Assembly: GCF_000392615.1 (NCBI RefSeq)
Contig: NZ_KB933398.1
Span: 315,729 to 379,728 of the forward strand
Direction of reading: 5' to 3'
DNA length: 64,000 nt
Origin: Lysinibacillus sphaericus OT4b.31
GTDB lineage: Bacteria; Bacillota; Bacilli; Bacillales_A; Planococcaceae
Below the pieces are notes generated by a model. That model saw nothing but the letters and a program-made list of their open reading frames with translations. It was not told the DNA's origin and did no database searches. Position 1 is the stretch's first letter; each line of letters opens with the position of its first letter. Below are positions 1-64,000 of this stretch, one piece after another. The position numbers were made by a program, and so were the translations under genes.

Positions 1-16
1 ATATACATTTAGTTTT

Positions 17-91
17 TGGGGTATAGCCAAGCGGTAAGGCAACGGATTTTGATTCCGTCATGCCCTGGTTCGAATCCAGGTACCCCAGCCA
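17..91 (+). tRNA. tRNA-Gln (anticodon TTG)
   Basis: The cloverleaf is complete. The acceptor arm TGGGGTA pairs with TACCCCA, the anticodon loop is TTTTGAT (anticodon TTG), the T-arm carries GGTTCGAATCC, and CCA is encoded at 89-91. It is the first gene of a four-tRNA run. The promoter must lie outside the window, since only 16 bases precede it. Confidence 0.96.
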
Positions 92-97
92 TTTATT

Positions 98-172
98 GCG
101 GAAGTAGTTCAGTGGTAGAACACCACCTTGCCAAGGTGGGGGTCGCGAGTTCGAACCTCGTCTTCCGCTCCA
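98..172 (+). tRNA. tRNA-Gly (anticodon GCC)
   Basis: The acceptor GCGGAAG pairs with CTTCCGC. The anticodon stem and loop read CCACCTT-GCC-AAGGTGG. The T-loop is GTTCGAACC and CCA is encoded at 170-172. Only 6 bases separate it from tRNA-Gln, so the two are surely cotranscribed. Confidence 0.96.
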
Positions 173-181
173 TTTTTTTCT

Positions 182-255
182 GGCGGCATAGCCAAGTGGT
201 AAGGCACAGGTCTGCAACACCTTTACCACCGGTTCAAATCCGGTTGCCGCCTCCA
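182..255 (+). tRNA. tRNA-Cys (anticodon GCA)
   Basis: The acceptor GGCGGCA pairs with TGCCGCC. The anticodon loop CTGCAAC gives GCA. The T-arm is GGTTCAAATCC and CCA is encoded at 253-255. It is the third tRNA of the cluster. Confidence 0.95.
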
Positions 256-310
256 TACTATTTTTACTTATAATCGGATAATCCGATTTTTTTTATCTCT
301 AAGGTATCAT

Positions 311-391
311 GCCGGTGTGGCGGAATTGGCAGACGCGCACGACTCAAAATCGTGTTCCTTTGGAGTGTCGGTTCGACCCCGACCACCGGTA
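311..391 (+). tRNA. tRNA-Leu (anticodon CAA), integration target
   Basis: The acceptor GCCGGTG pairs with CACCGGT, with A as discriminator and no encoded CCA. The anticodon loop CTCAAAA gives CAA, which reads UUG. A class II variable arm is present. The 3' part from 338 is identical to a copy at 16022, so this gene was the attachment site of the element. The integrated DNA restored a complete tRNA, so the gene should still work. Its native terminator now lies about 15.7 kb away at 16112-16157. Confidence 0.95.
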
Positions 392-399
392 TCAATTGA
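338..399 (+). repeat. attL, 62-bp direct repeat in tRNA-Leu
   Basis: The 62 bases from the anticodon stem of tRNA-Leu to eight bases past its end are identical to 16022-16083. Outside this block the sequences diverge (G337 versus T16021, T400 versus A16084). It is the left junction of the element; the exact crossover lies somewhere inside the identical block. Confidence 0.93.
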
Positions 400-412
400 T
401 CGTTAGTTTGAC

Positions 413-444
413 GGCGTTTCATGCGTAAGCATGAGGCGCCTTCT
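413..444 (+). terminator. Hairpin after tRNA-Leu, inside the element
   Basis: Arms 413-424 and 429-440 pair over 12 bp around a GTAA loop, two of the pairs being U-G. A weak T-rich tail (TTCTTGCG) follows. It lies just past attL and could replace the tRNA operon terminator that the insertion pushed away. The poor tail suggests leakage toward int. Confidence 0.55.
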
Positions 445-458
445 TGCGTTTATAGACG

Positions 459-489
459 TACAATGTGCGACAAATTAGTCGTTAGCATG
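459..489 (+). repeat. Putative integrase arm-type site, left
   Basis: TACAATGT, CAAATTA and TTAGCATG occur here in the same order and nearly the same spacing as at 15965-15997 near the other end (31 versus 33 bp). Direct repeats flanking the core on both arms are what a tyrosine integrase uses as arm sites. This copy starts 60 bp from the attL repeat. Confidence 0.6.
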
Positions 490-498
490 TCCTCTATT

Positions 499-537
499 AG
501 ACCGTTTTCCTTAAACACTAGGGAAGGCGGTCTTTTT
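499..537 (+). terminator. Terminator-like hairpin touching the int start
   Basis: Arms 499-512 and 520-533 form a 14-bp stem, three pairs being U-G, followed by five T residues at 533-537. The int ATG is at 540 and the only purine-rich stretch before it (GGGAAGG) is in the right arm. The hairpin could therefore both stop readthrough from the tRNA operon and mask the int ribosome binding site. Confidence 0.7.
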
Positions 538-539
538 CT

Positions 540-1502
540 ATGTCTAAGCGTAATAACGATTTGGTGGGACGCGAACTCGACATCGTGAGTCGTTCGGTAT
601 CAATGCAGGTGACGACGTTCGATGAAGCGTTAGCAGTGTTCATAAAAGATGCACAACGCAGAGGTTTACGAGAATTTACGATTACGTATTACAAACGCGA
701 ACTAAATCATTTTCGCGCGTTTCTAGTAAACGAAAATCATTCGCTTTTTATTCATGACGTACAGCGGAAACACCTGGAGGAATTAGTTGAGGATATGCAG
801 GATAGAGGATTGCGGACAACTACTATTAACACGAAGCTACGTGCTATTAGAGCGTTTTTTCATTGGTTACTCGAAAATAAATACTTAGCGGTGAATGACC
901 TCGCAAAGTTTCCCCTCGTACGGGATCGTAAGAACAACGTAGAAACATTTACCGTTAAGCAGTTACATGCGCTGTTAAATGCGACGGACAAGCGGACATT
1001 TACAGGACAACGAGACTATACGTTTATGATGCTGCTACTCGAAACTGGAATCCGGCTAAATGAAGCTTGCGGTATTTTAGTAGAGGACGTAAAGCTATCG
1101 GAAGGACTCGTTTTTATTCGTAATACGAAAAATCACTATCACCGCTATGTACCTATCCAGGCGAAGATGAAAGAGCAGCTTAGACGGTATTTGCAAATAA
1201 GAGGTACATGTGAAACCGAAGCATTATTCGTCACACTTGAAGGGTCTGCGATGAAACGTAACTCACTACAGAAAATCGTTGCTCAATACGGCAATAAAGC
1301 GGACATAAAAGGCGTTAGGTGCTCACCTCATACACTACGTCATACGTTTGCAAAGCTATCTGTTATGAATGGCGCTGGCATATTCGAGTTACAAAAGATA
1401 CTCGGCCATTCAACAATGGAGATGGTAAAAACCTATGTAAATCTATTTTCAACGGAGGTTCACGACAAACATCGTGAGTTTAGTCCGTTAAATAATCTTT
1501 AG
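540..1502 (+). CDS. int: Tyrosine recombinase (integrase)
   Basis: This 320-residue phage integrase/XerD-type recombinase should catalyse integration into tRNA-Leu. An N-terminal SAM-like core-binding domain spans about residues 23-110 and the catalytic domain about 135-310. Catalytic residues are visible: Arg172 in TGIRLNE, His264 and Arg267 in HTLRH, His290 in LGHS, and nucleophile Tyr299 in KTYVN. Lys197 is a candidate for the beta-hairpin lysine. The length is typical of the family. The ATG at 540 has a poor ribosome site inside a hairpin arm, and Met22 is an alternative start. Position and orientation just inside attL are normal for a tRNA-integrating element. Readthrough from the tRNA promoter could drive it. 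Confidence 0.93.
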   Translation: MSKRNNDLVGRELDIVSRSVSMQVTTFDEALAVFIKDAQRRGLREFTITYYKRELNHFRAFLVNENHSLFIHDVQRKHLEELVEDMQDRGLRTTTINTKLRAIRAFFHWLLENKYLAVNDLAKFPLVRDRKNNVETFTVKQLHALLNATDKRTFTGQRDYTFMMLLLETGIRLNEACGILVEDVKLSEGLVFIRNTKNHYHRYVPIQAKMKEQLRRYLQIRGTCETEALFVTLEGSAMKRNSLQKIVAQYGNKADIKGVRCSPHTLRHTFAKLSVMNGAGIFELQKILGHSTMEMVKTYVNLFSTEVHDKHREFSPLNNL

Positions 1503-2264
1503 ACAAAAGAAAAAGCCTAGCGTTGGAGCGCTAGACCTTAACTTAACACGATTACACTAATTGCCTGGCAGCGATAGTGTTCACTCACAACTGAATATGA
1601 GCGATGATATGCCTTCATTTTACCTCGAAAAATCGTAAAATGCAAAGGCCCGCTTTCCTATTGTCTTTTTTAGGAACGCTCACTGACGAGAAGCCGTTAA
1701 GCGTCGTTAAAAAACACGTCAGGTTACGCCGAGCCAACGCAGTAAATTCGGCTAGGACACAATATGCGAGTTCCTTGTTTCTCGTAGTGTCTGAATGTGG
1801 TTGACGCACATAATCGGTCAGGAGTGGAAGGTCTGAATGGTTACGGTCATGCAGAATACACGATACATTGTAATTATTGCCGAGTTCCTCATAACAGTAG
1901 GATAAGCATTTATGATACATACAAAGGGTGTGTAGACGGATTACAAGACGTTTCGGGGGCAGAAGTAGAAACTACGTGTATTGATTCGAAAGGATCACGA
2001 TTAAACAAGGGCATACAATACGGATACCTTAATTGAGGATTCATGGAATCGGCTGTCTATGTTAGTTGATTCTTTTTTGAGTCGCTAACGTAGGCAACCG
2101 AAATCAGCGCCAAGCCGTTTTCCTTATCTCGGCTTCATGATGTTAACCAATATCTGAATGTCAATGAAAAATCCATAATAATTCATTTAATAGGAAATAT
2201 TTCTTATAGTATAATAGGTTAAGATGGAATTAATTATTTTTATAGATGGAAGTTGGGGTATTAA
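1503..2264. other. Structured intergenic region without a convincing gene
   Basis: No ORF here has both a good start and recognisable similarity. Overlapping ORFs on both strands (1615-1920 minus, 1797-2036 plus) lack ribosome binding sites. Several hairpins are visible: 1517-1534 (CTAGCG stem, with a T-run for minus-strand transcripts), 1611-1649, and 2051-2099 (see separate entry). A TATAAT box at 2210-2215 probably serves the next gene. The region could encode a small RNA or be recombination debris. Confidence 0.5.
2051..2099 (+). ncRNA. Long hairpin with T-rich loop, possible structured RNA
   Basis: Arms 2051-2065 and 2085-2099 pair over 15 positions with U-G pairs and one mismatch. Inner arms GATTC (2068-2072) and GAGTC (2079-2083) extend the stem around a six-T loop (2073-2078). 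No T-run follows, so it is not a normal terminator. The arms differ mainly by transitions that keep pairing in RNA but not in DNA, which suggests an RNA structure. Function unknown. Confidence 0.4.
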
Positions 2265-3077
2265 ATGATTAAAGAAGTAATAGAAAAAACAGGAAGTCTC
2301 ATCCCGATATTAACAATCGTATTTGGTAGTGTTAGTATTCGGGGTCTATTCGTATCATTTTTTACTTCACTATCTTACGACTCATTTGATATGAGATTAT
2401 TACCAAGAGGTAGATTTGCAGTGATTAAATTTAAAAAAATTATAAGTGTATTTCTGCTTATTATTCCTGTATATTGTGGATTAGCATTCTTATTAGCGTA
2501 TGAAGCGATAATATTTCCCGTGTTTGTTTGGATATTTAGTATAGCTTTCCTTGTAATTACTTTTGGAATTACACTTAGTTATTTAATATCTATATTAGAA
2601 TATATATACATAAAAAGTGATAACTTTAGATGGTTACTTTGGGTAAGGGAAATTTTAGGGAAACTTTCGAAGATTTTTGAAATCAATACTAAAGCCAAAG
2701 TTTATATAATATTTACTTTTCTGCTTCTTTCACTAATAATGTTAGCTTATGGGTATTTTGCTGATGTTAAAATAATATTAACTAGCCTAACAGAATACTT
2801 AATAACAATGATAGGGGTATCTTTTTTATTCATATACTCAATAAAACCCGATACTAGACCTGTTGAATACATCTTTATTGAAGAAGATGATAATTTAGAC
2901 GAATTATTAGAAAAGTATTCTGTGAAAAAAGAACTGAAATTAGAATACTTTTTGTCAGATTCAATAGCCGTTTTTTCAACTAAAGATAAAGAAGATAAAG
3001 AAGAATATAAAGTGATTAAACGAATATCTGAACCAAAAAGTATATTTGAGGTATATAAAGCTTTAAAGAGTGATTAA
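2265..3077 (+). CDS. Multi-pass membrane protein of unknown function, element cargo
   Basis: I do not recognise a family. The 270-residue product has hydrophobic segments at about residues 11-33, 59-80, 84-112, 146-165 and 171-193, then a charged, probably cytoplasmic tail (about 200-270) rich in Glu, Lys and Asp. The gene is much more AT-rich than the capsid genes of the same element. It stands alone between int and the repressor with its own TATAAT (2210-2215) and a terminator at 3081-3118. That layout resembles accessory genes of prophages and satellites, some of which are anti-phage membrane proteins; that role is a guess from position only. Confidence 0.75.
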   Translation: MIKEVIEKTGSLIPILTIVFGSVSIRGLFVSFFTSLSYDSFDMRLLPRGRFAVIKFKKIISVFLLIIPVYCGLAFLLAYEAIIFPVFVWIFSIAFLVITFGITLSYLISILEYIYIKSDNFRWLLWVREILGKLSKIFEINTKAKVYIIFTFLLLSLIMLAYGYFADVKIILTSLTEYLITMIGVSFLFIYSIKPDTRPVEYIFIEEDDNLDELLEKYSVKKELKLEYFLSDSIAVFSTKDKEDKEEYKVIKRISEPKSIFEVYKALKSD

Positions 3078-3080
3078 AAT

Positions 3081-3118
3081 AAGGAGCGCCTAGCTGTGAT
3101 GCTAGAGCGCTTTTCCTT
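3081..3118. terminator. Bidirectional terminator between convergent genes
   Basis: Stem CTAGC/GCTAG (3090-3094, 3101-3105) extends through a bulged A into GCGC/GCGC and AAGG/TTTT pairs, followed by T-rich sequence. It lies between the membrane protein (plus) and the XRE repressor (minus), whose stop is at 3122. Confidence 0.75.
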
Positions 3119-3121
3119 ATG

Positions 3122-3319
3122 TTATTTTTTCATTTTAAAATCAATGACTAGTTCCAAATTCAATACTTCTGCAATCTTTTCAAGATCTGAAACAGTATAA
3201 CTTTCGTTCTTCATTTTCTTAGATAAATTAGATTGAGTTGTATCCATCTTTTTAGCTAATTGTGTTGCAGTCATTTCGTTTTCTACTAGAAGTAATTTAA
3301 TTTTCTTTGTGATATTCAT
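3122..3319 (-). CDS. Small XRE-family repressor
   Basis: The 65-residue protein is essentially one Cro/C1 helix-turn-helix: the turn and recognition helix are in TQLAKKMDTTQSNLSKK (about residues 19-35). The minus-strand ribosome site AAAGGATGG precedes the ATG. It is divergent from the gene at 3461, and the intergenic region carries inverted ATTCAT/ATGAAT repeats. The expected role is immunity repressor controlling its own and the divergent promoter. It has no LexA-type protease domain, so SOS self-cleavage is not expected; induction would need an antirepressor, as in many satellites. Confidence 0.85.
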   Translation of the reverse strand: MNITKKIKLLLVENEMTATQLAKKMDTTQSNLSKKMKNESYTVSDLEKIAEVLNLELVIDFKMKK

Positions 3320-3344
3320 TTATATACCATCCTTTTATGTATTG

Positions 3345-3425
3345 TTAGAAATAATATATCATATTTTATGAATTTAATTCATATTTTATGTTGACTTAGT
3401 CATATTATTCATTTATTATGAATTT
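3345..3425. promoter_or_regulatory. Divergent promoter and operator region of the repressor
   Basis: A strong rightward promoter is visible: TTGACT at 3391-3396, 17 bp, TATTAT at 3414-3419. CATATTTTATG occurs twice (about 3360 and 3380), interleaved with ATTCAT/ATGAAT inverted repeats, and ATGAAT recurs at 3418. This fits cooperative binding of the XRE repressor over both promoters. Confidence 0.7.
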
Positions 3426-3460
3426 AAGGAATAAATAATGAGTGAGTGGGGGGCTGTATT

Positions 3461-3718
3461 ATGTTTACACAAATGCAAATCGTTGAAGTTGAGCCAGGGT
3501 ATAGTTACGTAGTGGAAAGAACTCAGATTTTGGACGGAGTACATTTAGAGGTATTCAGACAGCCGGGATACGCTGACGATGCAATCTTGTATCTCGGTGA
3601 TAATGAAATATTGTTCGCATGGGATGAAGAAGTTGCTAAACTTTTCTCTGAATTGGATACCGCAGAACCTATCGAATTACTAGCAATCCTAGCGCAAGTA
3701 CCGAAAGTATTAGCTTAA
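3461..3718 (+). CDS. Hypothetical acidic protein under the repressed promoter
   Basis: I do not recognise it. The 85-residue product is acidic and contains no clear helix-turn-helix. The ATG at 3461 is chosen because GAGTGGGGGG precedes it; an in-frame ATG at 3446 has no ribosome site. It is the only gene between the repressor-controlled promoter at 3391-3419 and the terminator at 3849-3876, so it is probably the first protein made on derepression. An antirepressor, Cro-like or helper-sensing role is possible, but only position supports this. Confidence 0.7.
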   Translation: MFTQMQIVEVEPGYSYVVERTQILDGVHLEVFRQPGYADDAILYLGDNEILFAWDEEVAKLFSELDTAEPIELLAILAQVPKVLA

Positions 3719-3848
3719 ACCGAATCATACTCGCGTCAACGAGTCGAGTCGTCCGTTTTGCTGCCAACATTACGGACAATGCTAGAGTCAGCGCCAACTG
3801 GCTTTAGCGTATGAATACGAAGGATCATTGCGCCAACGATGGTCAAAG

Positions 3849-3876
3849 AAAGCTAGGAGTTGGCGCTCCTAGCTTT
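3849..3876. terminator. Perfect bidirectional terminator
   Basis: Eleven perfect base pairs (3849-3859 with 3866-3876) with TTGGCG as loop side, and T-rich flanks on both strands. It separates converging genes (3461-3718 plus, 3881-4249 minus). It has no G-U pairs, unlike the one-way hairpins in the virion operon. Confidence 0.8.
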
Positions 3877-3880
3877 CATT

Positions 3881-4249
3881 TTAGTACCCATCACAATCTT
3901 TATCTAAATCAATTACTATTTCTTGACCTAGAATTTTAAACTTTAATTTACCGGTTAAGCAAAGTTCGCTTTTTTCAATATCATTAATAACATCGCCTTC
4001 TAATTTTGCTTTTACTTTTACGCCTTCATACTCAAATTCGACTGTAACATTTGTTATACGCTTACTGGGTTCCGTTAGACCAATTGTATCTCTATGCCAA
4101 TCTCCTAAATCATTATATATCAAGAATTCAATGGCATCATCTTTTCGTTCGGCTTTGATACTAAGGATTTTACCGAAATTAATATTATCTGACCCTTTAT
4201 TACCTGTTTTCCCTATATTATCAAACGAACCATTGTTTACATCTGTCAT
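3881..4249 (-). CDS. Hypothetical soluble protein
   Basis: I do not recognise a family. The 122-residue product has no signal peptide or membrane segment. After a Gly/Asn-rich N-terminus (residues 1-25) it is dominated by alternating hydrophobic/charged stretches that look like beta strands, and it ends with an acidic DLDKDCDGY. A good minus-strand ribosome site (AAAAAAGGAGTGATAA) precedes the ATG. It is transcribed alone against the surrounding element genes and is AT-rich, so it is likely an accessory gene. Confidence 0.75.
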   Translation of the reverse strand: MTDVNNGSFDNIGKTGNKGSDNINFGKILSIKAERKDDAIEFLIYNDLGDWHRDTIGLTEPSKRITNVTVEFEYEGVKVKAKLEGDVINDIEKSELCLTGKLKFKILGQEIVIDLDKDCDGY

Positions 4250-4387
4250 ATATTTATCACTCCTTTTTTATTATTATCTGCAAGTTAGTGCCTATATATA
4301 CAAAAGGCTAAAGATTCTTTCGTGTCTTGTTTTGCTAATCTGCTTCGTTAATTTAATAGCAGCAATTGTAATAACATTCTTGACGTA

Positions 4388-5009
4388 ATAGTAGAACACA
4401 TTATTTTACCTTTAGATGGCTGCCTAATTAGCGCCGAAGTATAGTAGGTAATAGTGTTTTATCATGAACGGATTAGAACGGCTGAATCGACGGTAAAACA
4501 GAGATAATTTATCGAGGGGAATTTTTAAATGTTTTTGCTGATAACTTGTCTCAAAAAGGAATTTTGTTCGGGTATAGATAGTAGGGAAGTTTATCTCCTT
4601 AATTTCGCCTTTATAAACGTGGCTAAGAACGGCTTTATATCGCAAGTAGACGTATTTATCATGCGAAGGCTAGAACGCCTAAAACAAAGGAGAATTGAAC
4701 GTTTAAGTCAGTAGGAATAAATATTTCCGAAAACTTGTCCCAAAATAGGACGTTTTAGTGTGCAGTATATAGTAGAACGAAATTTTTCAAAAGTGATATC
4801 AAATTCAAATTTTACCGGGCAGTAAGTAGTAGGAAGAAAATTATCAGAAACATGTCCGAAACTGGTTTTTCGTTCGGGTATACAAAGTAGTGGCAAACTT
4901 TTTATTCAAATAGTGTTAACGAAATTAAATTTTACTCGCGAATATATAGTAGCAAGTTTTTCTTGAAAAGTGTTAACAGATTTTATTTTTACCGAGCATT
5001 ATACAGTAG
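4388..5009 (+). repeat. About ten degenerate repeats with 57-65 bp period upstream of rep
   Basis: The core TATA-N2-AGTAG (variants included) recurs with AGTAG near 4390, 4443, 4580, 4645, 4710, 4771, 4825, 4886, 4948 and 5005. From 4580 on the spacing is 54-65 bp. Between cores, TGTCC or TGTTAAC, T-rich AATTTTAC blocks and A-rich tails recur in the same order. No gene is convincing in 4250-5067. The array directly precedes a Rep-like gene, so an origin or a multi-site operator is the likeliest reading. Confidence 0.6.
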
Positions 5010-5067
5010 AGGCAATCCCGTCGAGCAGTCGGCGTTCAACCAATAATCAGCTAAAGGAGACGATTTT

Positions 5068-5556
5068 ATGACGGAACAAGCAACGCAAACAATTGATATC
5101 CAAAAGGTATTACCGTTTAAGTATGATGCAGGTTGGACAGGCGTCCCTAACTCTATATTCGAAATTTATTCGTTTCATCCTAAGTTTACAGGGGCAACGA
5201 TGCTTGTTTACTTGTTCCTATTACACCGCCACAACCATAAAGAAGGCTACGCGTGGCCGACGCATGACCAAATAGCAGATGCAGTATGTATTAGTCGGAC
5301 CACGGTTGGTTCATCAATTAGGGCTTTAAAGGAATTAGATTTAATTTTAGTTGAGCGCAATCCCACTCACAGCAACGATGTGTACTTCATTAAACGTCCT
5401 ATTGCTGACCGCTCTACATTTGAGCGCAAATTTCCGGAGGCATTAGAGAAAAGAATTAAGCATGAACAATCGCGTCTGTTAGATATTCAACAGCGCCGTG
5501 ATCGAAAAGAGAAGTTTGAGGCTAAACGTAGGGCAGCGAAGCAAGGTCTTTTGTGA
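5068..5556 (+). CDS. Winged-helix replication-initiator-like protein
   Basis: The 162-residue protein has a winged helix-turn-helix of the HTH_36 type at about residues 50-115; the segment WPTHDQIADAVCISRTTVG holds the turn and recognition helix. This domain forms the N-terminus of many phage and plasmid replication proteins (RepA, DnaD-like, phage O). A long basic, coiled tail follows (about 120-162, repeated Arg/Lys/Gln). There is no helicase or primase domain, so host enzymes would be recruited. Ribosome site AAAGGAGACG precedes the ATG. A repeat array lies immediately upstream and 14-bp iterons immediately downstream, which supports replication initiation. A transcriptional regulator is the alternative. 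Confidence 0.7.
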   Translation: MTEQATQTIDIQKVLPFKYDAGWTGVPNSIFEIYSFHPKFTGATMLVYLFLLHRHNHKEGYAWPTHDQIADAVCISRTTVGSSIRALKELDLILVERNPTHSNDVYFIKRPIADRSTFERKFPEALEKRIKHEQSRLLDIQQRRDRKEKFEAKRRAAKQGLL

Positions 5557-5612
5557 ATATATATTTTCCAATGTGTAATTTTTACTTTGCTGTGGTGCAA
5601 TTTCTGTACCGT

Positions 5613-5654
5613 ATAAAGACTTACTTACTAAGACTTACCTATAAAGACTTAAAA
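5613..5654 (+). repeat. Three tandem 14-bp iterons
   Basis: Three adjoining 14-mers share AAGACTTA: 5613-5626, 5627-5640 and 5641-5654. They begin 57 bp after the winged-helix gene and are followed by an AT-rich palindrome. Short exact-period iterons beside an initiator gene are typical of replication origins. Confidence 0.65.
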
Positions 5655-5658
5655 CATT

Positions 5659-5700
5659 TAGCGCTCATTAATGCTTAAAAGAGTGCATTAATAAACGCTA
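5659..5700. other. Interrupted palindrome next to the iterons, possible origin
   Basis: ATTAATGC (5667-5674) is inverted as GCATTAAT (5685-5692), and outer TAGCG (5659-5663) matches CGCTA (5696-5700). Together with the iterons this gives an 88-bp AT-rich block with origin-like architecture. It could also be an operator for the operon that starts at 5800. Confidence 0.5.
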
Positions 5701-5799
5701 TCTATCACTCTCATATATTAGTGATGGTATTTAAAAGAGCATAAACAAAAAATACAACGTGTGGTTAAATTTTTACACCACGAAAATGGGGGTCATCTA

Positions 5800-6537
5800 A
5801 TGCAAGAAACAGCCGCAATCATGCCAATAGTTACATTCAAGATGAAAAAAGGAGAAGTATTAGTAGTAACAGATTTAAAAGAACCCGGCGCAGGTGCTAT
5901 CGAATTAGCTCGGCAGTATATCGGACCAAAAGCGGAATATTATGATGCACTAGATATTATGGCAGATGTAATCGACGGTTACTTTATAGGTGTGGAGGAT
6001 CCGCGAGTGCGTCGTTGCAATTGTTGCGGTTTTTTCTATCGAGATACAACTAAGAATAATAGTTCGCTAACATGCTCACTGGAATGTAAAACGAAGAAAG
6101 ATGTTGTAATAAAAGCATGGCGTCGAGAAGTGCGTAAAGCAGGAAAGCCACGCAGACCAACTTTTAAAAATTTATATTATACCGAAGGGTTAGAGTATCC
6201 TTTTTGGGCGAATGAAGATCGTATGTACGAATACGACCGTAAGCGTGGGGGTTATTCCTACGGAGATAATTTTGAAGAGTATGTAGGACGTAAGCTCTTA
6301 GATGCACAAATGGGCGGTAAAAAGAAGTCGGCGCAGATTATTGATTATGATGGATACGATAAAGCGATGCCTTTTGAGGTAAATCTATCGGAAAAACTAC
6401 ACAAAACAAACAAAAAAACAGTTTATAAACGTAGCGCCGCGGAAATCGATGCCGAATTATTAGAGCGATATGGCGCGGAAAAACTACGCCAAGCACGTAT
6501 GCAGGCGAAGTATTTTGAAACGGGAAATTACTTCTGA
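5800..6537 (+). CDS. Zinc-finger-like protein of unknown function
   Basis: I do not recognise the family. The product is 245 residues from the ATG at 5800, chosen for GGGGGTC 8 bases upstream; a GTG at 5761 lacks a ribosome site. A compact cysteine cluster (Cys73, Cys75, Cys76, then Cys92 and Cys96) looks like a zinc ribbon or treble clef. Arg/Lys-rich segments follow (about 97-130), then an aromatic, acidic middle and a basic helical C-terminus. Placed between the origin-like repeats and the XRE gene, it may act in replication or as activator of the long operon. That is inference. Confidence 0.65.
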   Translation: MQETAAIMPIVTFKMKKGEVLVVTDLKEPGAGAIELARQYIGPKAEYYDALDIMADVIDGYFIGVEDPRVRRCNCCGFFYRDTTKNNSSLTCSLECKTKKDVVIKAWRREVRKAGKPRRPTFKNLYYTEGLEYPFWANEDRMYEYDRKRGGYSYGDNFEEYVGRKLLDAQMGGKKKSAQIIDYDGYDKAMPFEVNLSEKLHKTNKKTVYKRSAAEIDAELLERYGAEKLRQARMQAKYFETGNYF

Positions 6538-6569
6538 TTTAGCTACGACCAACTCAGCTATAAGTGAAG

Positions 6570-6597
6570 AGTCAGGTTTAGCCTGGCTATTTTATTT
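6570..6597 (+). terminator. Hairpin between zinc-finger gene and XRE gene
   Basis: AGTCAGG (6570-6576) pairs with CCTGGCT (6582-6588), one pair being U-G, followed by ATTTTATTT. The next ribosome site is at about 6631, leaving little room for a promoter, so downstream expression may depend on readthrough. Confidence 0.55.
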
Positions 6598-6643
6598 AAG
6601 CATCTAGCGTTAAAAGTAATAATAAATGATAAGGAGCGATAGT

Positions 6644-6859
6644 ATGGATTTTAGCGAATATTTACGTCACACCCGACATTTTCATGGGCTGACCCAAGCG
6701 GTGTTTGCAGAAACGCTCGGGTATAAGCAATCAACGGTATCCGATATTGAAAACAAACGAAAAAACGCAAGTAATAAATTTAAAGCAGCGCTCGTTCGAA
6801 TGTACCCTCGTACAGAATCGTTCGAGCGTTTTTTAATTGAGATAAAACAAGGAGATTAA
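6644..6859 (+). CDS. XRE-family helix-turn-helix protein
   Basis: This 71-residue Cro/C1-type DNA-binding protein has its helix-turn-helix at about residues 16-40 (TQAVFAETLGYKQSTVSDIE). The ATG at 6644 follows AAGGAGCG by about 7 bases; an upstream in-frame ATG at 6626 is not preceded by a ribosome site. It differs from the repressor at 3122 and is cotranscribed with the gene at 6863 (3-base gap) and probably with the virion genes, so it may be a late regulator rather than the immunity repressor. Confidence 0.8.
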   Translation: MDFSEYLRHTRHFHGLTQAVFAETLGYKQSTVSDIENKRKNASNKFKAALVRMYPRTESFERFLIEIKQGD

Positions 6860-6862
6860 CAT

Positions 6863-7117
6863 ATGACAGCAGAACTTTGGCGTCAAACCGACGCAACATT
6901 CGCTCTATACCTCGACTCGATACACTATCGAGAAATCCGCAACATTAAAAGGTCACGAGATTGGTACGTCATAGCAACCTATCAAAAGAATGGACGAGTT
7001 GTCGGCTTACAGTGGAGAATTCCTGAAAAAGACTACCGAGCAGCAAAGCGCATTGAAAAACGCGTTAACAAAAGTGTACATGAAATCGTAGAAACACCTT
7101 CGTTAGACACGGGCTAG
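6863..7117 (+). CDS. Hypothetical basic protein
   Basis: I do not recognise it. The 84-residue product is basic with a predicted beta-rich middle (WYVIATYQKNGRVVGLQWR, about residues 33-51) and an Arg/Lys-rich helix after it. The start sits 3 bases after the XRE gene stop and overlaps its context (AAGGAGATTAAC-ATATG), so translation is probably coupled. No function can be assigned. Confidence 0.65.
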   Translation: MTAELWRQTDATFALYLDSIHYREIRNIKRSRDWYVIATYQKNGRVVGLQWRIPEKDYRAAKRIEKRVNKSVHEIVETPSLDTG

Positions 7118-7223
7118 TAGATTGGAGGTACAAACACCTTACCTATTAGCCTATCTATGCTGTAATCAAGCGAAATGACGAATTTATGTTCATATGTGTA
7201 GCCTTTTTAAGGGGGTGATAGTA

Positions 7224-7340
7224 GTGCCAAATAAGTGGGGGGATTTGCGTGATTATACATGCTTAAAAATTGAATCTGAAAAGTTAAAACAAAAAACAAA
7301 TGCACCTAAAAAGTCGAGAAAAACTGCATTTACTAAATAA
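7224..7340 (+). CDS. Small basic protein, 38 residues, GTG start
   Basis: A GTG at 7224 follows AGGGGGTGAT. The reading frame encodes 38 residues beginning MPNKWGDLRDY and ending in a Lys-rich tail with TAA at 7338-7340. It lies in the gap before the scaffold gene, on the same strand. The ribosome site is the main support; no similarity is recognised. Confidence 0.5.
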   Translation: MPNKWGDLRDYTCLKIESEKLKQKTNAPKKSRKTAFTK

Positions 7341-7385
7341 TTAAATCGAAGTGCCCTAGCAATTAAACAAAGGAGGAAAAGAACT

Positions 7386-7850
7386 ATGACAGACGAAACA
7401 ACAGTACAGCCGGAACAAGAAGTAATTGAGGCACAAGAAGCCGAACAACCGACAGAGCAAACGGAAATTGACGAGTTACGAGCGCAGGTAGCCGAGTATG
7501 AAGCGTTAAAAGCGCAATTGGCAGAGCAAGAGGCAACTCAAAAAGCCGAGATATTAGCGCAGAAGGTCGAACAGTCTGGCGTTAAAGACTTCGATAAATT
7601 ACAACCGTTCCTAGACGCTGCGAAGCTAGACGGTGACGCACTCGACGAACTCCTGGGAATCTTGCAGGGAATGAAGCCAAAACCAGCGCCAATCGGATCG
7701 GCAACAAATGGTGGTAGTGGAGAAAAGACAGCTCAACAGATTGTACTCGCAGAAGCAGAGGCAAAAGCCAGACGCACGGGCACAGTCGAAGATATTGCAG
7801 CATTCAGCGGATTAAAACAAAAAATTAAACAATTTGGGGGACGACGATAA
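7386..7850 (+). CDS. Phage scaffold-like protein
   Basis: The 154-residue, Glu/Gln/Ala-rich protein has a long helical, coiled-coil-like region (about residues 8-62, e.g. IDELRAQVAEYEALKAQLAE), a linker at about 100-110 and a basic helical tail ending in KQKIKQFGGRR. This is the build of internal scaffolding proteins, whose basic C-terminus binds the capsid protein during procapsid assembly. Its stop overlaps the capsid start (TAATG at 7848-7852), so the two are translationally coupled, as is usual for scaffold-capsid pairs. Ribosome site AAAGGAGG precedes the ATG. No head protease is encoded nearby. Confidence 0.8.
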   Translation: MTDETTVQPEQEVIEAQEAEQPTEQTEIDELRAQVAEYEALKAQLAEQEATQKAEILAQKVEQSGVKDFDKLQPFLDAAKLDGDALDELLGILQGMKPKPAPIGSATNGGSGEKTAQQIVLAEAEAKARRTGTVEDIAAFSGLKQKIKQFGGRR

Positions 7851-8944
7851 TGACAAACGCAATTAACACAACAAACTTAGTAGGTAAGAAAGAATCTGTA
7901 GTAGATGAGGTACTTTTACTTAATCCAAATCAAACACCTTTAATCAACTTACTTGGTTTCAGTAATCCAGTAACAAATACCATTCATCAGTGGTACGAAG
8001 ATAAAATGTTTGATACAAAAATGAAGGTAACAGCCGCAGCAACTGCAGCAGCAACGGAATTAACAGTAGCAAGCGTTGAACCGTTTGTAATTCATTCAGT
8101 CGCGCAGATTGACGAGGAATTAGTCCTTGTTACTGCGATTGATACGGCTGCTAAAAAACTGACAGTTGAGCGTGGGTATGCGAACACCACAGCGGCAGCG
8201 ATCGTAAAAGATGCCGAAATCGAGTTCCAATACGATATGACGCCGGAGGGAGCAGACGCACCTAAATCACGATACAAGGCACGTACTCCACAAAATAACG
8301 TAACGCAAATCTTTATGGAATCAGTAGAAGTAACAGGTTCAGCGCAAGAGGTTGAGCAGTATGGTGTAGATGACCTCTATAATTACGAAAAGGCGAAGAA
8401 ACAGTTAGAGGTAGCACTCCAGCTTGAAAAAGCATTAATCAACGGTATCAAGCTAGATAACGGCATTGTGCGACACATGGGTGGCTTACGTCAGTTAATT
8501 AAGACGAATGTAATTGACGCTTCTGGCGCACCAGTGACAGTTAAAATGCTCGGAGACTTAGTGCAAGATGTATTTGAAAAAGGAGGTTTAGCAGGCGGTG
8601 GTAATCACGCGTTTATCGTATCGGCGCATCAAAAGCGTGTAATCAGCGATTTGCAGAATGATAAAATCCGTATCACACAAGTTGAAAACAATCGTGGCCA
8701 AGTAGTTGACCATCTAGTAACCGATTTCGGAAGATTCCCAATCGTGATGAACGATAACGTCAAGACGAATGAAATTTTCTTCATTGATATTAACCGTACG
8801 AAAATTAAACCGTTAGGTAAACGAGGATTCTTCCATAAGGAGTTGCCTGAACAGGGAGACAGAAAAGCCGGAATGATTATTGGTGAATACACGTTAGAGT
8901 TCAAACAAGAGTCGGCCCATGGTCGTATTAAAAATCTAGCGTAA
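7850..8944 (+). CDS. Major capsid protein, SU10/DUF5309 type
   Basis: The 364-residue product resembles the SU10 major capsid family (HK97 fold). Supporting segments are the N-terminal NLVGKKESVVDEVLLLNP, a small inserted domain at about residues 60-125 (SVEPFVIHSVAQIDEELVLV, repeated Ala/Thr), the central helix EVEQYGVDDLYNYEKAKKQ with LEKALINGIK, and the C-terminal HGRIKNLA. It should form the head shell. It is not followed by connector genes; a terminator-like hairpin (8955-8988) and then a tail fibre gene follow. A satellite with its own capsid could build a head sized for its roughly 15.7-kb genome. Confident on capsid, less on the exact subfamily. Confidence 0.88.
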   Translation: MTNAINTTNLVGKKESVVDEVLLLNPNQTPLINLLGFSNPVTNTIHQWYEDKMFDTKMKVTAAATAAATELTVASVEPFVIHSVAQIDEELVLVTAIDTAAKKLTVERGYANTTAAAIVKDAEIEFQYDMTPEGADAPKSRYKARTPQNNVTQIFMESVEVTGSAQEVEQYGVDDLYNYEKAKKQLEVALQLEKALINGIKLDNGIVRHMGGLRQLIKTNVIDASGAPVTVKMLGDLVQDVFEKGGLAGGGNHAFIVSAHQKRVISDLQNDKIRITQVENNRGQVVDHLVTDFGRFPIVMNDNVKTNEIFFIDINRTKIKPLGKRGFFHKELPEQGDRKAGMIIGEYTLEFKQESAHGRIKNLA

Positions 8945-8954
8945 CAATTTCCAA

Positions 8955-8988
8955 GAGGCTTGCGATTAATTTCGCAGGCTTCTTTTTT
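8955..8988 (+). terminator. G-U-containing hairpin after the capsid gene
   Basis: Ten pairs between 8955-8964 and 8973-8982, two of them G-U, then six T residues (8983-8988). The fibre ribosome site starts about 22 bases later, which leaves no room for a normal promoter, so the fibre gene likely depends on readthrough. Confidence 0.75.
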
Positions 8989-9023
8989 ATTTATCTGACA
9001 AACAATAATCGGAGGCTATAAAA

Positions 9024-9935
9024 ATGGCGAACTTTTACACACTATTAACACCGATAGGACTTGCGAAGGTTACTAACGCACAAATAACGCAAAGTAAAGT
9101 GGCAATATCGCATATTGCGGTAGGCGACTCGAATGGAACGAATTATCCACCGACAGGCAACGAAACAGCGCTCAAGAAAGAGAAATGGCGAGGTGGCGTA
9201 TCAAGCGTTGCTGTCGACGCGGCTAATCCGAATTGGATTGTCGTTGAAGCGATTCTGCCTGCGACAGTTGGTGGATTTACCCTCCGCGAAGTAGCGTTAT
9301 ACGACGAAGTTGGCGACATGATTGCAATCGGTAACTATCCGGATACGTACAAGCCGGTGGCTAGCGATGGTTCGACGATGGACTTGTTGCTACGAACAAT
9401 TATTGAGGTTAGTAACGCAGATAGCGTCACATTAAAGATTGATCCGAACGTTATTGTTGCAAGTCGTAAATATGTAGACGATAAAATAGCGCCAATTCAG
9501 GGGCAAATTACGGACCATGCGGCTAAAAGCGCTAGTGCAGCACATGGAAAAATTTGTAAAGAATACATGTTGTTTCAAGGCGCCTTGGCTACTGGAAGTG
9601 CTACCTTGTCTATGCCTGCAGGATTTGCGACGCTAAGCGATTTTGATGAAATTATCATTTCTGGGACAATGAACAATACATCGTCATCAACTTGGAAGCA
9701 TTTTTGTCAACGGATTGATATACAAAATGTAGGAGAAACATTTGCAGTATCAGAATCTTATGAAATCCTTTACTCATCTACTGCTACCTCAGATGTGTTT
9801 TGGTTAAAAGCTAATTTAAATAAAACTTTAAATACTTTAGACGTTGTATATAACAGGAAAAAAGTAGGTGCAAATAACGGTATCGATGTGACAGAAAACC
9901 TTATAGGTGTGGTGGTAGGTGTTAGATATGAGTAA
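9024..9935 (+). CDS. Tail-collar-type tail fibre (DUF3751-like)
   Basis: Residues 1-160 match the phage tail-collar fibre N-terminal domain found in P2-type fibre proteins: FYTLLTPIGLAKVTNAQ, the VGDSNGTNYPPTGNETAL segment and GGFTLREVALYDEVGDMIAIGNYPDTYKP. The C-terminal 125 residues (from about 175) look unrelated and are visibly more AT-rich, as expected for a swapped receptor-binding tip. Ribosome site CGGAGG precedes the ATG. The N-terminal domain normally attaches to a contractile-tail baseplate, yet no baseplate is encoded here, so attachment to a helper's tail is inferred. No fibre-assembly chaperone gene follows. Confidence 0.85.
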   Translation: MANFYTLLTPIGLAKVTNAQITQSKVAISHIAVGDSNGTNYPPTGNETALKKEKWRGGVSSVAVDAANPNWIVVEAILPATVGGFTLREVALYDEVGDMIAIGNYPDTYKPVASDGSTMDLLLRTIIEVSNADSVTLKIDPNVIVASRKYVDDKIAPIQGQITDHAAKSASAAHGKICKEYMLFQGALATGSATLSMPAGFATLSDFDEIIISGTMNNTSSSTWKHFCQRIDIQNVGETFAVSESYEILYSSTATSDVFWLKANLNKTLNTLDVVYNRKKVGANNGIDVTENLIGVVVGVRYE

Positions 9936-10034
9936 CATTAAATATACAGTTATCTAATTTAAAAGATGTATTTATTGTACATGGTACAACCTAATCGATT
10001 TAATTCATAACGTTTCAATAACTCAAAAGGACGC

Positions 10035-10072
10035 AAGGCATGACGTTTTCTAAACAAGCGTTGTGCCTTTTT
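10035..10072 (+). terminator. G-U-containing hairpin after the fibre gene
   Basis: Eleven pairs between 10035-10045 and 10059-10069, two of them wobble, then T-rich sequence through 10072. The next ribosome site (GGGGGAAG) begins about 16 bases later. Confidence 0.75.
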
Positions 10073-10100
10073 CTATGCACAAAAACAGGGGGAAGCAGAA

Positions 10101-10436
10101 ATGAAACTAGTTAAACGTAAGCAGGAAATAACGCAATTACTAGACGATAACGAAGTGATACTTGCTGCAGCTAAGTTTGTAGTTGAAGTTGAACGCCTTC
10201 ACGGAAAAGTGCCGCAATTTAAGGTCAAACAGGCAACCGATTTAAAAGTACCACTATCAGCTATAGCAATGAGTGGCCGAATACAAGCTAATCATGCTCG
10301 CAAACGATTAGAGGCGCTGAATGCAGCGATCGAATATGCAAATGGTGATAGGAGCGCACGCAAGCGATACATTGCAGCCAGCCAACAAGCCGATCGTTTA
10401 GCAGACATAGTGGCAAAGAGAGTTGACAGAATCTAA
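10101..10436 (+). CDS. Hypothetical protein coupled to the tape measure gene
   Basis: The 111-residue, mostly helical, basic protein has no recognised domain. Its stop overlaps the tape measure ATG (TAATG at 10434-10438), so the pair is translationally coupled. In siphoviruses and myoviruses the gene before the tape measure is a tail-assembly chaperone; the position fits, but the sequence does not show the usual features and there is no sign of the frameshift such chaperones use. The assignment remains open. Confidence 0.65.
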   Translation: MKLVKRKQEITQLLDDNEVILAAAKFVVEVERLHGKVPQFKVKQATDLKVPLSAIAMSGRIQANHARKRLEALNAAIEYANGDRSARKRYIAASQQADRLADIVAKRVDRI

Positions 10437-12898
10437 TGACTATTAATCTAACGGCAGTTTTCAGAATGAGGGACCAGGGATCGTCACGTATGCGCCAATT
10501 AACGCAGATGATGGAGCGAATGAATCGGACAAGTAGAGCGGCAGGTGAGTCGGTAAGTCGATCTCAAACAGCAGTAAATAGGTTTGGTAGCGCTGTATCT
10601 TCAACGTCAAATCGTATGAGTGGATTTTCTACTCGTATGACAGGCTTACGTGCGGGGACTAACGGGCTTAGTGCAAGTTTTAGTGGAATGCAAAGTGCGC
10701 TAGTCGGGATAGCTTCGGCATATTTAGGTGCTCAAGGTGCTGCAAAAGCGTTTGATGCAACCATTGGCGCAGCAGCAAGGTATCAACAGTCAGAAGTTGC
10801 AGTAAAAGCTATTTTTAATGATGACAAAAAGTCCAATGCGTACATGAAGATGGTTGATAAAATGGCGATCGATAGCCCACTACTTAACAGTACGGACATG
10901 CTTGCCTCGTCAAAATCGCTTGTTTCAATGACTAAAAACGTTGATGACTTAGGTAAGGCATGGTCGATTATCGAGCGACTTATGGTGCTTGACCCTACGC
11001 AAGGTACAGATGGGGCAGCTTTTAGTTTGAAGGAGCTTTGGCAGGGAGATTCTCAGTCGATGGTTGAGCGTTTTGGGCTTGATAGGCAAAAACTTAATGA
11101 TATTAAGAAGATGGCTATCCCACAACAAATTGCAGAGATTAATAAAATGCTAGACGGTATGGGAATTACGCAGAAAACCGTAGACGCAATGGGTAAGACA
11201 ACTCTTGGCTATTGGGCACAAATTGGAGAGCGAGTCGGAAAGTTCATGCGGCAAATCGGAAATATGGGTAACTCTAAACTAGGTGCTTCATTAGGTGGCA
11301 TCGTTAAAATGTTTGACAATTCTGAGAGTGCTTTAAATTCATTGGCTGCCAAATTAGACGCCAAACTTGCTAGTATCGTGGACAAAGCAATCTCTTTCGG
11401 AAAATTCGTATGGAAATGGCGTGAACCTATTGCATATACCATTGGAGCGTTAGCCGCAGCACTAGGCGCATTTGCAGTCGTAGGTGTCATTGCAGCTCTA
11501 GCGAATCCAATCTCTTTAATCGCCGCTGGAATCGCATCTGCAGTAGTTGGATTTAAAGCACTTTACGACAATAGCAAGTTAGTTAGAGGAGTCATAGACG
11601 GTATTGGTACTGCATTTGACGCAATTTCGAAAATATTTAATGGTGAACACAGAGCAGCAATAGATTTACTTGAATCGACAGGATTAAATCCGAAACAGGT
11701 AGATTTGATTAGAAAGTTCGGTTACTCACTAAAAGAAGCTGTCGGCAATATTAAAGGAACATTTCAAAGTATCTCTCACATTTTTAACGGGCAACACAAA
11801 GCTGCTATCGACGTACTAAAGAGCGCTGGATTTTCGACAGAACAAGCAAATCAGGTACGTAAGTTTGGCTATAGGTTGAAATCGGCATTTGACGTTGTCC
11901 GCGAGGTACTTAATGGTGTAGGTACGCTTTTAACTGGCGGAGGTTCTACTGATTTAGCAGCAGCGCTAGGTATGTCGCCTGAAACGGCAACAAAAGTAGA
12001 CGGATTTATCAAAAACGTCTATGACAACATTGTCAGTTTCGTGAACTTCACTAAAACGAAATTCGAGGAATTTAAGACGTACATTTCTGAAAAAATAACG
12101 CAGATACAACCTGTCTTTGAACGACTAAAAGAAGCATTTTCGCAAGCCTTTACGACGATAGGTTCGATTATATCAAATGCTTGGTCGATTATTGAACCTT
12201 ACCTAAGTGGATTCTGGAATCTCCTTCAAATTCTCGGAGATATTGCGGTAATTGTATTTAATAACGTTATTGCCCCATCTATTTCGTTCACCACACAACT
12301 ATTCTCGACTTTATGGACTATTGCACAGCCTATTCTTAGCGCATTAGCAGTAGGATTTGAGCTACTCTCCGAAGTAATTAAATGGTTATGGGATAACGTA
12401 CTAGCTCCGCTAGTTGAGTTTATCTTAACCGGCGTTAAAAACGCGTTCGATACTTTTTCAGAAGTGTTATCAGCCGTGCAAGGATGGTTCGAAACATTAA
12501 GCGGTTGGATATCGACGGCATACGGCCACGTTAAGGATTTCGCAAGCTTTATTAGTTCCGTAAAGATGCCGGACTGGATTACGAACGGAATTAGCGCAGG
12601 GGTAAACTTCGTCGGGGGATTAATCGGTGCTGGAGACAAAGGCGGTAAGAAATCTCACTATAGCGGACTAGATTCTGTCCCTTACGACGGTTATTCGGCA
12701 AGGCTTCACAAAGGGGAGCGTGTGCTTACTTCGCGCGAAAATAAGGAATATTCGCAAGGTAATGGAGGATCATCTAATGGAGCGATTACTATCGCTAAAT
12801 TGGCGGACAGTATCATTGTTCGTGAGGATGCGGACATTGACCGAATTGCAGATGGACTTGTAACGAAAATACTAGAGAGACGTGGGGTGACGGCATGA
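10436..12898 (+). CDS. Tail tape measure protein
   Basis: The 820-residue protein has tape measure features: a helical N-terminus with repeated MxxRMxR heptads (1-60), a conserved middle region (about 95-290), two hydrophobic helices (about 330-385) and a long helical C-terminus. Two similar units occur around residues 400-470, FNGEHRAAIDLLESTG and FNGQHKAAIDVLKSAG, each followed by IRKFGY/VRKFGY. Tape measures set tail length, at roughly 0.15 nm per residue in known cases, implying about 120 nm. It stands without tube, sheath or chaperone genes. Its stop overlaps a five-codon remnant of another ORF (12895-12912). A satellite tape measure could redirect the length of helper tails; that is inference. 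Confidence 0.9.
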   Translation: MTINLTAVFRMRDQGSSRMRQLTQMMERMNRTSRAAGESVSRSQTAVNRFGSAVSSTSNRMSGFSTRMTGLRAGTNGLSASFSGMQSALVGIASAYLGAQGAAKAFDATIGAAARYQQSEVAVKAIFNDDKKSNAYMKMVDKMAIDSPLLNSTDMLASSKSLVSMTKNVDDLGKAWSIIERLMVLDPTQGTDGAAFSLKELWQGDSQSMVERFGLDRQKLNDIKKMAIPQQIAEINKMLDGMGITQKTVDAMGKTTLGYWAQIGERVGKFMRQIGNMGNSKLGASLGGIVKMFDNSESALNSLAAKLDAKLASIVDKAISFGKFVWKWREPIAYTIGALAAALGAFAVVGVIAALANPISLIAAGIASAVVGFKALYDNSKLVRGVIDGIGTAFDAISKIFNGEHRAAIDLLESTGLNPKQVDLIRKFGYSLKEAVGNIKGTFQSISHIFNGQHKAAIDVLKSAGFSTEQANQVRKFGYRLKSAFDVVREVLNGVGTLLTGGGSTDLAAALGMSPETATKVDGFIKNVYDNIVSFVNFTKTKFEEFKTYISEKITQIQPVFERLKEAFSQAFTTIGSIISNAWSIIEPYLSGFWNLLQILGDIAVIVFNNVIAPSISFTTQLFSTLWTIAQPILSALAVGFELLSEVIKWLWDNVLAPLVEFILTGVKNAFDTFSEVLSAVQGWFETLSGWISTAYGHVKDFASFISSVKMPDWITNGISAGVNFVGGLIGAGDKGGKKSHYSGLDSVPYDGYSARLHKGERVLTSRENKEYSQGNGGSSNGAITIAKLADSIIVREDADIDRIADGLVTKILERRGVTA

Positions 12899-12912
12899 GC
12901 ATAGAGTTTTAG
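12895..12912 (+). pseudogene. Five-codon remnant of the next tail gene (MSIEF-stop)
   Basis: An ATG overlaps the tape measure TGA (ATGA at 12895-12898) and encodes MSIEF before TAG TAG. In Gram-positive phages the gene after the tape measure encodes the distal tail protein, which commonly starts with a similar M-x-IEF-NG motif and overlaps in the same way. I infer that the tail module was cut here and replaced by the hairpin at 12942-12977. Confidence 0.4.
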
Positions 12913-12941
12913 TAGAAAGACCTTCATAACGAATAACAACG

Positions 12942-12977
12942 AGGCAGGCATCGAAATTACAACGGTGCTTGCCTTTT
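12942..12977 (+). terminator. G-U-containing hairpin after the tape measure gene
   Basis: Twelve pairs between 12942-12953 and 12963-12974, two of them wobble, followed by a short T-run. The next ribosome site (GAGGAG, 12994-12999) is only about 17 bases further on. Confidence 0.7.
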
Positions 12978-13005
12978 CTGATAAAACGAAATGAGGAGTG
13001 ACGAA

Positions 13006-13518
13006 ATGAAGCAATCACCAACTATGGAAGAATTAAAAGCGGACATTGAGCGTTTACAAGGTGAGATTGATGCGGCAGATTCTGAGCGAGGTTATTGTAA
13101 AATACCGTTTCCGCCGATTAGCGACGTTTGGGCAGAACAGGTATACAAACGTAATCTAGCAGATATTAAGCCGTTCTTAGCAGACTACGTTGAGTTAGTT
13201 TTAGCAGCAAAGGAAATCGTACCTTTAGGCGAACTAGAACGTGTTAACGATTGGTTAGATGCGCTAAAGGTTGCGAGAGAGGCAAATGATATCGTCTTAG
13301 GGGCTACATGTACGTGCATAGCCGTTTTATTACGTATCGCGACTAATGGTGACAGTAGAATGCACTACGCTAACCTTGCGGATATGATCGTAAGTACCAT
13401 CGAGGAAGTACCTTATTCCGTTTTTTACGAAGATGTCTATAAAGGCGACTATGACGGAAATTATGATAAATACTACGCTGAAAAGCGAGAGGAGCTAATT
13501 AAATGGCACGAAAACTAG
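13006..13518 (+). CDS. Hypothetical protein upstream of TerS
   Basis: I do not recognise it. The 170-residue product begins with a short coiled-coil (MEELKADIERLQGEIDAAD, about residues 7-25), continues as an acidic helical domain and ends in a Tyr/Asp-rich tail (VYKGDYDGNYDKYYAEKREE). The ATG at 13006 is preferred over 12991 because GAGGAG precedes it by 6 bases. Its last 16 bases overlap the TerS-like gene, so the two are coupled and may form one packaging module. A head-tail or TerS-partner role is conceivable but unsupported by sequence. Confidence 0.7.
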   Translation: MKQSPTMEELKADIERLQGEIDAADSERGYCKIPFPPISDVWAEQVYKRNLADIKPFLADYVELVLAAKEIVPLGELERVNDWLDALKVAREANDIVLGATCTCIAVLLRIATNGDSRMHYANLADMIVSTIEEVPYSVFYEDVYKGDYDGNYDKYYAEKREELIKWHEN

Positions 13519-13907
13519 ACGAAATTTTAAAGGAACTGACGGTTGACCAAGCGAAGGCTGCAGAGTTAATTTATGAAAACGACCTATTGTCGAAAGGTAA
13601 GCGTCGTTCTTACGTTGAAATCGCAAAGGAAATTGGCGTATCTGACCGAACATTACGTAAATGGCGCCAGTTGCCCGCGATGTTAGAATATAAGACAGCG
13701 GTAACAGATACGTATTTAGCGGATAATCGTACACGCGTTATGCAGGCGCTTATTAACGAATGTGAGGCGGGCAATGCCTCGATGATGAAGTTATACATGC
13801 AAACGATGGGTATGCTCGTTGATAAGGCGGAAGTTGAGATTAAAGCGCCTAATGCAGATCCAGACGCAGTTGCAGCTCGATTAGCGAATATTAAAAATCG
13901 ATATTAA
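13503..13907 (+). CDS. TerS-like helix-turn-helix protein (phBC6A51 type)
   Basis: The 134-residue protein carries the N-terminal helix-turn-helix of the phBC6A51 family, seen in small terminase subunits: RRSYVEIAKEIGVSDRTLRKWR (about residues 34-55), followed by helices with conserved ALINECEAGNASMMKLYMQTMG (80-102). Small terminase subunits choose the DNA to package and hand it to TerL. There is no TerL in the element, so the protein would have to redirect a helper's large subunit, as TerS of known PICIs does. Translation is coupled to the preceding gene by a 16-base overlap. Small transposon-type DNA binders are the alternative. Confidence 0.75.
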   Translation: MARKLDEILKELTVDQAKAAELIYENDLLSKGKRRSYVEIAKEIGVSDRTLRKWRQLPAMLEYKTAVTDTYLADNRTRVMQALINECEAGNASMMKLYMQTMGMLVDKAEVEIKAPNADPDAVAARLANIKNRY

Positions 13908-14160
13908 ATGGCAATATATCAACGTTTTAGTGCGTTAAAGTGATATAAATGCGAGGTTGGCTACGTGCTGACTTCGCTCTTTTTTTATGCGTTGGAAGAG
14001 CGTTATGATTCCGTTTTATTCCGAAATAAGGTGAAATAATCGGGTGGACGGTGCTGGCGGACGCGCTACCTTGAAAACAAATAGAAGTCTGACAATTCAT
14101 ATCTGCGCAAATTACTAGGTTGGTGCATATAGAAGCGTGTAAATCGCTATGTATTCCATT
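13908..14160 (+). other. Intergenic region after TerS, possible packaging site
   Basis: No ORF is convincing. It contains the terminator at 13951-13987 and a GC-richer stretch near 14040-14075 (GGTGGACGGTGCTGGCGGAC). Packaging sites often lie in or near terS, so a pac or cos site here is possible, but no diagnostic repeat is seen. Confidence 0.3.
13951..13987 (+). terminator. Terminator of the virion operon
   Basis: Eleven pairs between 13951-13961 and 13967-13977, three of them G-U, with loop TACGT, then TC followed by seven T residues. This is the longest T-tract of the series and is followed by real promoters (14179 and 14559), so it probably ends the long virion transcript. Confidence 0.8.
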
Positions 14161-14207
14161 ATCATAACTTTAACAGTATTGACATCTTTTATGAAGAAAT
14201 GTACACT
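14161..14207 (+). promoter_or_regulatory. Promoter with upstream repeat, for the small membrane protein
   Basis: TTGACA (14179-14184), 17 bp, TACACT (14202-14207). The 18 bases upstream (ATCATAACTTTAACAGTA) are repeated almost exactly before the resolvase promoter at 14542-14587, so both promoters likely share an activator or repressor. Confidence 0.7.
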
Positions 14208-14241
14208 AACGATGCAGTATGGTTAATGAGATAGGGGGCAG

Positions 14242-14403
14242 ATGATGGATAACCAATATTTCGTAGGTTGGGGTACATTGGCATTGATAAATGCTGCACT
14301 TGCACAAGGGAAGAATAGAACAGGGTTAAATTGGTTTTTACTTTCTCTTGTATTAGGTCCATTCGCAACACTAATTTTGTTATCTGTTGAAAAGAGACAG
14401 TAA
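14242..14403 (+). CDS. Small membrane protein, 53 residues
   Basis: The gene is too short for most callers but has a promoter (14179-14207), ribosome site AGGGGGCAG and a terminator (14501-14530). The sequence has a hydrophobic N-terminal segment (GWGTLALINAALA), a polar turn GKNRTG and a C-terminal membrane helix (WFLLSLVLGPFATLILL). This pattern matches a widespread family of tiny bacterial membrane proteins with a KGRS...WFLLGLLLGPIALL motif, whose function is unknown. Sharing a promoter motif with the recombinase suggests co-regulation. Confidence 0.75.
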   Translation: MMDNQYFVGWGTLALINAALAQGKNRTGLNWFLLSLVLGPFATLILLSVEKRQ

Positions 14404-14500
14404 CACTACATATTCACAATAATTGATTTAAGTTAATAAAGCGAGAAGCGTGGTAATGTAGACTCTCTCTTATTCAACTATTGGGGCTTTAATAAAAGCG

Positions 14501-14530
14501 TAAGTCGATTATGGCTCGGCTTATTTTTTT
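14501..14530 (+). terminator. Terminator of the small membrane protein gene
   Basis: TAAGTCG (14501-14507) pairs with CGGCTTA (14517-14523), one U-G pair, followed by seven T residues. Confidence 0.7.
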
Positions 14531-14541
14531 ACTTCAATATT

Positions 14542-14587
14542 GTCATAACTTAACAGTATTGACAACGTTTTGCCGATACGATAAGAT
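14542..14587 (+). promoter_or_regulatory. Promoter with upstream repeat, for the serine recombinase
   Basis: TTGACA (14559-14564), 17 bp, TAAGAT (14582-14587). Bases 14542-14564 nearly duplicate 14161-14184 with one base missing. Between this promoter and the gene, TTATCAAAA occurs twice (about 14602 and 14615) and could be recombinase or regulator sites. Confidence 0.7.
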
Positions 14588-14637
14588 AGCCTTATAAACG
14601 TTATCAAAACTTATTATCAAAAGTTAGGGGCGGTATA

Positions 14638-15213
14638 ATGGCTAAATACGGATATGCTCGAGTGTCAACCGTTGCACAAGAATTAGAGTCACAAATTCAG
14701 TCGCTAGAATCGGAAGGCTGTACGATTATCTATAAAGAGAAGTTCACAGGAGCTAAGACGGATAGACCGGTATTTAATGAAGTCATGGCGTTGTTAACGG
14801 AAGGTGATACGTTAGTAGTAACGAAACTAGACCGACTAGCCCGTAACACTAAAGAGGGTATCGATGTTGTCGAGGCGTTATTCGAGCGCGGTGTACGTGT
14901 TCATGTACTTAACGTAGGACTATTAGAGAATACGACAATGGGACGTTTCTTCCTTACTACGTTATTAGCTGTAGCTGAAATGGAACGCAATTTAATCATT
15001 GAACGAACTCAAGAAGGCAAAGCGATTGCTAAGCAGCGAGAGGACTTCCGAGAAGGTAGACCGAAGAAATTTGATAAGAAACACTTAGACAATGCAATGC
15101 AGCTATTGGAATCGAATAGTTATAAAGAAGTCGAAGCAAGGACGGGAATTTCAGTCGCTACATTAGCGCGTGAGAAACGTAAACGAAAAGAACAAGCGAT
15201 TATCAACGATTGA
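14638..15213 (+). CDS. Serine recombinase (resolvase/invertase family)
   Basis: The 191-residue protein is a small serine recombinase. The catalytic domain (1-125) has YARVST with nucleophile Ser10 and Arg8, TGAKTDRP, KLDRLARN and the E-helix region TTLLAVAEMERNLIIERTQEG. A C-terminal helix-turn-helix domain spans about 140-185 (AMQLLESNSYKEVEARTGISVATLAREK). The length is that of a resolvase or Hin-type invertase, not a large serine integrase. It could resolve multimers of the replicating element or invert a segment; no clear inverted crossover sites are seen. Having it beside a tyrosine integrase is unusual for so small an element. Confidence 0.9.
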   Translation: MAKYGYARVSTVAQELESQIQSLESEGCTIIYKEKFTGAKTDRPVFNEVMALLTEGDTLVVTKLDRLARNTKEGIDVVEALFERGVRVHVLNVGLLENTTMGRFFLTTLLAVAEMERNLIIERTQEGKAIAKQREDFREGRPKKFDKKHLDNAMQLLESNSYKEVEARTGISVATLAREKRKRKEQAIIND

Positions 15214-15238
15214 GCGAACGTGCTTGATCGTCATTTTT
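15206..15238 (+). terminator. Terminator overlapping the recombinase stop codon
   Basis: Eleven pairs between 15206-15216 and 15221-15231, three of them G-U, with loop AACG and a following run of six T residues. The stop codon (15211-15213) is inside the left arm. Confidence 0.75.
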
Positions 15239-15571
15239 TGCGTTGAAACTGCGTCACCCCAAAGCCCCTTATTCTGAGAGGCGTCATCTGGTCTTCGAGA
15301 ATTACAGACATCATTTTTAAAACAAGCCGACTTTTGCGCTGTCAGACGCATCGACATTCGCAAAATAAGGTGGTTGTGCGAGTGGTATCGTCTGAGAAAT
15401 GAGTTTCTTCTATTATATATATATGTATTAAAAGCCTGTTTTGCGTCAATGTTGCGTTGATCTTTTACTAACGATTTATAATTGTAGCATAACATGAAAT
15501 GCGGTAAAAAGACTATTCTCATGCGGTTTGTATGCGTGTATACTCCGAATTATGAATAGGAGGAGATACTA
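15214..15571. other. Intergenic region before the putative Xis gene
   Basis: About 350 bp without a supported gene. It contains an alternating TA tract (about 15410-15430) and a TATAAT at 15477-15482 that probably serves the gene at 15572, with TTGCGT (15452-15457) as a weak -35. GCGT/TGCG words are frequent, but no clear repeat emerges. Confidence 0.4.
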
Positions 15572-15877
15572 TTGCTAACACATAATTTAACACCAAGAGA
15601 AGTATTAGATATGATACCTTTAAAAGAACGCGCATTACAAATCTACGCGGAAATGATGTCCGAACGGATACCGACATTTGCTCCCAAGACGACGAAAGGT
15701 AGACGCTATTCAAGAAAAGAAGTTGAGGTATTACTTTATATTTTGCGACGTAAAGATAATGGTTTGACTATTGAAGCGGCGATGGATGAGGCGATGGATA
15801 TATTTTACGATACTACTGAGCGGGATAGAGTATTAGAAGAAGTAAAATCGCTAGTAAATAAGCTATTAGAGACGTAA
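15572..15877 (+). CDS. Putative excisionase/recombination directionality factor
   Basis: The TTG start at 15572 is chosen because AGGAGG lies about 7 bases upstream. The 101-residue protein has a MerR-like segment, GRRYSRKEVEVLLYILRRKDNGLTIEAAMDEAM split over about residues 42-75, resembling the winged DNA-binding fold of small excisionases and satellite regulators. It is the last gene before attR, at the opposite end from int. Location and fold suggest an Xis or an activator. The evidence is a motif and position only; a small phage regulator is equally possible. Confidence 0.6.
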   Translation: MLTHNLTPREVLDMIPLKERALQIYAEMMSERIPTFAPKTTKGRRYSRKEVEVLLYILRRKDNGLTIEAAMDEAMDIFYDTTERDRVLEEVKSLVNKLLET

Positions 15878-15964
15878 GTAAAATTACTTGTTATCGCTTT
15901 ACTTTCCGATAAGCATACCGTAAACTAGCAGTAATAGGAAAACGGTCGTTTACGCATATGGCGA

Positions 15965-15997
15965 TACAATGTCCGTTCAAATTAACGTATTAGCATG
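15965..15997 (+). repeat. Putative integrase arm-type site, right
   Basis: This copy shares TACAATGT, CAAATTA and TTAGCATG with 459-489 in the same orientation. It ends 25 bp before the attR repeat. In the circular form the two copies would flank the core, matching P and P' arm sites. Confidence 0.6.
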
Positions 15998-16021
15998 ACG
16001 GTGAAGGTAACGCACTCTTTT

Positions 16022-16083
16022 CACGACTCAAAATCGTGTTCCTTTGGAGTGTCGGTTCGACCCCGACCACCGGTATCAATTGA
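16022..16083 (+). repeat. attR, 62-bp direct repeat (tRNA-Leu 3' fragment)
   Basis: Identical to 338-399. It contains the tRNA-Leu anticodon arm through the 3' end but lacks the 5' half, so it is not a tRNA gene. It marks the right junction; the original chromosome continues at 16084. Confidence 0.93.
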
Positions 16084-16111
16084 ACAAATTAGTTCACTCG
16101 AGTAAAAATGA

Positions 16112-16157
16112 AAAACACCCACAGACGTTGAAATACAGCGTTTGTGGGTGTTTTTTT
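16112..16157 (+). terminator. Original terminator of the tRNA operon
   Basis: Sixteen pairs between 16112-16127 and 16139-16154 (one G-U), then T residues. It lies about 30 bases beyond attR, where the terminator of the tRNA-Leu gene would be before insertion. The element has separated it from the tRNAs. Confidence 0.85.
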
Positions 16158-16918
16158 GATTTAAAGAACAATAGGAAGTTAAATTATTTTAAACTTTTAG
16201 ATATGGAGTTAATTTAAATAATTTTGATAAGATTGCTCGACTACTTTAATCATACAAGTGAATTCATTTCATAAATAGTTTTTCTATATAGAAACAAGAT
16301 CATTTTGGTAGGAGCGTAAGGAGGCTACTCCAGCTGGAAAAGCAAGCGAACCGAGACTTTAGACTGAGCGAACCGATGGAATGGGCTCGGTGCTTGCCCG
16401 TGGAAAGCGTCCGCCTGTAGCGGAATATACCTATTTGATAGGAACAATTATTTATTTTCTTTAATCATATTCGCCTTTATTGAAATGAAAGTGAATTATG
16501 AAATTGACACAATTTGATAAAGATATTGAATAAAAACTTACAATGGAACATAATGGAATTACCCTGGTAATATGTCGAAAGCCGATAAATTCAAGTTGTA
16601 ATAAATGATTAAAACCGGCATTCCTTCATGTGGGAGACTTCAATTATTTAGATGGTCTTTTCATGTAAACACACATAATAAATAGATGGAATATTTTGAT
16701 AATATATAGTGTTAAAGGTCTAAGTAATGAACGAAGTAGTTACAAAAATCTTGGTTATTTAAGAATATTTTTCGTTAGTTTTATTCTTTGTACCATTATT
16801 TGCAGAACTTTATAAAACACTATATGTCAATAAGTCAGCAAGTCAATGTTAAGAACGAGCTTTTTTGGCAGTGAAAAGGTCGATTAATAATGAATAGTAC
16901 CTTATAGGGGGACGTTGG
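16158..16918. other. Intergenic region holding a dispersed GC-rich repeat
   Basis: No gene is supported. A GC-rich segment at about 16310-16432 ends with GGAAAGCGTCCGCC, which also ends the larger repeat at 36400-36520. The remainder is AT-rich. A ribosome site (AGGGGGACG) precedes the next gene at 16919. Confidence 0.6.
16310..16432 (+). repeat. Dispersed intergenic repeat, copy 1 (partial)
   Basis: GTAGGAGCGTAAGGAGG..., AGCAAGCGAACCGAGAC and the terminal GTGGAAAGCGTCCGCC resemble parts of the repeats at 36400-36520 and 43680-43920. Such GC-rich hairpin-forming blocks between genes are common in this group. It is the most degenerate of the three copies. Confidence 0.55.
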
Positions 16919-18130
16919 ATGGACATGGCTCGTAAATATGGTTTGTTAATAGGAGGATTTGGATTTTCTTATTTGGGAAATTGGATTTACCTTGTAGCAC
17001 TAAATTTATTTGTCTGGCATTTAACAGCATCACCAGCTGCAATGGCAGGGATTTTTATAGTTGGCCCTATTGCTAGGGTTTTAACGAGCTTTATTGCAGG
17101 CTCTATCATTGATCGCACGAATAAAAGGAAGATAATGATTTTAAGTGACATCGTACGAGGAAGTATCGTTTTTTTTCTACCATTTATGGAGTCAATTTGG
17201 CTAATTTATGCGTTGTTATTTTTAGCTAATATTGCGAGTAGTTTTTTTGGACCGAGTAGTACTTATTATATTACGAAATATGTTTCAATGGAGGATAAAC
17301 AACGCTTTAATGCATTGTTAGGTACGTTTAATTCAGGGTCATTCTTAGTTGGACCAGCATTAGCTGGCGTGCTGATTATGCTGTTTAATACCACGATAGC
17401 TATTTGGATCAATAGTTTCACATTTTTTGTTTGTGCTTTTGTCATTTATTCATTGCCTGATGTAGATGACACTGCAGAGACTTTGCAACAACGTGTTACT
17501 TGGCGCATGCTAAAAAGTGATTATTTAGCAGTAGTATTCTTTATACGGAAAAATGGTCTATTTTTGAAAATCTATTTGCTGTTCCAGTGTAGCCTAATGA
17601 TTGCATTTGCTCTTGATTCTCAGGAAGCAACATTCATTAAGAAGGATTTAGCTTTATCTGATGGCTTATATGGAACAATCGTAAGTATTGCGGGTGTAGG
17701 ATCTATTGTAGGTGGGATTGTGGCAGCAAGTTTCGCAAAGAAATGGTCGCTTCGCTCATATATTGCAGTGGGACTACTAATGACAATGGTATTTTATACT
17801 ACATTTTATGCTTCGACCACTAGTTGGATGGCAGTTGTAAGTTTTGTTGCATTAGGTTTCTTTATGGCATTTAGTAATGCGGGTTATGACACATTTTATC
17901 AGCAAAGTGTACCACCTGAATTGATGGGGCGCTTTGGAAGTGTCGCTAATATTTTTCAAAGTGTCTTACAGATTTTGTTTACTTTACTGTTAGGCCTGTT
18001 TGCACAATGCTTCAATCTACAAATGACTGCAATTGTCTTTGGTGTTTTTAGTATTTTATTGTCCGTGGCATTATTTTTTGTCCTGTACGCTAAAGCGGCT
18101 TCGCACAAATTAAAGGGGGAAGTACTATGA
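16919..18130 (+). CDS. MFS transporter, DHA3/EntS-like exporter
   Basis: The 403-residue integral membrane protein has about twelve hydrophobic segments. The loop between helices 2 and 3 carries the MFS signature (GSIIDRTNKRKIMILSDIVRG, split at about residues 61-81), and an FxxPSSTY segment near 100 is typical of the DHA3 branch that exports drugs and siderophores. The substrate cannot be read from sequence. A ribosome site (GGGGGACG) precedes the ATG. Its stop overlaps the next start (ATGA at 18127-18130), so a small zinc-ribbon protein is cotranslated. Confidence 0.88.
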   Translation: MDMARKYGLLIGGFGFSYLGNWIYLVALNLFVWHLTASPAAMAGIFIVGPIARVLTSFIAGSIIDRTNKRKIMILSDIVRGSIVFFLPFMESIWLIYALLFLANIASSFFGPSSTYYITKYVSMEDKQRFNALLGTFNSGSFLVGPALAGVLIMLFNTTIAIWINSFTFFVCAFVIYSLPDVDDTAETLQQRVTWRMLKSDYLAVVFFIRKNGLFLKIYLLFQCSLMIAFALDSQEATFIKKDLALSDGLYGTIVSIAGVGSIVGGIVAASFAKKWSLRSYIAVGLLMTMVFYTTFYASTTSWMAVVSFVALGFFMAFSNAGYDTFYQQSVPPELMGRFGSVANIFQSVLQILFTLLLGLFAQCFNLQMTAIVFGVFSILLSVALFFVLYAKAASHKLKGEVL

Positions 18131-18297
18131 TTAGTTACTCACTTCACTGCATTTTTTGTAAGCAAATTTTTGAAGTTGTTGAAGGAACAAAGAAATATAA
18201 TTTGTACAAACAAAATATGAAAGGGAAATTTTCCTGTGAAGATTGTGATTGCAAAATCGAATTACAGTCACGTAAAGGGTTGATGGGAAAACTATAA
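18127..18297 (+). CDS. Small zinc-ribbon protein coupled to the MFS gene
   Basis: The ATG overlaps the MFS stop by four bases. The 56 residues contain two cysteine pairs, CIFC (about 8-11) and CEDCDC (about 39-44), arranged as a four-Cys zinc ribbon, followed by a basic tail. The ATGA overlap and the Cys pattern argue for a real gene. Partner or metal-sensing role for the transporter is only inferred from coupling. Confidence 0.7.
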   Translation: MISYSLHCIFCKQIFEVVEGTKKYNLYKQNMKGKFSCEDCDCKIELQSRKGLMGKL

Positions 18298-18504
18298 ATT
18301 ACCGTGTATTTTTATGGTTCAAGCTCAAACGTTCTTTCTATAAATTGTGGCAAGACGTTATTAATGATTGCGCTAGTAGCAAATTCATGATGAAAGTAAT
18401 GCATAAATTTTCAAACTTATTAAGCAATACTTCCTTTAGGAAAGGGTGTTCTATAGAAGCTATAGCATTATTAAATTTGTGCTACAAAATATGGAAGAGT
18501 AATT

Positions 18505-18822
18505 AGATTCGAACTAAATAGTCAGTATCCAAAAAAAGCAGCAGAATTTTATGCTAAAGTGTTTAACTGGGAAATTGCTGAGCCTCATTGGGATTATTGG
18601 GCAGTTACAACAAGAAGGATGGCATTAATGGGGTATTGGTAAGGGACCACATGATTAACCTTATGGAACACGTATTCAAATTGAAGTTGATTCAATGGAT
18701 GATGCTATTTGAATGCTAATGGTGCTATAATAGTCCGAGATAAAATGGAATTAGATGATTTTTATCTTGCATACCTGGTTGATCCTACTGGACTGGGTTT
18801 AGGATTAATTCAAAAGAAATAA
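18505..18822 (+). pseudogene. VOC/glyoxalase-family pseudogene
   Basis: Translation of 18505-18625 gives QYPKKAAEFYAKVFNWEI and DYWAVTT, the opening of a glyoxalase/bleomycin-resistance (VOC) domain. Several stops and frame changes follow, and 18740-18822 resumes with LVDPTGLGLGLIQKK, the usual end of such domains. No continuous frame exists, so the gene is dead. Confidence 0.75.
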
Positions 18823-18861
18823 CTAGTGAAATCAAAAAATAGTAAATGCTTTGATAGAATG

Positions 18862-18889
18862 CCTCTACATATCTAGTAGAGGTTTTTTT
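18862..18889 (+). terminator. Terminator after the VOC pseudogene
   Basis: CCTCTAC (18862-18868) pairs with GTAGAGG (18876-18882), followed by seven T residues. Confidence 0.8.
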
Positions 18890-19109
18890 ATTTGTATAGC
18901 ACAAGTAAATATGTGAATTCAAATGTTTTTTTATAGGCGTAAAAGTAATGGAGAATGGGTAATGAAAACAAATAGATGAGGGGGATTTCAGTTAATCATC
19001 GAGGATGATAAAAGAGACAGTTATTTTTATGCGATTTTGAGGGAGTATATCTAATTACTGTTTTTGGTGAATAGGATAACAAGGATGAAAGAAAAATAGG
19101 GGGAATGAC

Positions 19110-20204
19110 ATGAATAAGATTAGTAAGATGCTGTGTGTGGCTGTGCTTTTTGTCTGGATATTACAAATTCAACCGGTTTATGCAGCTGCAAGCTTTACAG
19201 ACGTATCGTCGGACAATGTGTTAATAACAGAAATTGATTATTTAGTAGAGAAGGGAATTATCAAGGGATATCCTAATGGTATGTTTAAACCGAATGATTA
19301 TGTTACAAAGGCACAAGTTGCTGTAATGTTAACTCGTGCGCTGGGATTGAAGACAGCGAACGTAAAGAACCCAAGATACCAGGATGTACCAATGACACAT
19401 ACTTATTATAAAGAAATTGCGGCTACCCAAAATGCTGGGATTTTTGATTCAACCAAGAAGTTTAATCCAGGTGGTACTCTTTCTAGAGGGGAAATGGCGA
19501 TTGTTTTACAAAGGGCATTTAAACTAAAAGGTTCAAACTCGTATCATTTTACAGATGTTACAGAGAAGACAATTGGTTATAAGGAAATTTTAGCGGTTGC
19601 GAATAATAATATTACAAGGGGTTATCAAGACGGTTCATTTAAGCCAAATTTATCGCTAACACGTGCACATTTTTCAGCATTTATGGCACGTGCATTAACG
19701 CTTTCGAAAGTGAGTCTCTTAAAGGATCCTGCGTATGTATACACGTATGCATTTTATTCGCCTGATAAGGATATTAGGTATACATTAAATTACCAATATA
19801 GCCATAACGATAATAAAAACGACGTATGGACGGTTACCAATATGACCAACAAAGAGCCATTTAACGATGAACTGCTGTACGGCAATGAAACTGTTTATGG
19901 ACAAGCAATTGCTGCAGACTTTAGCAAGCATTATGATTTATTTATAGGATTACCTCTACGAATTGGTGTGATTGTACACGAACAGGATGATGGACCTGTA
20001 GGTGGTAACCGAATAACAGTGAAAATGACAGATGGGACGGTCCGTGCTGGCGGTGTTAACTATAAAAAGGTAGCTATTTTAGAAGAAAAATTTGTCTATA
20101 GTGATGTAGTGAAAACCTATTACTTTGTTGATGGTATCGGCTTAGTTAAGGAGCTTCATGGCGAGGAAGTTATTTATGAGTTACTAAAGCGTACGAAAAA
20201 TTAA
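19110..20204 (+). CDS. Secreted protein with three SLH domains
   Basis: The 364-residue product has a signal peptide (cleavage near VYAAA, residue 26) and three S-layer homology domains at about residues 28-75 (FTDVSSDN...GYPNGMFKPND), 88-140 and 148-195 (GYQDGSFKPN, LTRAHFSAFMARAL). SLH triplets bind pyruvylated secondary cell wall polymer. The C-terminal 160 residues are beta-rich with no recognised family. It is probably a wall-anchored surface protein. Ribosome site AGGGGGAA precedes the ATG. It is monocistronic with a bidirectional terminator at 20209-20241. Confidence 0.88.
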   Translation: MNKISKMLCVAVLFVWILQIQPVYAAASFTDVSSDNVLITEIDYLVEKGIIKGYPNGMFKPNDYVTKAQVAVMLTRALGLKTANVKNPRYQDVPMTHTYYKEIAATQNAGIFDSTKKFNPGGTLSRGEMAIVLQRAFKLKGSNSYHFTDVTEKTIGYKEILAVANNNITRGYQDGSFKPNLSLTRAHFSAFMARALTLSKVSLLKDPAYVYTYAFYSPDKDIRYTLNYQYSHNDNKNDVWTVTNMTNKEPFNDELLYGNETVYGQAIAADFSKHYDLFIGLPLRIGVIVHEQDDGPVGGNRITVKMTDGTVRAGGVNYKKVAILEEKFVYSDVVKTYYFVDGIGLVKELHGEEVIYELLKRTKN

Positions 20205-20208
20205 TACG

Positions 20209-20241
20209 AATAAGGATGCATTTATCCGCAGCATCCTTATT
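20209..20241. terminator. Bidirectional terminator between SLH and NAT genes
   Basis: Eleven perfect pairs, AATAAGGATGC (20209-20219) with GCATCCTTATT (20231-20241). The right arm reaches the stop codon of the minus-strand acetyltransferase. Confidence 0.85.
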
Positions 20242-20990
20242 TAGAAAAGTGAAATATGAAAATAACGTTTCAGTGCTTGCAACCACTCTTTGTCGCTATG
20301 TGTTGTATACGTTGTTAGGGATTGACCTTCGTATATTCGAAATTCATTGTTGAGCATTGTATGTCGGCCACGTGGGGTGCGAATCATCGCAATTTTATTA
20401 GCTTGTTTAGAAAGCCGTGGGGCAAATTGCGCATCGTTAGCATCATTGGTAAAGCAATAGAGTAAACGCCAATTATGTGAAGTTTGCTCATAAAACATCC
20501 AGCCATATGTTTCACTCCACTCAATTTTGTAAAGCTCATTGCCTTCACGATGCTGATGACCTGTAATTAAAGGAACTGGCTTACAGGGAGCTAGTGCACC
20601 TACACCAACGTCAGAAATATATTGTACACCGTCAAAAGTGACAATAAGTAGCTGATGCATAGGGACATCTTCAGAAGGTGTATCGGCTTCGATATTGCGC
20701 CAAAATTGTGCATAGCGATTTGTAACAGAAAAACCGAGTTCTCGCAGTAGCCAGCTGAATAGTATATTTAGCTCAAAGCAGTTGCCTCCGCGTTTATCAT
20801 CAATAATTTTATGAAAAAGATCGGGGATAGCGAAGGAGATACTATGTTTCAACGTTACATCTAAATTTTCATATGGAATTGTATGGAGATGGCATGTTTG
20901 CAAGAGCCCTAAAAGTTTAACTGATGGCTCTAAAGATCCTTGAAATTTTATATGTTGTAAATACTGCTGTATTTGTGAATTTATAAAAAT
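20241..20990 (-). CDS. Arylamine N-acetyltransferase, apparent AUU start
   Basis: The enzyme transfers acetyl from acetyl-CoA to arylamines or hydrazines. The Cys-His-Asp triad is visible: Cys in RGGNCFELN, His in PMHQLLIV and Asp in ISDVGVG. No ATG, GTG or TTG begins the full domain; an in-frame TTG at 20903 would remove 29 conserved-looking residues (FINSQIQQYLQHIKFQG and SLEPSVKLLGL). The frame is open to an ATT at 20988-20990 preceded by GGAAGTGAGG at proper spacing, so initiation at AUU, giving 249 residues, is my reading. That matches the family's usual length. A mutated ATG with weak expression is the alternative. Confidence 0.82.
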   Translation of the reverse strand: MFINSQIQQYLQHIKFQGSLEPSVKLLGLLQTCHLHTIPYENLDVTLKHSISFAIPDLFHKIIDDKRGGNCFELNILFSWLLRELGFSVTNRYAQFWRNIEADTPSEDVPMHQLLIVTFDGVQYISDVGVGALAPCKPVPLITGHQHREGNELYKIEWSETYGWMFYEQTSHNWRLLYCFTNDANDAQFAPRLSKQANKIAMIRTPRGRHTMLNNEFRIYEGQSLTTYTTHSDKEWLQALKRYFHISLF

Positions 20991-21168
20991 CGCCTCACTT
21001 CCTTACTATTTAACATAACCGAATTGCCAAAAGAATACACGCATAAAGATTGCTAGAGAAAATAATAGAAAAGTAAGTAGATAACTTGTAAAATTAATAT
21101 ATTAGCTACTAATTAGTAAATTATTTTCCATTTTAGTTAATAAAAATGATTGTAAGGTAGGTATATGG

Positions 21169-21894
21169 ATGATAAGCACAATGAAATGGATAGAAGTAAA
21201 TTCGTATGATGAAATGAGCACAGTGGCAGCAAATATTTTTACTGAGCAATTGAAAGTAAAGCCAGCAAGTATTTTAGGACTTGCTACTGGTGGCTCGCCA
21301 GTCGGGATGTATAAGGAATTAGTCAAACGACAACAAGCTGGAGATTTTTCTTTTAAAGATATCAAAACATTTAACCTAGATGAATATGTAGGTCTAGATC
21401 AATCTAGTCCAGCTAGTTACTGGACATTTATGCATGAGAATTTATTTAATCATGTGGATATTAACGAGGAAAATATTCATTTGCCAAATGGTAAAGTAGT
21501 GGATTTAGCGGCCGAATGTGTTGCCTATGATGCGCGTATAGCAGATGCTGGTGGAATTGATTTGCAGCTATTAGGTATTGGTGTCAATGGACATATTGGC
21601 TTTAATGAGCCTGGCACGCCGTTTGCATCATTAACGCATATTGTGGAATTAACAGCATCTACACGAACTGAAAATGCCATTTATTTTGATGATCCGGCCG
21701 ACGTACCGACACAAGCCATCACCATGGGTATTCAATCTATTATGAATGCCAAGGCAATTGTATTGATTGCATTTGGTGAGAAAAAGTTAGAGGCAATTGA
21801 AAAGTTACAAAGTGGTGTTGTGACGGAAGAATTCCCAGCTAGTCAGTTATTAAATCACCCGAATGTAACGGTTATTTATGGTGGTACAAAATAA
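21169..21894 (+). CDS. nagB: Glucosamine-6-phosphate deaminase
   Basis: The 241-residue cytosolic enzyme converts glucosamine-6-phosphate to fructose-6-phosphate and ammonia in amino-sugar catabolism. Family motifs are clear: LGLATGGSPVGMYKEL (about 42-57), FNLDEYVGL (about 68-76, catalytic Asp), LLGIGVNGHIGFNEPGTPF (catalytic His-Glu region, about 129-147) and SIMNAKAIVLIAFG. The ATG at 21169 follows AAGGTAGG; 21181 is a possible alternative. No nagA is adjacent, so it stands alone with its own terminator. Confidence 0.95.
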   Translation: MISTMKWIEVNSYDEMSTVAANIFTEQLKVKPASILGLATGGSPVGMYKELVKRQQAGDFSFKDIKTFNLDEYVGLDQSSPASYWTFMHENLFNHVDINEENIHLPNGKVVDLAAECVAYDARIADAGGIDLQLLGIGVNGHIGFNEPGTPFASLTHIVELTASTRTENAIYFDDPADVPTQAITMGIQSIMNAKAIVLIAFGEKKLEAIEKLQSGVVTEEFPASQLLNHPNVTVIYGGTK

Positions 21895-21903
21895 GAAAAA
21901 TAA

Positions 21904-21941
21904 GCGTAGACTTCATATAATTTGAAGTCTACGCATTTTTT
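21904..21941 (+). terminator. nagB terminator
   Basis: Twelve perfect pairs between 21904-21915 and 21923-21934, followed by ATTTTTTT. Confidence 0.85.
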
Positions 21942-22275
21942 TACTAGTCAATAAAACACCTGCTACAACGGTTAGTCCACCAAAAACCCCATAAAAGTGT
22001 CGCAAGCAGTAATAATGCAAATGGTGGTATTTTCATGATAAAAAACTCTTTTGACTTTTTTCAGTGATAGTAAGCTTAAATGGAGAACAACTTATAGCCT
22101 TTTACGTACACAGAATAAAAGTGATGCAGGATGACACAGGTCCTATGGCAATTGCGTCAAAGTCCAATGAAATAGTAAGAATACTACCATCAGTGATAGG
22201 CACTCATACTATGAATAATCAATGATGCAATGTTATACATATGCTAGAATAGAGGAAAGAATAGGAGGGGTTATT

Positions 22276-23178
22276 GTGAAAAATACAGTACCACGTTTGG
22301 TCAAAGGTGATACAGTTGGACTTGTAGCATTATCTAGCCTTGTTGAGCCAGAAAAGCTTGGGGAAGCATTAGCCTTTCTAGACGAATTGGATCTTCGCTA
22401 TAAAATAGGGGATACAATAAATGCCAAGCATGATTATTTAGCTGGAAGTGATGAGGAGCGGCTGGCAGACTTCCATGCGATGGTGAAAGATCCTGAAGTG
22501 AAGGCGATTTTTTGCGTAAAGGGCGGCTATGGTTCTGCTCGTATTGCGGCAAAGATAGATTATGACCTATTAGTAGAAAATCCAAAAATTTTCTGGGGCT
22601 TCTCTGATCTTACATATTTGCATTGTGCGATTCATGAATTTGCAGATTTAGTAACCTTCCATGGACCGATGCTAATGGCTGCAAGTAAAATGGACGATAT
22701 ATCAAAAAGAATGTTTTTACAGCTCTTTACACCGATGGAAGTACAATATACTGAAATGATTTCACCATTAACGACAATTACGTCAGGTGTTACACGCGGT
22801 CAAATAATAGGAGGAAACCTACGTCGACTCGTAAGTACGCTAGGCACGAAGTTTGAAGTTCATACAGATGGTAAAATTTTATTGATAGAAGATATAACTG
22901 AGTCTATTCCTCGTATTGATTCAATGCTTCAGCAATTAAAGCAAGCTCGAAAGCTTGAACAGTTAGCAGGTGTTGTGATTGGTTCCTTTACGCAAACAGG
23001 AGCAGATGAAGCGGCACTTCTAACGTTAATGAAAGAGTACTTTGCTGATTTAGGTGTTCCTGTAGTAGCTGGCTTTAAAATTGGACATGAAATAACGAAT
23101 ATTGCCATACCATTAGGGGTAGATGCAATTTTAGACGCACAGGAAAAAGTTTTAAGGATTTTACCAGGAGTACATTAA
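22276..23178 (+). CDS. LD-carboxypeptidase, S66 family
   Basis: The GTG at 22276 is chosen because AGGAGGGG lies 6 bases upstream; an in-frame ATG at 22222 has no ribosome site. The 300-residue product is an S66 serine peptidase (LdcA/MccF/YkfA type) that removes the terminal D-residue from murein peptides or cleaves related amides. Nucleophile Ser110 is in WGFSDLT, preceded by VKGGYGSARI. The catalytic Glu is probably in LLIEDITE and the His in KIGHEITNIAIPLG. It is cytoplasmic with no signal peptide, consistent with muropeptide recycling. It is monocistronic. Confidence 0.9.
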   Translation: MKNTVPRLVKGDTVGLVALSSLVEPEKLGEALAFLDELDLRYKIGDTINAKHDYLAGSDEERLADFHAMVKDPEVKAIFCVKGGYGSARIAAKIDYDLLVENPKIFWGFSDLTYLHCAIHEFADLVTFHGPMLMAASKMDDISKRMFLQLFTPMEVQYTEMISPLTTITSGVTRGQIIGGNLRRLVSTLGTKFEVHTDGKILLIEDITESIPRIDSMLQQLKQARKLEQLAGVVIGSFTQTGADEAALLTLMKEYFADLGVPVVAGFKIGHEITNIAIPLGVDAILDAQEKVLRILPGVH

Positions 23179-23185
23179 ATAAAAG

Positions 23186-23219
23186 AAGCGTTCTGCAGGT
23201 TTTAATGTGCAGAACGCTT
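23186..23219. terminator. Bidirectional terminator between LD-carboxypeptidase and catalase
   Basis: Twelve perfect pairs, AAGCGTTCTGCA (23186-23197) with its complement at 23208-23219. T-rich sequence flanks it on both strands, and it lies between convergent genes. Confidence 0.85.
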
Positions 23220-23226
23220 TGTTTCT

Positions 23227-24813
23227 TTAATAAGGCTCAGCATTATGCCCTTTTTTAATGGCATCGTTAGGCGCATCTTCTCCGTCGATATTACCAAGAG
23301 GTCGTGCAGTCGAAGAATCTTTTTGTGCCTTTTCCAAGCCGTCTTTTAATAAGCGACCATATTCTTCATCCGCTTCTTGTGCAAGGGCAATCATTGCTTG
23401 TTGGATAGAAATATTGCAACTCGATAAATCGCGAGTTAGATTTTCTAATAGTTCGTCTCGCTCCCATTGCTCAAAATTACGATATGTTTCACCAGCTTGT
23501 TTTGTGTTATTTTGGCGATTAATCGATTCACGTACGAGATGGCCTTCAATAAGTGGTGTATATTCTTTAGCTGTTTGTGATGCTTCCTTTAAGCCATTTA
23601 ACATGGAAGGCTCATAGTTGATATGTGGATTTTGCCCTGGTGCTAAATCTCTCTTATACAGCATTTGACCACCATTTTGATTGGTTGCTACCCGTTTCTT
23701 TGGTGCATTAATGGGCAGTTGTAAATAATTTGCTCCGACTCGATGACGCTGTGTGTCAGAATAAGAAAATGTTCGTCCCTGTAACATTTTATCATCGGAG
23801 AAATCGAGACCATCCACTAGGACACCGGTACCGAAAGTTGCCTGCTCAACCTCTGCAAAATAGTCTTCAGGATTTTTATTTAATACCATTTTACCGACGG
23901 GGTACCATGGGAATTTGTCGTTTGGCCAAAGCTTTGTATCATCTAGAGGATCAAAATCAAGCTCAGGATGTGGCCCATCCTCCATAATTTGTACATTTAA
24001 CTCCCACTCAGGGTAATCACCATGTGCAATTGCATCATATAAATCTTGCGTTGCATGATTGAAATTCTTCATTTGAATTTCTTCTGCTTCTTTTTGTGTT
24101 AAATTTTTAATGCCTTGTACTGGCTCCCAATGATATTTGACAAGTACAGCTTTGCCATCATTATTTACCCATTTATACGTATTAACGCCAGAGCCCTGCA
24201 TCATTCGATAATTGGCTGGAATGCCCCAAGGTGAGTAAACAAATGTCACCATATGGAAAGATTCCGGTGAACTCGCACAGAAATCAAAAAAGCGTTCAAC
24301 ATCTTGAATATTTGTAATAGGATCAGGCTTGAAAGCATGAATCATATCAGGGAATTTCATAGCATCGCGAATAAAGAAAATTTTTAAATTATTACCGACT
24401 AAATCCCAGTTGCCGTCCTCTGTATAAAACTTCACTGCAAAACCGCGCGGATCACGAAGGGTTTCAGGTGAATGTCCTCCATGAATAACCGTTGAAAAGC
24501 GAACAAAAACTGGTGTTTGCTTCCCCTTATTTTGAAAAACTTTAGCCCTTGTATACTTAGAAATAGGATCATTGCCCACTACACCATATGTTTCAAAATA
24601 GCCATGAGCACCAGCGCCACGAGCATGTACAACACGTTCTGGAATACGTTCTCGGTCAAAGTGACTTATTTTCTCCAAAAAATCATAATTCTCAAGTGTG
24701 GCAGGTCCGCGATTACTGACAGTTCGTAGATTTTGATTGTTGGTAATAGGGTGGCCTTGGCGATTTGTTAATGTCTCGTCATTTTTAAGATGTGAATCAT
24801 TTTGCTTGGTCAT
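23227..24813 (-). CDS. katA: Haem catalase
   Basis: The 528-residue monofunctional catalase splits hydrogen peroxide. The distal haem motif [15 protein letters not shown] (about 59-73) contains the catalytic His, the Asn lies in VGNNLKIFF, and the proximal Tyr in [14 protein letters not shown] (about 350). It begins with the typical [12 protein letters not shown] segment. The C-terminus has the short tail of small-subunit catalases. No Fur/PerR-type TTATAAT box is obvious upstream; instead a minus-strand terminator-like hairpin (24880-24911) lies in the leader, which could attenuate transcription or just insulate the gene. Confidence 0.96.
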
Positions 24814-24879
24814 TGTATTACCCCTTTTCTTTGGATTACATACATTCTGTCCTTGCTAGGGGCAAACTAGACATAAAAA

Positions 24880-24911
24880 ACTCTCTTACACACTGGGTGT
24901 AAGAGAGTTTA
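24880..24911 (-). terminator. Terminator-like hairpin in the katA leader
   Basis: ACTCTCTTACAC pairs with GTGTAAGAGAGT around a short loop. On the minus strand a six-T run follows, so it would stop transcripts approaching katA from the right. It is about 70 bp before the katA start. Confidence 0.65.
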
Positions 24912-25341
24912 TTGGGTGGTGTTTTCGAATTAGTCTTCTGATTGCAAATTGTTTTTATACCTTTGCCTATAGTTGGTAATTGGTCATCGGTCATAAAGTA
25001 ACAGGTCACATGTCATTGGTTTACTAAAGTTATCTACTTAAATGTAGGATTTCGAAAAACAGCACACCCAACTTGGTATGGAGTCTCACCAACTCCATAA
25101 ATCTATTGTATACAGTTTCAGATGGTATGAAAAGCCTTGAATTATCAGCATGCTTGAAAACATATTTCATGCAATGGATTCAAATGACGAGCTGAATATT
25201 CATGGTGCTTCTAACCAAAAAAGGTAGTGTTCATATTTTCCTTTTAATATGAAACCTTTTTTCGTATCAATCGTATTATAAGCTAGACAATCTGAAATGA
25301 TAGAACTGAAAAAAGGGAGAAATGAATTTTTGAACCATTGA
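24912..25341. other. Gene-poor AT-rich region
   Basis: No gene is supported. Short direct repeats of GGTCA/AGGTCACATGTCAT type occur at about 24976-25020. Imperfect hairpins are present near 25205-25265. Confidence 0.4.
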
Positions 25342-25678
25342 ATGAAACAATTACTTCTTGTAATTTACTTGATTGCCATTGCGGATGCGTATTACTCAAC
25401 GTTGTTTATTGAACCAAAAACACCACCGCAACATCAGACGATTAAAGTGTCTGCCATTACGGTGGCACAACTGCGGTAGCAACCCTAACAAAAAGAAACG
25501 ACGTGCACGTCGTTTAAAGCCTTCTATGCAGCAACACATTAATCGACTTCTTCAGAGCACTAAGTATTTCAAAGAAAACGTGATGCTTAGTAACCTGTTA
25601 AAGAACAGATTGGACATACACAGACCGATGCGAGAGCCGCCTTTCATCTTTTTACGCTTTCGACATTTACGTTGCTGA
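25342..25678 (+). pseudogene. Possible frameshifted small gene
   Basis: A frame starting at 25342 encodes MKQLLLVIYLIAIADAYYST then about 25 more residues to a stop at 25477-25479. The overlapping frame continues with a strongly basic stretch (NPNKKKRRARRLKPSMQQHI) to a stop at 25676. Joining them would give a signal-anchored basic protein of about 110 residues. A clean terminator follows at 25703-25731, which suggests a transcribed gene. There is no good ribosome site at 25342. I recognise no family, so the call is tentative. Confidence 0.35.
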
Positions 25679-25702
25679 TAATTGTTAGCAATTGTTAAGC
25701 TA

Positions 25703-25731
25703 AAAGCTGCAATATATTTGCAGCTTTTTTT
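25703..25731 (+). terminator. Terminator
   Basis: AAGCTGC (25704-25710) pairs with GCAGCTT (25720-25726) within a longer A/T-extended stem, then a T-run. It indicates plus-strand transcription across 25342-25678. Confidence 0.75.
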
Positions 25732-26032
25732 GTGATGGTAGATTAATCTTTCTGTCAAATGATTGAATATTCGGTTGTGAAGCACCCCATAATGTAGTGT
25801 TTATATACTTATTAGTACTGAATGAATACATAATATCGCTAAAATAACTACTATCATATATTTAGAAATATACTTAAATATATGTTGCCAACTTTAGGCT
25901 GTTTTCACTAAAGCTTGTTGCTAATTTAACGAAAGCCCCTGTGCACAATAATTTCTAGTCCTTGCAGAGAAAGACGCCCAAAAACATCTATATTGCAAAC
26001 AACTTTGAATCAATCCGTATTTCCCAAGTATT

Positions 26033-26248
26033 TTAACTATCTTCTTCAAATTTGTACTCTAAAATATCCCCGGGTTGGCATTCTAATGCCTTACAAATTG
26101 CTTCTAATGTTGAAAGCCTAATTGCTTTTGCCTTGCCATTTTTCAATATAGAAAGGTTAGCCAGTGTTATTCCAATCCTCTCAGAAAGTTCTGTTACACT
26201 CATTTTCCTTTTTGCCAGCATCACATCGATATTGATTATAATTGCCAT
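26033..26248 (-). CDS. yozG: XRE regulator of the YozG family
   Basis: The 71-residue helix-turn-helix protein is very close to B. subtilis YozG as I recall it (MAIIINIDVMLAKRKMSVTE, then a recognition helix in ITLANLSILKNGKAKAIR and ALECQPGDILEY). The ATG at 26248 follows GAGGTGAATA; an in-frame GTG at 26257 is part of that ribosome site. It directly follows the DUF2975 membrane gene on the same strand, the usual pairing for this family. It probably regulates its own operon. Confidence 0.9.
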   Translation of the reverse strand: MAIIINIDVMLAKRKMSVTELSERIGITLANLSILKNGKAKAIRLSTLEAICKALECQPGDILEYKFEEDS

Positions 26249-26258
26249 ATTATTCACC

Positions 26259-26741
26259 TCAGACCGTTAAATCATTTTCTGATTTTATTTCGATGGCATT
26301 TTGTAATAGCTTTTGAAGAACAGCAGCAAAGACTGTAATCACAATTGAAGCAAAAATCATGACCATTCCAATTAGTATGATACCTGGCGCATCGTCCATC
26401 TCCGCCATGAGATAGAAGAGTGGCATACCTAATACATACAAGATACTGATTGTGATTGCACAGTATTTTATATTTTTTAAAGCTCTTACAGATAAATCCG
26501 AGAAAGCGATATTCTTGTCAATGTAGCTTAAAAGTCTAAATGCTTGATACAGAGCAAGGTAAAAAGGAATCGCTGTTGCATACAAATTGATGAAAATGAG
26601 ATATTTTATATAAGCCATATCCGGATACAATTGTGCTGCAAAACTCGCTATCTCAGGCACCAAAAATATGCACAAAGCAAGGACGGGGATTCCCATAAGT
26701 ATAACAGCTAACTTTAAAAAGAGTGTTGATACTCGTTTCAT
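26259..26741 (-). CDS. DUF2975 membrane protein
   Basis: The 160-residue protein has four membrane segments (about residues 8-30, 44-66, 85-108, 118-143), matching DUF2975 proteins that occur next to YozG-type regulators. The start Met at 26741 is preceded by GAGGTG; an upstream ATG at 26750 lies within the ribosome-site spacing. The two genes form an operon with a 10-base gap. Function is unknown in all members I know of. Confidence 0.82.
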   Translation of the reverse strand: MKRVSTLFLKLAVILMGIPVLALCIFLVPEIASFAAQLYPDMAYIKYLIFINLYATAIPFYLALYQAFRLLSYIDKNIAFSDLSVRALKNIKYCAITISILYVLGMPLFYLMAEMDDAPGIILIGMVMIFASIVITVFAAVLQKLLQNAIEIKSENDLTV

Positions 26742-26935
26742 AAAAAGCACCTCACTTATTTATTGTCAATTTGAATTTAACATGTAGTTTATTGTTTTAC
26801 AATAAATTTTTATTAATTTTAACAACATTTTTATTGTTACAATCATTACCATTTCAAAGAACACGTAAAACTATTCAATTTAGGAAAACAGCCATTAGCC
26901 ACAATCCAAATTATCCAATGCTCAAAATTTTGCCC

Positions 26936-27064
26936 TCAATTCATGTATGCTGCAAACTTTTGAGCAGCTTTCTCTTTTGATTTTTCAGTGACATTTTTGT
27001 GTAGGTATTCAATGTTGTTTGCTTGATTTCCGTGCCCTAAATTTCTTATGTAATCTGCAAACAT
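26936..27064 (-). pseudogene. C-terminal relic of a tyrosine integrase
   Basis: The 42 residues read IRNLGHGNQANNIEYLHK followed by VTEKSKEKAAQKF, the ending of phage-type integrases: the LGH box, the nucleophile Tyr in EYLH and the AAxKF tail. The catalytic domain and Arg are missing. A terminator-like hairpin (27071-27090) abuts the truncated end. It marks a former mobile element unrelated to the intact one at 338-16083. Confidence 0.65.
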
Positions 27065-27070
27065 TAAGAG

Positions 27071-27093
27071 AAGTCGAGGAGACTCGACTTTTT
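27071..27093 (+). terminator. Hairpin next to the integrase relic
   Basis: AAGTCGAG (27071-27078) pairs perfectly with CTCGACTT (27083-27090), followed by TTT. Confidence 0.55.
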
Positions 27094-27368
27094 AAGTACA
27101 TTTAATTATTTTCTTCGACAGAATTCGAGCTTTTGAAAGACGTTCATAATACCCGTCTAAGATAGTCTATGCGTAATGCGAATTCTTTATATAACCAAAG
27201 GTGTCGAAAAATGGCGAAAGATAATGGTGGAAATGTAACCCTTAATTTGGCAAAATTGTAATCGCAGTAAGTGAAATGTTAATTTATAAACTATTTGTAT
27301 TATAATTGTATTTCGCTAGATCAAATAACGTATATTTTTAATGGTATGCATTCGGAGGGAATAATGTA

Positions 27369-28010
27369 ATGAAGAAAGTTTTATTAGTATTACTAGCCAT
27401 AATGCTAGTTGGGTGTTCTGGTGAGGGAACAGAAAAGAACAAAGAGGAAAATGTAAAAAAAGAAGAGATCGTAAAGGAAGAGAAAGTTGTTCCTGTAAAA
27501 TATGAAGAGGTTGATCCTGAATCAAAAGCTACAATAGAAAAGTTTGTTAAAAAATACAATGTCAGAGTTGATGTATATAAACAGGATACAGAAGAACCAA
27601 TAGAATTAGAGAAGATTCCAGAACCAATAACTAGTGAACTAAATAAAGAGGAAAATATTTTGTCGCAAATCCTATTGGAAACAGATTTTAAAAAATATAA
27701 GGGTCATTATAAAATAGTCGCTAAATATAATGAGGATAAAAAATTAGTTGGCTATAATATCTCTGTAGAAGGAAGCCCAATAAACGAAGTAAGTGAAGAG
27801 GGAGATGAATGGGAAGAAGGATTATTAGCTGCTATGTCAATTATTGATGCAATAGGATTGAATTTAGATAAAAATGAAGTGGAATTTGATAAAGCTATAG
27901 ATGAAGAGAAAGACACTCATACATATACTGATTCTAATTATAATGTAACTTTTCTTCTTGCTGATTTAGATTTAGGAACATATGAAATTAATTATGATTT
28001 AACGAACTAG
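27369..28010 (+). CDS. Lipoprotein of unknown function
   Basis: The 213-residue product has a lipoprotein signal peptide with lipobox LVGC (Cys16), then a Lys/Glu-rich low-complexity linker (about 18-45) and a globular acidic domain. No family is recognised. It is membrane-anchored on the outside. A TATAAT at 27301-27306 may be its -10. The terminator at 28014-28045 ends the single-gene transcript. The gene is more AT-rich and richer in Lys/Glu codons than its neighbours and lies next to the integrase relic, so transfer is possible. Confidence 0.8.
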   Translation: MKKVLLVLLAIMLVGCSGEGTEKNKEENVKKEEIVKEEKVVPVKYEEVDPESKATIEKFVKKYNVRVDVYKQDTEEPIELEKIPEPITSELNKEENILSQILLETDFKKYKGHYKIVAKYNEDKKLVGYNISVEGSPINEVSEEGDEWEEGLLAAMSIIDAIGLNLDKNEVEFDKAIDEEKDTHTYTDSNYNVTFLLADLDLGTYEINYDLTN

Positions 28011-28013
28011 AAC

Positions 28014-28045
28014 AAAAAAGCATCTCTAAACGGATGCTTTTTTTG
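28014..28045 (+). terminator. Lipoprotein gene terminator
   Basis: AAAAAAGCATC (28014-28024) pairs with GATGCTTTTTT (28033-28043), followed by more T. Confidence 0.8.
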
Positions 28046-28229
28046 TATTTCAACGAATAATTACAGTTTTAAAAACTCGCAGTGTGAAGAAAAGAGGGAA
28101 TAATACTTCTGGAGATCTACAAATGAAAAAGATTGGAGCAAATAGCTTCAATCTTTAAGGATAAAACTTGCCCCAACTATAGCATTCATTTAACTTCCGT
28201 AACTGTATCTCCATCTCACCGACTGGAGC

Positions 28230-28739
28230 TTAGAAATAACGAGAATCGTCAAAGTTCAGTGCTACGCTATAATTTTTGGCATTAATTAAATTGGAAAGTT
28301 TATGTGCTTCTTTATCGAGTTTAAGAGCACGTTCACGGTATTCATCGGGTTCGTACATAGCAATTTCATAAAGCATCGTGCTTTCACCATAGCCCATGCG
28401 TACACTTTCTTTTTCATGCGTACTAAAGTGCTTGCAAAGCTCTGCTTCAGCTCGAAGCTGTGTCGCAAGTTCAATTGCCTCGACCAGCGCTAATTGTTGA
28501 TCTTTAAAGTCTACTGTGTTTTTAATATTGGCTTCATATACAAGCCGATCTAATGTACGCACATCGAGACGTACCTGCGCTAGCTCAGATTCAATAACAG
28601 TCATGGCTCGATTGCTCGTTTTTGGAGCTTGTCCCTTTTCGACTGTTACAAAGGCACTACGGTGCAATTCGCCCATAAGTTCCTGGGTTTTTTTTGTTAA
28701 AATGCTTTTCAATTTAACAGCTTCTGCAAGATTTATCAT
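28230..28739 (-). CDS. DIP1984/septicolysin-like protein
   Basis: The 169-residue helical protein opens MINLAEAVKLKSILTKKTQEL, a pattern I associate with the DIP1984 family (sometimes called septicolysin), with coiled helices through residue 120. It has no signal peptide and is cytosolic. Function is not established. It lies 15 bases downstream of the B3/4-domain gene on the same strand, so they probably share an operon. Family assignment is from memory of the N-terminal pattern and is moderately sure. Confidence 0.65.
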   Translation of the reverse strand: MINLAEAVKLKSILTKKTQELMGELHRSAFVTVEKGQAPKTSNRAMTVIESELAQVRLDVRTLDRLVYEANIKNTVDFKDQQLALVEAIELATQLRAEAELCKHFSTHEKESVRMGYGESTMLYEIAMYEPDEYRERALKLDKEAHKLSNLINAKNYSVALNFDDSRYF

Positions 28740-28754
28740 GTGAACACGTCCTCT

Positions 28755-29444
28755 TTATAGTGTAGTAGATGGTGCTGCATTTGTTAATAGCGTTGTTTTA
28801 TAGTCGCCACCATGAATTTGATTGAACATTTTTCCTGCAGAGGCAAGAAGCTCTTCGGATTGACTTTCACAAAGTGATGGACGGAGGTAGAAGATTTGTA
28901 AAGCATCTATCGTTGTCTCTGAGACAGCCGTTCGTCTTGAATCGACGAATGGCGAACCGAATGCACCTTCCTCGTCACAACTATAGAGGATATTATTTAG
29001 CGAATTAAAGCGGCCGTTCAAGCCTTCATACCCTGTTTCTTCGTTGCCAAGTGCGATTTCAACATTTCCTTTAAGAAAAGCTATATCATATAGGCCGATT
29101 GGAATTTCATATTGCAAGGAGAAGAAATTATTTAAATCAATACCAGATTGGAATGGTGTTAAATAATTTTGTTTACTGATACGACGCATTAAGCTTTCTG
29201 CCGAGTGACGATAGCGGTTTGGATCAGCACCAAGCTTTTTCCATAGTTGTCGCCATTCTGCGATACCAGCTCGTTCTGTAACAGAAGTCTCCTGCATTTC
29301 TAAAAATAGATTTTCCTGATACAATTGCATTCGTCCCTTAATCATTTGGGGCGATTGTGTTACGACAATTTTGGTATAATGAATAATGCCGATTTTCAGT
29401 TCAGGATGTTGTGTATTGAGAGTTGGATTGAGTGACACTTTCAT
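28755..29444 (-). CDS. B3/4-domain protein
   Basis: The 229-residue protein resembles the stand-alone B3/B4 domain of phenylalanyl-tRNA synthetase beta: WRQLWKKLGADPNRYRHSAE (about 64-83), LMRRISKQN, DLNNFFSLQYEIPIGLYDI (about 102-120) and a late SRRTAVSETT. In PheT this domain edits mischarged Tyr-tRNA; in free-standing relatives a role in trans-editing or other ligand binding is supposed. It is in an operon with the DIP1984-like gene and is divergent from queG. Confidence 0.8.
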   Translation of the reverse strand: MKVSLNPTLNTQHPELKIGIIHYTKIVVTQSPQMIKGRMQLYQENLFLEMQETSVTERAGIAEWRQLWKKLGADPNRYRHSAESLMRRISKQNYLTPFQSGIDLNNFFSLQYEIPIGLYDIAFLKGNVEIALGNEETGYEGLNGRFNSLNNILYSCDEEGAFGSPFVDSRRTAVSETTIDALQIFYLRPSLCESQSEELLASAGKMFNQIHGGDYKTTLLTNAAPSTTL

Positions 29445-29503
29445 AATTCATCACCTACTTTAACTATTTCTATTATTGTAACATGTAAGGAGTTGGAAAT
29501 AAA

Positions 29504-30634
29504 ATGAACATACATGACCTACAACGTGAATTTGTGGCGTATGCAATGTCCATTGGCGTTGATAAAATTGGCTTTACAACGGCAGCTCCATTTACAGAAT
29601 TAAAAAATCGACTGCGTCGTCAGCAAGAGCTTGGCTATCAGTCAGGCTTTGAAGAAAGCGATATTGAAAAACGTACTGAGCCATTTCAACTATTAGCAGG
29701 AGCAGAAAGCATAGTTGCCATAGCGGTAGCGTATCCATCACGTATGCAGGATGCACCTGTTGGAAAAAAAGGCTCAAGACGTGGTATTTTTTGTAGAGCT
29801 TCTTGGGGTGTCGATTATCATACAGCGTTAAGAGAGCGTTTGAAACTATTATCAGCATGGCTCGAAGAACGAGTAGAGGGTGTGCGTATAGAGTCAATGG
29901 TTGATACAGGCGCACTTGTAGACAGGGCGGTTGCAGAGCGTGCGGGTATTGGTTGGAGCGGGAAAAATTGCTCTATTATTACGCCGGAGTTTGGTTCATA
30001 TGTGTATTTAGGAGAGATCATTACAAATCTTCCATTTGCCCCGGATACAGCGATGGAAGATGAATGTGGGGATTGCCGCTTATGCTTAGATGTTTGCCCA
30101 ACAGGCGCGTTAATAGCGGGGGGACAACTTGATTCACAGCGTTGTATTGCTTTTTTAACGCAGACGAAGGGAACTTTGCCCGATGAATTTCGTAGCCATA
30201 TTGGTAATCGTTTGTACGGCTGTGATACATGCCAAACAGTGTGCCCAAAAAACAAAGGGAAGATTAACTGGATTCACGAAGAGTTTAAGCCAAATCCAGA
30301 AATCGCAAAGCCGTTACTTGTACCACTTTTGACCATTTCTAACCGTGATTTTAAAGACAAATTTGGACATGTTTCAGGCTCATGGCGTGGTAAGAAGCCT
30401 ATTCAACGCAATGCCATTTTGGCTCTAGCGCATTTTAAAGAAGAAATCGCTGTGCCTGATTTAGTGTCGCTTCTTGAAAAAGATGAACGTCCTGTTATCC
30501 GAGGAACAGCGGCATGGGCATTAGGGAAAATTGGCGGGGAACAGGCAGAAAGAGCATTACTCGCTGCGAAGGGCACGGAACAAGACGATGAAGTACTCGT
30601 TGAAATTAATAAAGGTTTACAATTTTTTAGCTAA
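29504..30634 (+). CDS. queG: Epoxyqueuosine reductase
   Basis: The 376-residue cobalamin- and Fe-S-dependent enzyme performs the last step of queuosine synthesis, reducing epoxyqueuosine in tRNA. Visible are VDTGALVDRAVAERAGIGW (about 131-150, active-site Asp), two 4Fe-4S motifs CGDCRLCLDVCPTG (about 188-201) and CDTCQTVCPKN (about 241-251), and a C-terminal HEAT-like region (about 300-370). Ribosome site AAGGAGTTGG precedes the ATG. It is 14 bases upstream of trmL, so both tRNA-modifying genes are cotranscribed. Confidence 0.96.
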   Translation: MNIHDLQREFVAYAMSIGVDKIGFTTAAPFTELKNRLRRQQELGYQSGFEESDIEKRTEPFQLLAGAESIVAIAVAYPSRMQDAPVGKKGSRRGIFCRASWGVDYHTALRERLKLLSAWLEERVEGVRIESMVDTGALVDRAVAERAGIGWSGKNCSIITPEFGSYVYLGEIITNLPFAPDTAMEDECGDCRLCLDVCPTGALIAGGQLDSQRCIAFLTQTKGTLPDEFRSHIGNRLYGCDTCQTVCPKNKGKINWIHEEFKPNPEIAKPLLVPLLTISNRDFKDKFGHVSGSWRGKKPIQRNAILALAHFKEEIAVPDLVSLLEKDERPVIRGTAAWALGKIGGEQAERALLAAKGTEQDDEVLVEINKGLQFFS

Positions 30635-30648
30635 GGAAGTGTACCGTT

Positions 30649-31122
30649 ATGCCACTGCATATCGTTTTATATCAACCAGAGATTCCAGCAAATACAGGCA
30701 ATATTGCACGTACCTGTGCTGGGACGAATACCTCTCTGCATTTAATTCGTCCCCTGGGCTTTTCAACAGACGATAAAATGCTTAAACGTGCCGGATTAGA
30801 TTACTGGCATAGTGTCAATGTTGTGTATCATGATTCACTTGAGGATTTTATTGAAGTATCGAAAAACGGTGATCTATATTTAATTGAAACGTATAGTGAA
30901 GAGCCGTTTACAACACATGATTTTAGTGATCAGGAACGTGACATATACTTTATGTTTGGCAAAGAAACGACAGGCTTGCCAAAGGATTTTGCATATGAAC
31001 GTCGCGATATGTGTCTGCGTATTCCTCAAAGTGAACATATTCGCTCCTTGAATTTATCGAATACAGCCGCGATTGTTATTTATGAAGCTTTGAGACAGCA
31101 AGGTTACCCAGGGTTACATTAA
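30649..31122 (+). CDS. trmL: tRNA (cytidine(34)-2'-O)-methyltransferase
   Basis: The 157-residue SPOUT methyltransferase modifies the wobble ribose of tRNA-Leu isoacceptors. Motifs seen are YQPEIPANTGNIARTCAGT (motif 1, about 8-26), FGKETTGLP (about 103-111) and IPQSEHIRSLNLSNTAAIVIYE (about 124-145, trefoil-knot cofactor site). Length is normal. It is the second gene of the queG operon. Confidence 0.95.
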   Translation: MPLHIVLYQPEIPANTGNIARTCAGTNTSLHLIRPLGFSTDDKMLKRAGLDYWHSVNVVYHDSLEDFIEVSKNGDLYLIETYSEEPFTTHDFSDQERDIYFMFGKETTGLPKDFAYERRDMCLRIPQSEHIRSLNLSNTAAIVIYEALRQQGYPGLH

Positions 31123-31155
31123 AAAAGCAGTTCTCATGAGGAGAACTGCTTTTTT
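31121..31155 (+). terminator. queG-trmL terminator
   Basis: Fifteen perfect pairs between 31121-31135 and 31141-31155 with the T-run in the right arm. The left arm includes the trmL stop codon. Confidence 0.85.
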
Positions 31156-31170
31156 TCTTGGGGAATATGG

Positions 31171-31268
31171 AAGTGACGGATAGAATCCCGAAAGTGACAG
31201 ATAGAACTCTAAAAGTGACGGATAGAATCCCGAAAGTGACGGATAGAACTCTAAAAGTGACGGATAGA
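31171..31268. repeat. Tandem 21-bp repeats, about 4.7 units
   Basis: Units start at 31171, 31192, 31213, 31234 and 31255, each AAGTGACGGATAGA plus a 7-base end. The ends alternate between ATCCCGA and ACTCTAA, giving a 42-bp higher-order unit. The last unit runs into the stop codon of the VOC gene. Confidence 0.85.
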
Positions 31269-32114
31269 TTAAAATTTCAGTAGCACAACATTGCCAGCAG
31301 GATCTTCTGTTTGGAAGCCACCTTCAATATCAACAATAGTTGCCCCCATAGCATGTAAGTTTTCTTTCATTTTAGCTAGTTGTTTGTCGTTATCTAATCG
31401 AAGGGTGTATGTTTTTAAGCCGACCTGATTTTCACCAAGTTTTGGGGCGTCCTCAGAATACCAAGTATTTAGACCAATATGATGATGATAGCGACCTGTT
31501 GAGATAAATAATGCCTGACCACCATAGCGTGTTACGATATCAAATCCTAAGCCTTTTGTGTAAAATTCCTCTGCTGCACTTAAACTGGAAACCGATAAAT
31601 GTATATGTCCCATAACTGTGCCAGCAGGAAGTCCTTGCCATTCGCCGGTACCTTCCGCCAATATGGCTGAAATATTAAGTGGTTCTGTCACCATATGAAC
31701 TTGATCGAATTGCCAAGTCCAATCACTTTCAGGATGGTCTGTATATACTTCAATACCGTTTTCATCTGGATCTCGTAAATAAAGGGCTTCACTCACATCG
31801 TGGTCAGATGCACCAAAATAAACACCCGAATTACGGAAATGACTAATAATATTTGCTAAATCACGGCGTGTTGGTAACAGTAAGGCAAAATGATACAGCC
31901 CTGTTGTTAAACTCGTTTTTTCTTCAACTGTTTCTGGCTGTACAATTGTCAGCAGTGCAGTTTTGCCATCAGCAGATAAAGTCGCCTCATGTGACCCTAC
32001 TTCTAGAACTTTAAAACCAATAATATCTTGATAATATTTTAATGAACGATGTAAATCACTTACTTTGATTTCGACATTTGTAACATATGTGTTTGGTTTT
32101 TCATGAAAATGCAT
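31269..32114 (-). CDS. VOC-family dioxygenase, catechol 2,3-dioxygenase-like
   Basis: The 281-residue protein has two VOC modules (about 8-125 and 160-281). Metal ligands of extradiol dioxygenases are apparent: His in GHIHLSVSSL, His in HHHIGLNTW and the final Glu of the family replaced or shifted near GGFQTEDPAGN. It resembles B. subtilis CatE/YfiE-type enzymes linked to quinone and catechol detoxification. A TTGACT promoter and a TTACTTTATGTAA palindrome (32156-32168) upstream fit control by a MarR-type repressor such as CatR/YodB. Substrate is inferred. Confidence 0.82.
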   Translation of the reverse strand: MHFHEKPNTYVTNVEIKVSDLHRSLKYYQDIIGFKVLEVGSHEATLSADGKTALLTIVQPETVEEKTSLTTGLYHFALLLPTRRDLANIISHFRNSGVYFGASDHDVSEALYLRDPDENGIEVYTDHPESDWTWQFDQVHMVTEPLNISAILAEGTGEWQGLPAGTVMGHIHLSVSSLSAAEEFYTKGLGFDIVTRYGGQALFISTGRYHHHIGLNTWYSEDAPKLGENQVGLKTYTLRLDNDKQLAKMKENLHAMGATIVDIEGGFQTEDPAGNVVLLKF

Positions 32115-32155
32115 AAGAATGTGCCTCCAACTATAAGTTATTTTTGATAATAAAC

Positions 32156-32202
32156 TTACTTTATGTAACTAAGTTTATTTTATATAGTACTTAAAGTCAA
32201 GC
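32156..32202 (-). promoter_or_regulatory. Promoter and palindromic operator of the VOC gene
   Basis: On the minus strand TTGACT (32197-32202) is followed by an AT-rich -10 region, and the palindrome TTACATAAAGTAA (32156-32168) lies just downstream. Its position fits repressor blocking. MarR/DUF24-type regulators of catechol genes use similar TTAC-N5-GTAA sites. Confidence 0.55.
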
Positions 32203-32276
32203 ATTTATGTTTTCACCTAATACCAAGTCGTTAAGGAATTATGTCACAATCTAGGCCATCCTAAGCTTTCCCCATA

Positions 32277-32306
32277 AAAAAAGAAGTAACCATAATGGCC
32301 ACTTCT
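32277..32306 (-). terminator. Second minus-strand terminator
   Basis: On the minus strand AGAAGTGGCCAT pairs with ATGGTTACTTCT including two G-U pairs, followed by seven T residues. Confidence 0.65.
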
Positions 32307-32318
32307 AATAAAATAAGA

Positions 32319-32350
32319 AATCACTAAGCAGTAGAACACACTTAGTGATT
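32319..32350 (-). terminator. Terminator of the 30-residue protein gene
   Basis: AATCACTAAG (32319-32328) and CTTAGTGATT (32341-32350) pair perfectly; the minus-strand tail is TTCTTATTTT. It starts 12 bases after the small gene's stop. Confidence 0.75.
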
Positions 32351-32361
32351 GTCTTGAGGTA

Positions 32362-32454
32362 TTATTTGTCCGCTTTGTAGTCGCCTTCGTAACCAGCCGT
32401 GAAAATAGCAACTAAGAAAGCAGCTGTAACACCAAGAATTAATAATAAACTCAT
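32362..32454 (-). CDS. Tiny membrane protein, 30 residues
   Basis: The reading frame encodes one hydrophobic helix (MSLLLILGVTAAFLVAIFTA) and a short acidic-basic tail ending YKADK. A textbook ribosome site (GAGGAGGG, 6 bases before the ATG) and a dedicated terminator strongly support a real gene. It resembles the many single-helix small proteins of Bacilli that modulate larger membrane complexes, but no specific family is recognised. Confidence 0.75.
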   Translation of the reverse strand: MSLLLILGVTAAFLVAIFTAGYEGDYKADK

Positions 32455-32600
32455 GGAAGAACCCTCCTCATGTTTATAAAGAAATCTCCCCTAAGTATAG
32501 CTTATCTACTATGAAAAGAAAACGTCAATGCACAATAAAATATGTCAGAAATGGTTCAGTCGTTAGTATTTCGGGAAAACTAAAAAATGAGGTGATGAAA

Positions 32601-32777
32601 ATGGATAAAAAAGTTCCAAATATTGAGAATGGTACAATGGCAGGTAATTTTGATGAGGTGAAGGAGCTAGGCAAGCAAATGGAGCGTATGCGTGATGGTT
32701 TAGAGCTTGCGGAGGATGATCGGATTACAGACCCAATTCAGGTAGATGCACCTGAAGAAAAATTCAAGAAACAGTAA
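32601..32777 (+). CDS. Small acidic hypothetical protein
   Basis: The ATG at 32601 is chosen because GAGGTGA lies 6 bases upstream; longer in-frame starts lack a site. The 58 residues are hydrophilic, without a signal or membrane helix (ELGKQMERMRDGLELAEDDR in the middle). No family is recognised; conserved small proteins of this type occur in related genomes. Probably cytosolic. Confidence 0.65.
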   Translation: MDKKVPNIENGTMAGNFDEVKELGKQMERMRDGLELAEDDRITDPIQVDAPEEKFKKQ

Positions 32778-32949
32778 GGTGCCGTAATATCGGAATTTAC
32801 TGTACAAGGTGAACTATCCGCGGAGCAAGGAAGAATACCCACGAAGCGAAGGTTCTCATATATCCTATATTCGAAGAAGGGAACTTCTCCATTTTCTTAA
32901 ATCCAATTTTTTGTATAATGGAACTAGGAAAAGAAAGGGGCTGAAGTTC

Positions 32950-33780
32950 TTGAATTTACAATCAACAAAAGTATTAACAAACGGTGTAGAAATGCCGCGT
33001 CTTGGTTTAGGTGTATATAAAATGACAGAACGCGAAGAAACATTGCAAGCAATCGATCATGCGCTTAAAGTTGGTTATCGTGCGGTTGATACAGCATCAT
33101 TATATGGCAATGAGGTCGAGGTAGGCGAAGCGATTCGTCACTCAGGTGTCAATCGGGAGGATATTTTTGTCACGACGAAGGTTTGGAATAATGACCAAGG
33201 CTACGATGCGACGTTACGTGCGTTTGAAGTGTCATTGAAAAAGTTAAATATGGAGTATTTGGATTTATATTTAACACATTGGGCAGTGCCACAAACATTT
33301 GAAGAAACGTACAGAGCTATTGAACGACTTTATGATGAAAAATTAATTCGTGCAACAGGTGTCTCAAATCACCATGAGCATCATTTACAAAAACTATTAG
33401 CAAAAGCAAATATTGCGCCAATGGTCAATCAAGTAGAGGTGCACCCTTATCTTCAACAAAATACTTTGAAGACATATTGTACAAAGCATGATATTGCACT
33501 CACAGCATGGTCACCGCTTGGTCGTGGGGGTGTGCTTGATGATCCAACAATTCTTGAAATTGGTCAAGATTTAGGGAAGACTGCTGCACAGGTAGTCCTT
33601 CGTTGGCATCTACAAAATGGCACGATTATTATTCCAAAATCGGTTTCACCGAGTCGTATCGAAGAAAATGCACAGATTTTTGATTTTGAATTAACGCAAG
33701 CTCAAATGACTCAACTGGCTTCATTGAATCTCAACAAACGTTTTGGACAAGACCCAGATAACTTTAAATTTGATTTTTAA
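32950..33780 (+). CDS. Aldo/keto reductase
   Basis: The TTG at 32950 is chosen because AAAGGGGCTGAA precedes it and a TATAAT (32914-32919) lies upstream; the longer in-frame ORF from 32809 would start before the promoter. The 276-residue enzyme reduces aldehydes with NADPH. The tetrad is visible: Asp in AVDTASLYGNE, Tyr in LYGNE, Lys in TTKVWN and His in YLTHW. The cofactor signature IPKSVSPSRIEENAQIFDF is near the C-terminus. It resembles B. subtilis YvgN/YtbE-type methylglyoxal reductases. Confidence 0.92.
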   Translation: MNLQSTKVLTNGVEMPRLGLGVYKMTEREETLQAIDHALKVGYRAVDTASLYGNEVEVGEAIRHSGVNREDIFVTTKVWNNDQGYDATLRAFEVSLKKLNMEYLDLYLTHWAVPQTFEETYRAIERLYDEKLIRATGVSNHHEHHLQKLLAKANIAPMVNQVEVHPYLQQNTLKTYCTKHDIALTAWSPLGRGGVLDDPTILEIGQDLGKTAAQVVLRWHLQNGTIIIPKSVSPSRIEENAQIFDFELTQAQMTQLASLNLNKRFGQDPDNFKFDF

Positions 33781-33900
33781 ATTATCAAAATCCGTGTCAA
33801 CCGATGGACGTTTTGGTTCAGCAGGATAAGGTTTTCACAGGCATGTGTTACGAATGCTACTCCGCACATATTATGGTCACATAACTTTTGAATAAAGATA

Positions 33901-33935
33901 AAAACCCGCTCTCTAGTAGGAGAAGCGGGTTTTTC
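33901..33935. terminator. Bidirectional terminator between AKR and nucleotidase genes
   Basis: AAAACCCGCT...TCTC pairs with GAGA-AGCGGGTTTT with a one-base irregularity; T-rich on both strands. The two genes converge here. Confidence 0.8.
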
Positions 33936-33943
33936 GTATAGAA

Positions 33944-36121
33944 TTATTTTGCTTCTTTTACATAAGGAATGTAGTTAGAGAGCATTTTAGCCATATGTGC
34001 ACGCGTAGCATTGTTTCCAGGCATAAATTTGCCATTTGAACCGCTAGCAATTTGTAATTCTTGCATAAGTGCAATAGCGTTTTGCGTTTCTGTATTGTAT
34101 TTAGAAATATCGCTGAAATCAGCTGTTAAACCAGTTTTCGCATCATGCTGCAAGTTATAAGCACGTGCAAACATTAATGCTAGTTGAGAACGAGTTACTT
34201 TGGCAGTAGGATTGAATTTGCCATTTTGACCTTGTACGATGCCAGCTTCTGCGAGTGCTGTAATCTCTTTTTGTGTAGCTACTTCTAAACTCGTAATATC
34301 AGAGAATGTAGCTTCACCTTTTGCTTCAAGTTTTAACACACGTGCGATGAATGAAGCGGCCTGTGCACGTGTTAAATTAGCGTTTGGCGAATATGTTGTG
34401 GCTGATGTACCTTGTGTTAAATCACGGTAATAAAGATCACGAACGTAGCCCTCTGTTTCAGACCCTTTTGCAATATCTGTAAATGGAATAGTTGCTACAA
34501 TACGACCTTCAACTTTAGCATCAACTTTTTTAAGCGTATTTAAATGATCGATAAACATTTCATAGTCAATTGTACCTGGCTCACTTACACGGCCGTCAGC
34601 ATATACTTTTGCAAGTGTTTCGAAGCCATCGCCACCTTTAGCAGTGAAAGTATTTGTAGCACCTTTGTAAGTAGTGGCTTTATCAAGTTCTTTACCGTTT
34701 AATTTAATAGATATGACACGTTTACCAGCTGCTGCCTTACCGTCAAATTCTACTTGTAAGCCAGAGAAGTGTAAGAAACCTCCAAATTCTTTCGGGAAGT
34801 CTTTCACACTATGTTCAGCAATTTCATAGATTTCAGCACCAGTCATTTTTACAATACCTAGTGCATTACCGAATGGCATGACAGTCATGACTTCACCTAC
34901 AGTAATGTCCCCAGCGTCAATGCTAGCACGGATACCGCCACCATTTTGGAAGGCAAATTGTACTTCTGGGTCAATTTTTTGTGCACCAGCAAGCATACCG
35001 TCCGTGATGATGTTACCTAGGTTTGTTTCACCAGCACGAACGCCCCATAGACCACGCTTTCCGTCAAGTACTGAAACCGCTGTATTACCTGTAGACTGTT
35101 GTTTAACTGCAGCAATCTTTTCACTATATGGTGCTAATAATGCTGCTGCGTCAGCGTCAGCTTTTACAGGATTTTCTTTATCATTTAATGCATGTAATTG
35201 GCCAAAGTATTCAACAACTGCGCCGTTATCGTTGAAAGTTAGATCAAGCTCTCCTAAATTCTCGCTATATTGACCTGTTTGTACGATAATCGTTGGGTTT
35301 TTAAATGACGTATCAGCTTTTACAGCTTTATCTAATTTTGTATGTGTATGTCCACCTACGATAACGTCGATACCTTCTACCGCAGAGGCTAGCAATTGGT
35401 CATTATCAAATTCTTTTGAATCATCGAAACCTAAGTGTGTCAGTGCAATAATTTTATTGACACCTTGCTTTTCAAACTCTGCTACTGCTTTTTTCGCAGA
35501 ATCGATATAGTTAGCAAATTGAACATTGGCAACACTGGAAATGGATGGCGTTTCTTCTGTTGTTAAACCGAAAATACCTACTTTTTCACCATCTACTTCT
35601 TTAATAATACCATTATAGATTTTACCGTTTTGGAAGTCTTTTGTAATTGTTTGAGATTGTAAGCCATCAAATAAGGAATCCTTTGAGAAATCCAAGTTAC
35701 TTCCTAACAATGGGAAATCAGCACCTTTTACAAACTTCGCAAGTGCAGCATGTCCTTCAGGGCTTGACCCTAAATCGAACTCATGGTTACCAAATACCAT
35801 TGCATCATAGCCCATTAAGTTCATTAACTTCATATCAACTTCTCCAGTGAATTGATTGAAGTATAGAGTACCAGAGAATACGTCACCCGCATCTAATAAA
35901 AGAGAGTTTGCATTTGCAGCACGTAGCTCTTTTACCTTTGTTGCGCGTTGTGGTGCAGCTTCAACGTGTGCGTGTGTATCATTCGAGTGTAGAATTGTTA
36001 AATTGAAACCGTCTTTCGTAGCTGTTGGTGTTGCTTCTTCAGCTTTTGCAGCAAAACCTGGTGTAGCTAGTAAACTCGCAGCGAGTGTTGTTGCTGCAAT
36101 ACTTTTAACCCATTTCATCAA
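33944..36121 (-). CDS. SLH-anchored 5'-nucleotidase/metallophosphatase
   Basis: The 725-residue surface enzyme has a signal peptide (cleavage near GFAAKAE), a metallophosphatase domain (about 40-300) with LHSNDTHAHVE, DAGDVFSG, GNHEFD, THLGFD and GGHTHT, a 5'-nucleotidase C-terminal domain (about 340-510; NGGGIRASIDAGDIT) and three SLH domains (about 545-720; LTRAQAASFIARVL, VTRSQLALMFARAY, ATRAHMAKMLSNY). It should hydrolyse extracellular nucleotides for phosphate and nucleoside salvage while bound to the wall polymer. It is the second SLH protein in the window. Confidence 0.95.
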   Translation of the reverse strand: MMKWVKSIAATTLAASLLATPGFAAKAEEATPTATKDGFNLTILHSNDTHAHVEAAPQRATKVKELRAANANSLLLDAGDVFSGTLYFNQFTGEVDMKLMNLMGYDAMVFGNHEFDLGSSPEGHAALAKFVKGADFPLLGSNLDFSKDSLFDGLQSQTITKDFQNGKIYNGIIKEVDGEKVGIFGLTTEETPSISSVANVQFANYIDSAKKAVAEFEKQGVNKIIALTHLGFDDSKEFDNDQLLASAVEGIDVIVGGHTHTKLDKAVKADTSFKNPTIIVQTGQYSENLGELDLTFNDNGAVVEYFGQLHALNDKENPVKADADAAALLAPYSEKIAAVKQQSTGNTAVSVLDGKRGLWGVRAGETNLGNIITDGMLAGAQKIDPEVQFAFQNGGGIRASIDAGDITVGEVMTVMPFGNALGIVKMTGAEIYEIAEHSVKDFPKEFGGFLHFSGLQVEFDGKAAAGKRVISIKLNGKELDKATTYKGATNTFTAKGGDGFETLAKVYADGRVSEPGTIDYEMFIDHLNTLKKVDAKVEGRIVATIPFTDIAKGSETEGYVRDLYYRDLTQGTSATTYSPNANLTRAQAASFIARVLKLEAKGEATFSDITSLEVATQKEITALAEAGIVQGQNGKFNPTAKVTRSQLALMFARAYNLQHDAKTGLTADFSDISKYNTETQNAIALMQELQIASGSNGKFMPGNNATRAHMAKMLSNYIPYVKEAK

Positions 36122-36395
36122 TGAATTCCTCCCTCATTATATGTCAGATGACTGACAATTTACTTTATTCTATCATGAAAAAAATCCATCGTCATTACCA
36201 ATAATGGAAAATCAATATTAAATTTACTGTAAAATTTAGGGAGTTAATTATTAAATCATATATTTATACTTTTTTAGAATTATAAGTGAATTGATTTGGG
36301 GGATATGTTGTTATTTAATAGTCACCAAACAAACGCTATCAGCGCTAACCAAAATTCTTCGCACAGAAATATTTGATTGTCAACTTTAAGACCAC
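36122..36395. other. Upstream region of the nucleotidase gene
   Basis: The minus-strand ribosome site (GAGGGAGGAATTC) lies just upstream of the nucleotidase. Beyond it the sequence is AT-rich with no supported gene. Confidence 0.4.
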
Positions 36396-36399
36396 GAGT

Positions 36400-36520
36400 T
36401 GATTGGAGCGAAGGCGGCGACTTCTGCGGGAACAGCATGAGCGAAAAGGCCCCGCAGGAGCGTAGCGACGAGGAGACTGAAGCCGTGCCCGCGAAAAGCG
36501 TCCGCCATAGCGGAAAGCAA
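36400..36520 (+). repeat. Dispersed GC-rich intergenic repeat, copy 2 (best preserved)
   Basis: The block starts GGAGCGAAGGCGGCGACTT and ends CGAAAAGCGTCCGCCATAG. The ends can pair (GGCGG with CCGCC) and the middle has CTGCGGG/CCCGCAG, so it folds into a branched hairpin. Related blocks lie at 16310-16432 and 43680-43920. It stands out from the AT-rich surroundings. Confidence 0.75.
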
Positions 36521-36689
36521 CGAGTTCATATAGTTACTTCTATTTGAAAAGAAAAAAGCCATCCCAATTTCATTTGAGATAGCTTCTTCATCATAAAAGT
36601 GTAACGTAGACAGATATTTTGTTGTGTAGAAGCGATCGTGACTCCCAGTAAAGCTTGAAGATATTACTGGCTCTTGTTTGAGAAAAGTG

Positions 36690-37532
36690 TTACTGTTTTT
36701 CATCCTTTACTACGATGCGCTTATTTAAAAATGGATGTTCGAATTCTAATTGTATGGCGTGTAGTTCATAGTCACCACTCGCTGTTTCGCGTGCATCGTA
36801 CATCGTATCACCGATAATAGGATGACCGATATGTGCCATATGCACACGAATTTGATGCGTTCGTCCTGTTTCGAGAATCAGGTGAACAACACAAGAATGT
36901 TTATAGCGTGCTACAACCTCATAGTGAGTAACCGCATGTTGTCCTGTTTTTGACACGACTCGTCTCGTTGCATGGTGTCGGTCCTTACCGATAGATTCTG
37001 CAATAGTGCCAGAAGTAGAGCGCAGATTTCCTTGGACCTCCGCAGCATACGTACGAATGATTGTTTTTTCTTCGATCATTCGGTCAAATATCGATTTTGC
37101 AAGTGGATGCTTGGCAACAAGTAATAAGCCCTGTGTACCTTGGTCAAGACGATGAACATGCTCCGCATAAACACCATCTTGCTCCTTTATGTGCGCCATA
37201 ACATGGTTCATGCACGTATGTGTATCACGCGCATCATTTGGGTGTGTCGCCATGCCTTTTGGTTTAGAGACAATCAAACAGTGGTCGTCTTCGTAGACAA
37301 TATCAATCGCACACACGGGTGTTGGTTTATAGCTAGAAGAAGGGATAGGAAATGTGAATTTTATCATTGTTCCTGCTTGTAATGGTTCCTTCCACTGCAG
37401 GGGCTCGCCATCCGTTGTTGTGACCGCCTTTGCCATCCGTAATTCATGGACTAGTTTTTTTCCTAGTTTCCAATGATTTCGTAGTAGTTCCTCAACCGTC
37501 AAATTATTGTCATTTATTTTGTAATGAAACAT
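36690..37532 (-). CDS. RluA-family pseudouridine synthase
   Basis: The 280-residue enzyme isomerises uridine to pseudouridine in rRNA or tRNA. The catalytic Asp is in HRLDQGTQGLLLVAK (about 125-139); DDHCLIVSKPKGMATHP and TGRTHQIRVHMAHIGHPIIGD are the other family motifs. The N-terminus has an S4-like region. The specific target is not visible; B. subtilis YhcT/YjbO/YlyB are the relevant relatives. No partner gene is adjacent. Confidence 0.93.
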   Translation of the reverse strand: MFHYKINDNNLTVEELLRNHWKLGKKLVHELRMAKAVTTTDGEPLQWKEPLQAGTMIKFTFPIPSSSYKPTPVCAIDIVYEDDHCLIVSKPKGMATHPNDARDTHTCMNHVMAHIKEQDGVYAEHVHRLDQGTQGLLLVAKHPLAKSIFDRMIEEKTIIRTYAAEVQGNLRSTSGTIAESIGKDRHHATRRVVSKTGQHAVTHYEVVARYKHSCVVHLILETGRTHQIRVHMAHIGHPIIGDTMYDARETASGDYELHAIQLEFEHPFLNKRIVVKDEKQ

Positions 37533-37616
37533 CTATCTTCCTCCGTCGAAAAGAAGGCTGTGTAAAGGCCCCTTTATCTATTTTCTACCTAAATCGTACT
37601 CATGAAATTTTGATGC

Positions 37617-37723
37617 AAAAAAATTCGCTCTCTTTTGGTGGGCAATCAGCAAACCACACAGGTCTAAAGCATCTGCAGGTCTCGCTTGGTTCGCTGTCAC
37701 ACAAGAGTATCGCGAATTTTTTT
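37617..37723. ncRNA. Structured 107-bp block enclosed by a 12-bp stem
   Basis: AAAAAAATTCGC (37617-37628) pairs perfectly with GCGAATTTTTTT (37712-37723), which puts a T7 run at the end on either strand. Inside, CAGCAAACC can pair with GGTTCGCTG, and AGGTCT occurs twice. It could be a small RNA, a composite terminator between two minus-strand genes, or a miniature insertion inside a terminator. Confidence 0.45.
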
Positions 37724-37798
37724 GTAGACAACTTATCATTTACAAAAGCATAGTTCAATTTGGAGCATCTATACCCAAATGGGATAGTCTCAATTTAA

Positions 37799-38224
37799 TT
37801 ATTTTCCTTCTTTTACAGTTTTCATTAAATAAAAGCTTGCCCCTGCAATTAAAATAAATGCTGTTAGCGCTAAAAATGGAATTGTGATGAAACCAAGCCA
37901 GTTAATGTATTGGCCTGTACAAGATACTGCACCGCAAGAGGGGGCTGAATCCGCTAAAAAGCTTAGTTTTTGAATACCATAATGATATAGTGATACGCAA
38001 CCGCCGATAATGGCAAATACGGCTGTTGTTACAGCAATACGAGCATTTTTTTGAATAAAAGCAATGGTTGTCATAATGACAATTGGATACATAAAAATAC
38101 GTTGAATCCAACACATTTTACAAGGCTCATAGTGACGGATTTCTGAAAAGTACAATGACCCGAATGTTGCAACTACAGAAACAATCCAAATGAATAATAA
38201 GCCATTTTCTTGTTTTTTAGACAT
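37799..38224 (-). CDS. bdbC: DsbB-type thiol-disulfide oxidoreductase
   Basis: The 141-residue protein has four membrane helices and the two Cys pairs of the BdbC/DsbB family: Cys35-Lys-Met-Cys38 (EPCKMCWIQRI) and Cys97/Cys102 (CGAVSC). It passes electrons from a partner thiol oxidase (BdbD) to menaquinone, forming disulfides in exported proteins. No bdbD is adjacent. The stop is near AT-rich sequence with no obvious terminator except the 37617-37723 block. Confidence 0.93.
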   Translation of the reverse strand: MSKKQENGLLFIWIVSVVATFGSLYFSEIRHYEPCKMCWIQRIFMYPIVIMTTIAFIQKNARIAVTTAVFAIIGGCVSLYHYGIQKLSFLADSAPSCGAVSCTGQYINWLGFITIPFLALTAFILIAGASFYLMKTVKEGK

Positions 38225-38425
38225 ATTAAAACTCTCCTTATTAGTAACCTTATACTTGTACGATTATAGATGTTCTGAATATAGAAGTAAATTATCTAGT
38301 AAGGATAGTGCAATCTATTTCCAACAAATGAAATTCAGTCTAAAGTATGAATGGCTGAAACGGACGCCTTTGACTTGGAAATGTTATCATTAAAATTAGT
38401 AACGCCAAAAAAAAGAGGTGTTTTT

Positions 38426-39541
38426 GTGAGAGAGAACGAGCACTCGAATATCAGTATTTTAAAAGAAATCGCTGAACTATTAAACGAGGAAACAGAAATT
38501 GTTACGATGCTAAAAGGCGCCCTTGTAAAATTTTTAAATGGAACCAATTTTGAAACAGGTTGGATTTTTTTTATAGATGCTAAGGGGCGGTCAGAGCTTG
38601 TTGTCCATGAGAATTTACCAGAGGCACTGGAATTTAAAAATTGTCATTATTTGAAAAAAGGTGGCTGTTGGTGTGTATCTCGATACCGCAATGAAGAACT
38701 AAAAAAGGCTTCTAATATTATCGAGTGTCAACGTATAGAAAGTGCTATAGCGGCAGATGTGGGTGATCACGCAGGTATCACCCATCACGCAACGGTACCA
38801 CTTCAATCGGGGCAGGAGCGCTTTGGGGTTCTTAATGTAGCATCAAAAGATACGGTACGTTTTTCAGAGGAGGAGCTAGCCTTACTTGAATCGGTTGCCT
38901 TTCAAATGGGTTCCGCTATTAAACGAATTTTACTAACCAAGCAGGAGCAGGAAATGGCACTTGTGAAGGAGCGAAATCGTTTAGCACGTGACTTACATGA
39001 TTCTGTCAATCAGTTGCTGTTTTCAGTTACATTGACGGCGAGAGCAGGGATTGAAATGAGCAACGATAGTGATGTAAAGGAAACATTTAAGGAGATTCAA
39101 CATTTAACGCAGGATGCTTTAACAGAAATGCGTGCACTTATTTGGCAGCTTCGTCCCAAAGGCTTAGAAAATGGTTTATTAGAGGCGATTAAAGTCTATG
39201 CGGAAATGCTAGGCTTAAAGCTGCAAATAACGGTTTCTGGTGTGTTGCAATTTCCTTCACGTATTGAAGAAACGTTATTTCGTGTAGCGCAGGAGGCCCT
39301 CAATAATGTGCGTCGACATGCTGGCGTGTTAGAGGCGGCACTTTACATTACTGTAACTGCAACAGATATTTTGCTTGTCATTCGTGACGAAGGACGAGGC
39401 TTTGTGATTGATAAAAATGCTAGGTTGCTATCAATGGGCTTGCAGTCGATTAAAGACCGAGCAAAATCAGTTGGTGGCACAGCTGACTGGGTTAGTGAAC
39501 TTGGCAAAGGAACGGAGCTGTTAATCAGATTGCCATATTAA
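38426..39541 (+). CDS. GAF-domain sensor histidine kinase (NarL-type partner)
   Basis: The GTG at 38426 follows AGAGGTG; the longer in-frame start at 38351 has no site. The 371-residue soluble kinase has a GAF domain (about 15-165) with Cys residues in GGCWCVSRYR that might bind a metal or haem, a HisKA_3 dimerisation helix with phospho-acceptor His in LARDLHDSVNQLLFS and a HATPase domain (about 280-371; LFRVAQEALNNVRRHAG, DEGRGF). The build matches B. subtilis YhcY. It forms an operon with the response regulator 14 bases downstream. The signal is unknown. Confidence 0.9.
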   Translation: MRENEHSNISILKEIAELLNEETEIVTMLKGALVKFLNGTNFETGWIFFIDAKGRSELVVHENLPEALEFKNCHYLKKGGCWCVSRYRNEELKKASNIIECQRIESAIAADVGDHAGITHHATVPLQSGQERFGVLNVASKDTVRFSEEELALLESVAFQMGSAIKRILLTKQEQEMALVKERNRLARDLHDSVNQLLFSVTLTARAGIEMSNDSDVKETFKEIQHLTQDALTEMRALIWQLRPKGLENGLLEAIKVYAEMLGLKLQITVSGVLQFPSRIEETLFRVAQEALNNVRRHAGVLEAALYITVTATDILLVIRDEGRGFVIDKNARLLSMGLQSIKDRAKSVGGTADWVSELGKGTELLIRLPY

Positions 39542-39555
39542 GGGAGGGAATGAAA

Positions 39556-40203
39556 ATGATTCGTGTATTAATAGCAGACGATCACCATGTAGTCCGTCGC
39601 GGATTATTATTTTTTTTAAAAACGCAAAAAGATATTGAAGTTGTTGGAGAAGCTAAAAATGGTATTGAAGCAATCGCATTAGCTGAAAGTATACAGCCAG
39701 ATATAATTTTAATGGATTTGGTTATGCCGGAAATGGATGGTATTCAGGCAACAAAGCGTATTAAAGCTAAGTTACCACAAATACAAATTTTAATGTTAAC
39801 TAGTTTTTCTGACCGAGACCATGTTGTGCCAGCCATGGAGGCAGGAGCAGCAGGCTATCAGCTAAAGGATATCGAACCAGATGAATTGGTTTTATCGATT
39901 CGTAGAATTATGCAAGGCGAGAATACATTACATCCTGAAGCAACATCAACACTTGAAATGGATAGACAACAATCAGAAAATGCACTACATGTGCTAAATC
40001 CATTAACGCCTCGAGAGCAGGATGTACTTGCAGAGCTCACAAAGGGGAAAAGTAATCGAGAAATAGCTTCTTCTTTATTCGTTACTGAAAAAACAGTTAA
40101 AACACATATTTCTAATATTTTCACGAAGTTACAGGTGCAAGACCGTACACAGGCTGCTCTATATGCCGTAAAGCATGGATTGACTGAAGGCAGTGGCATT
40201 TAG
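39556..40203 (+). CDS. NarL/LuxR-family response regulator
   Basis: The ATG at 39556 has GGGAGGG at proper spacing. The 215-residue protein has a receiver domain (about 1-120; ADDHHVV, phospho-Asp in IILMDLVMPEMDG, Lys in YQLKDIE) and a LuxR-type helix-turn-helix (about 150-210; LTPREQDVLAELTKGKSNRE). It is the cognate regulator of the preceding kinase, resembling YhcZ. Targets cannot be told from the sequence. Confidence 0.93.
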   Translation: MIRVLIADDHHVVRRGLLFFLKTQKDIEVVGEAKNGIEAIALAESIQPDIILMDLVMPEMDGIQATKRIKAKLPQIQILMLTSFSDRDHVVPAMEAGAAGYQLKDIEPDELVLSIRRIMQGENTLHPEATSTLEMDRQQSENALHVLNPLTPREQDVLAELTKGKSNREIASSLFVTEKTVKTHISNIFTKLQVQDRTQAALYAVKHGLTEGSGI

Positions 40204-40249
40204 GCTGTTAGGTAGAAATGAATGAATAAAACATACCTATAAAAAATAG

Positions 40250-40296
40250 TAAACGGCGAGTTCCTACAAATTTGTAGTTGCCCGTCGTTTTTTGTT
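40250..40296. terminator. Terminator after the two-component operon
   Basis: AAACG/CGTTT outer pairs and CTACAA/TTGTAG inner pairs surround an internal loop, followed by six T residues. It lies between this operon and the converging RR-BTAD gene. Confidence 0.6.
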
Positions 40297-40306
40297 GAAA
40301 TAAGAG

Positions 40307-41425
40307 TTATCTATTTTGAAATAATTTGTTGGAAAGTTCCATTAAAGTTGGGCTTGGTGTAAGTGCCAAGTCCTCCTTTAATTTTTGCTCATAGGCTAAA
40401 AAAATTTTATGTGCTTGTTTATGATGACCTGCATTCATTAGAACTTGCAAGTAGTATTCAAGCTTTTGTTCGTTGTACGGATCGTACTCTAACAGGGTGT
40501 TTAAATATTCAATGGCTGTTGCAGTTTCAGTTAATACAGTAGCCTGAAAACCTTTTTCTAATAAATCTATGTATGATTTATAAAGCTTATCTTTATATGT
40601 AGTTGCCCATCCATAATCATCAAATATTAATAAACCATTTTTATAGATAGTAAGGCATTGATTGATTAAAAAGATTGGTGGAAACTCTAATTTAGTAAAA
40701 TCATTATAGTATTGTTGGAATTCATATAAATCACATGAGATATTAGGTTTTTCAAAAACATAATATTTATTGGAAAAGATGATACAGTTTGAATACCCTA
40801 CGTTATTTAAAGTCTTTCTTAAGTAAGATAGCGCAGTGTGTAGGTTTGATTTAGCTCGTACATAATCTAAATCAGGCCAAAGAATTTCAATTAAATAATC
40901 ACGATGAATAGGCATGTTTGGGTGCAAGATGAAATAAGAAAATAATTCTTTCGTCTTTTCAGTTTTGAAAGATACTAAGCTATTCTTGCTATACACAGCA
41001 AATTGATTGAAACATTGAACGTTTAACAATGTATTGCAAGCTTGTTGTGTTAATTGCTGCATAGAAAATTCATGCTCTATACGTAAAACTGTTTTTTCTA
41101 ATCGCGCATGGCTAATTGGTTTTAGTAAGTAATCAAGACCACCAACTTCATATGCCTGTATAGCAAAATCTCGGTAAGAAGTGATAAATATAACACTTAC
41201 ATGTGGGCGATTAGCTTTTATAATATCTGCTACTTCAAGCCCATTCAGTTCATCCAGTTTAATCTCTAAAAATATAACCTCGAATTCCATGGAAGGAAGG
41301 TTATTTAGGAATAGTTTTACACTCGTAAAGGTTTGTATTACCTCGATTTGTTGAAAGTTTTGTAGTTTGTTTTGAAAATAGTGTAAAGCTAAAGGTTCAT
41401 TGTCAATTAAAACGGCTCTAATCAC
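40307..41425 (-). CDS. Response-regulator-like protein with BTAD domain, Glu at the phosphosite
   Basis: The GTG at 41425 follows AAAGGAGAT. The 372-residue protein has a receiver domain (1-120): acidic residues in LIDNEPLA, Thr in FITSYRDF and Lys in YLLKPIS are conserved, but the phospho-acceptor position holds Glu54 (VIFLEIKLDELNG), where Asp is usual. A winged helix (about 135-225; LFSYFILHPNMPIHRDYLIEIL, split) and a BTAD/TPR-like domain (about 240-370) follow. It resembles SARP-type activators. Glu can mimic phospho-Asp, so it may be always active. No kinase is adjacent on its strand. Confidence 0.85.
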   Translation of the reverse strand: MIRAVLIDNEPLALHYFQNKLQNFQQIEVIQTFTSVKLFLNNLPSMEFEVIFLEIKLDELNGLEVADIIKANRPHVSVIFITSYRDFAIQAYEVGGLDYLLKPISHARLEKTVLRIEHEFSMQQLTQQACNTLLNVQCFNQFAVYSKNSLVSFKTEKTKELFSYFILHPNMPIHRDYLIEILWPDLDYVRAKSNLHTALSYLRKTLNNVGYSNCIIFSNKYYVFEKPNISCDLYEFQQYYNDFTKLEFPPIFLINQCLTIYKNGLLIFDDYGWATTYKDKLYKSYIDLLEKGFQATVLTETATAIEYLNTLLEYDPYNEQKLEYYLQVLMNAGHHKQAHKIFLAYEQKLKEDLALTPSPTLMELSNKLFQNR

Positions 41426-41837
41426 ATCAAAATCTCCTTTATACAATTAAATTGAAGACCATTAAACTCTAGTTCATTGCTTTTGAAAAGGCTCCTCATA
41501 TATAGAGAATAGAATTTTTTTATGTTGTGTTAAGAGAATTGAAATAATTGTATAAGCGTTCTTATACTATTTTAATGAAACCGAAAAACAGCGTGATTAA
41601 AATAGAAAAATAGCTCATTCAATACTTATTCGAGATTCTTGAGTTATTTTTTTCTTTTATTGGCAAAAAACCATATTGTTTGTAATAATTTATCAGGCGT
41701 AATTATAGTACATTTGACTTAAACAAAACTCAAAAAGTACTTAAATAATACTTAATAACAAAAGGAAATAAAATTAAGATGTTATAGTAAAAAAATTTTA
41801 ACATGAACCTCTCATTGTACTAAAAGGAGTGAGCAAA
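41426..41837. other. Divergent intergenic region
   Basis: About 400 bp of AT-rich DNA between the RR-BTAD gene (minus) and the WYL gene (plus). Its one conspicuous feature is the palindrome at 41550-41567. Confidence 0.5.
41550..41567. promoter_or_regulatory. Palindromic operator-like site
   Basis: GTATAAGCGTTCTTATAC is a 7-bp perfect inverted repeat around CGTT. It sits between two divergent regulator genes and could bind either product. Confidence 0.5.
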
Positions 41838-42764
41838 ATGAAACTAGACCGTTTATTAACGATGACCATGATTTTAATTAACCGTAAAAAAGTGAAGGCA
41901 CAAGAATTGGCTGAGTTGTTTGATGTGTCAGTTCGTACGATTTATCGGGATGTAGAAACGCTTAGTCTTGCTGGAGTTCCTGTTATGAGTCAGCAAGGAG
42001 TGAATGGAGGGATTAGTGTAATAGAGGGTTACAGAGTGGATAAGCAAGTGTTTACAAAGGATGAGCTTGCCTCTCTTTCTATTGCTATCAAGAGCGCTCT
42101 GACCTCCTATGAGGATGTCCACGCGGAGGCCGTGCTTGAAAAGTTAACCGGTGTTGCAGATACCAAAGTGAAACAATCCATTGATCAAATATTCATTGAT
42201 CTAAGTCCATGGGGGCACAACGTCATATTAAAAGAACAGATTACGCAAATTAAAAAAGCAATTAAAAACGAGTATTGTGTGGGTTTTATCTATTCTACAG
42301 GCTATGGACAGACAACAAACCGAGTCATTGAGCCACATACTTTAGTACAAAAAGGGAAAGTTTGGTATGTGTATGGCTATTGTCTATTAAGGAGAAGTTT
42401 TCGTGTATTTAAGATTTCAAGAATGAAGGATTTAAAAAAAGAGATGACGTCTTTTACACGCAAGGAAGTTAATTTAGAGGCATTGCCATGGAATGAAGAT
42501 TGGTATCAGCCCCAAAACTTAGTTGACCTTACGTTGTCATTTGATGCGAAAATTGTGACATTAGTGGAAGAGACGTTTGGTACAGAAAACGTAAATATCG
42601 AAAATTTGATCGTTCAAGTATCATTACCGGAAGACGAATGGCTATACGGTTTCTTACTCAGCTTTGGTAATCGAATAAAGATTCTTAATCCTCCCCATAT
42701 CAGTGAAATTGTGCAAGAACGTGCGCAGGAAATTGTGAAATTATATAAAGACAATAGAAGTTAA
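41838..42764 (+). CDS. WYL-domain transcriptional regulator (YafY family)
   Basis: The ATG at 41838 follows AAAGGAG by 8 bases; the GTG at 41829 lies too close. The 308-residue protein has an N-terminal DeoR-like winged helix (about 1-60; VKAQELAELFDVSVRTIYRDVETL) and a WYL domain (about 135-230; YSTGYGQTTNRVIEPHTLVQKGKVWYVYGYC). Such proteins bind nucleic-acid-related or small ligands and regulate neighbouring genes. The zinc-ribbon/GyrI-like gene 74 bases downstream is a probable target or cotranscribed partner. Confidence 0.9.
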   Translation: MKLDRLLTMTMILINRKKVKAQELAELFDVSVRTIYRDVETLSLAGVPVMSQQGVNGGISVIEGYRVDKQVFTKDELASLSIAIKSALTSYEDVHAEAVLEKLTGVADTKVKQSIDQIFIDLSPWGHNVILKEQITQIKKAIKNEYCVGFIYSTGYGQTTNRVIEPHTLVQKGKVWYVYGYCLLRRSFRVFKISRMKDLKKEMTSFTRKEVNLEALPWNEDWYQPQNLVDLTLSFDAKIVTLVEETFGTENVNIENLIVQVSLPEDEWLYGFLLSFGNRIKILNPPHISEIVQERAQEIVKLYKDNRS

Positions 42765-42838
42765 TCTAATAGATGACATACAGATGTCAGGTTTGGTTGG
42801 TTATAGTAATGACAAATAGACGAAGGGTGGATTTAAAC

Positions 42839-43582
42839 ATGCAAAGTCAATGTCAAAGTTGTGGAATGCCGTTAGTGGATGAGAAATTATTAGGTACGGA
42901 AAAAGAAGGTCAAGTGAGTCAAGAGTATTGTACATATTGTTATGGAGAAGGTGAATTTAAGCAGCCTAATCTAACAATTAAAGAAATGATTGAAATATGT
43001 GTGCTCCATTTAAAGGAAGATGGTATGGGAGAAGATGAAGCACGACAAATGTTAGCTTCCTTTTTACCTAGTTTAAAAAGATGGAGAAAGAGTGAAAGTA
43101 TCAAACCTGTTGTCATTGAGAAAGATGCTTTTAATGTGGTAGGGGTGGCAGCACGAACAAGCAATGCTAATGAGATAACAGCACAAGCAAAGATCTCTCA
43201 TCTATGGTCGGCATTTTATGAACAAAATGTCGCGCAGCAAATTTCAAATCAAGTGAACCGAGCAGTAACATACGGTTTGTATTCTGATTATGAGAGTGAT
43301 GTGAATGGCCATTATACTCTGACGCTTGGAATGGAAGTATCAGCAATTGATGAAATTCCTGAAGGCATGGAAGCAAAGTCAATCCCAGCTGCAAAGTATC
43401 TGGTCTTTACATCGGAAAAAGGGCCAATTACGGAGGTTGTCATTAAAGCGTGGCAGGATATTTGGGCTTGGTTTGGCAATTCACAGGAAGAAAGAACTTA
43501 TACTGGCGATTTTGAAAAGTATGATGAACGATGTGCCAACCCAAATGAAGCGCAGGTCGATATCTATATAGCGATTAAGTAA
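42839..43582 (+). CDS. Zinc-ribbon protein with GyrI-like effector-binding domain
   Basis: The ATG at 42839 follows GGGTGG; longer in-frame ORFs have no site. The 247-residue protein starts with a four-Cys zinc ribbon (QCQSCGMPL and EYCTYCYGEG), then a helical linker (LTIKEMIEICVLHLKEDGMG) and a C-terminal AraC-effector/GyrI-like domain (about 85-247; VVGVAARTSNANEI, WSAFYEQ, AAKYLVFTSEKGP). Such domains bind small molecules. The gene follows the WYL regulator, so it may be a ligand-sensing partner. Confidence 0.82.
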   Translation: MQSQCQSCGMPLVDEKLLGTEKEGQVSQEYCTYCYGEGEFKQPNLTIKEMIEICVLHLKEDGMGEDEARQMLASFLPSLKRWRKSESIKPVVIEKDAFNVVGVAARTSNANEITAQAKISHLWSAFYEQNVAQQISNQVNRAVTYGLYSDYESDVNGHYTLTLGMEVSAIDEIPEGMEAKSIPAAKYLVFTSEKGPITEVVIKAWQDIWAWFGNSQEERTYTGDFEKYDERCANPNEAQVDIYIAIK

Positions 43583-43679
43583 AAGACCATTCTAATTTAC
43601 ATTGTTTCAAAAAAGAACAACATAAAACAAGGGGCTGTCCCAAAAGAAAAAACAACATGCTTAGAGATGGCCAAGTATG

Positions 43680-43920
43680 CTATTTTTTTGATGCAAAGGT
43701 AAAAATCCGCGTAGACTCCTGCGAATCGTATTTGCGACGAAAGCATGAGTGAAACGGTAGCGACAGGAGCAGGAAAAGCAAGAGCATGAGACCCAACAGG
43801 GAATGTTTAGTTGAACGAAGACTAAAGTCGTCACGTCCTGTGACAACGCCTTCGTGACCAACATCCTGTTGCTCTGATGCGGCTCATGCCTTGCTCGCGG
43901 AAAGCAAAGCGGATATTTAC
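43680..43920. repeat. Dispersed GC-rich intergenic repeat, copy 3 (long)
   Basis: The block includes ATCCGCGTAGACTCCTGCG, a central AGGAGCAGGAAAAGCAAG, and ends CTCGCGGAAAGCAAAGCGGAT. Outer ATCCGC/GCGGAT pairs enclose it. It shares the GGAAAGC ending and overall layout with copies at 36400-36520 and 16310-16432 but is about twice as long. It lies between convergent genes. Confidence 0.65.
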
Positions 43921-43938
43921 CATATAGGAAGGCGGACG

Positions 43939-44862
43939 TTATTGTTTGAAGGACTTTTTAGACAGTTCCTTGTTGTCATCTGCTGGAGCAATTACCTCCA
44001 TATGTGGTTCAATGTGCACGAGCACCTGGCAAAATGGGTTTTCGCGCATCACGGTGTGTTCGATTTCCTCAGTAATGCGATGACTTTCGAAAACATTTAA
44101 ATAAGGATTCACAGTGACCGTCACATCGATAAAGTACATATTGCCATGTGCCCGTCCTTTGAAATCCAACAGCTCAATCACACCATCTACATTGCGTATT
44201 AATACGGACAATGTTTCAACTTCGTCAATATTAAAGGCATCTGTTAGACTTTGAACCGCTTCCCAAAAGATTTCTACGGCAGTCTTAATAATAAGAAAGG
44301 CAACCACTAATGCAGTCAGCGTATCGATGATCGGAAAGCCGAAAATCGCACCAAAAATCCCGATGGCTGTTCCAATACTAACGAGGGCATCTGAGCGGTT
44401 ATCGTAAGCGGCAGCTTTTACAGCGGCACTACGAATTTTTTTAGCTAAGGCTAAGTTATAGCGATAGACAAGATACATAACAATGGCACTGCCAATAGCT
44501 ACATAGGCAGTTAATAAAGATGGTGTCGAACCAGTAGGTTCCCAAAGGCTTTTTAAAGAATTGAAAAGAACCTGTAAGCCGACAATTAGCATAATAAATG
44601 AAGCAACAAGTGATGCAACGGTTTCAGCGCGTAAATGGCCATATTGGTGATTAGAATCAGGTGGTCTTTGCGCGATACGTAAGCCGATTAAAACAGCAAT
44701 GGATGCGATGATATCCGTTGTATTGTTCAGTCCATCTGCTTTTAATGCTTCTGATGTGCCTAAATAACCAATTGTCAGTTTTGTTGAGCTCAGTATTAAG
44801 TAAGTACCGATGGATAACCAAGCACCTTTTTCCCCTTGCCGTAAATTTGTATAGAGCTCCAT
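43939..44862 (-). CDS. Cation diffusion facilitator, Mn-type
   Basis: The ATG at 44862 follows GAGGAGG. The 307-residue protein has six membrane helices; metal-site motifs are DGLNNTTDI in helix 2 and DNRSDALVS in helix 5, the N/D type of manganese exporters (B. subtilis MneP/MneS), with HQYGHLRAE in the following loop. The C-terminal cytoplasmic domain (about 210-290) is the usual metallochaperone-like fold. It exports divalent metal in exchange for protons. The metal is inferred from the motif. It is single-gene, with a terminator for the upstream CNNM gene at 44897-44930. Confidence 0.92.
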   Translation of the reverse strand: MELYTNLRQGEKGAWLSIGTYLILSSTKLTIGYLGTSEALKADGLNNTTDIIASIAVLIGLRIAQRPPDSNHQYGHLRAETVASLVASFIMLIVGLQVLFNSLKSLWEPTGSTPSLLTAYVAIGSAIVMYLVYRYNLALAKKIRSAAVKAAAYDNRSDALVSIGTAIGIFGAIFGFPIIDTLTALVVAFLIIKTAVEIFWEAVQSLTDAFNIDEVETLSVLIRNVDGVIELLDFKGRAHGNMYFIDVTVTVNPYLNVFESHRITEEIEHTVMRENPFCQVLVHIEPHMEVIAPADDNKELSKKSFKQ

Positions 44863-44896
44863 TTTGTTTCCTCCTCGCAAAACTTTAGGGCATTAT

Positions 44897-44930
44897 AAAA
44901 CGACTCCCTTATATGAAAGGGAGTCGTTTT
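44897..44930 (-). terminator. Terminator of the CNNM/CBS gene
   Basis: AAAACGACTCCCTT (44897-44910) pairs perfectly with AAGGGAGTCGTTTT (44917-44930). The minus-strand tail is TTTTATAAT. Confidence 0.8.
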
Positions 44931-44937
44931 AGCATGT

Positions 44938-46281
44938 TTATTTATAGTCTTTCAATTCTTCGGTTTCATTTGCTAAATCAAGTTCAGGTAATTTTAGAAC
45001 TTCTAAGTATAGTATATGGTGACCATCTAATTCTTTAGCTGTGAATTCATAGCCCTGCATCTCAATGCTATCACCTTCAACCGCATCAAAACGTTTCGTC
45101 ATGAACCAACCACCGATTGTATCGATATCATCATCTTCTATGTCAGTACCTAGCATATCATTGACGTTTTCTAGTAGCATTTTTGCATCTAAAATAAAAT
45201 GATCTTCGGCAATTTCTTGTACTTCGGGGATTTCATCTTCATCGAATTCATCTTGGATATCTCCGACAATTTCCTCGATAATATCTTCAATCGTTACTAA
45301 ACCTGATGTTCCGCCATATTCATCCATTAAAATAGCCATATGAATACGTTCTCGCTGTATTTTTAGTAATAGCTCATTGATTTGCGTAGTTTCCATAACA
45401 CGTATAATCGGCTGCATATAGTCAAGCACAGGTTTGTCACCATTTACAGGATCTTTAATGTATGCCGTTAATAAGTGTTTCATGTTTACTAAGCCGATAA
45501 TATGGTCCTTATCGCCATCAATAATTGGATAACGGGTATATTGCTCGACGCCCATTAAATCAAATACTTCCTTAATCGTCAGCTCTTTTTCAATTCCGAC
45601 GATTTCAGTACGTGGTACCATAATTTCTTTTGCAAGACGATCTGAGAACTCGAAAATACTGTTAACATATTCATATTCTGAGTTATTAATTTCTCCACCC
45701 TTTAAACTATCAGACAAAATCATTCGTAGCTCTTCTTCAGTGTGTGCTACTTCTGATTCTGACATCATCTTAAGCCCGAACATGCCTGTTAACGCTCGTG
45801 CTGAGCCGTTTAACAATTTAATGATGGGATACGTAATGTTGTGGAATAAAATTAATGTGCCAGAAAGATTTAATGTGACAAATTCAGCTTTTTGGATGGC
45901 TAAAGTTTTTGGCGCCAATTCCCCAATAACTACATGCATAAAAGTGACAATTGAGAATGCAAGTATGAATGAAAGGATAGATGTTATACTACCGTTCAAA
46001 TTTAAAAATTCAAACACTGGATGTAAAATGATTTCAAATGTAGGTTCACCAAGCCAACCAAGACCAAGTGCCGTGATGGTGATACCTAACTGACATGCAG
46101 ATAAGTATTCATCTAAATCTGAAATAACCCGTTTTGCATTTTTCGCTTTTTTATGTCCTTCTGCAAGCAATTGATCAATCCGGGTAGCTCTTACTTTAAC
46201 GATAGCAAACTCTGTTGCAACAAAAAATCCTGTCATTATAATTAGTAGAGCGAATGCCGCCAACCTTATGGTTATTTCCAA
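44938..46281 (-). CDS. CNNM/CBS-domain transporter (hemolysin-C-like family)
   Basis: From a TTG at 46281 (preceded by CGGAG), the product is 447 residues: a CNNM membrane domain (about 1-190; ATEFAIVKVRATRIDQL, HVVIGELAPKTLAI), two CBS domains (about 205-330; MVPRTEIVGIE, LMDEYGGTSGLVTIEDIIEEIVGDIQDEFD) and a CorC_HlyC domain at the end. Relatives (YhdP, YugS, MpfA, CorC) move or regulate Mg2+. The longer in-frame ORF to 46383 overlaps an AGGAGG-led short frame upstream. The real start is uncertain among 46281 and a TTG at 46296. Confidence 0.9.
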   Translation of the reverse strand: MEITIRLAAFALLIIMTGFFVATEFAIVKVRATRIDQLLAEGHKKAKNAKRVISDLDEYLSACQLGITITALGLGWLGEPTFEIILHPVFEFLNLNGSITSILSFILAFSIVTFMHVVIGELAPKTLAIQKAEFVTLNLSGTLILFHNITYPIIKLLNGSARALTGMFGLKMMSESEVAHTEEELRMILSDSLKGGEINNSEYEYVNSIFEFSDRLAKEIMVPRTEIVGIEKELTIKEVFDLMGVEQYTRYPIIDGDKDHIIGLVNMKHLLTAYIKDPVNGDKPVLDYMQPIIRVMETTQINELLLKIQRERIHMAILMDEYGGTSGLVTIEDIIEEIVGDIQDEFDEDEIPEVQEIAEDHFILDAKMLLENVNDMLGTDIEDDDIDTIGGWFMTKRFDAVEGDSIEMQGYEFTAKELDGHHILYLEVLKLPELDLANETEELKDYK

Positions 46282-46641
46282 TATGTCTCCGTCCAAATAA
46301 TTCCTTTGCTCCCGCCCAAATGAGGGAAGTAAACAAAGTGTACACCTCCTATGATTTAAAAAATTGTTGGATGTTTCAATCATAAATTATTTAGTAGCAA
46401 AACACAAATATTGACAACCACTTTTTCGATGGAATTAAAGAGGACAATTCATTTTGAAAAAACGAGCATTTTGAACGACAAATGATTGAAAATCAAAATA
46501 CAATATGCTAACTTTATATGGAGCAAGGATAGTTTGTTTAGAGAAAGAAGCATTTGCATCTCATATAAAACGACACGTCAAAAATCTCAAGAGAGCTTTA
46601 CTTGCGGATTTTTTTAAATGAATTATTTTCAATATGCAACA
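46282..46641. other. Leader region of the CNNM gene
   Basis: No chromosomal gene is supported. On the minus strand AGGAGG (about 46345-46350) is followed 8 bases later by TTG, opening a short frame that overlaps the CNNM start. It could be a leader peptide; no Mg2+ riboswitch is recognised. Confidence 0.35.
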
Positions 46642-46677
46642 AAAAAGAGGTTGTCTCATCTGAGATAACCTCTTTTT
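46642..46677 (-). terminator. Terminator of the hypothetical gene at 46738
   Basis: Sixteen pairs between 46642-46657 and 46662-46677 with one G-U and a four-base loop. T-runs are on both strands. Confidence 0.8.
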
Positions 46678-46737
46678 CTGTCCGCAAGTAGAGCATAAAC
46701 GCTCAAAGTAATAAACCTGCTTTACTTTCATGCGGTT

Positions 46738-47154
46738 TTATTGTTGTTGGAAACGTAATTTAAGGCAAGCTTTTTCCACGTCATGTGTTGTCTCTTTGAA
46801 AGGAACAACCCCTGAAAACGTGGAGATTGTGATAGGTGCCTTTTCTGTAAGCCCTTGTTGCGTTAATACATAGTTATTTCCGTTATATGAAAAATACATA
46901 TTTTTTATCGAACGTTTTCCCATTAACGTGCTAGGAGAATCAAAGAAAGCTTTTAATTGGCTACAATATTCATTATAGAAATTAGTACTAAAGCCTGTAA
47001 GCGTCTCGAATTTTTTACTATCAATAGTACCGGCCTCATTGGCTAATTCGAAAATTTTAGCGGAAAATTCAGAAAAAAGTTCCTTTACCTTTGCACGTAT
47101 TAATGCTTTTGAATTATAGCTGTTTAAGTCATCTGAAAGTGTGACTTTACTCAT
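46738..47154 (-). CDS. Hypothetical protein
   Basis: The ATG at 47154 follows GCAGGGGGC; upstream in-frame Mets are not preceded by a site. The 138-residue product is soluble, with a helical first half (SKALIRAKVKELFSEFSAK) and a beta-containing second half ending in FQQQ. No family is recognised. It is monocistronic and lies between the CNNM gene and yheE. Confidence 0.65.
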   Translation of the reverse strand: MSKVTLSDDLNSYNSKALIRAKVKELFSEFSAKIFELANEAGTIDSKKFETLTGFSTNFYNEYCSQLKAFFDSPSTLMGKRSIKNMYFSYNGNNYVLTQQGLTEKAPITISTFSGVVPFKETTHDVEKACLKLRFQQQ

Positions 47155-47324
47155 TGAAATAGCCCCCTGCATAAAAAACATTTAAGAATATCCTTATTTA
47201 TTAAATGTATAAGAATAATACAGGAATATCAATATGAATAAGCAATATTTGCAAAATTAGCGTCCAAATAGTAGTGAAATTTCTGCATATTTATGAGATG
47301 TAAGAGTAAAAAACTGTTGTTTTG

Positions 47325-47528
47325 TTAATCGTAAACATGGTAAAGCATTAGCTCGTGAATCATTTTTTTAACATCGTCTTCGTTTGGTGGTATAGGTCCA
47401 ATCCATCGTATTTCACCATCTTTTAAATATTCTGCAACGTAGCGTTCTCGTTGATAGAAGAACGAAATAGTCCAACCTGGGAGCTGTGTGTTTTCAAAAA
47501 GAGGCTTAAAGCTAAAATGCTGTATCAT
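47325..47528 (-). CDS. yheE: YheE family (DUF5342) protein
   Basis: The ATG at 47528 (MIQHFSFKPLFENTQLPGW) is preceded by GAGG at 8 bases. The 67-residue sequence matches B. subtilis YheE in its opening HFxxKPLFEN and closing HELMxYHVY. It is divergent from yheB, as in Bacillus. Function unknown. Confidence 0.85.
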   Translation of the reverse strand: MIQHFSFKPLFENTQLPGWTISFFYQRERYVAEYLKDGEIRWIGPIPPNEDDVKKMIHELMLYHVYD

Positions 47529-47701
47529 AAACATCCTCATTTCCATCTGTAGTTACTTATCATTATTCAAGGATAGTGGTTATTTTGCAACTATTCAATT
47601 TTATGGGGGTATTTCTTTCGTGGAATTTCATTGCTCTGCTATAATAAGTGCAGAAGGCGACAAAATACGCCACAGTGAATACGATTGAAATGAGGATACT
47701 A

Positions 47702-48844
47702 ATGGACAATTTTCTAGTGACATTATTATTTATGGCAGTCATTGGTGCAGCGATCGGCGGCGTCACGAATCATCTAGCAATAAAAATGCTTTTTCGGCCA
47801 CATGAGGCTATCTATATTAAAAATTGGCGCGTGCCGTTTACACCTGGTCTTATTCCTAAGAGACGTGATGAATTAGCAAAGCAGCTTGGGTTAACGGTTG
47901 TAAATTATTTATTGACGCCCGAAACCTTTAGAAAGAAATTTTTCTCGAAGGACATTCAAGACAAAGTGGAGCAGTTCGTCCAATCAAAAGTACAAGAAAC
48001 TATTTTTACTGATGATAAAACGATTCAAGATTGGTTGAATTTAGCTGGCTTTGCTAACATGCCAGCTACAATTGAACAAAAAGTAGAGGCAATTGTTGCA
48101 GGACAATTTGAATCAGTAAAAAATACATTATCAACGAGCTCTATTCGTACACTGTTATCAGCGGACATTCAAAATGTAATCGATGCCAAAATTCCAGTAG
48201 CAGTTGGACATATCTTGGAAAAGGGTGAGGATTATTTTTTATCACCAGAAGGCGAATTGACAATAAAGGCAATGATTGATGATTTCTTATCATCTAAAGG
48301 TTCTTTTGGTGGCATGATTAATATGTTTTTGGGTGATTCCTCGTCACTAGTAGGCAAAGTCCAACGTGAACTTGTAAAGTTTATACAGGCACCAGGAACG
48401 ACATCCCTATTAACGAAAATTTTTATGCAGGAATGGGAAAAACTTAAGGACCGTCCAGCAATGGACTTTCTTGAGGATATTAACTTTGAGCCGATTTTAG
48501 CGAATTTACAAAGTTATGTAAAAGAGCAATTAGCAGTAGCGGAGCGATTAAATCATCCAATATCGTATTATTGGCCTGAAGGTAGTACGTGGATGACAGA
48601 AAGTGTTGTTCCACGATTAATCGAAAAAGCGTTTATCCAGGCTGAAGACAAGTTAGAAGACGTGCTAAAGCGTTTAAACTTACAGGAAGTTGTTCGTGAG
48701 CAAGTAGATTCATTTCCAGTATCTAAACTGGAAGAGCTTGTATTAGGTATTTCAAAGCGAGAATTTAAAATGATTACCGTTCTTGGCGCAGTACTTGGTG
48801 GTTTAATTGGGATTGTGCAAGGTTTAATTGTCTATTTTATTTAA
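47702..48844 (+). CDS. yheB: DUF445 membrane protein YheB
   Basis: The ATG at 47702 follows GAGG. The 380-residue protein belongs to DUF445: an N-terminal helix and GAAIGGVTNHLAIKMLFRPH (about 17-36), the VPFTPGLIPKRRDELA motif (about 44-60), a long helical domain, and a C-terminal membrane helix (GAVLGGLIGIVQGLIVYFI). In Bacillus it is followed by yheA, as here. It was reported as spore-associated in some species, but no biochemical role is settled. Confidence 0.92.
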   Translation: MDNFLVTLLFMAVIGAAIGGVTNHLAIKMLFRPHEAIYIKNWRVPFTPGLIPKRRDELAKQLGLTVVNYLLTPETFRKKFFSKDIQDKVEQFVQSKVQETIFTDDKTIQDWLNLAGFANMPATIEQKVEAIVAGQFESVKNTLSTSSIRTLLSADIQNVIDAKIPVAVGHILEKGEDYFLSPEGELTIKAMIDDFLSSKGSFGGMINMFLGDSSSLVGKVQRELVKFIQAPGTTSLLTKIFMQEWEKLKDRPAMDFLEDINFEPILANLQSYVKEQLAVAERLNHPISYYWPEGSTWMTESVVPRLIEKAFIQAEDKLEDVLKRLNLQEVVREQVDSFPVSKLEELVLGISKREFKMITVLGAVLGGLIGIVQGLIVYFI

Positions 48845-48860
48845 AAAGGGGATTATGTTG

Positions 48861-49208
48861 ATGATTAATATTTACAATGAAATTAATGCATTAGAAGGAA
48901 CTTTCCGTAAGACAGCCGAATTTGAGACTTTAAAAGAAGCTGTAGAAGTCGTGAAGGCAGATGAAGAAGCATTAAATGTATTCAAAAACTTCCGTAAGAT
49001 TCAAATTGAATTACAGAAGAAGCAGTTAGCTGGTGAGGATTTACTGGAAGATGAGCTTGTCTATGCACAAAAAGCGGCACAGCTTGCCCAGCAAAATGAA
49101 AAAATCTCCGCTATGCTTGAGGCAGAGATGCAGCTAAGCAAAGTGATCGAAGAAGTAAACCGCATTTTAGTAAAACCAATACAGACATTGTATGAAGGAA
49201 TTCAATAA
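48861..49208 (+). CDS. yheA: YlbF/YmcA-family protein YheA
   Basis: The ATG at 48861 is 7-8 bases after AAAGGGGA; 48855 is too close. The 115-residue, all-helical protein matches the Com_YlbF family (FKNFRKIQIELQKKQLAGED, about 38-57), related to the YlbF/YmcA/YaaT complex that affects RNase Y. It is cotranscribed with yheB, 17 bases downstream. Confidence 0.9.
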   Translation: MINIYNEINALEGTFRKTAEFETLKEAVEVVKADEEALNVFKNFRKIQIELQKKQLAGEDLLEDELVYAQKAAQLAQQNEKISAMLEAEMQLSKVIEEVNRILVKPIQTLYEGIQ

Positions 49209-49224
49209 AGGTAACTAAGTTGTC

Positions 49225-49310
49225 TCACCGTCCGGCGGAAGCGATGGATCAACCGGCGATAAAGAGTGTCAAACCGGCGATATTGCGATTCCTATCAGCG
49301 AAGCCATTGT
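49225..49310. repeat. Short tandem-like repeats after yheA
   Basis: AACCGGCGAT occurs at about 49250 and 49275 with related CCGGCGGAAGCGAT and ATCAGCGAAG nearby, giving a degenerate period of 20-25 bp. GC-richer than its surroundings; it resembles the tandem units at 31171 and 61983 in placement. Confidence 0.5.
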
Positions 49311-49384
49311 CTACTCCTCATTTGGCTAAATAGCTTTTTTAGGAATAATTAAACGGATATTTGCACATATAACAGGTAAGTAGC

Positions 49385-49416
49385 AAAACGTGTCTCAGTA
49401 AACCGAGGCACGTTTT
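49385..49416 (+). terminator. Terminator after the yheB-yheA operon
   Basis: AAAACGTGTCTC (49385-49396) pairs with GAGGCACGTTTT (49405-49416), one U-G pair, then AACTTTATTT. Confidence 0.7.
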
Positions 49417-49600
49417 AACTTTATTTAGTAGTTGTTGTCTCGACTTCAGAAATAGAACAATTGAAAAAAATAGTTTTTTCCCGCATTAACGATCAGTTCT
49501 GATTGTTGGCGTATTTAAAATTAACGTGTAATTATCGTTCATTGCCATTAATGCACATGATTGGGAGCGAATAATTAGCTAAAATAATGGAGGGAATGTT

Positions 49601-50263
49601 ATGCATATATCAATTGAATGGACCTATAAAACGCCAAAAGGTGCGGGGACAGTTTTGCACTCTGATGAAATGCCAGCAGCACAAGCCTTATTATTAGCAG
49701 AGGATATGGAGCGGACAGGTCGCGTTAAGTCACTACAATTCATAGATCGCCAAGATGTAATATGGTCGATTAAAGAGCTGAAGGCATACTTAAAAGAAGT
49801 TGATACTGAGCCACATAACATTACGGTCTATTTTGATGGGGGATTTGACCGTACTACTAAACAGTCAGGGTTAGGGTGTGTCATTTATTATGAACAGAAT
49901 GGTAAGCCATACAGGTTAAGAAGAAATGCCTCTTCCGCTGAACTCAAATCAAATAACGAAGCAGAATATGCAGCTCTTTATTTAAGCTTAGTGGAGTTAG
50001 AGTTATTAAATGTCCATCATCTACCTATTAGCTTTGTAGGCGATTCGCAAGTTGTTCTCAATCAGTTAAGTGGAGAATGGCCAGCATTAGAAAAAGACCT
50101 AGCAAAGTGGGCAGATAAAATTGATGCAAAGTTAAACGGGCTAGGGATCCAGCCTGAATACAAGCCAGTATCGCGGAAAGATAATTCAGAAGCGGATCGA
50201 CTGGCAACGCAAGCTTTAAAAGGCATTGATATTACAGGGTTGAGGGAGCTAGTTAAAGAATAA
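49601..50263 (+). CDS. ypeP: RNase H-fold protein, YpeP type
   Basis: The 220-residue protein has an N-terminal extension (about 1-70) and an RNase H fold: acidic residues in VYFDGGFD (about 77-84), NNEAEYAAL (about 117-125), GDSQVVLNQL (about 147-156) and the final SEADRLATQAL. The D-E-D-D pattern looks complete, so RNA:DNA hybrid cleavage is possible, though YpeP relatives have been reported inactive or weak. Databases may call it reverse-transcriptase-like; it is not a reverse transcriptase. Ribosome site GGAGGGAATG precedes the ATG. Confidence 0.85.
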   Translation: MHISIEWTYKTPKGAGTVLHSDEMPAAQALLLAEDMERTGRVKSLQFIDRQDVIWSIKELKAYLKEVDTEPHNITVYFDGGFDRTTKQSGLGCVIYYEQNGKPYRLRRNASSAELKSNNEAEYAALYLSLVELELLNVHHLPISFVGDSQVVLNQLSGEWPALEKDLAKWADKIDAKLNGLGIQPEYKPVSRKDNSEADRLATQALKGIDITGLRELVKE

Positions 50264-50467
50264 GTTGCCACGAGTATTATACTTTGAAAGTAATGGGGGA
50301 CTTCTCAAAATTTGAGTCGTCTCCTTTTACGTGAATATACCTACAAATGCAAATGTGTTAGGCAATTGGTATTTTTCCTTTTTATCATAAATTTTCCTGT
50401 GCAAGCTGTAACTTTTTCCATTTTAAAGCTACTACTTCCATGAACTTAAAAATGAGGAGAGATTATT

Positions 50468-51397
50468 ATGAAAATGAAAAAAATTGTACCCGTAGCTATG
50501 ACAGCGTTGTTATTTGGGAGCGTAGCAGTAGCACCAGTTGCTTCAGCAAATGAAGGAAATTCGGCACAAGCACAAGAGCAAGTTCCGCAGATTCAAATTG
50601 ATCCAGTCCATATTTTCAACAACACGAATGGAACAATTGATCATGTAAATGTTGGTGAAAATATTACATACTACACGTTAAAAGACGGTGAACAATCGAA
50701 TATTCTTGAGGTAACAAATGAAACACTTGTTTTTGATAATACAGGGAAAAAAGTGGAACTTCAAAAAGGTGATAAAGTAGTGGCTTACACATTTGCAAAC
50801 AAGCCTCAAAAAGCAATTTACCCACCACAATTCAATCCTGATGTTATCATAGTTGAAACAGAGGAAGCAGGATTTGTAGAAGTCGATTATTTCTTTGAAG
50901 ACTTAACAAATACTTACGATATTTTAAAATTAAATATCGCTGAAAATACTGAGCTTTTAAATATTAAAGGGGAGAAAGTAACAGCGGAAGACTTAGCAGA
51001 GAAACATTTAGTTGTGTTCTATACAGCTTCAACAAAAAGTATCCCAGCTCAAACAACGCCTTCGAAAGTAATAGTTCTTGATGATGAGAAACAAAATACT
51101 ACGGAAATTCCAAATGTACAAGCAGAAATTGCTGAAATACTAGCGACTGATTATTATGAAGTAGATGGAACGAAGATGGTGCCATTACGCGTGATTGCAG
51201 AAAAGCTTGGCTACACTGTAGAGTCAACAGGGAAAGGCGCAATTATTTCAAAAGGTAATTTATCGTACACAATTACTCGTGGAGAAAAAATGTTTGGTTA
51301 TAATAAAGCATTGTTTCCTTTAGAGGTAGCGCCAGCATTGTTAGAGGCTCAAAAAACATATGTACCTGTTGAATTTGTAGAGACTTATTTAAAATAA
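50468..51397 (+). CDS. Secreted protein with copper amine oxidase N-terminal-like domain
   Basis: The 309-residue protein has a signal peptide (cleavage near ASANEG) and a C-terminal CuAO_N1-type domain (about 225-309; EVDGTKMVPLRVIAEKLGY, TYVPVEFVETYL). The first part (40-215) is beta-rich with repeated small domains. In Bacilli such domains are wall-associated, non-enzymatic modules. Ribosome site GAGGAGA precedes the ATG. It is monocistronic; a terminator at 51508-51543 also serves the converging gene. Confidence 0.85.
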   Translation: MKMKKIVPVAMTALLFGSVAVAPVASANEGNSAQAQEQVPQIQIDPVHIFNNTNGTIDHVNVGENITYYTLKDGEQSNILEVTNETLVFDNTGKKVELQKGDKVVAYTFANKPQKAIYPPQFNPDVIIVETEEAGFVEVDYFFEDLTNTYDILKLNIAENTELLNIKGEKVTAEDLAEKHLVVFYTASTKSIPAQTTPSKVIVLDDEKQNTTEIPNVQAEIAEILATDYYEVDGTKMVPLRVIAEKLGYTVESTGKGAIISKGNLSYTITRGEKMFGYNKALFPLEVAPALLEAQKTYVPVEFVETYLK

Positions 51398-51507
51398 TTT
51401 AAATCATTGCCCATGGTGTTTTTACGAGAAGTAATTAATAAGCATTATATCTGAAAGTAAGCTAGATTGTTTAAAGTCCGTTTATAGTGCTCAATATTTT
51501 ATGTGGC

Positions 51508-51547
51508 AAAGCACATTACTAATTAATTTTAGTAGTGTGCTTTTTAT
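51508..51547. terminator. Bidirectional terminator
   Basis: AAAGCACATTACTA (51508-51521) pairs with TAGTAGTGTGCTTT (51530-51543), one U-G pair, then TTTATTTTTTT. Genes converge here. Confidence 0.8.
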
Positions 51548-51903
51548 TTTTTTGGCAAAAACAAATGACAATTGTCGGAATTTTTTTTGAAGGAATGTGT
51601 ATCCATAAAGTTTTGAGCTAATAGTAATTCATCAGAATACAGTAGCGTGTGATGGACATGCTGTTCAAAAAACTTTTTTGCATTTGCATAATGCTCGTTG
51701 ATAGAGATGGCACCGTAAACATCTGGATGATCTAAAATATATATAAAATCACAAAGAACCTGATGAGTTTGATATTTTAGTATAACTGTTATAAAAAATG
51801 TTCTTTCATCACAATGTTGTAAATCAAAATAATGGAAAGTTACTTCTATTTTGTGGGTGATGCTTGAAACGGAAGAAAAATAATGTTTTTTCATAAGGAC
51901 CAT
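51544..51903 (-). CDS. Hypothetical protein
   Basis: The ATG at 51903 lies 8 bases after AAAGGTGG. The 119-residue product is rich in His, Phe and Tyr (e.g. VTFHYFDLQHCDERTF, EQHVHHTLLY) and lacks a signal peptide. No family is recognised. It is monocistronic with its stop inside the T-tract of the bidirectional terminator. Confidence 0.65.
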   Translation of the reverse strand: MVLMKKHYFSSVSSITHKIEVTFHYFDLQHCDERTFFITVILKYQTHQVLCDFIYILDHPDVYGAISINEHYANAKKFFEQHVHHTLLYSDELLLAQNFMDTHSFKKNSDNCHLFLPKK

Positions 51904-52097
51904 TATCAACACCACCTTTATTAGAAATTATAGTATTACTTAATAAATATGTCTATTTTTATTCAGAATATTCAGTCTTTATAGGTGGTTAACATAGTAG
52001 CTTTGCGTAAGCTTATCAAAATTTGTTAAACTATTGATGCAATCAATTATCGGTCATTTCGGTAAAAATGGAATATTGAAAGAAGAGAGCGAAAAAG

Positions 52098-53603
52098 ATG
52101 AAAATTATTCACATAGATCAAAAATATCCTGAGGATTGGATTCGAGTTTTAAATCATATTGCGAATTTATTTTTTGAGGATTCCAAGCTAAAAGTTGAAG
52201 CACATGGAGCTGATATGGCGGTTACTTTTACATACCACGTTGAAGCAGATTTTTCTGTATATACGAATGCTGTCCTAGAGGTAGATGGCAAACGATATAC
52301 GAATGATTATCATATTAAATACGATACTGAAGCTGTTGGACGTGAGCTAAATATACGGATGAAGCGTGCATTATCACATGTATTTTTAGATGTGTTAGAA
52401 CAGTATTCGGGTATGCATCAACAATGGGGAATATTAACAGGCGTGCGACCAACAAAACTGTATCATAAATTCCGAAAGGCTGGCATGAACGATGCAGAAA
52501 TTGCTGAGGTACTTATACGAGATTTCCGTCTGTCACAGGAAAAGGTTGAGCTACTAAAGGAAATTGTGGCTCGTCAGTTAGTGACAATTCCAGATTTAGA
52601 TAACATAGGTAAGGAAATTAGCGTTTATATCGGTATTCCATTTTGCCCGACAAAATGCGCTTATTGTACATTCCCAGCCTATGCAATTGGCAGTAATCGC
52701 AAGCAAGGTCGTGTAGCTACATTTTTAGACGGACTACATATTGAGTTGCGTGAGATGGGGAAATGGTTGACGGAAAATAATATGAAAATTACTTCGATTT
52801 ATTGGGGTGGTGGGACACCAACTTCTATTGAAGCACATGAAATGGATGCACTATATCAAACGATGTATGAATCTTTCCCTCATCCTGAAACCATTCGTGA
52901 GGTGACGGTTGAAGCAGGGCGTCCTGATACGATCACACCAGAAAAATTAGCTGTGCTGAAAAAATGGGGCATTGATCGGATCAGTGTCAATCCTCAGTCG
53001 TATACGGATGAAACGTTAAAGGCAATTGGTCGTCATCATACGGTACAAGAAACCGTTGATAAGTTTTGGCTAGCACGTGAATCGGGTATGAATAACATTA
53101 ATATGGATTTAATTATTGGCTTGCCAAATGAGGGGACTTACGAATTCCAGCATTCATTGAATGAATCAGAAAAAATGCAACCAGAGTCGCTAACTGTTCA
53201 TACGCTATCATTTAAGCGTGCATCAGAAATGACGCGTAATAAAGCTAAATATAAGGTAGCAGATCGAGATACAGTTGCAGAAATGATGCATATGGCGCAA
53301 GTGTGGACGAAAGATAATGATTATGTACCGTACTATTTATATCGACAAAAAAATATTTTAGGAAATTTAGAAAATGTTGGCTACAGTAAAGCGGGAGAGG
53401 AAAGTATCTATAATATCGTTATTATGGAAGAAGTACAGACGATTTTAGGGGTTGGATGTGGGGCATCCTCGAAATTTGTTCATCCCGAAACAGGGAAGAT
53501 TACGCAGTTCCATAATCCTAAGGACCCTGCAGCCTATATCATGACTTTTGAAGAAGCAACAGCAAAAAAAATCGAACTGTTAAATGATTTATTTAAATCT
53601 TAA
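52098..53603 (+). CDS. hemZ: Coproporphyrinogen III oxidase-like radical SAM protein
   Basis: The 501-residue radical SAM enzyme has the Fe-S motif FCPTKCAYC (CxxxCxxC, about 181-189) after YIGIP, followed by WGGGTP and the C-terminal HemN-type domain. It matches B. subtilis HemZ, described as an oxygen-independent coproporphyrinogen dehydrogenase; some family members instead bind haem as chaperones. The N-terminal extension of about 170 residues is typical of HemZ and absent from HemN. It is monocistronic. Confidence 0.93.
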   Translation: MKIIHIDQKYPEDWIRVLNHIANLFFEDSKLKVEAHGADMAVTFTYHVEADFSVYTNAVLEVDGKRYTNDYHIKYDTEAVGRELNIRMKRALSHVFLDVLEQYSGMHQQWGILTGVRPTKLYHKFRKAGMNDAEIAEVLIRDFRLSQEKVELLKEIVARQLVTIPDLDNIGKEISVYIGIPFCPTKCAYCTFPAYAIGSNRKQGRVATFLDGLHIELREMGKWLTENNMKITSIYWGGGTPTSIEAHEMDALYQTMYESFPHPETIREVTVEAGRPDTITPEKLAVLKKWGIDRISVNPQSYTDETLKAIGRHHTVQETVDKFWLARESGMNNINMDLIIGLPNEGTYEFQHSLNESEKMQPESLTVHTLSFKRASEMTRNKAKYKVADRDTVAEMMHMAQVWTKDNDYVPYYLYRQKNILGNLENVGYSKAGEESIYNIVIMEEVQTILGVGCGASSKFVHPETGKITQFHNPKDPAAYIMTFEEATAKKIELLNDLFKS

Positions 53604-53604
53604 C

Positions 53605-53655
53605 AATAAAGGGCTATAAGAAAGTAGACTATTACTTTTTTGATAGCTCTTTATT
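53605..53655. terminator. Bidirectional terminator after hemZ
   Basis: AATAAAGGGCTAT (53605-53617) pairs with ATAGCTCTTTATT (53643-53655), one G-U pair. The 25-base loop contains a second small stem. Confidence 0.7.
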
Positions 53656-53851
53656 GTAATCGTAAGGAACAGGCCATTTTTAACATGACAACATCATCAA
53701 AATATTGCGGATCGTAGCCTGTAAACTCTCTAATTTTATTTAGTCGATAGCTGAGAGTATGGCGATGAATGTGACTGTTGAGCACAAAGCTTGAGTTGTA
53801 TATGTAAAAATTGCAATCAAAAAAAGCTTGTAATGTTTTAATTTGCTTCAT
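53651..53851 (-). pseudogene. C-terminal fragment of a CdaR-type regulator
   Basis: The 66 residues end as a PucR/CdaR-type helix-turn-helix (HIHRHTLSYRLNKIREFTGYD, split at about 28-48, then DDVVMLKMACSLR). Full CdaR-like sugar-diacid regulators are about 350-400 residues, so the N-terminal sensory part is missing; upstream sequence on this strand does not encode it. It adjoins glycerate kinase, which CdaR-type proteins regulate elsewhere, so it is probably the decayed local regulator. Confidence 0.75.
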
Positions 53852-53880
53852 ACTTAATTTGTTGAAAAAGCGCTATAAAT

Positions 53881-53894
53881 TGTAAGCGTTTATA
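53881..53894 (+). promoter_or_regulatory. cre-like catabolite repression site
   Basis: TGTAAGCGTTTATA matches the Bacillus cre consensus (TGWAANCGNTNWCA) at 13 of 14 positions. It lies about 95 bases before the glycerate kinase start, in a likely promoter region. CcpA control of glycerate use would be expected. Confidence 0.55.
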
Positions 53895-53986
53895 TCAAGA
53901 GCTTATTAAAAAATACCAAAGATTTGAATATTTGTGACTGTAACATTTGGATAAATGTGGATAGTCGTAAACAGTGGAGGTATGAA

Positions 53987-55123
53987 ATGAAGGTAATTAT
54001 TAGTCCAGATTCCTATAAAGGCACTTTGTCAGCAATTGACGTTGCAAATGCGATGCAAGAAGGTATCAAGGACGTTAATCAATCGATTGAAACAGTCATT
54101 CTACCGGTAGCCGATGGAGGAGAAGGTACGCTAGCATCTCTTATTGCTTCAACGGGAGGGCGGTATATTACAGAAAATGTGTTAGATCCATTGGGCAGGA
54201 TGATTGAAGCCCAGTATGGTGTGCTTGGTGATAAAGAAACATGCGTAATTGAGATGGCACAGGCCTCCGGTATCATGCTGTTACAGGACAGTGAGAAAAA
54301 TCCAGAAATAGCCACGACATATGGAACAGGTCAGTTAATAAAGGCTGCTCTTGATGAAGGATTTAGAAAGTATATTATCGGTATTGGCGGTAGTGCCACA
54401 AATGATGCCGGTATCGGGATGTTAAAGGTGCTTGGTCTGCAATTGAAGAAGGAAGATGGTACACCAATCGCTGAGGGAGTATCTGCATTGTTAGATTTAA
54501 AGTCTATTGATGCAAGTCGTTTAGATTCACGTTTGGCTGATGCAAATTTTATTATTGCATGCGATGTAGATAATCCATTGATCGGTGAGTATGGGGCAAC
54601 AGCAATTTTTGGCCCACAAAAAGGGGTGAATAAACAACAAATAGCCTTTTACGATAGTTGTTTAAAGCATTTTGCAGATATCGTTGAAAAACAGTATCAG
54701 ATTCGCTTACATGATTATAAGGGAGCAGGTGCAGCTGGGGGTTTAGGAGGTGCGTTAATAGCTTTTTTACATGGTACTTTTCATGCAGGTATTGATATTG
54801 TGATAGATGCCGTACAGTTAAAAAGGCATTTAGTAGACGCACAATTTGTGATAACAGGTGAAGGCAAATCCGATCGGCAAACATTACATGGGAAGGCGCC
54901 ATTAGGGGTGGCGAATGTGGTAAAAGCAACAGATGTGCAGTCGGTCTTATTGTCGGGCGCTATTGATGAAAACTATAAATTAGCATTGCTTGAGCACTTC
55001 GCAATAGTCGAATCTTTAGTTGATGAAAATATTACTTTGCAACAGGCAATGCAAAAACCGTATCACTTCATCCGCTTGAAAACAAAAAAGATATTTGGGT
55101 TACTACACAGTACAGTGGGATGA
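53987..55123 (+). CDS. garK: Glycerate 2-kinase
   Basis: The ATG at 53987 follows GGAGG. The 378-residue enzyme phosphorylates D-glycerate. Family motifs seen are ISPDSYKGTLSA (about 4-15), VADGGEGTL (about 38-46), IGIGGSATNDAGIGML (about 128-143), GAGAAGGLG (about 246-254) and ITGEGKSDRQT. It belongs to the GarK/GlxK family. Neighbouring cdaR fragment and cre-like site suggest it was once regulated by diacid/glycerate and glucose. Transport or dehydrogenase partners are absent, so it is solitary. Confidence 0.95.
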   Translation: MKVIISPDSYKGTLSAIDVANAMQEGIKDVNQSIETVILPVADGGEGTLASLIASTGGRYITENVLDPLGRMIEAQYGVLGDKETCVIEMAQASGIMLLQDSEKNPEIATTYGTGQLIKAALDEGFRKYIIGIGGSATNDAGIGMLKVLGLQLKKEDGTPIAEGVSALLDLKSIDASRLDSRLADANFIIACDVDNPLIGEYGATAIFGPQKGVNKQQIAFYDSCLKHFADIVEKQYQIRLHDYKGAGAAGGLGGALIAFLHGTFHAGIDIVIDAVQLKRHLVDAQFVITGEGKSDRQTLHGKAPLGVANVVKATDVQSVLLSGAIDENYKLALLEHFAIVESLVDENITLQQAMQKPYHFIRLKTKKIFGLLHSTVG

Positions 55124-55216
55124 AAGTCACTAGGCACAAACTGTCGCAACATTACTACGAGGGCTTGTAACAATTATTGTAACGATGATTTTATGGTTGA
55201 TATGAGTTTAATAAGA

Positions 55217-55250
55217 AAAGTGAGCTGCCTTCGGGTGAGCTCTCTTTTTT
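55217..55250 (+). terminator. Terminator before the MBL lipoprotein gene
   Basis: GAGCT pairs with AGCTC within a longer imperfect stem, closed by CC/GG around TTC, then six T residues. It overlaps the region where the TATAAT of the next promoter (55252-55257) starts. Confidence 0.65.
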
Positions 55251-55282
55251 GTATAATAGAATAATAGAAAGGAAGTAATTTG

Positions 55283-56461
55283 ATGAAAAAAATGATTTTA
55301 GGACTATTTTGCCTTGTTTTACTAGCTGGTTGTACGATGTCGGTGGAAACGGAAAAACAACCAGTAACAGCAGGACAAAACATGCGTGTGCATTTTATTG
55401 ATGTAGGTCAAGGGGATTCGATTTTTATAGAATCACCAAATGGCAAAACAATGCTTGTTGATGGGGGTGTCAAAGGTGCTGGTCAACAGATTGTCTCTTA
55501 TTTACATGAACTAGGTGTGAAAAAGCTTGATATTGTGGTAGCAACACATCCGGATGCTGACCATATTGGTGGATTAATCCCTGTGTTGAATTCCATCGAC
55601 GTTAAGCAATTTTACGATTCAGGGAAAGTACATACATCACAAACCTTTGAAGAAATGCTGACGCTTATTGATACAAAAAATATTCCATATGATGTGCCAA
55701 AAACAGGTGACGAGATTGTATTTGATGAGCAAATAAATGTAAAAGTGCTAAACGCAGATGAAACCGCATCAGATAATAATGACGCGTCCATTGTACTAAA
55801 ACTTACTTATGGTGCTGTGTCATTTTTATTAACGGGCGATGCCGGAGTGGCTTTAGAAAAGGAAATGCTAGCGCAAGATGTTAAAGCGACAGTGTTAAAG
55901 GCTGGTCATCATGGCTCTAATACAAGTAGCTCGCAAAATTTTATTCAAGCAGTGCATCCAGCAGTAACTGTCTTGAGCTATGGGAAAGACAATAAATACG
56001 GGCACCCACACGATGAGGTTGTAGAGCGGTTACAACAGATTGGTAGTAAAATTTATGCAACGGCCGAAGCAGGGACTGTTACCGTGTCAACAGACGGGGT
56101 AAACTATGATGTAAGTGCGAAGGAATGGTCGGGAACAGTTGCCACTACATCAACAGCTCCACAGGGTGTAGTAGAAATGATAAGCAAAGATTTAGTAAAT
56201 GAAATTGTTGCTATTCAAAATAACAGTAAAGAACCAGTTGTACTGAAAGATTGGCAGCTTGTATCAATAGAGGGTAATCAGATTTTTAACTTTCCAAATG
56301 TGACATTGCAGCCTGGTAAAACGATATATGTCACAAGTGGGTCAGACGCACGTGAGGGACAAAATTATTTGAAATGGACGACAAGACAAATTTGGCTAAA
56401 CGATGGAGATGCTGCACAATTACGTAATGCGAAAGGGGAAATTGTCAGTGAGCTCGACTAA
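55283..56461 (+). CDS. Lipoprotein ComEC-like metallo-beta-lactamase with lamin-tail-like domain
   Basis: The ATG at 55283 follows AAAGGAAG. The 392-residue product has a lipobox (LLAGC, Cys16), then a ComEC/Rec2-type metallo-beta-lactamase domain (about 38-270): HFIDVGQGDS, THPDADHIGGL (THxDxDH motif), LLTGDAG and KAGHHGSN. The C-terminal domain (about 290-392; IVAIQNNSKEPVVLKDW, GKTIYVTSG, WLNDGDAAQLRNAKGE) looks like a lamin-tail domain, often linked to extracellular nucleases. It may be a surface nuclease or phosphodiesterase. DUF3006 follows in overlap. Confidence 0.88.
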   Translation: MKKMILGLFCLVLLAGCTMSVETEKQPVTAGQNMRVHFIDVGQGDSIFIESPNGKTMLVDGGVKGAGQQIVSYLHELGVKKLDIVVATHPDADHIGGLIPVLNSIDVKQFYDSGKVHTSQTFEEMLTLIDTKNIPYDVPKTGDEIVFDEQINVKVLNADETASDNNDASIVLKLTYGAVSFLLTGDAGVALEKEMLAQDVKATVLKAGHHGSNTSSSQNFIQAVHPAVTVLSYGKDNKYGHPHDEVVERLQQIGSKIYATAEAGTVTVSTDGVNYDVSAKEWSGTVATTSTAPQGVVEMISKDLVNEIVAIQNNSKEPVVLKDWQLVSIEGNQIFNFPNVTLQPGKTIYVTSGSDAREGQNYLKWTTRQIWLNDGDAAQLRNAKGEIVSELD

Positions 56462-56708
56462 ATACACATTGGACCGTATTGAAGATGGTTACGCTATTTT
56501 TTTAAAATATCCAGATGAAGTAGAACAGGCTATTATATCGATTGCTGCAATTGATCAACCAATCCAAGCGGGTGACCGTGTACTTATAAAGGAAATCGAT
56601 GACACCTATCATATCGAAATTTTACAAGAAGAAACAGAGCAAAAAAAAGAAGAAGTTCAAAGTTTAATGGAAAGATTACGCAGAAAAAATAACCATGCTG
56701 ATAGTTGA
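56448..56708 (+). CDS. DUF3006 protein
   Basis: The GTG at 56448 follows AAAGGGGA and overlaps the MBL gene end by 14 bases. The 86-residue protein has the compact DUF3006 beta domain (YTLDRIEDGYAIFLKY, ...GDRVLIKEID) and a Lys/Glu-rich tail. DUF3006 genes often follow ComEC-like MBL genes, which supports the call; function is unknown. Confidence 0.85.
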   Translation: MSSTKYTLDRIEDGYAIFLKYPDEVEQAIISIAAIDQPIQAGDRVLIKEIDDTYHIEILQEETEQKKEEVQSLMERLRRKNNHADS

Positions 56709-56778
56709 ATAAACTTTTCCCGCAAAGTACGAGGTCCTATCAACTTGTAATGTTATTATCAATGTTGTTAAAGCATTT

Positions 56779-56818
56779 TACGAGTAAAACACTACGCTGT
56801 GTTACTCGTATTTTTTCA
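56779..56818 (+). terminator. Terminator of the MBL-DUF3006 operon
   Basis: TACGAGTAA...ACAC pairs with GTGTTACTCGTA (one unpaired A), followed by TTTTTT. Confidence 0.75.
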
Positions 56819-56954
56819 TTGAAAGATACAGTTCGTAAAGACCCTTGAGGAGCAGGAATATGCATAAAATGCTATGCTAACAATTTTGAAAATATGCTAA
56901 AATAAGCGATAGGAATGCTTTCTTCAAGTAGAAAAGAAGCTAGGAGCTGACACA

Positions 56955-57743
56955 ATGTCAATTAATACAATTATTTTTGATTTAGATGATACGTTATTAT
57001 GGGACAAAAAATCTGTTAAAACAGCATTTGAAAAAACGTGCGAATATGCAGCAACAGTACATACGGTAGATCCAAATGACTTAGAAGAAGCAGTGCGCAT
57101 AGAAGCACGTGCACTTTATGAAGGCTATGAAACATATGATTATACGGTGTTAATTGGCATTAACCCATTCGAAGGCCTTTGGGGTACATTTGATGATACA
57201 ACTGAGTCTTTCCAAAAAATGAAAGGTATCGTGCCGGGTTATCGTACAGATGCATGGACAAAGGGGCTAGCGGCTCTTGGTATTGAAGATGCAAAGCTAG
57301 GGGCAGAACTGGGGGAACGTTTTGTAGCAGAACGTAAAGTATCGCCGTTTTTATATGAAGATACTTTTGCAGTTCTAGATGAACTAAAAGGTAAGTACCA
57401 ACTCATATTACTAACAAATGGAGCGCCAAGCTTACAAAACTTAAAGCTAGAAATTACACCGGAAATCGCACCATACTTCGACCATATCATTATTTCAGGG
57501 GACTTCGGTAAAGGTAAACCAGATGCATCCATCTTCGAACATGTCTTAGAAAAGGCTGGTATCTCAGCGGACGAGGCGATTATGGTAGGTGATAACTTAA
57601 ATACTGATATTTTAGGTTCATCTCGTGTTGGTATGCGTAATATTTGGATTAACCGTGAAAATAATGTGTTAAACGGGGCTGTAACACCAACTTATGAAGT
57701 TGATTCTTTAACAGCTTTATTAAAACTAGTGAATAAGTTGTAA
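56955..57743 (+). CDS. HAD-superfamily hydrolase
   Basis: The 262-residue phosphatase has HAD motif I IFDLDDTLLW (nucleophile Asp10), motif II LLTNGAP (about 153-159), the conserved Lys in FGKGKPDASIFE and motif III MVGDNLNTDILG. The cap is alpha-helical (C1). It is close to B. subtilis YsaA-like HADs. The substrate is not visible; the family covers many phosphorylated metabolites. Monocistronic. Confidence 0.9.
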   Translation: MSINTIIFDLDDTLLWDKKSVKTAFEKTCEYAATVHTVDPNDLEEAVRIEARALYEGYETYDYTVLIGINPFEGLWGTFDDTTESFQKMKGIVPGYRTDAWTKGLAALGIEDAKLGAELGERFVAERKVSPFLYEDTFAVLDELKGKYQLILLTNGAPSLQNLKLEITPEIAPYFDHIIISGDFGKGKPDASIFEHVLEKAGISADEAIMVGDNLNTDILGSSRVGMRNIWINRENNVLNGAVTPTYEVDSLTALLKLVNKL

Positions 57744-57746
57744 TTT

Positions 57747-57784
57747 AAAAATGTACTGATTCCTCGATGAATCAGTACATTTTT
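57747..57784 (+). terminator. HAD gene terminator
   Basis: Sixteen perfect pairs between 57747-57762 and 57769-57784, then more T. Confidence 0.85.
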
Positions 57785-57836
57785 GTTTTTTTAATTTTGT
57801 CGAAACAGTTTACAGCAGGTATGTTCTTTATAGTAA

Positions 57837-57874
57837 AAAATGGCCTGAGTACTTAAACTCGGGCCATTTTATTG
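57837..57874 (-). terminator. serA terminator
   Basis: AAAATGGCC plus GAGT pairs with ACTC plus GGCCATTTT, with one T/G wobble between them. T-rich on the minus strand. Confidence 0.75.
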
Positions 57875-57885
57875 ATTATATAAAA

Positions 57886-59493
57886 TTATAGGTCAATTGC
57901 TTTTACTTCGTCGATGTTTTCAAGTTGTGAAACAAATGCTAAGTCTTCATCTGTGACAACATTATCGACAGTTAGCATCATCACCGCAGTCCCGCCTACT
58001 TGTGCACGTCCAACTTGCATTGTTGCAATATTGATGTCTTTTTCAGCAAGCTTTGTTGCTACGCGACCAATTGCACCTGGTTTGTCTGTGTTTTTAATAT
58101 ATAGAAGGTGACCTTGTGGGATAACGTCAACAACATACTCTTCTACTTTGACAATACGTGCGCCAAGACCATTTAATAATGTACCTGCAACTGTATGTGT
58201 TTCATTAGCAGTTTTTACTTCAATTGTAATTAAGCTCGTGAAGCCTTTAGCTGTTGTTGTTTTGTGTTCGTTAATTTTCATGCCGATACGTTCAGATAGG
58301 TAACGAGCATTTACGTCATTTACATGATTACCATGATTTTTAGAAAGTAACCCTTTTAGTGCGTTTGAAGTTAATGGGCGCACATCATAGTTTGCTACTT
58401 CACCAGCATATGATAAGTTAATTTCTTTAACTGGTTCAGCAGTTATTTGAGATAAGAATGAACCAAGTTTTTCTGCTAATTCGAAGAAAGGCTCAACCTG
58501 TGCAAGTAGTTCTTTCGGAATTGAAGGCATGTTTACTGGGTTTGTAACAGTACCTGTTTTATAGAATTTAATGATGTCATTTGATACGTCAACTGCTACA
58601 GACTCCTGTGCTTCAATTGTTGATGCACCTAAGTGAGGTGTTGCAATGACCTGTGGTAAAGTAAGTAATTTATGATCTGTTGCTGGCTCAGAAACGAATA
58701 CGTCAAGCGCTGCACCTGCTACCTTACCTTCTGCAATTGCATCGTATAAATCATCCTCATTGATGATACCGCCGCGTGCACAGTTAATGATGCGAACGCC
58801 GTCTTTCATCATAGCGAATTTCTCTTTATTAATGAGATTACGTGTTTCAGGAAGTAATGGTGTGTGCACTGTAATGAAATCAGCGGCTGCACAAATTTCT
58901 TCAACTGTAGATTTTATAACACCGAGCTCTTTTGCCCGTTCATCTGTTAAGAACGGATCATATGCCATGATATTCATACGTTGACCTTTAGCACGGTAAG
59001 CTACTTCTACGCCGATACGACCGAAGCCGACAACACCTAGTGTTTTATTTTTAAGCTCAACCCCAACATAAGATTTGCGGTCCCATTTACCGTTTTTAAG
59101 TGTGTTGAATGCTTGCGGAATGTGACGAGCAAGAGAAGTCATCATCGCAATTGTATGCTCAGCAGCAGAGTTCGTGTTACCATCTGGAGCATTGACAACA
59201 ATGATCCCATGTTCAGTTGCAGCAGCAAGATCGATGTTATCTACACCTACTCCAGCACGACCGATTAATTTTAAATTTTTAGCCGCTTCGATTATTTCAC
59301 GTGTCACAGTTGTTTGAGAACGAACTAGTAATACGTCAACATCCCCAATTTTTGCGATTAACTCCTCTGGTGCAAGGCCAGTATCGATAATAACATTTAA
59401 ATCTAAATCTTTTTCTTGGCGAAGAGGGAAAATACCATCTTCACTTAGTGGATCAGCGATAAATACATTAATTGTTTTTGTTGCAGTAGTCAT
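57886..59493 (-). CDS. serA: D-3-phosphoglycerate dehydrogenase
   Basis: The 535-residue enzyme starts the phosphorylated serine pathway, oxidising 3-phosphoglycerate with NAD+. Seen are [12 protein letters not shown], the NAD motif [17 protein letters not shown] (about 150), the catalytic Arg in [10 protein letters not shown], Glu in [10 protein letters not shown] and His in [12 protein letters not shown], then an intervening ASB domain (about 320-450) and a C-terminal ACT domain (about 460-535), which allows feedback by serine. A T-box leader lies upstream (59625-59925). Length matches the Bacillus enzyme. Confidence 0.96.
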
Positions 59494-59624
59494 TTGTAAT
59501 TAGCTCCTTTTAATAAAATTGATAGTGATGGTTTTTATATAGGACAATCTAAAATTTGTGAAATTGATACATCTTACAACATGCAAACAATCTCATTTCT
59601 TTGTTCGAAAACAATATAAAAGCC

Positions 59625-59925
59625 TTCCGCGCCTTACAAACACACTCATTGTGTCGTAAGGGGCGAAAGGCTGAAAAAACATTGGTTCGCGGTACCACCC
59701 TTAATCACTGCTTCGAAAAGTTATGCATTTTCTTGCAGTCTTAGCTATATGCGTAACGTGCATGTGACGGATAAGCTTACTTTGGATGTTCGGCTTATCT
59801 ATTCAGGAGTGGAACTATATCGTAGAAATCACTGATTTACACCAACCATCAGCTCTCTTTGGATTCTCTTGCGACTAGCGTGTCTCCGTCGTTATATTTT
59901 TGTGTGATTAAATTTGATAACATCA
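59625..59925 (-). promoter_or_regulatory. T-box riboswitch of serA
   Basis: On the minus strand the conserved T-box sequence AAGGGTGGTACCGCGAACC is present (plus coordinates about 59683-59702), followed by a terminator: AGCCTTTCGCCCCTTAC pairs with GTAAGGCGCGGAAGGCT, then T-rich (about 59625-59672). Upstream, GGTTGGTG and the AGAG elements of stem I are visible (about 59845-59860). The codon TCC in AGTTCCACTCCTGAA is a plausible serine specifier. Uncharged tRNA-Ser would favour antitermination. Confidence 0.88.
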
Positions 59926-60063
59926 TAATCCCTATTGTTCACCTTTGTCAACAATATTTCTAAAAAAGATAAAAAAACTTCACTTCAAAAGTCTGAAAAC
60001 TAACAAATTACGAACTATTTTATGCATTAATATAATTAATGTTCGTCTTTTTAGGGAGGACAA

Positions 60064-60077
60064 TGAAAGCGCTATCG
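60064..60077 (+). promoter_or_regulatory. cre-like site upstream of the FAD dehydrogenase
   Basis: TGAAAGCGCTATCG matches the cre consensus TGWAANCGNTNWCA at 13 of 14 positions. It is about 230 bp before the gene at 60310, so relevance is uncertain. Confidence 0.4.
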
Positions 60078-60309
60078 AAATATACTAATACAGTTAGCAT
60101 GGGCGTTTATCGAATCTTAAATGTCAGAAATAATGTGGGAATAATTTGGAATAAAATAGATTAACTGAATAAAACTCACTTTCTTTTGATATGGAATACG
60201 AACGTTTTTACCTTGTCACACTTTTGTCATTTTTTTAAAGTAAATAGGTGGGAAAGTAACGCAGAGAGAAGAATGTATGTAAATAAAGTAAGATTTTCGG
60301 GGGTGTACC

Positions 60310-61962
60310 ATGAAATATGATGTAGCAATTGTTGGTGCAGGACTAGCGGGACTAGTGGCCGCTTGTGAATCAGTTGATGCGAACAAAAAGGTACTGTTAG
60401 TAGATCAGGAACCTGAAAACTCTATGGGGGGGCAGGCATTTTGGTCATTTGGTGGCGTATTTTTAGTGAATACACCCGAGCAAAGAAGACTTGGCATTAA
60501 GGATAGCAAGGAGCTTGCATGGCAGGATTGGCTTGGGACGGCTGGCTTCGATCGCCTGGAAGACGAAGATTCCTGGGCCAATAAATGGGCGAGAGCATAT
60601 GTCGATTTTGCTGCTGGTGAAAAATATGAATGGCTCAAATCGTTGGGCATTAAATTTTTCCCTGTTGTTGGTTGGGCCGAACGAGGTGGGTCATTAGCGG
60701 GAGGGCATGGCAATTCGGTTCCTCGATTTCATATTGTTTGGGGTACTGGCCCCGGCATTGTGAAGCCATTTGTTGACAAGGTGAAAAAGGCGATGAAAGC
60801 AGGTTATCTAGACTTTAAGCCAAGGCATCGTGTAGATGAGTTTATACAACAAGATGACGGCATTGTGGGCATTAGCGGAACAATTCTTGCAGAAAGTTTT
60901 GCACAGCGAGGAGAGAAGAGTTCCAGGCTTGGTATTGGAGAATTTTCATATGAAGCAACTGCAGTTATTGTAGCGAGTGGTGGCATTGGAGCAAATATGG
61001 ATTTAGTACGGAAAAATTGGCCAGAGCGTCTCGGCACACCTCCGAAAAATATGGTTTGCGGTGTACCTGCTTATGTAGATGGACGCATGCTAGAAATTAC
61101 GGAGCATGCGGGTGGACGTATCGTCAATCGTGACCGCATGTGGCATTATACAGAGGGCTTAAAAAATTGGGATCCTATTTGGCCGAATCATGGTATTCGT
61201 ATATTACCAGGGCCTTCTTCATTATGGTTTGATGCAGCAGGTAATCGCTTCGGGGCACCAAATTTCCCAGGGTTTGATACGTTAAGTACGTTGGAAGCCA
61301 TCCAGAAAACAGGGTATGATTATTCGTGGTTTATTTTGACAGAAAAAATTATTGAAAAAGAGTTTGCTCTATCAGGCTCCGAGCAAAATCCTGATTTAAC
61401 AAATAAAAGTATTCGTGAAGTACTGAAACGTGTATTGCCTGGTCCTCCTGCATCTATTCAAGCATTTAAAAATCATGGCGAGGATTTTGTCATTGCCTAC
61501 GATTTAAAAGGGCTAGTCGATGGGATGAATAAGCTAGCAGGCAATGACCTTCTTGATTTTATGAAAATTAAGGAGCAGATTTTAGCCAGAGACCGTGAAA
61601 TTGACAATAAGTTCACGAAGGATTTACAGCTAACTGCTATTCAAGGTGCAAGAAATTATGTTGGTGATAAAATTGTGCGTGTTGCGAAACCACATAAATT
61701 TTTAGATACGAAAAATTGGCCTCTGATTGCAGTAAGGTTAAATATTCTGACGCGCAAGACATTAGGCGGTTTACAGACAAATCTAGATGGTGCTGTACTC
61801 GGAATGGATGGTAAGCCTGTACCTGGGTTATACGCAGCCGGAGAAGTTAGCGGCTTTGGTGGTGGCGGTGTGCATGGCTATCGCGCGTTAGAAGGCACTT
61901 TTGTTGGAGGTTGTTTATTTAGCGGACGACAAGTCGGACGATATTTAACATCTGATAAATAA
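60310..61962 (+). CDS. FAD-binding dehydrogenase (3-ketosteroid-dehydrogenase/fumarate-reductase fold)
   Basis: The 550-residue flavoprotein opens with a Rossmann dinucleotide site (VAIVGAGLAGLVAACES, about 5-21) and an acidic LLVDQEPE turn, then MGGQAFWSFGGVF, and closes with LYAAGEVSGFGGGGVHGYRALEGTFVGGCLFSGR (split at about 506-540). It matches the FAD-binding dehydrogenase family related to KstD and fumarate reductase flavoproteins. Substrate unknown; no steroid or electron-transfer genes are adjacent. Ribosome site GGGGGTGTACC precedes the ATG. Confidence 0.88.
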   Translation: MKYDVAIVGAGLAGLVAACESVDANKKVLLVDQEPENSMGGQAFWSFGGVFLVNTPEQRRLGIKDSKELAWQDWLGTAGFDRLEDEDSWANKWARAYVDFAAGEKYEWLKSLGIKFFPVVGWAERGGSLAGGHGNSVPRFHIVWGTGPGIVKPFVDKVKKAMKAGYLDFKPRHRVDEFIQQDDGIVGISGTILAESFAQRGEKSSRLGIGEFSYEATAVIVASGGIGANMDLVRKNWPERLGTPPKNMVCGVPAYVDGRMLEITEHAGGRIVNRDRMWHYTEGLKNWDPIWPNHGIRILPGPSSLWFDAAGNRFGAPNFPGFDTLSTLEAIQKTGYDYSWFILTEKIIEKEFALSGSEQNPDLTNKSIREVLKRVLPGPPASIQAFKNHGEDFVIAYDLKGLVDGMNKLAGNDLLDFMKIKEQILARDREIDNKFTKDLQLTAIQGARNYVGDKIVRVAKPHKFLDTKNWPLIAVRLNILTRKTLGGLQTNLDGAVLGMDGKPVPGLYAAGEVSGFGGGGVHGYRALEGTFVGGCLFSGRQVGRYLTSDK

Positions 61963-61982
61963 GAACTGAAATAGCAGGCAGT

Positions 61983-62110
61983 ATCTTATCGCTCAGGTGG
62001 AGAGGTTTACCGCTCGGGTAAGCCGAGTTATCGCTCAGGTAGTGTACCATACTGCTCTGCTAAAGTATTGTCCCTCTCAGGTAAGCCAAGCTCAACCCCA
62101 CTCAGTTCTG
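61983..62110. repeat. Degenerate short tandem repeats
   Basis: TATCGCTCAGGT, TACCGCTCGGGTAAGCC, TATCGCTCAGGTAG and CTCTCAGGTAAGCC recur with a spacing of about 20-30 bp. Like the arrays at 31171 and 49225, they lie just after a gene end. Confidence 0.6.
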
Positions 62111-62198
62111 AAGAAGTAATTGAAAGTTCAACTGGATGCATAAGTCGTTCTAATTCTAATATAGAATACTTGTCACTAATGTTGTCATGTACAGTGCA

Positions 62199-62329
62199 AA
62201 AAAGCATCTTCCTAGCTGATCTGCCCCGTAAAAGTTAGACACCAATCTAACTTTTACGGGGGTTTTAGAAGTTGCTTAACTAAATATGTCTAACTTTTTT
62301 GGGTCAGATCATAGCGGGAGATGCTTTTT
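62199..62329. terminator. Bidirectional terminator split by a miniature element
   Basis: AAAAAGCATCTTCC (62199-62212) pairs with GGGAGATGCTTTTT (62316-62329) over 14 bp with one U-G. The original loop TAGC is now duplicated (62213-62216, 62312-62315) around a 95-bp insertion. It lies between the convergent FAD dehydrogenase and trhO genes. Confidence 0.75.
62217..62311. mobile_element. 95-bp MITE-like remnant with IS3-type ends
   Basis: Terminal inverted repeats of 26 bp (62217-62242, 62286-62311) match at 22 positions and share TGATCTG at the tip and AAAAGTTAGACA inside, resembling IS3/IS150-group ends. Right after the left end an inverted partial copy (TCTAACTTTTACGGGG) creates a 16-bp hairpin. 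A 4-bp duplication TAGC flanks it. There is no transposase, so it is a deletion derivative or MITE. Confidence 0.7.
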
Positions 62330-62363
62330 CTTATTAATCATCAGACTGTACTCATTTTAAAAG

Positions 62364-63335
62364 TTATTTTGGAGATACTTGAGCCTGTGCAATTTTTGCG
62401 ATTTGTTCCTCGACTTGCGTTGTTGTCCATTCATTTTCTACAACGAAGAAGTTATGTTCAGCACGACGGCAATCGTCTGAACAGCTGCGCATATAAAATG
62501 CCTCATGTTTTTCTTCGCATAGCATTAACTTATGGCAATTAGGGTTAGCGCAGTTTGTATAGCGCTCTGTCGGTTCACCCGTGAAGTAATCTTTTCCCAC
62601 AACAACATGCTCAACCTGATTGATTGGAACACTGCGACGGCGGTCGAAGACAAACATTTGACCATCCCATAGCTGTCCTTTTACCTCAGGATCCTTCGCA
62701 TAGGTTGCAATACCTCCATGTAATTGGCCGACACTTTCTCCATATCCTTCGCGTTTTAACCAGCCTGAAAACTTTTCGCAGCGAATACCGCCTGTACAAT
62801 AAGTTAATATTTTCTTGCCAGCGAAATCTTCCTTGTGTTGTTCCATCCAAGCAGGTAAATCACGGAAGTTCTCGATATCAGGGCGCACAGCTCCACGGAA
62901 ATGTCCTAGGTCAAATTCATAATCATTACGTGCATCAATGACAATCGTATTGTCCTCTTGCATACGTGTCATGAATTCCTTTGGCGTTAAGTAATCCCCT
63001 GTTATTTCTAACGGATTAATGTCATTTTCTAAACCGAGGTGGACAATTTCATGGCGAGGGCGGACATGCATTTTTTTAAAGGTATGTCCTTGTACTTCAT
63101 CGATTTTCCACATAATATCGCTAAAACGAGTATCTGCTTTCATATGATTCATGTAGGTCTCTGTTTGCTCGACAGTGCCAGAAACAGTGCCGTTGATACC
63201 TTCTACACCAACTAAAATTCGACCAAGCAGTCCGATTTCCGTGCACAATGCTAAATGCTCTGCTGCAAATGCTTCAGGGTCTTCAATAGCAATATATTTA
63301 TAAAAAAGTAATACACGATAGTCCATTTGAGTCAC
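62364..63335 (-). CDS. trhO: tRNA uridine(34) hydroxylase (rhodanese domain)
   Basis: From a GTG at 63335 (ribosome site GGTGG), the 323-residue protein has an N-terminal ferredoxin-like domain, a rhodanese domain (about 125-225; [10 protein letters not shown], active Cys in [13 protein letters not shown]) and a C-terminal Cys-rich segment ([18 protein letters not shown]). It matches TrhO/YbfQ-type enzymes that hydroxylate U34 of tRNA. With queG and trmL it is the third wobble-modification gene in the window, though not clustered. Confidence 0.93.
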
Positions 63336-63442
63336 AACGATTTACCACCTTTAATTCAATATTCGTCATTAAATATAGCATAACAAGTGCTGTTTTGCGT
63401 AGGAGAGAAGGATTTTTCAGAAAAAACACGAATAGTATATAG

Positions 63443-63460
63443 TGAATGACTATTCATATT
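63443..63460 (+). promoter_or_regulatory. FadR-like operator
   Basis: TGAATGACTATTCATATT matches the B. subtilis FadR box (TGAATGAMTANTCATTCA, from memory) at most positions and is centred just before the ribosome site of an enoyl-CoA hydratase gene. FadR represses fatty-acid degradation genes until long-chain acyl-CoA binds. Confidence 0.6.
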
Positions 63461-63474
63461 TGGGGGTGTAGAGC

Positions 63475-64000
63475 ATGGAATTTACAACAATTACATTAGA
63501 AAAATTAGAGCGTCGTGCTACATTAACGTTAAATCGACCGCAGGCCATGAATGCGATGGATGATGTAATGATGCGGGAATTAGCAGAGTGTTTTGAAGCA
63601 CTACAACAAGAGCAAGAAATACAAATTTTAGTTATTAGAGGGGAAGGTAAAGTCTTTTCTGCTGGTGGCGATATAAAAGCCATGGTAGATCCAACTAAGC
63701 CACTTGATATTGATGAAGCGATGGCGTATTTAACACGAATTGTAAAGGCTTATTATCAGCTACCAATGCTTGTCATTGCAGCAGTTCATGGTGCATCAGC
63801 CGGCTTAGGCTTTAGCTTGACGTTAGGAGCAGATATCGTTGTTGCATGCGAAAATAGCAAACTAGCTATGAATTTTATTGGAATTGGCTTAATTCCTGAT
63901 GGTGGCGGTCACTTCTTTATGAAGGAACGTGTCGGCAATGTGAAGGCAAAACAAATGATTTGGGAAGGCAAAGTGTTATCAGCAAATGAAGCGCAAGATG
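63475..64000 (+). CDS. Enoyl-CoA hydratase/isomerase (truncated by window end)
   Basis: The ATG at 63475 follows TGGGGGTGTAG; 175 codons are visible with no stop. The crotonase fold is clear: TLNRPQAMNAMDDVMM, VIRGEGKVFSAGGDIKAM (oxyanion hole) and HGASAGLGFSLTLGADIVVA, then MNFIGIGLIPDGGGHFFM with the second catalytic-residue region. It hydrates or isomerises enoyl-CoA in beta-oxidation. The FadR-like box upstream agrees. The 3' part is outside the window. Confidence 0.92.
   Translation, partial: MEFTTITLEKLERRATLTLNRPQAMNAMDDVMMRELAECFEALQQEQEIQILVIRGEGKVFSAGGDIKAMVDPTKPLDIDEAMAYLTRIVKAYYQLPMLVIAAVHGASAGLGFSLTLGADIVVACENSKLAMNFIGIGLIPDGGGHFFMKERVGNVKAKQMIWEGKVLSANEAQD

What the first reader, a model, noticed from the sequence alone, without database searches (positions are those of the whole stretch)
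338..16083. Compact satellite-like element carrying a mixed set of virion parts but no packaging motor, portal or lysis genes
Seen: intact integrase, att repeats, repressor/operator, Rep-like gene with repeats, and intact genes for scaffold, SU10-type capsid, collar fibre, tape measure and a TerS-like protein. Not seen: TerL, portal, protease, connectors, tube/sheath, baseplate, lysis. Known capsid-forming PICIs keep a full head and packaging set, while ordinary PICIs encode at most capsid-size or TerS redirectors. Here one element would replace the helper's head shell, tail length, receptor fibre and DNA recognition, but borrow everything else. I know of no described satellite with this combination; a decayed prophage is the main alternative.
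Basis: partly seen in the sequence, partly recalled or inferred. Interest (0 to 1): 0.92.

Follow-up and report, generated by a model that had tools for sequence, protein, structure and literature searches.

The report
Satellite carrying shell and tail ruler
A 15.7-kb DNA parasite of phages in a Lysinibacillus genome belongs to a family that brings its own virus shell and its own tail-length protein but seems to borrow the DNA-packing motor and the rest of the tail from a helper phage.

Summary
Confirmed. The window (a Lysinibacillus genome) holds an intact 15,684-bp element between perfect 62-bp repeats at tRNA-Leu, with integrase, repressor, Rep, scaffold, SU10-type capsid protein (MCP), collar fibre, tape measure (TMP) and TerS, and no detectable TerL, portal, tube, sheath, baseplate or lysis genes. 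It is no lone wreck: 20 further loci, from four genera in two families plus IMG/VR, share the scaffold-MCP-TMP core (three with a split TMP frame, two loci identical). Satellite MCPs form one clade; 18 satellite scaffolds are 143-180 aa against 200-292 aa in 58 phages. The shell genes are inherited, but the TMP has been exchanged with phages (at least six changes in a satellite-myophage tree), with no consistent shortening. A motif learned from phage TerL-upstream DNA has its best hit in the 64-kb window at 15254-15301, the matching place in several sisters; in phage Lietuvens it contains the physical genome end. Most likely: a motor-stealing satellite that mounts its own small shell on a borrowed portal and a chimeric tail. 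PLEs (TMP) and cf-PICIs (capsid) each show half of this; I found the combination nowhere in open papers. No experiment exists, and no SU10-type helper was found in this genome.

The parts
338..399 (.). attL core, 62 bp, overlapping tRNA-Leu (310-393)
   Evidence: perfect direct repeat with 16022-16083
16022..16083 (.). attR core, 62 bp
   Evidence: contiguous empty site at 78-79% in G020 and G022
540..1502 (+). tyrosine integrase
   Evidence: PF00589 2.5e-35; 95% identical in L025 at the same tRNA-Leu
2265..3077 (+). membrane-like protein, probable cargo
   Evidence: no match in Pfam, PHROGs, PADLOC, NCBIfam
3122..3319 (-). Cro/C1-type repressor, divergent
   Evidence: PF13443 1.1e-7; PHROG repressors
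3359..3440 (.). operator-like repeats between divergent genes
   Evidence: repeat family D11, 75% alike; function inferred
3446..3718 (+). conserved early protein
   Evidence: homologues in L021, L023, L024
3881..4249 (-). unknown, probable cargo
   Evidence: no convincing match
4575..5009 (.). iteron-like repeats, probable origin
   Evidence: 5 of the 30 TATANAGTAG-type sites of the 64 kb lie here; families D1, D2
5068..5556 (+). Rep-like winged-helix replication initiator
   Evidence: PHROG replication initiation 3e-8; 85% identical in L021
5761..6537 (+). replication-region protein, unknown
   Evidence: homologues in L026 and L140
6626..6859 (+). HTH regulator upstream of the late module
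   Evidence: PF13560 5.5e-9; conserved in L021, L025, L026
6863..7117 (+). small conserved protein before scaffold
   Evidence: cluster 4, five of seven satellites
7386..7850 (+). short scaffold (154 aa)
   Evidence: 80-85% identical in L021-L024; lacks the N-terminal part and an internal stretch of phage scaffolds
7850..8944 (+). SU10-type major capsid protein (364 aa)
   Evidence: PF17236 3.5e-84; satellite clade
9024..9935 (+). tail-collar fibre, accessory, between two terminator-like hairpins (8953-8984, 10035-10069)
   Evidence: PF12571 2.4e-54; N-terminal part 42-55% identical in 6 of 31 other genus genomes; hairpins
10101..10436 (+). small protein directly before TMP
   Evidence: same position as 99-107-aa ORFs in L021, L022, L025, L026, but W is only 19% identical to L021's; no family
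10436..12898 (+). tape-measure protein (820 aa)
   Evidence: phrog_58 6e-29; 75, 62 and 52% identical to three pieces of the G027 myophage TMP
12991..13518 (+). conserved helical protein, overlaps the start of TerS
   Evidence: homologues in L021, L024, L025, L059, L140; AF2 pLDDT 87, all helices
13503..13907 (+). terminase small subunit
   Evidence: phrog_7344 5e-16, PF13022 1.2e-22; homologues lie near TerL in many full phages
13910..14105 (.). conserved block after TerS, not recognisably coding
   Evidence: 85% to L021, 74% to L025, 70% to L140
14242..14403 (+). small unknown ORF
   Evidence: phrog_9201 6e-6, unknown function
14638..15213 (+). serine resolvase/invertase
   Evidence: PF00239 5.4e-37
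15254..15301 (+). packaging-site-like motif (cos/pac candidate)
   Evidence: 20.6 bits with a PWM from 16 phage sites, next best in the window 2.7; 1 of 200 shuffles reaches it
15572..15877 (+). MerR-like small regulator
   Evidence: PF13411 7e-5; conserved in L021, L022, L024

Best explanation
The element is one member of an old family of phage satellites that encode their own capsid shell and scaffold plus a phage-derived tape-measure protein, and steal the packaging motor, portal, neck and the rest of the tail. Likely cycle: on helper infection or induction the HTH repressor is relieved and the integrase excises the element from tRNA-Leu (inferred from the repeats); Rep starts replication at the iterons (inferred); the short scaffold and the satellite MCP build a small procapsid on the helper's portal (inferred from scaffold length and from 15.7-17.7-kb genomes against about 57-70 kb for the longer phage records); satellite TerS brings helper TerL to the site at 15254-15301 and the genome is packed (inferred from a motif shared with phages); helper tube, sheath and baseplate assemble around the satellite TMP into a chimeric tail (inferred by analogy with V. 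cholerae PLEs). Shown here: gene content, the family, one MCP clade, short scaffolds, purifying selection, repeated TMP exchange, a shared packaging-like motif. Not shown: induction, particles, capsid size, helper identity.
For: 20 further loci with scaffold-MCP-(0.3-1.5 kb)-TMP and no TerL, portal, minor capsid, sheath, tube, wedge, baseplate J, holin or endolysin hit (20 loci; L185). Scaffold 143-180 aa in 18 satellites vs 200-292 in 58 phages; MCP-TMP gap 289-1492 bp in 20 satellites vs 3133-5343 in 42 other loci. MCP tree: 20 satellite and 61 phage MCPs split by one branch, support 100/99. dN/dS of W against L059, L021, L022: MCP 0.10-0.13, scaffold 0.21-0.27; TMP against L022 0.15. TMP tree (15 satellites, 19 myophages): 8 changes, at least 6 on well-supported branches. 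L072/L074: scaffold-MCP-TAC 91% DNA identity over 2.7 kb, TMP 74%, right flank 94%. L070 TMP (1255 aa) is 74% identical to a 1259-aa siphophage TMP and L072 (679 aa) 71% to a 678-aa myophage TMP, while the MCPs of these pairs are 52-56% identical. Packaging-like motif: W's site leads the window by 18 bits; 11 of 21 satellites exceed all 40 of their own shuffles; the identical 437-bp terminal repeats of phage Lietuvens end inside the motif. Seven repeat-bounded satellites are 15.7-17.7 kb.
Against: No particle, induction or transfer data. The SU10-type TerL query found nothing in this genome (an empty search without a positive control in G000), and the one sheath-bearing prophage (contig C12) has no match to the SU10-type MCP, TerL or portal references and a 28% TMP match. 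TerS was not found in L022, L023, L063 nor in the fragments L058 and L060, and is a weak match in L064, L066, L072, L074. Three of 20 TMP frames are split (L022, L058, L060); an intron is likely for L022 but not shown for the others. In L021, L025, L059 and L140 a separate small ORF before the scaffold resembles the N-terminal part of phage scaffolds, so the scaffold may be split rather than simply short there. L058 (and fragment L057) has a gene like Lietuvens ORF12 from the MCP-sheath interval, and L021 a homologue of a 100-aa gene beside the phage minor capsid gene, so 'no neck-region gene' is not true of every member. TMP dN/dS W-L059 is 0.38 and could not be computed for W-L021. The motif is weak or absent in L021, L024/L061, L025, L026 and L059; the PWM is uneven (leave-one-out scores of its 16 phage sites run from -10.7 to 45.3). 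Satellites were defined by lacking TerL and portal.
Confidence: 0.7

Rival explanations
1. Capsid redirector rather than own shell: the satellite MCP co-assembles with helper MCP (as SaPIbov5 Ccm does at pentamers) and the short scaffold tunes size; most of the shell is the helper's.
For: Ccm is a satellite MCP homologue that takes only the pentamers (PMC8569155, passages). MCP lengths are alike (364-366 aa in the 20 satellites, L185 363; 360-366 in phages except L130/L131 with 346), so co-assembly is thinkable.
Against: The satellite MCPs do not follow helper type: L070 (sipho-type TMP) and L072 (myo-type TMP) carry MCPs of one satellite sub-clade, 52-56% identical to those of their nearest TMP phages. 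A scaffold gene accompanies the MCP in the satellites with that region, which Ccm does not need.
Confidence: 0.16
2. The TMP (with TAC-like, hub-like or DUF2577 genes in some copies) is a saboteur or decoy that ties up helper tail parts, not a virion component.
For: Satellite- or bacteria-encoded factors do attack tail assembly (Tai, PMC11364771; Rta, PMC12987554; passages).
Against: Most TMPs are full length (17 of 20 in one frame) and close pairs equal the phage TMP in length; in PLEs the satellite TMP is in the virion and needed for efficient transfer.
Confidence: 0.08
3. Decayed prophage or leftover of an SU10-type phage.
For: All virion genes have phage homologues; remnants are common; three sister TMPs are split.
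Against: One MCP clade with 21 members, 15.7-17.7 kb in seven bounded copies, open frames in W, perfect att repeats, uniformly short scaffolds.
Confidence: 0.03

Closest known systems
Capsid-forming PICIs (cf-PICIs)
   Same: Compact integrated satellite with its own capsid gene and TerS; a sample of cf-PICIs is reported to carry putative tmp genes (PMC12987554, Ext. Data Fig. 10 legend).
   Different: cf-PICIs encode portal, protease, connectors, TerL, TerS and HNH and depend on helpers for tails (PMC10690885 introduction passage). Here portal and TerL are missing. A cf-type SU10 family with TerL and portal lives in the same bacteria (L198 and L200 by profiles, four more by layout).
V. cholerae PLEs
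   Same: Satellite-encoded TMP with TAC and, in some, a hub protein make chimeric contractile tails (PMC12987554, passages). Some satellites here have TAC-like, hub-like or DUF2577 genes near the TMP.
   Different: PLEs remodel the coat protein of phage ICP1 (PMC10945586, start of abstract in listing; that this uses an external scaffold is recalled). Here the satellite brings MCP and scaffold. No PLE sequence was compared.
SaPIbov5 Ccm
   Same: Satellite-encoded MCP homologue that gives small capsids.
   Different: Ccm fills only pentamers, is 24% identical to helper CP and cannot form capsids alone; it is the only SaPIbov5 protein needed (PMC8569155, passages).
SU10-type phages of Bacilli (Sporosarcina phage Lietuvens, the G027 phage)
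   Same: MCP 53-55% and, for G027, TMP pieces 52-75% identical; core of the packaging-like motif.
   Different: Lietuvens 64.5 kb with TerL, portal, tail and lysis genes; phage scaffolds 200-292 aa.

Membership tests
cf-PICI | own major capsid protein | tested here: met
   PF17236 3.5e-84
cf-PICI | own TerL and portal | tested here: not met
   no hit in W; both detected in control islands L198 and L200
cf-PICI | own head-tail connectors | tested here: inconclusive
   no hit to Lietuvens ORF9-ORF13 in W, but these are connectors only by position, and L057/L058 have an ORF12 match
cf-PICI | no tail genes (first definition; tmp later reported in a sample) | tested here: not met
   820-aa TMP and fibre
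classical PICI (SaPI-like) | integrase, divergent repressor, replication module, TerS, about 15 kb at a fixed att site (list recalled) | tested here: met
classical PICI (SaPI-like) | no structural genes beyond size redirectors (recalled) | tested here: not met
   MCP, scaffold, TMP, fibre
PLE | TMP and TAC in all members | tested here: inconclusive
   TMP in all 20 loci by definition; TAC-like gene in 8 of 20, not in W
PLE | homology to PLE proteins | not tested
   no PLE sequence was compared
phage satellite (functional) | mobilised by a helper phage in particles | not testable with these tools
   needs induction and particle sequencing
SU10-type MCP family | PF17236 above the curated cut-off | tested here: met
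   283 bits against 24.1

The most novel reading that the evidence does not exclude
A distinct satellite strategy: an anciently fixed own shell (MCP plus shortened scaffold) and a phage-like packaging site, coupled to a tape measure that works as an exchangeable adaptor, re-taken from successive helpers (contractile or non-contractile), while motor, portal and tail body are stolen. It would mean that one lineage of satellite capsid can be mounted on the portals of both myophages and siphophages.
Probability: 0.6. Interest if true: 0.87.

Novelty: new variant of a known kind. Interest (0 to 1): 0.82.

Why it matters
The satellites I could read about either bend the helper's capsid or bring the whole head and motor. 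This family splits the virion at another place: shell and tail ruler from the satellite, motor and portal from the helper. The contrast between the MCP tree and the TMP tree is a natural experiment on which virion parts must match the helper, and bears on why satellites carry their own tape measure, which the 2026 PLE paper leaves open.

Tried and rejected

Literature: nine of ten searches used, open PMC papers only, no preprints. The cf-PICI paper I looked for by DOI is not held, so cf-PICI features rest on passages in PMC10690885 and PMC12987554. Passages seen: PMC12987554, PMC11364771, PMC10690885, PMC8569155, PMC12409358. Listing with start of abstract only: PMC10945586 and the others in those searches. 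Capsid T-number reasoning was not used.
Full report
WHAT IS THERE. The window is 315729-379728 of contig C1 of a 4.86-Mb genome. A genome of the same genus in the search (G025) holds the same contig stretch as a record named Lysinibacillus sp. FJAT-14745, so the host is a Lysinibacillus. Bases 338-16083 are bounded by perfect 62-bp direct repeats, 15,684 bp apart, the left one overlapping tRNA-Leu. No match to TerL, portal, minor capsid protein, sheath, tube, wedge, baseplate J, holin or endolysin was found. Two of 32 genus genomes (G020, G022) match the joined empty site continuously over 261 of 275 bases at 78-79%, two more (G028, G007) cross the junction for a shorter stretch.

RELATIVES. 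Searches with the MCP covered 151 relatives, 261 family genomes, 398 class genomes at E up to 1e-60, IMG/VR (the best 80 of 148 and of 162 matching loci), phages and plasmids. Reference proteins of phages and satellites were then mapped onto the loci. A locus was called a satellite if it had no TerL or portal hit within 9 kb of the MCP and a TMP starting within 2.5 kb after it. This gave 20 loci (W, L021-L026, L140, L058-L061, L063, L064, L066, L070, L072, L074, L077, L087; L058 and L060 are short fragments, several others end at contig edges, and L024 and L061 are identical in scaffold, MCP and TMP). L185 was found later, and L057 and L071 are fragments with a satellite-type MCP but no complete TMP. 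They come from four genera in two families (g1, g14, g17 of f1; g50 of f29) plus IMG/VR. In the 261 family genomes 8 carry a satellite and 3 a full phage of this MCP type; in the class sample 2 satellites and 9 full phages. The 11 loci new are phage-type and were not put in the trees.

A DISCRETE CLASS. Scaffold length: 143-180 aa in 18 satellites, 200-292 in 58 loci with TerL or portal; fragments with a cut scaffold are outside these counts. MCP-TMP gap: 289-1492 bp in 20, 3133-5343 in 42 (the 2.5-kb rule bounds the first group, but nothing lies between 1.5 and 3.1 kb). MCP tree: 20 distinct satellite MCPs and 61 phage MCPs lie on the two sides of one branch with support 100/99. With five cf-type MCPs as outgroup, 21 satellites are one group nested among the phages (quick tree; the outgroup branch is very long, so the root is uncertain). 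Seven satellites with exact end repeats are 15.7-17.7 kb. Against L059, L021 and L022, W's dN/dS is 0.10-0.13 for MCP and 0.21-0.27 for scaffold; for TMP 0.15 against L022, 0.38 against L059, not computable against L021.

POINTS THAT BLUR THE PICTURE. Three of 20 TMPs are split (L022, L058, L060). In L021, L025, L059 and L140 a separate ORF of about 54 aa before the scaffold resembles the N-terminal part of phage scaffolds; none was recognised in W. L058 and L057 have a gene like Lietuvens ORF12 before the TMP (70% in L058); L021 has a homologue of a 100-aa gene that lies beside the phage minor capsid gene, and 39 codons of the next phage gene (LysM, 82%) after its TMP.

TWO MODULES WITH DIFFERENT HISTORIES. 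In a tree of 15 satellite and 19 myophage TMPs (siphophages, three sipho-type satellites, TMPs under 500 aa and duplicates left out) the satellite label needs 8 changes, at least 6 on well-supported branches; 12 of 500 shuffled labellings do as well. For MCP it needs 1, against a shuffled mean of 18. The cleanest case is L072 and L074 (same IMG genome number): 91% DNA identity over 2.7 kb of scaffold-MCP-TAC, 74% in the TMP, 94% after it. L072's TMP matches a phage TMP better than its sister's (894 against 693 bits; 71%, 679 vs 678 aa); L070's is 74% identical to a siphophage TMP (1255 vs 1259 aa), while MCPs in these pairs are 52-56% identical. W's TMP is 75, 62 and 52% identical to three pieces of the G027 phage TMP, its MCP 55%. 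So the tape measure follows the phages and the shell does not. There is no consistent shortening: close pairs differ by -36 to +21 aa, remote pairs by more. Eight of 20 loci add a TAC-like gene, some DUF2577, L026 a 620-aa tail protein (phrog_400 1.2e-95) that I read as hub-like. W alone has a collar fibre, between two terminator-like hairpins; its N-terminal part is 42-55% identical to genes in 6 of 31 other genus genomes, one of them with a stop.

A SHARED PACKAGING-LIKE SITE. DNA after TerS in several satellites matches the TerS-TerL gap of phages (L021 to L028 74% over 209 bp; L077 to L067 92% over 53 bp). The shared core, seen in those alignments, is CCCCAAG(C/G) followed after about 22 bases by TCTGG or similar. 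Within 1.2 kb before TerL, 19 of 41 phages have the first half. A 48-column PWM from the 16 distinct phage sites scores W 15254-15301 at 20.6 bits; the next best place in the window, both strands, is 2.7, and 1 of 200 dinucleotide shuffles of the element reaches 20.6. The PWM is uneven: leave-one-out scores of its own sites run from -10.7 to 45.3. W's site lies just after the resolvase, as in L025 and L140. Of 21 satellites, 11 (W, L022, L023, L058, L063, L070, L072, L077, L087, L140, L185) beat all 40 of their own block shuffles; in L185 the site lies at the other side of the locus, beside a resolvase. L021 and L025 have the core at the expected place without beating their shuffles (in L025 a minus-strand match scores higher); L024, L061, L059 and L026 have no good site; L060, L064, L066 and L074 end before or near the place. 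In phage Lietuvens the two 437-bp terminal repeats are identical and end at base 437, inside the motif that starts at 407. That makes it a likely terminase cutting site. TerS was found as an ORF in 13 of 20 loci, L061 duplicates L024 and L074 is cut; L022, L023, L063 and the fragments L058, L060 have none; its tree needs 5 label changes.

CONTROL. Fifteen rows are distant MCP matches. Six were fetched as loci L196-L201. They are compact islands with integrase, short scaffold and a 274-293-aa MCP; L198 and L200 were checked by profiles: TerL (PF03237 5.7e-6 and 1.5e-7), portal (PF05133 3.9e-69 and 9.7e-78), and in L198 a holin-like gene. L196, L197, L199 and L201 were judged by ORF layout. That is the cf-PICI plan, and it shows that the search sees TerL and portal where they exist. 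G016 carries one of each kind, its distant MCP match with one stop.

HOW IT MOST LIKELY WORKS. The family brings shell, scaffold, tape measure and mostly TerS with a phage-like site, and must take portal, TerL, neck, tube, sheath and lysis from a helper. The TMP probably seeds chimeric tails, as in PLEs, where deleting tmp cut transduction by 96% (PLE1) and 99% (PLE4) and PLE11 virions contain the satellite TMP (PMC12987554, passages). Why a satellite needs its own TMP is open; escape from anti-TMP factors is one possibility.

LIMITS. No particle or transfer data; no SU10-type helper found in this genome; capped and uneven database sampling; open PMC papers only.

Noticed in passing
L143:18440-18647 and L021:14731-14938: The G018 satellite is bounded by perfect 208-bp repeats that contain a complete cobalamin riboswitch (RF00174), so it has integrated into a riboswitch and leaves one at each end; the ends of L022 (by Rfam) and L059 (by eye) lie in the same kind of site. 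A V. cholerae island, GI-23, inserted in a cobalamin riboswitch is in print (PMC12409358, passage).
   Followed up: partly
L021:2298-2474: A further cobalamin riboswitch lies inside the same satellite.
   Followed up: no
L196-L201: A second compact SU10-type island family in the same bacteria, with TerL and portal (cf-PICI plan; profiles on L198 and L200 only); guaA-like gene beside the integrase in L199 and L200, read from the ORF sequence.
   Followed up: partly
L028:14330-14573 and 16374-16616: Two group I intron-like stretches (below the gathering score) split the TMP gene of the G027 phage; satellite L022 seems to share the second site.
   Followed up: partly
L025:9966-10130: A 54-aa ORF before the scaffold resembles the N-terminal part of phage scaffolds; similar ORF-like stretches precede the scaffold in L059, L021 and L140.
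   Followed up: partly
L026:13158-14081 (-): TIR-domain effector as probable satellite cargo (PADLOC 1.2e-15).
   Followed up: no
G000:C12 (L138, L139): A 33.9-kb contig with a contractile-tail prophage whose integrase is 74% identical to that of satellite L022.
   Followed up: no
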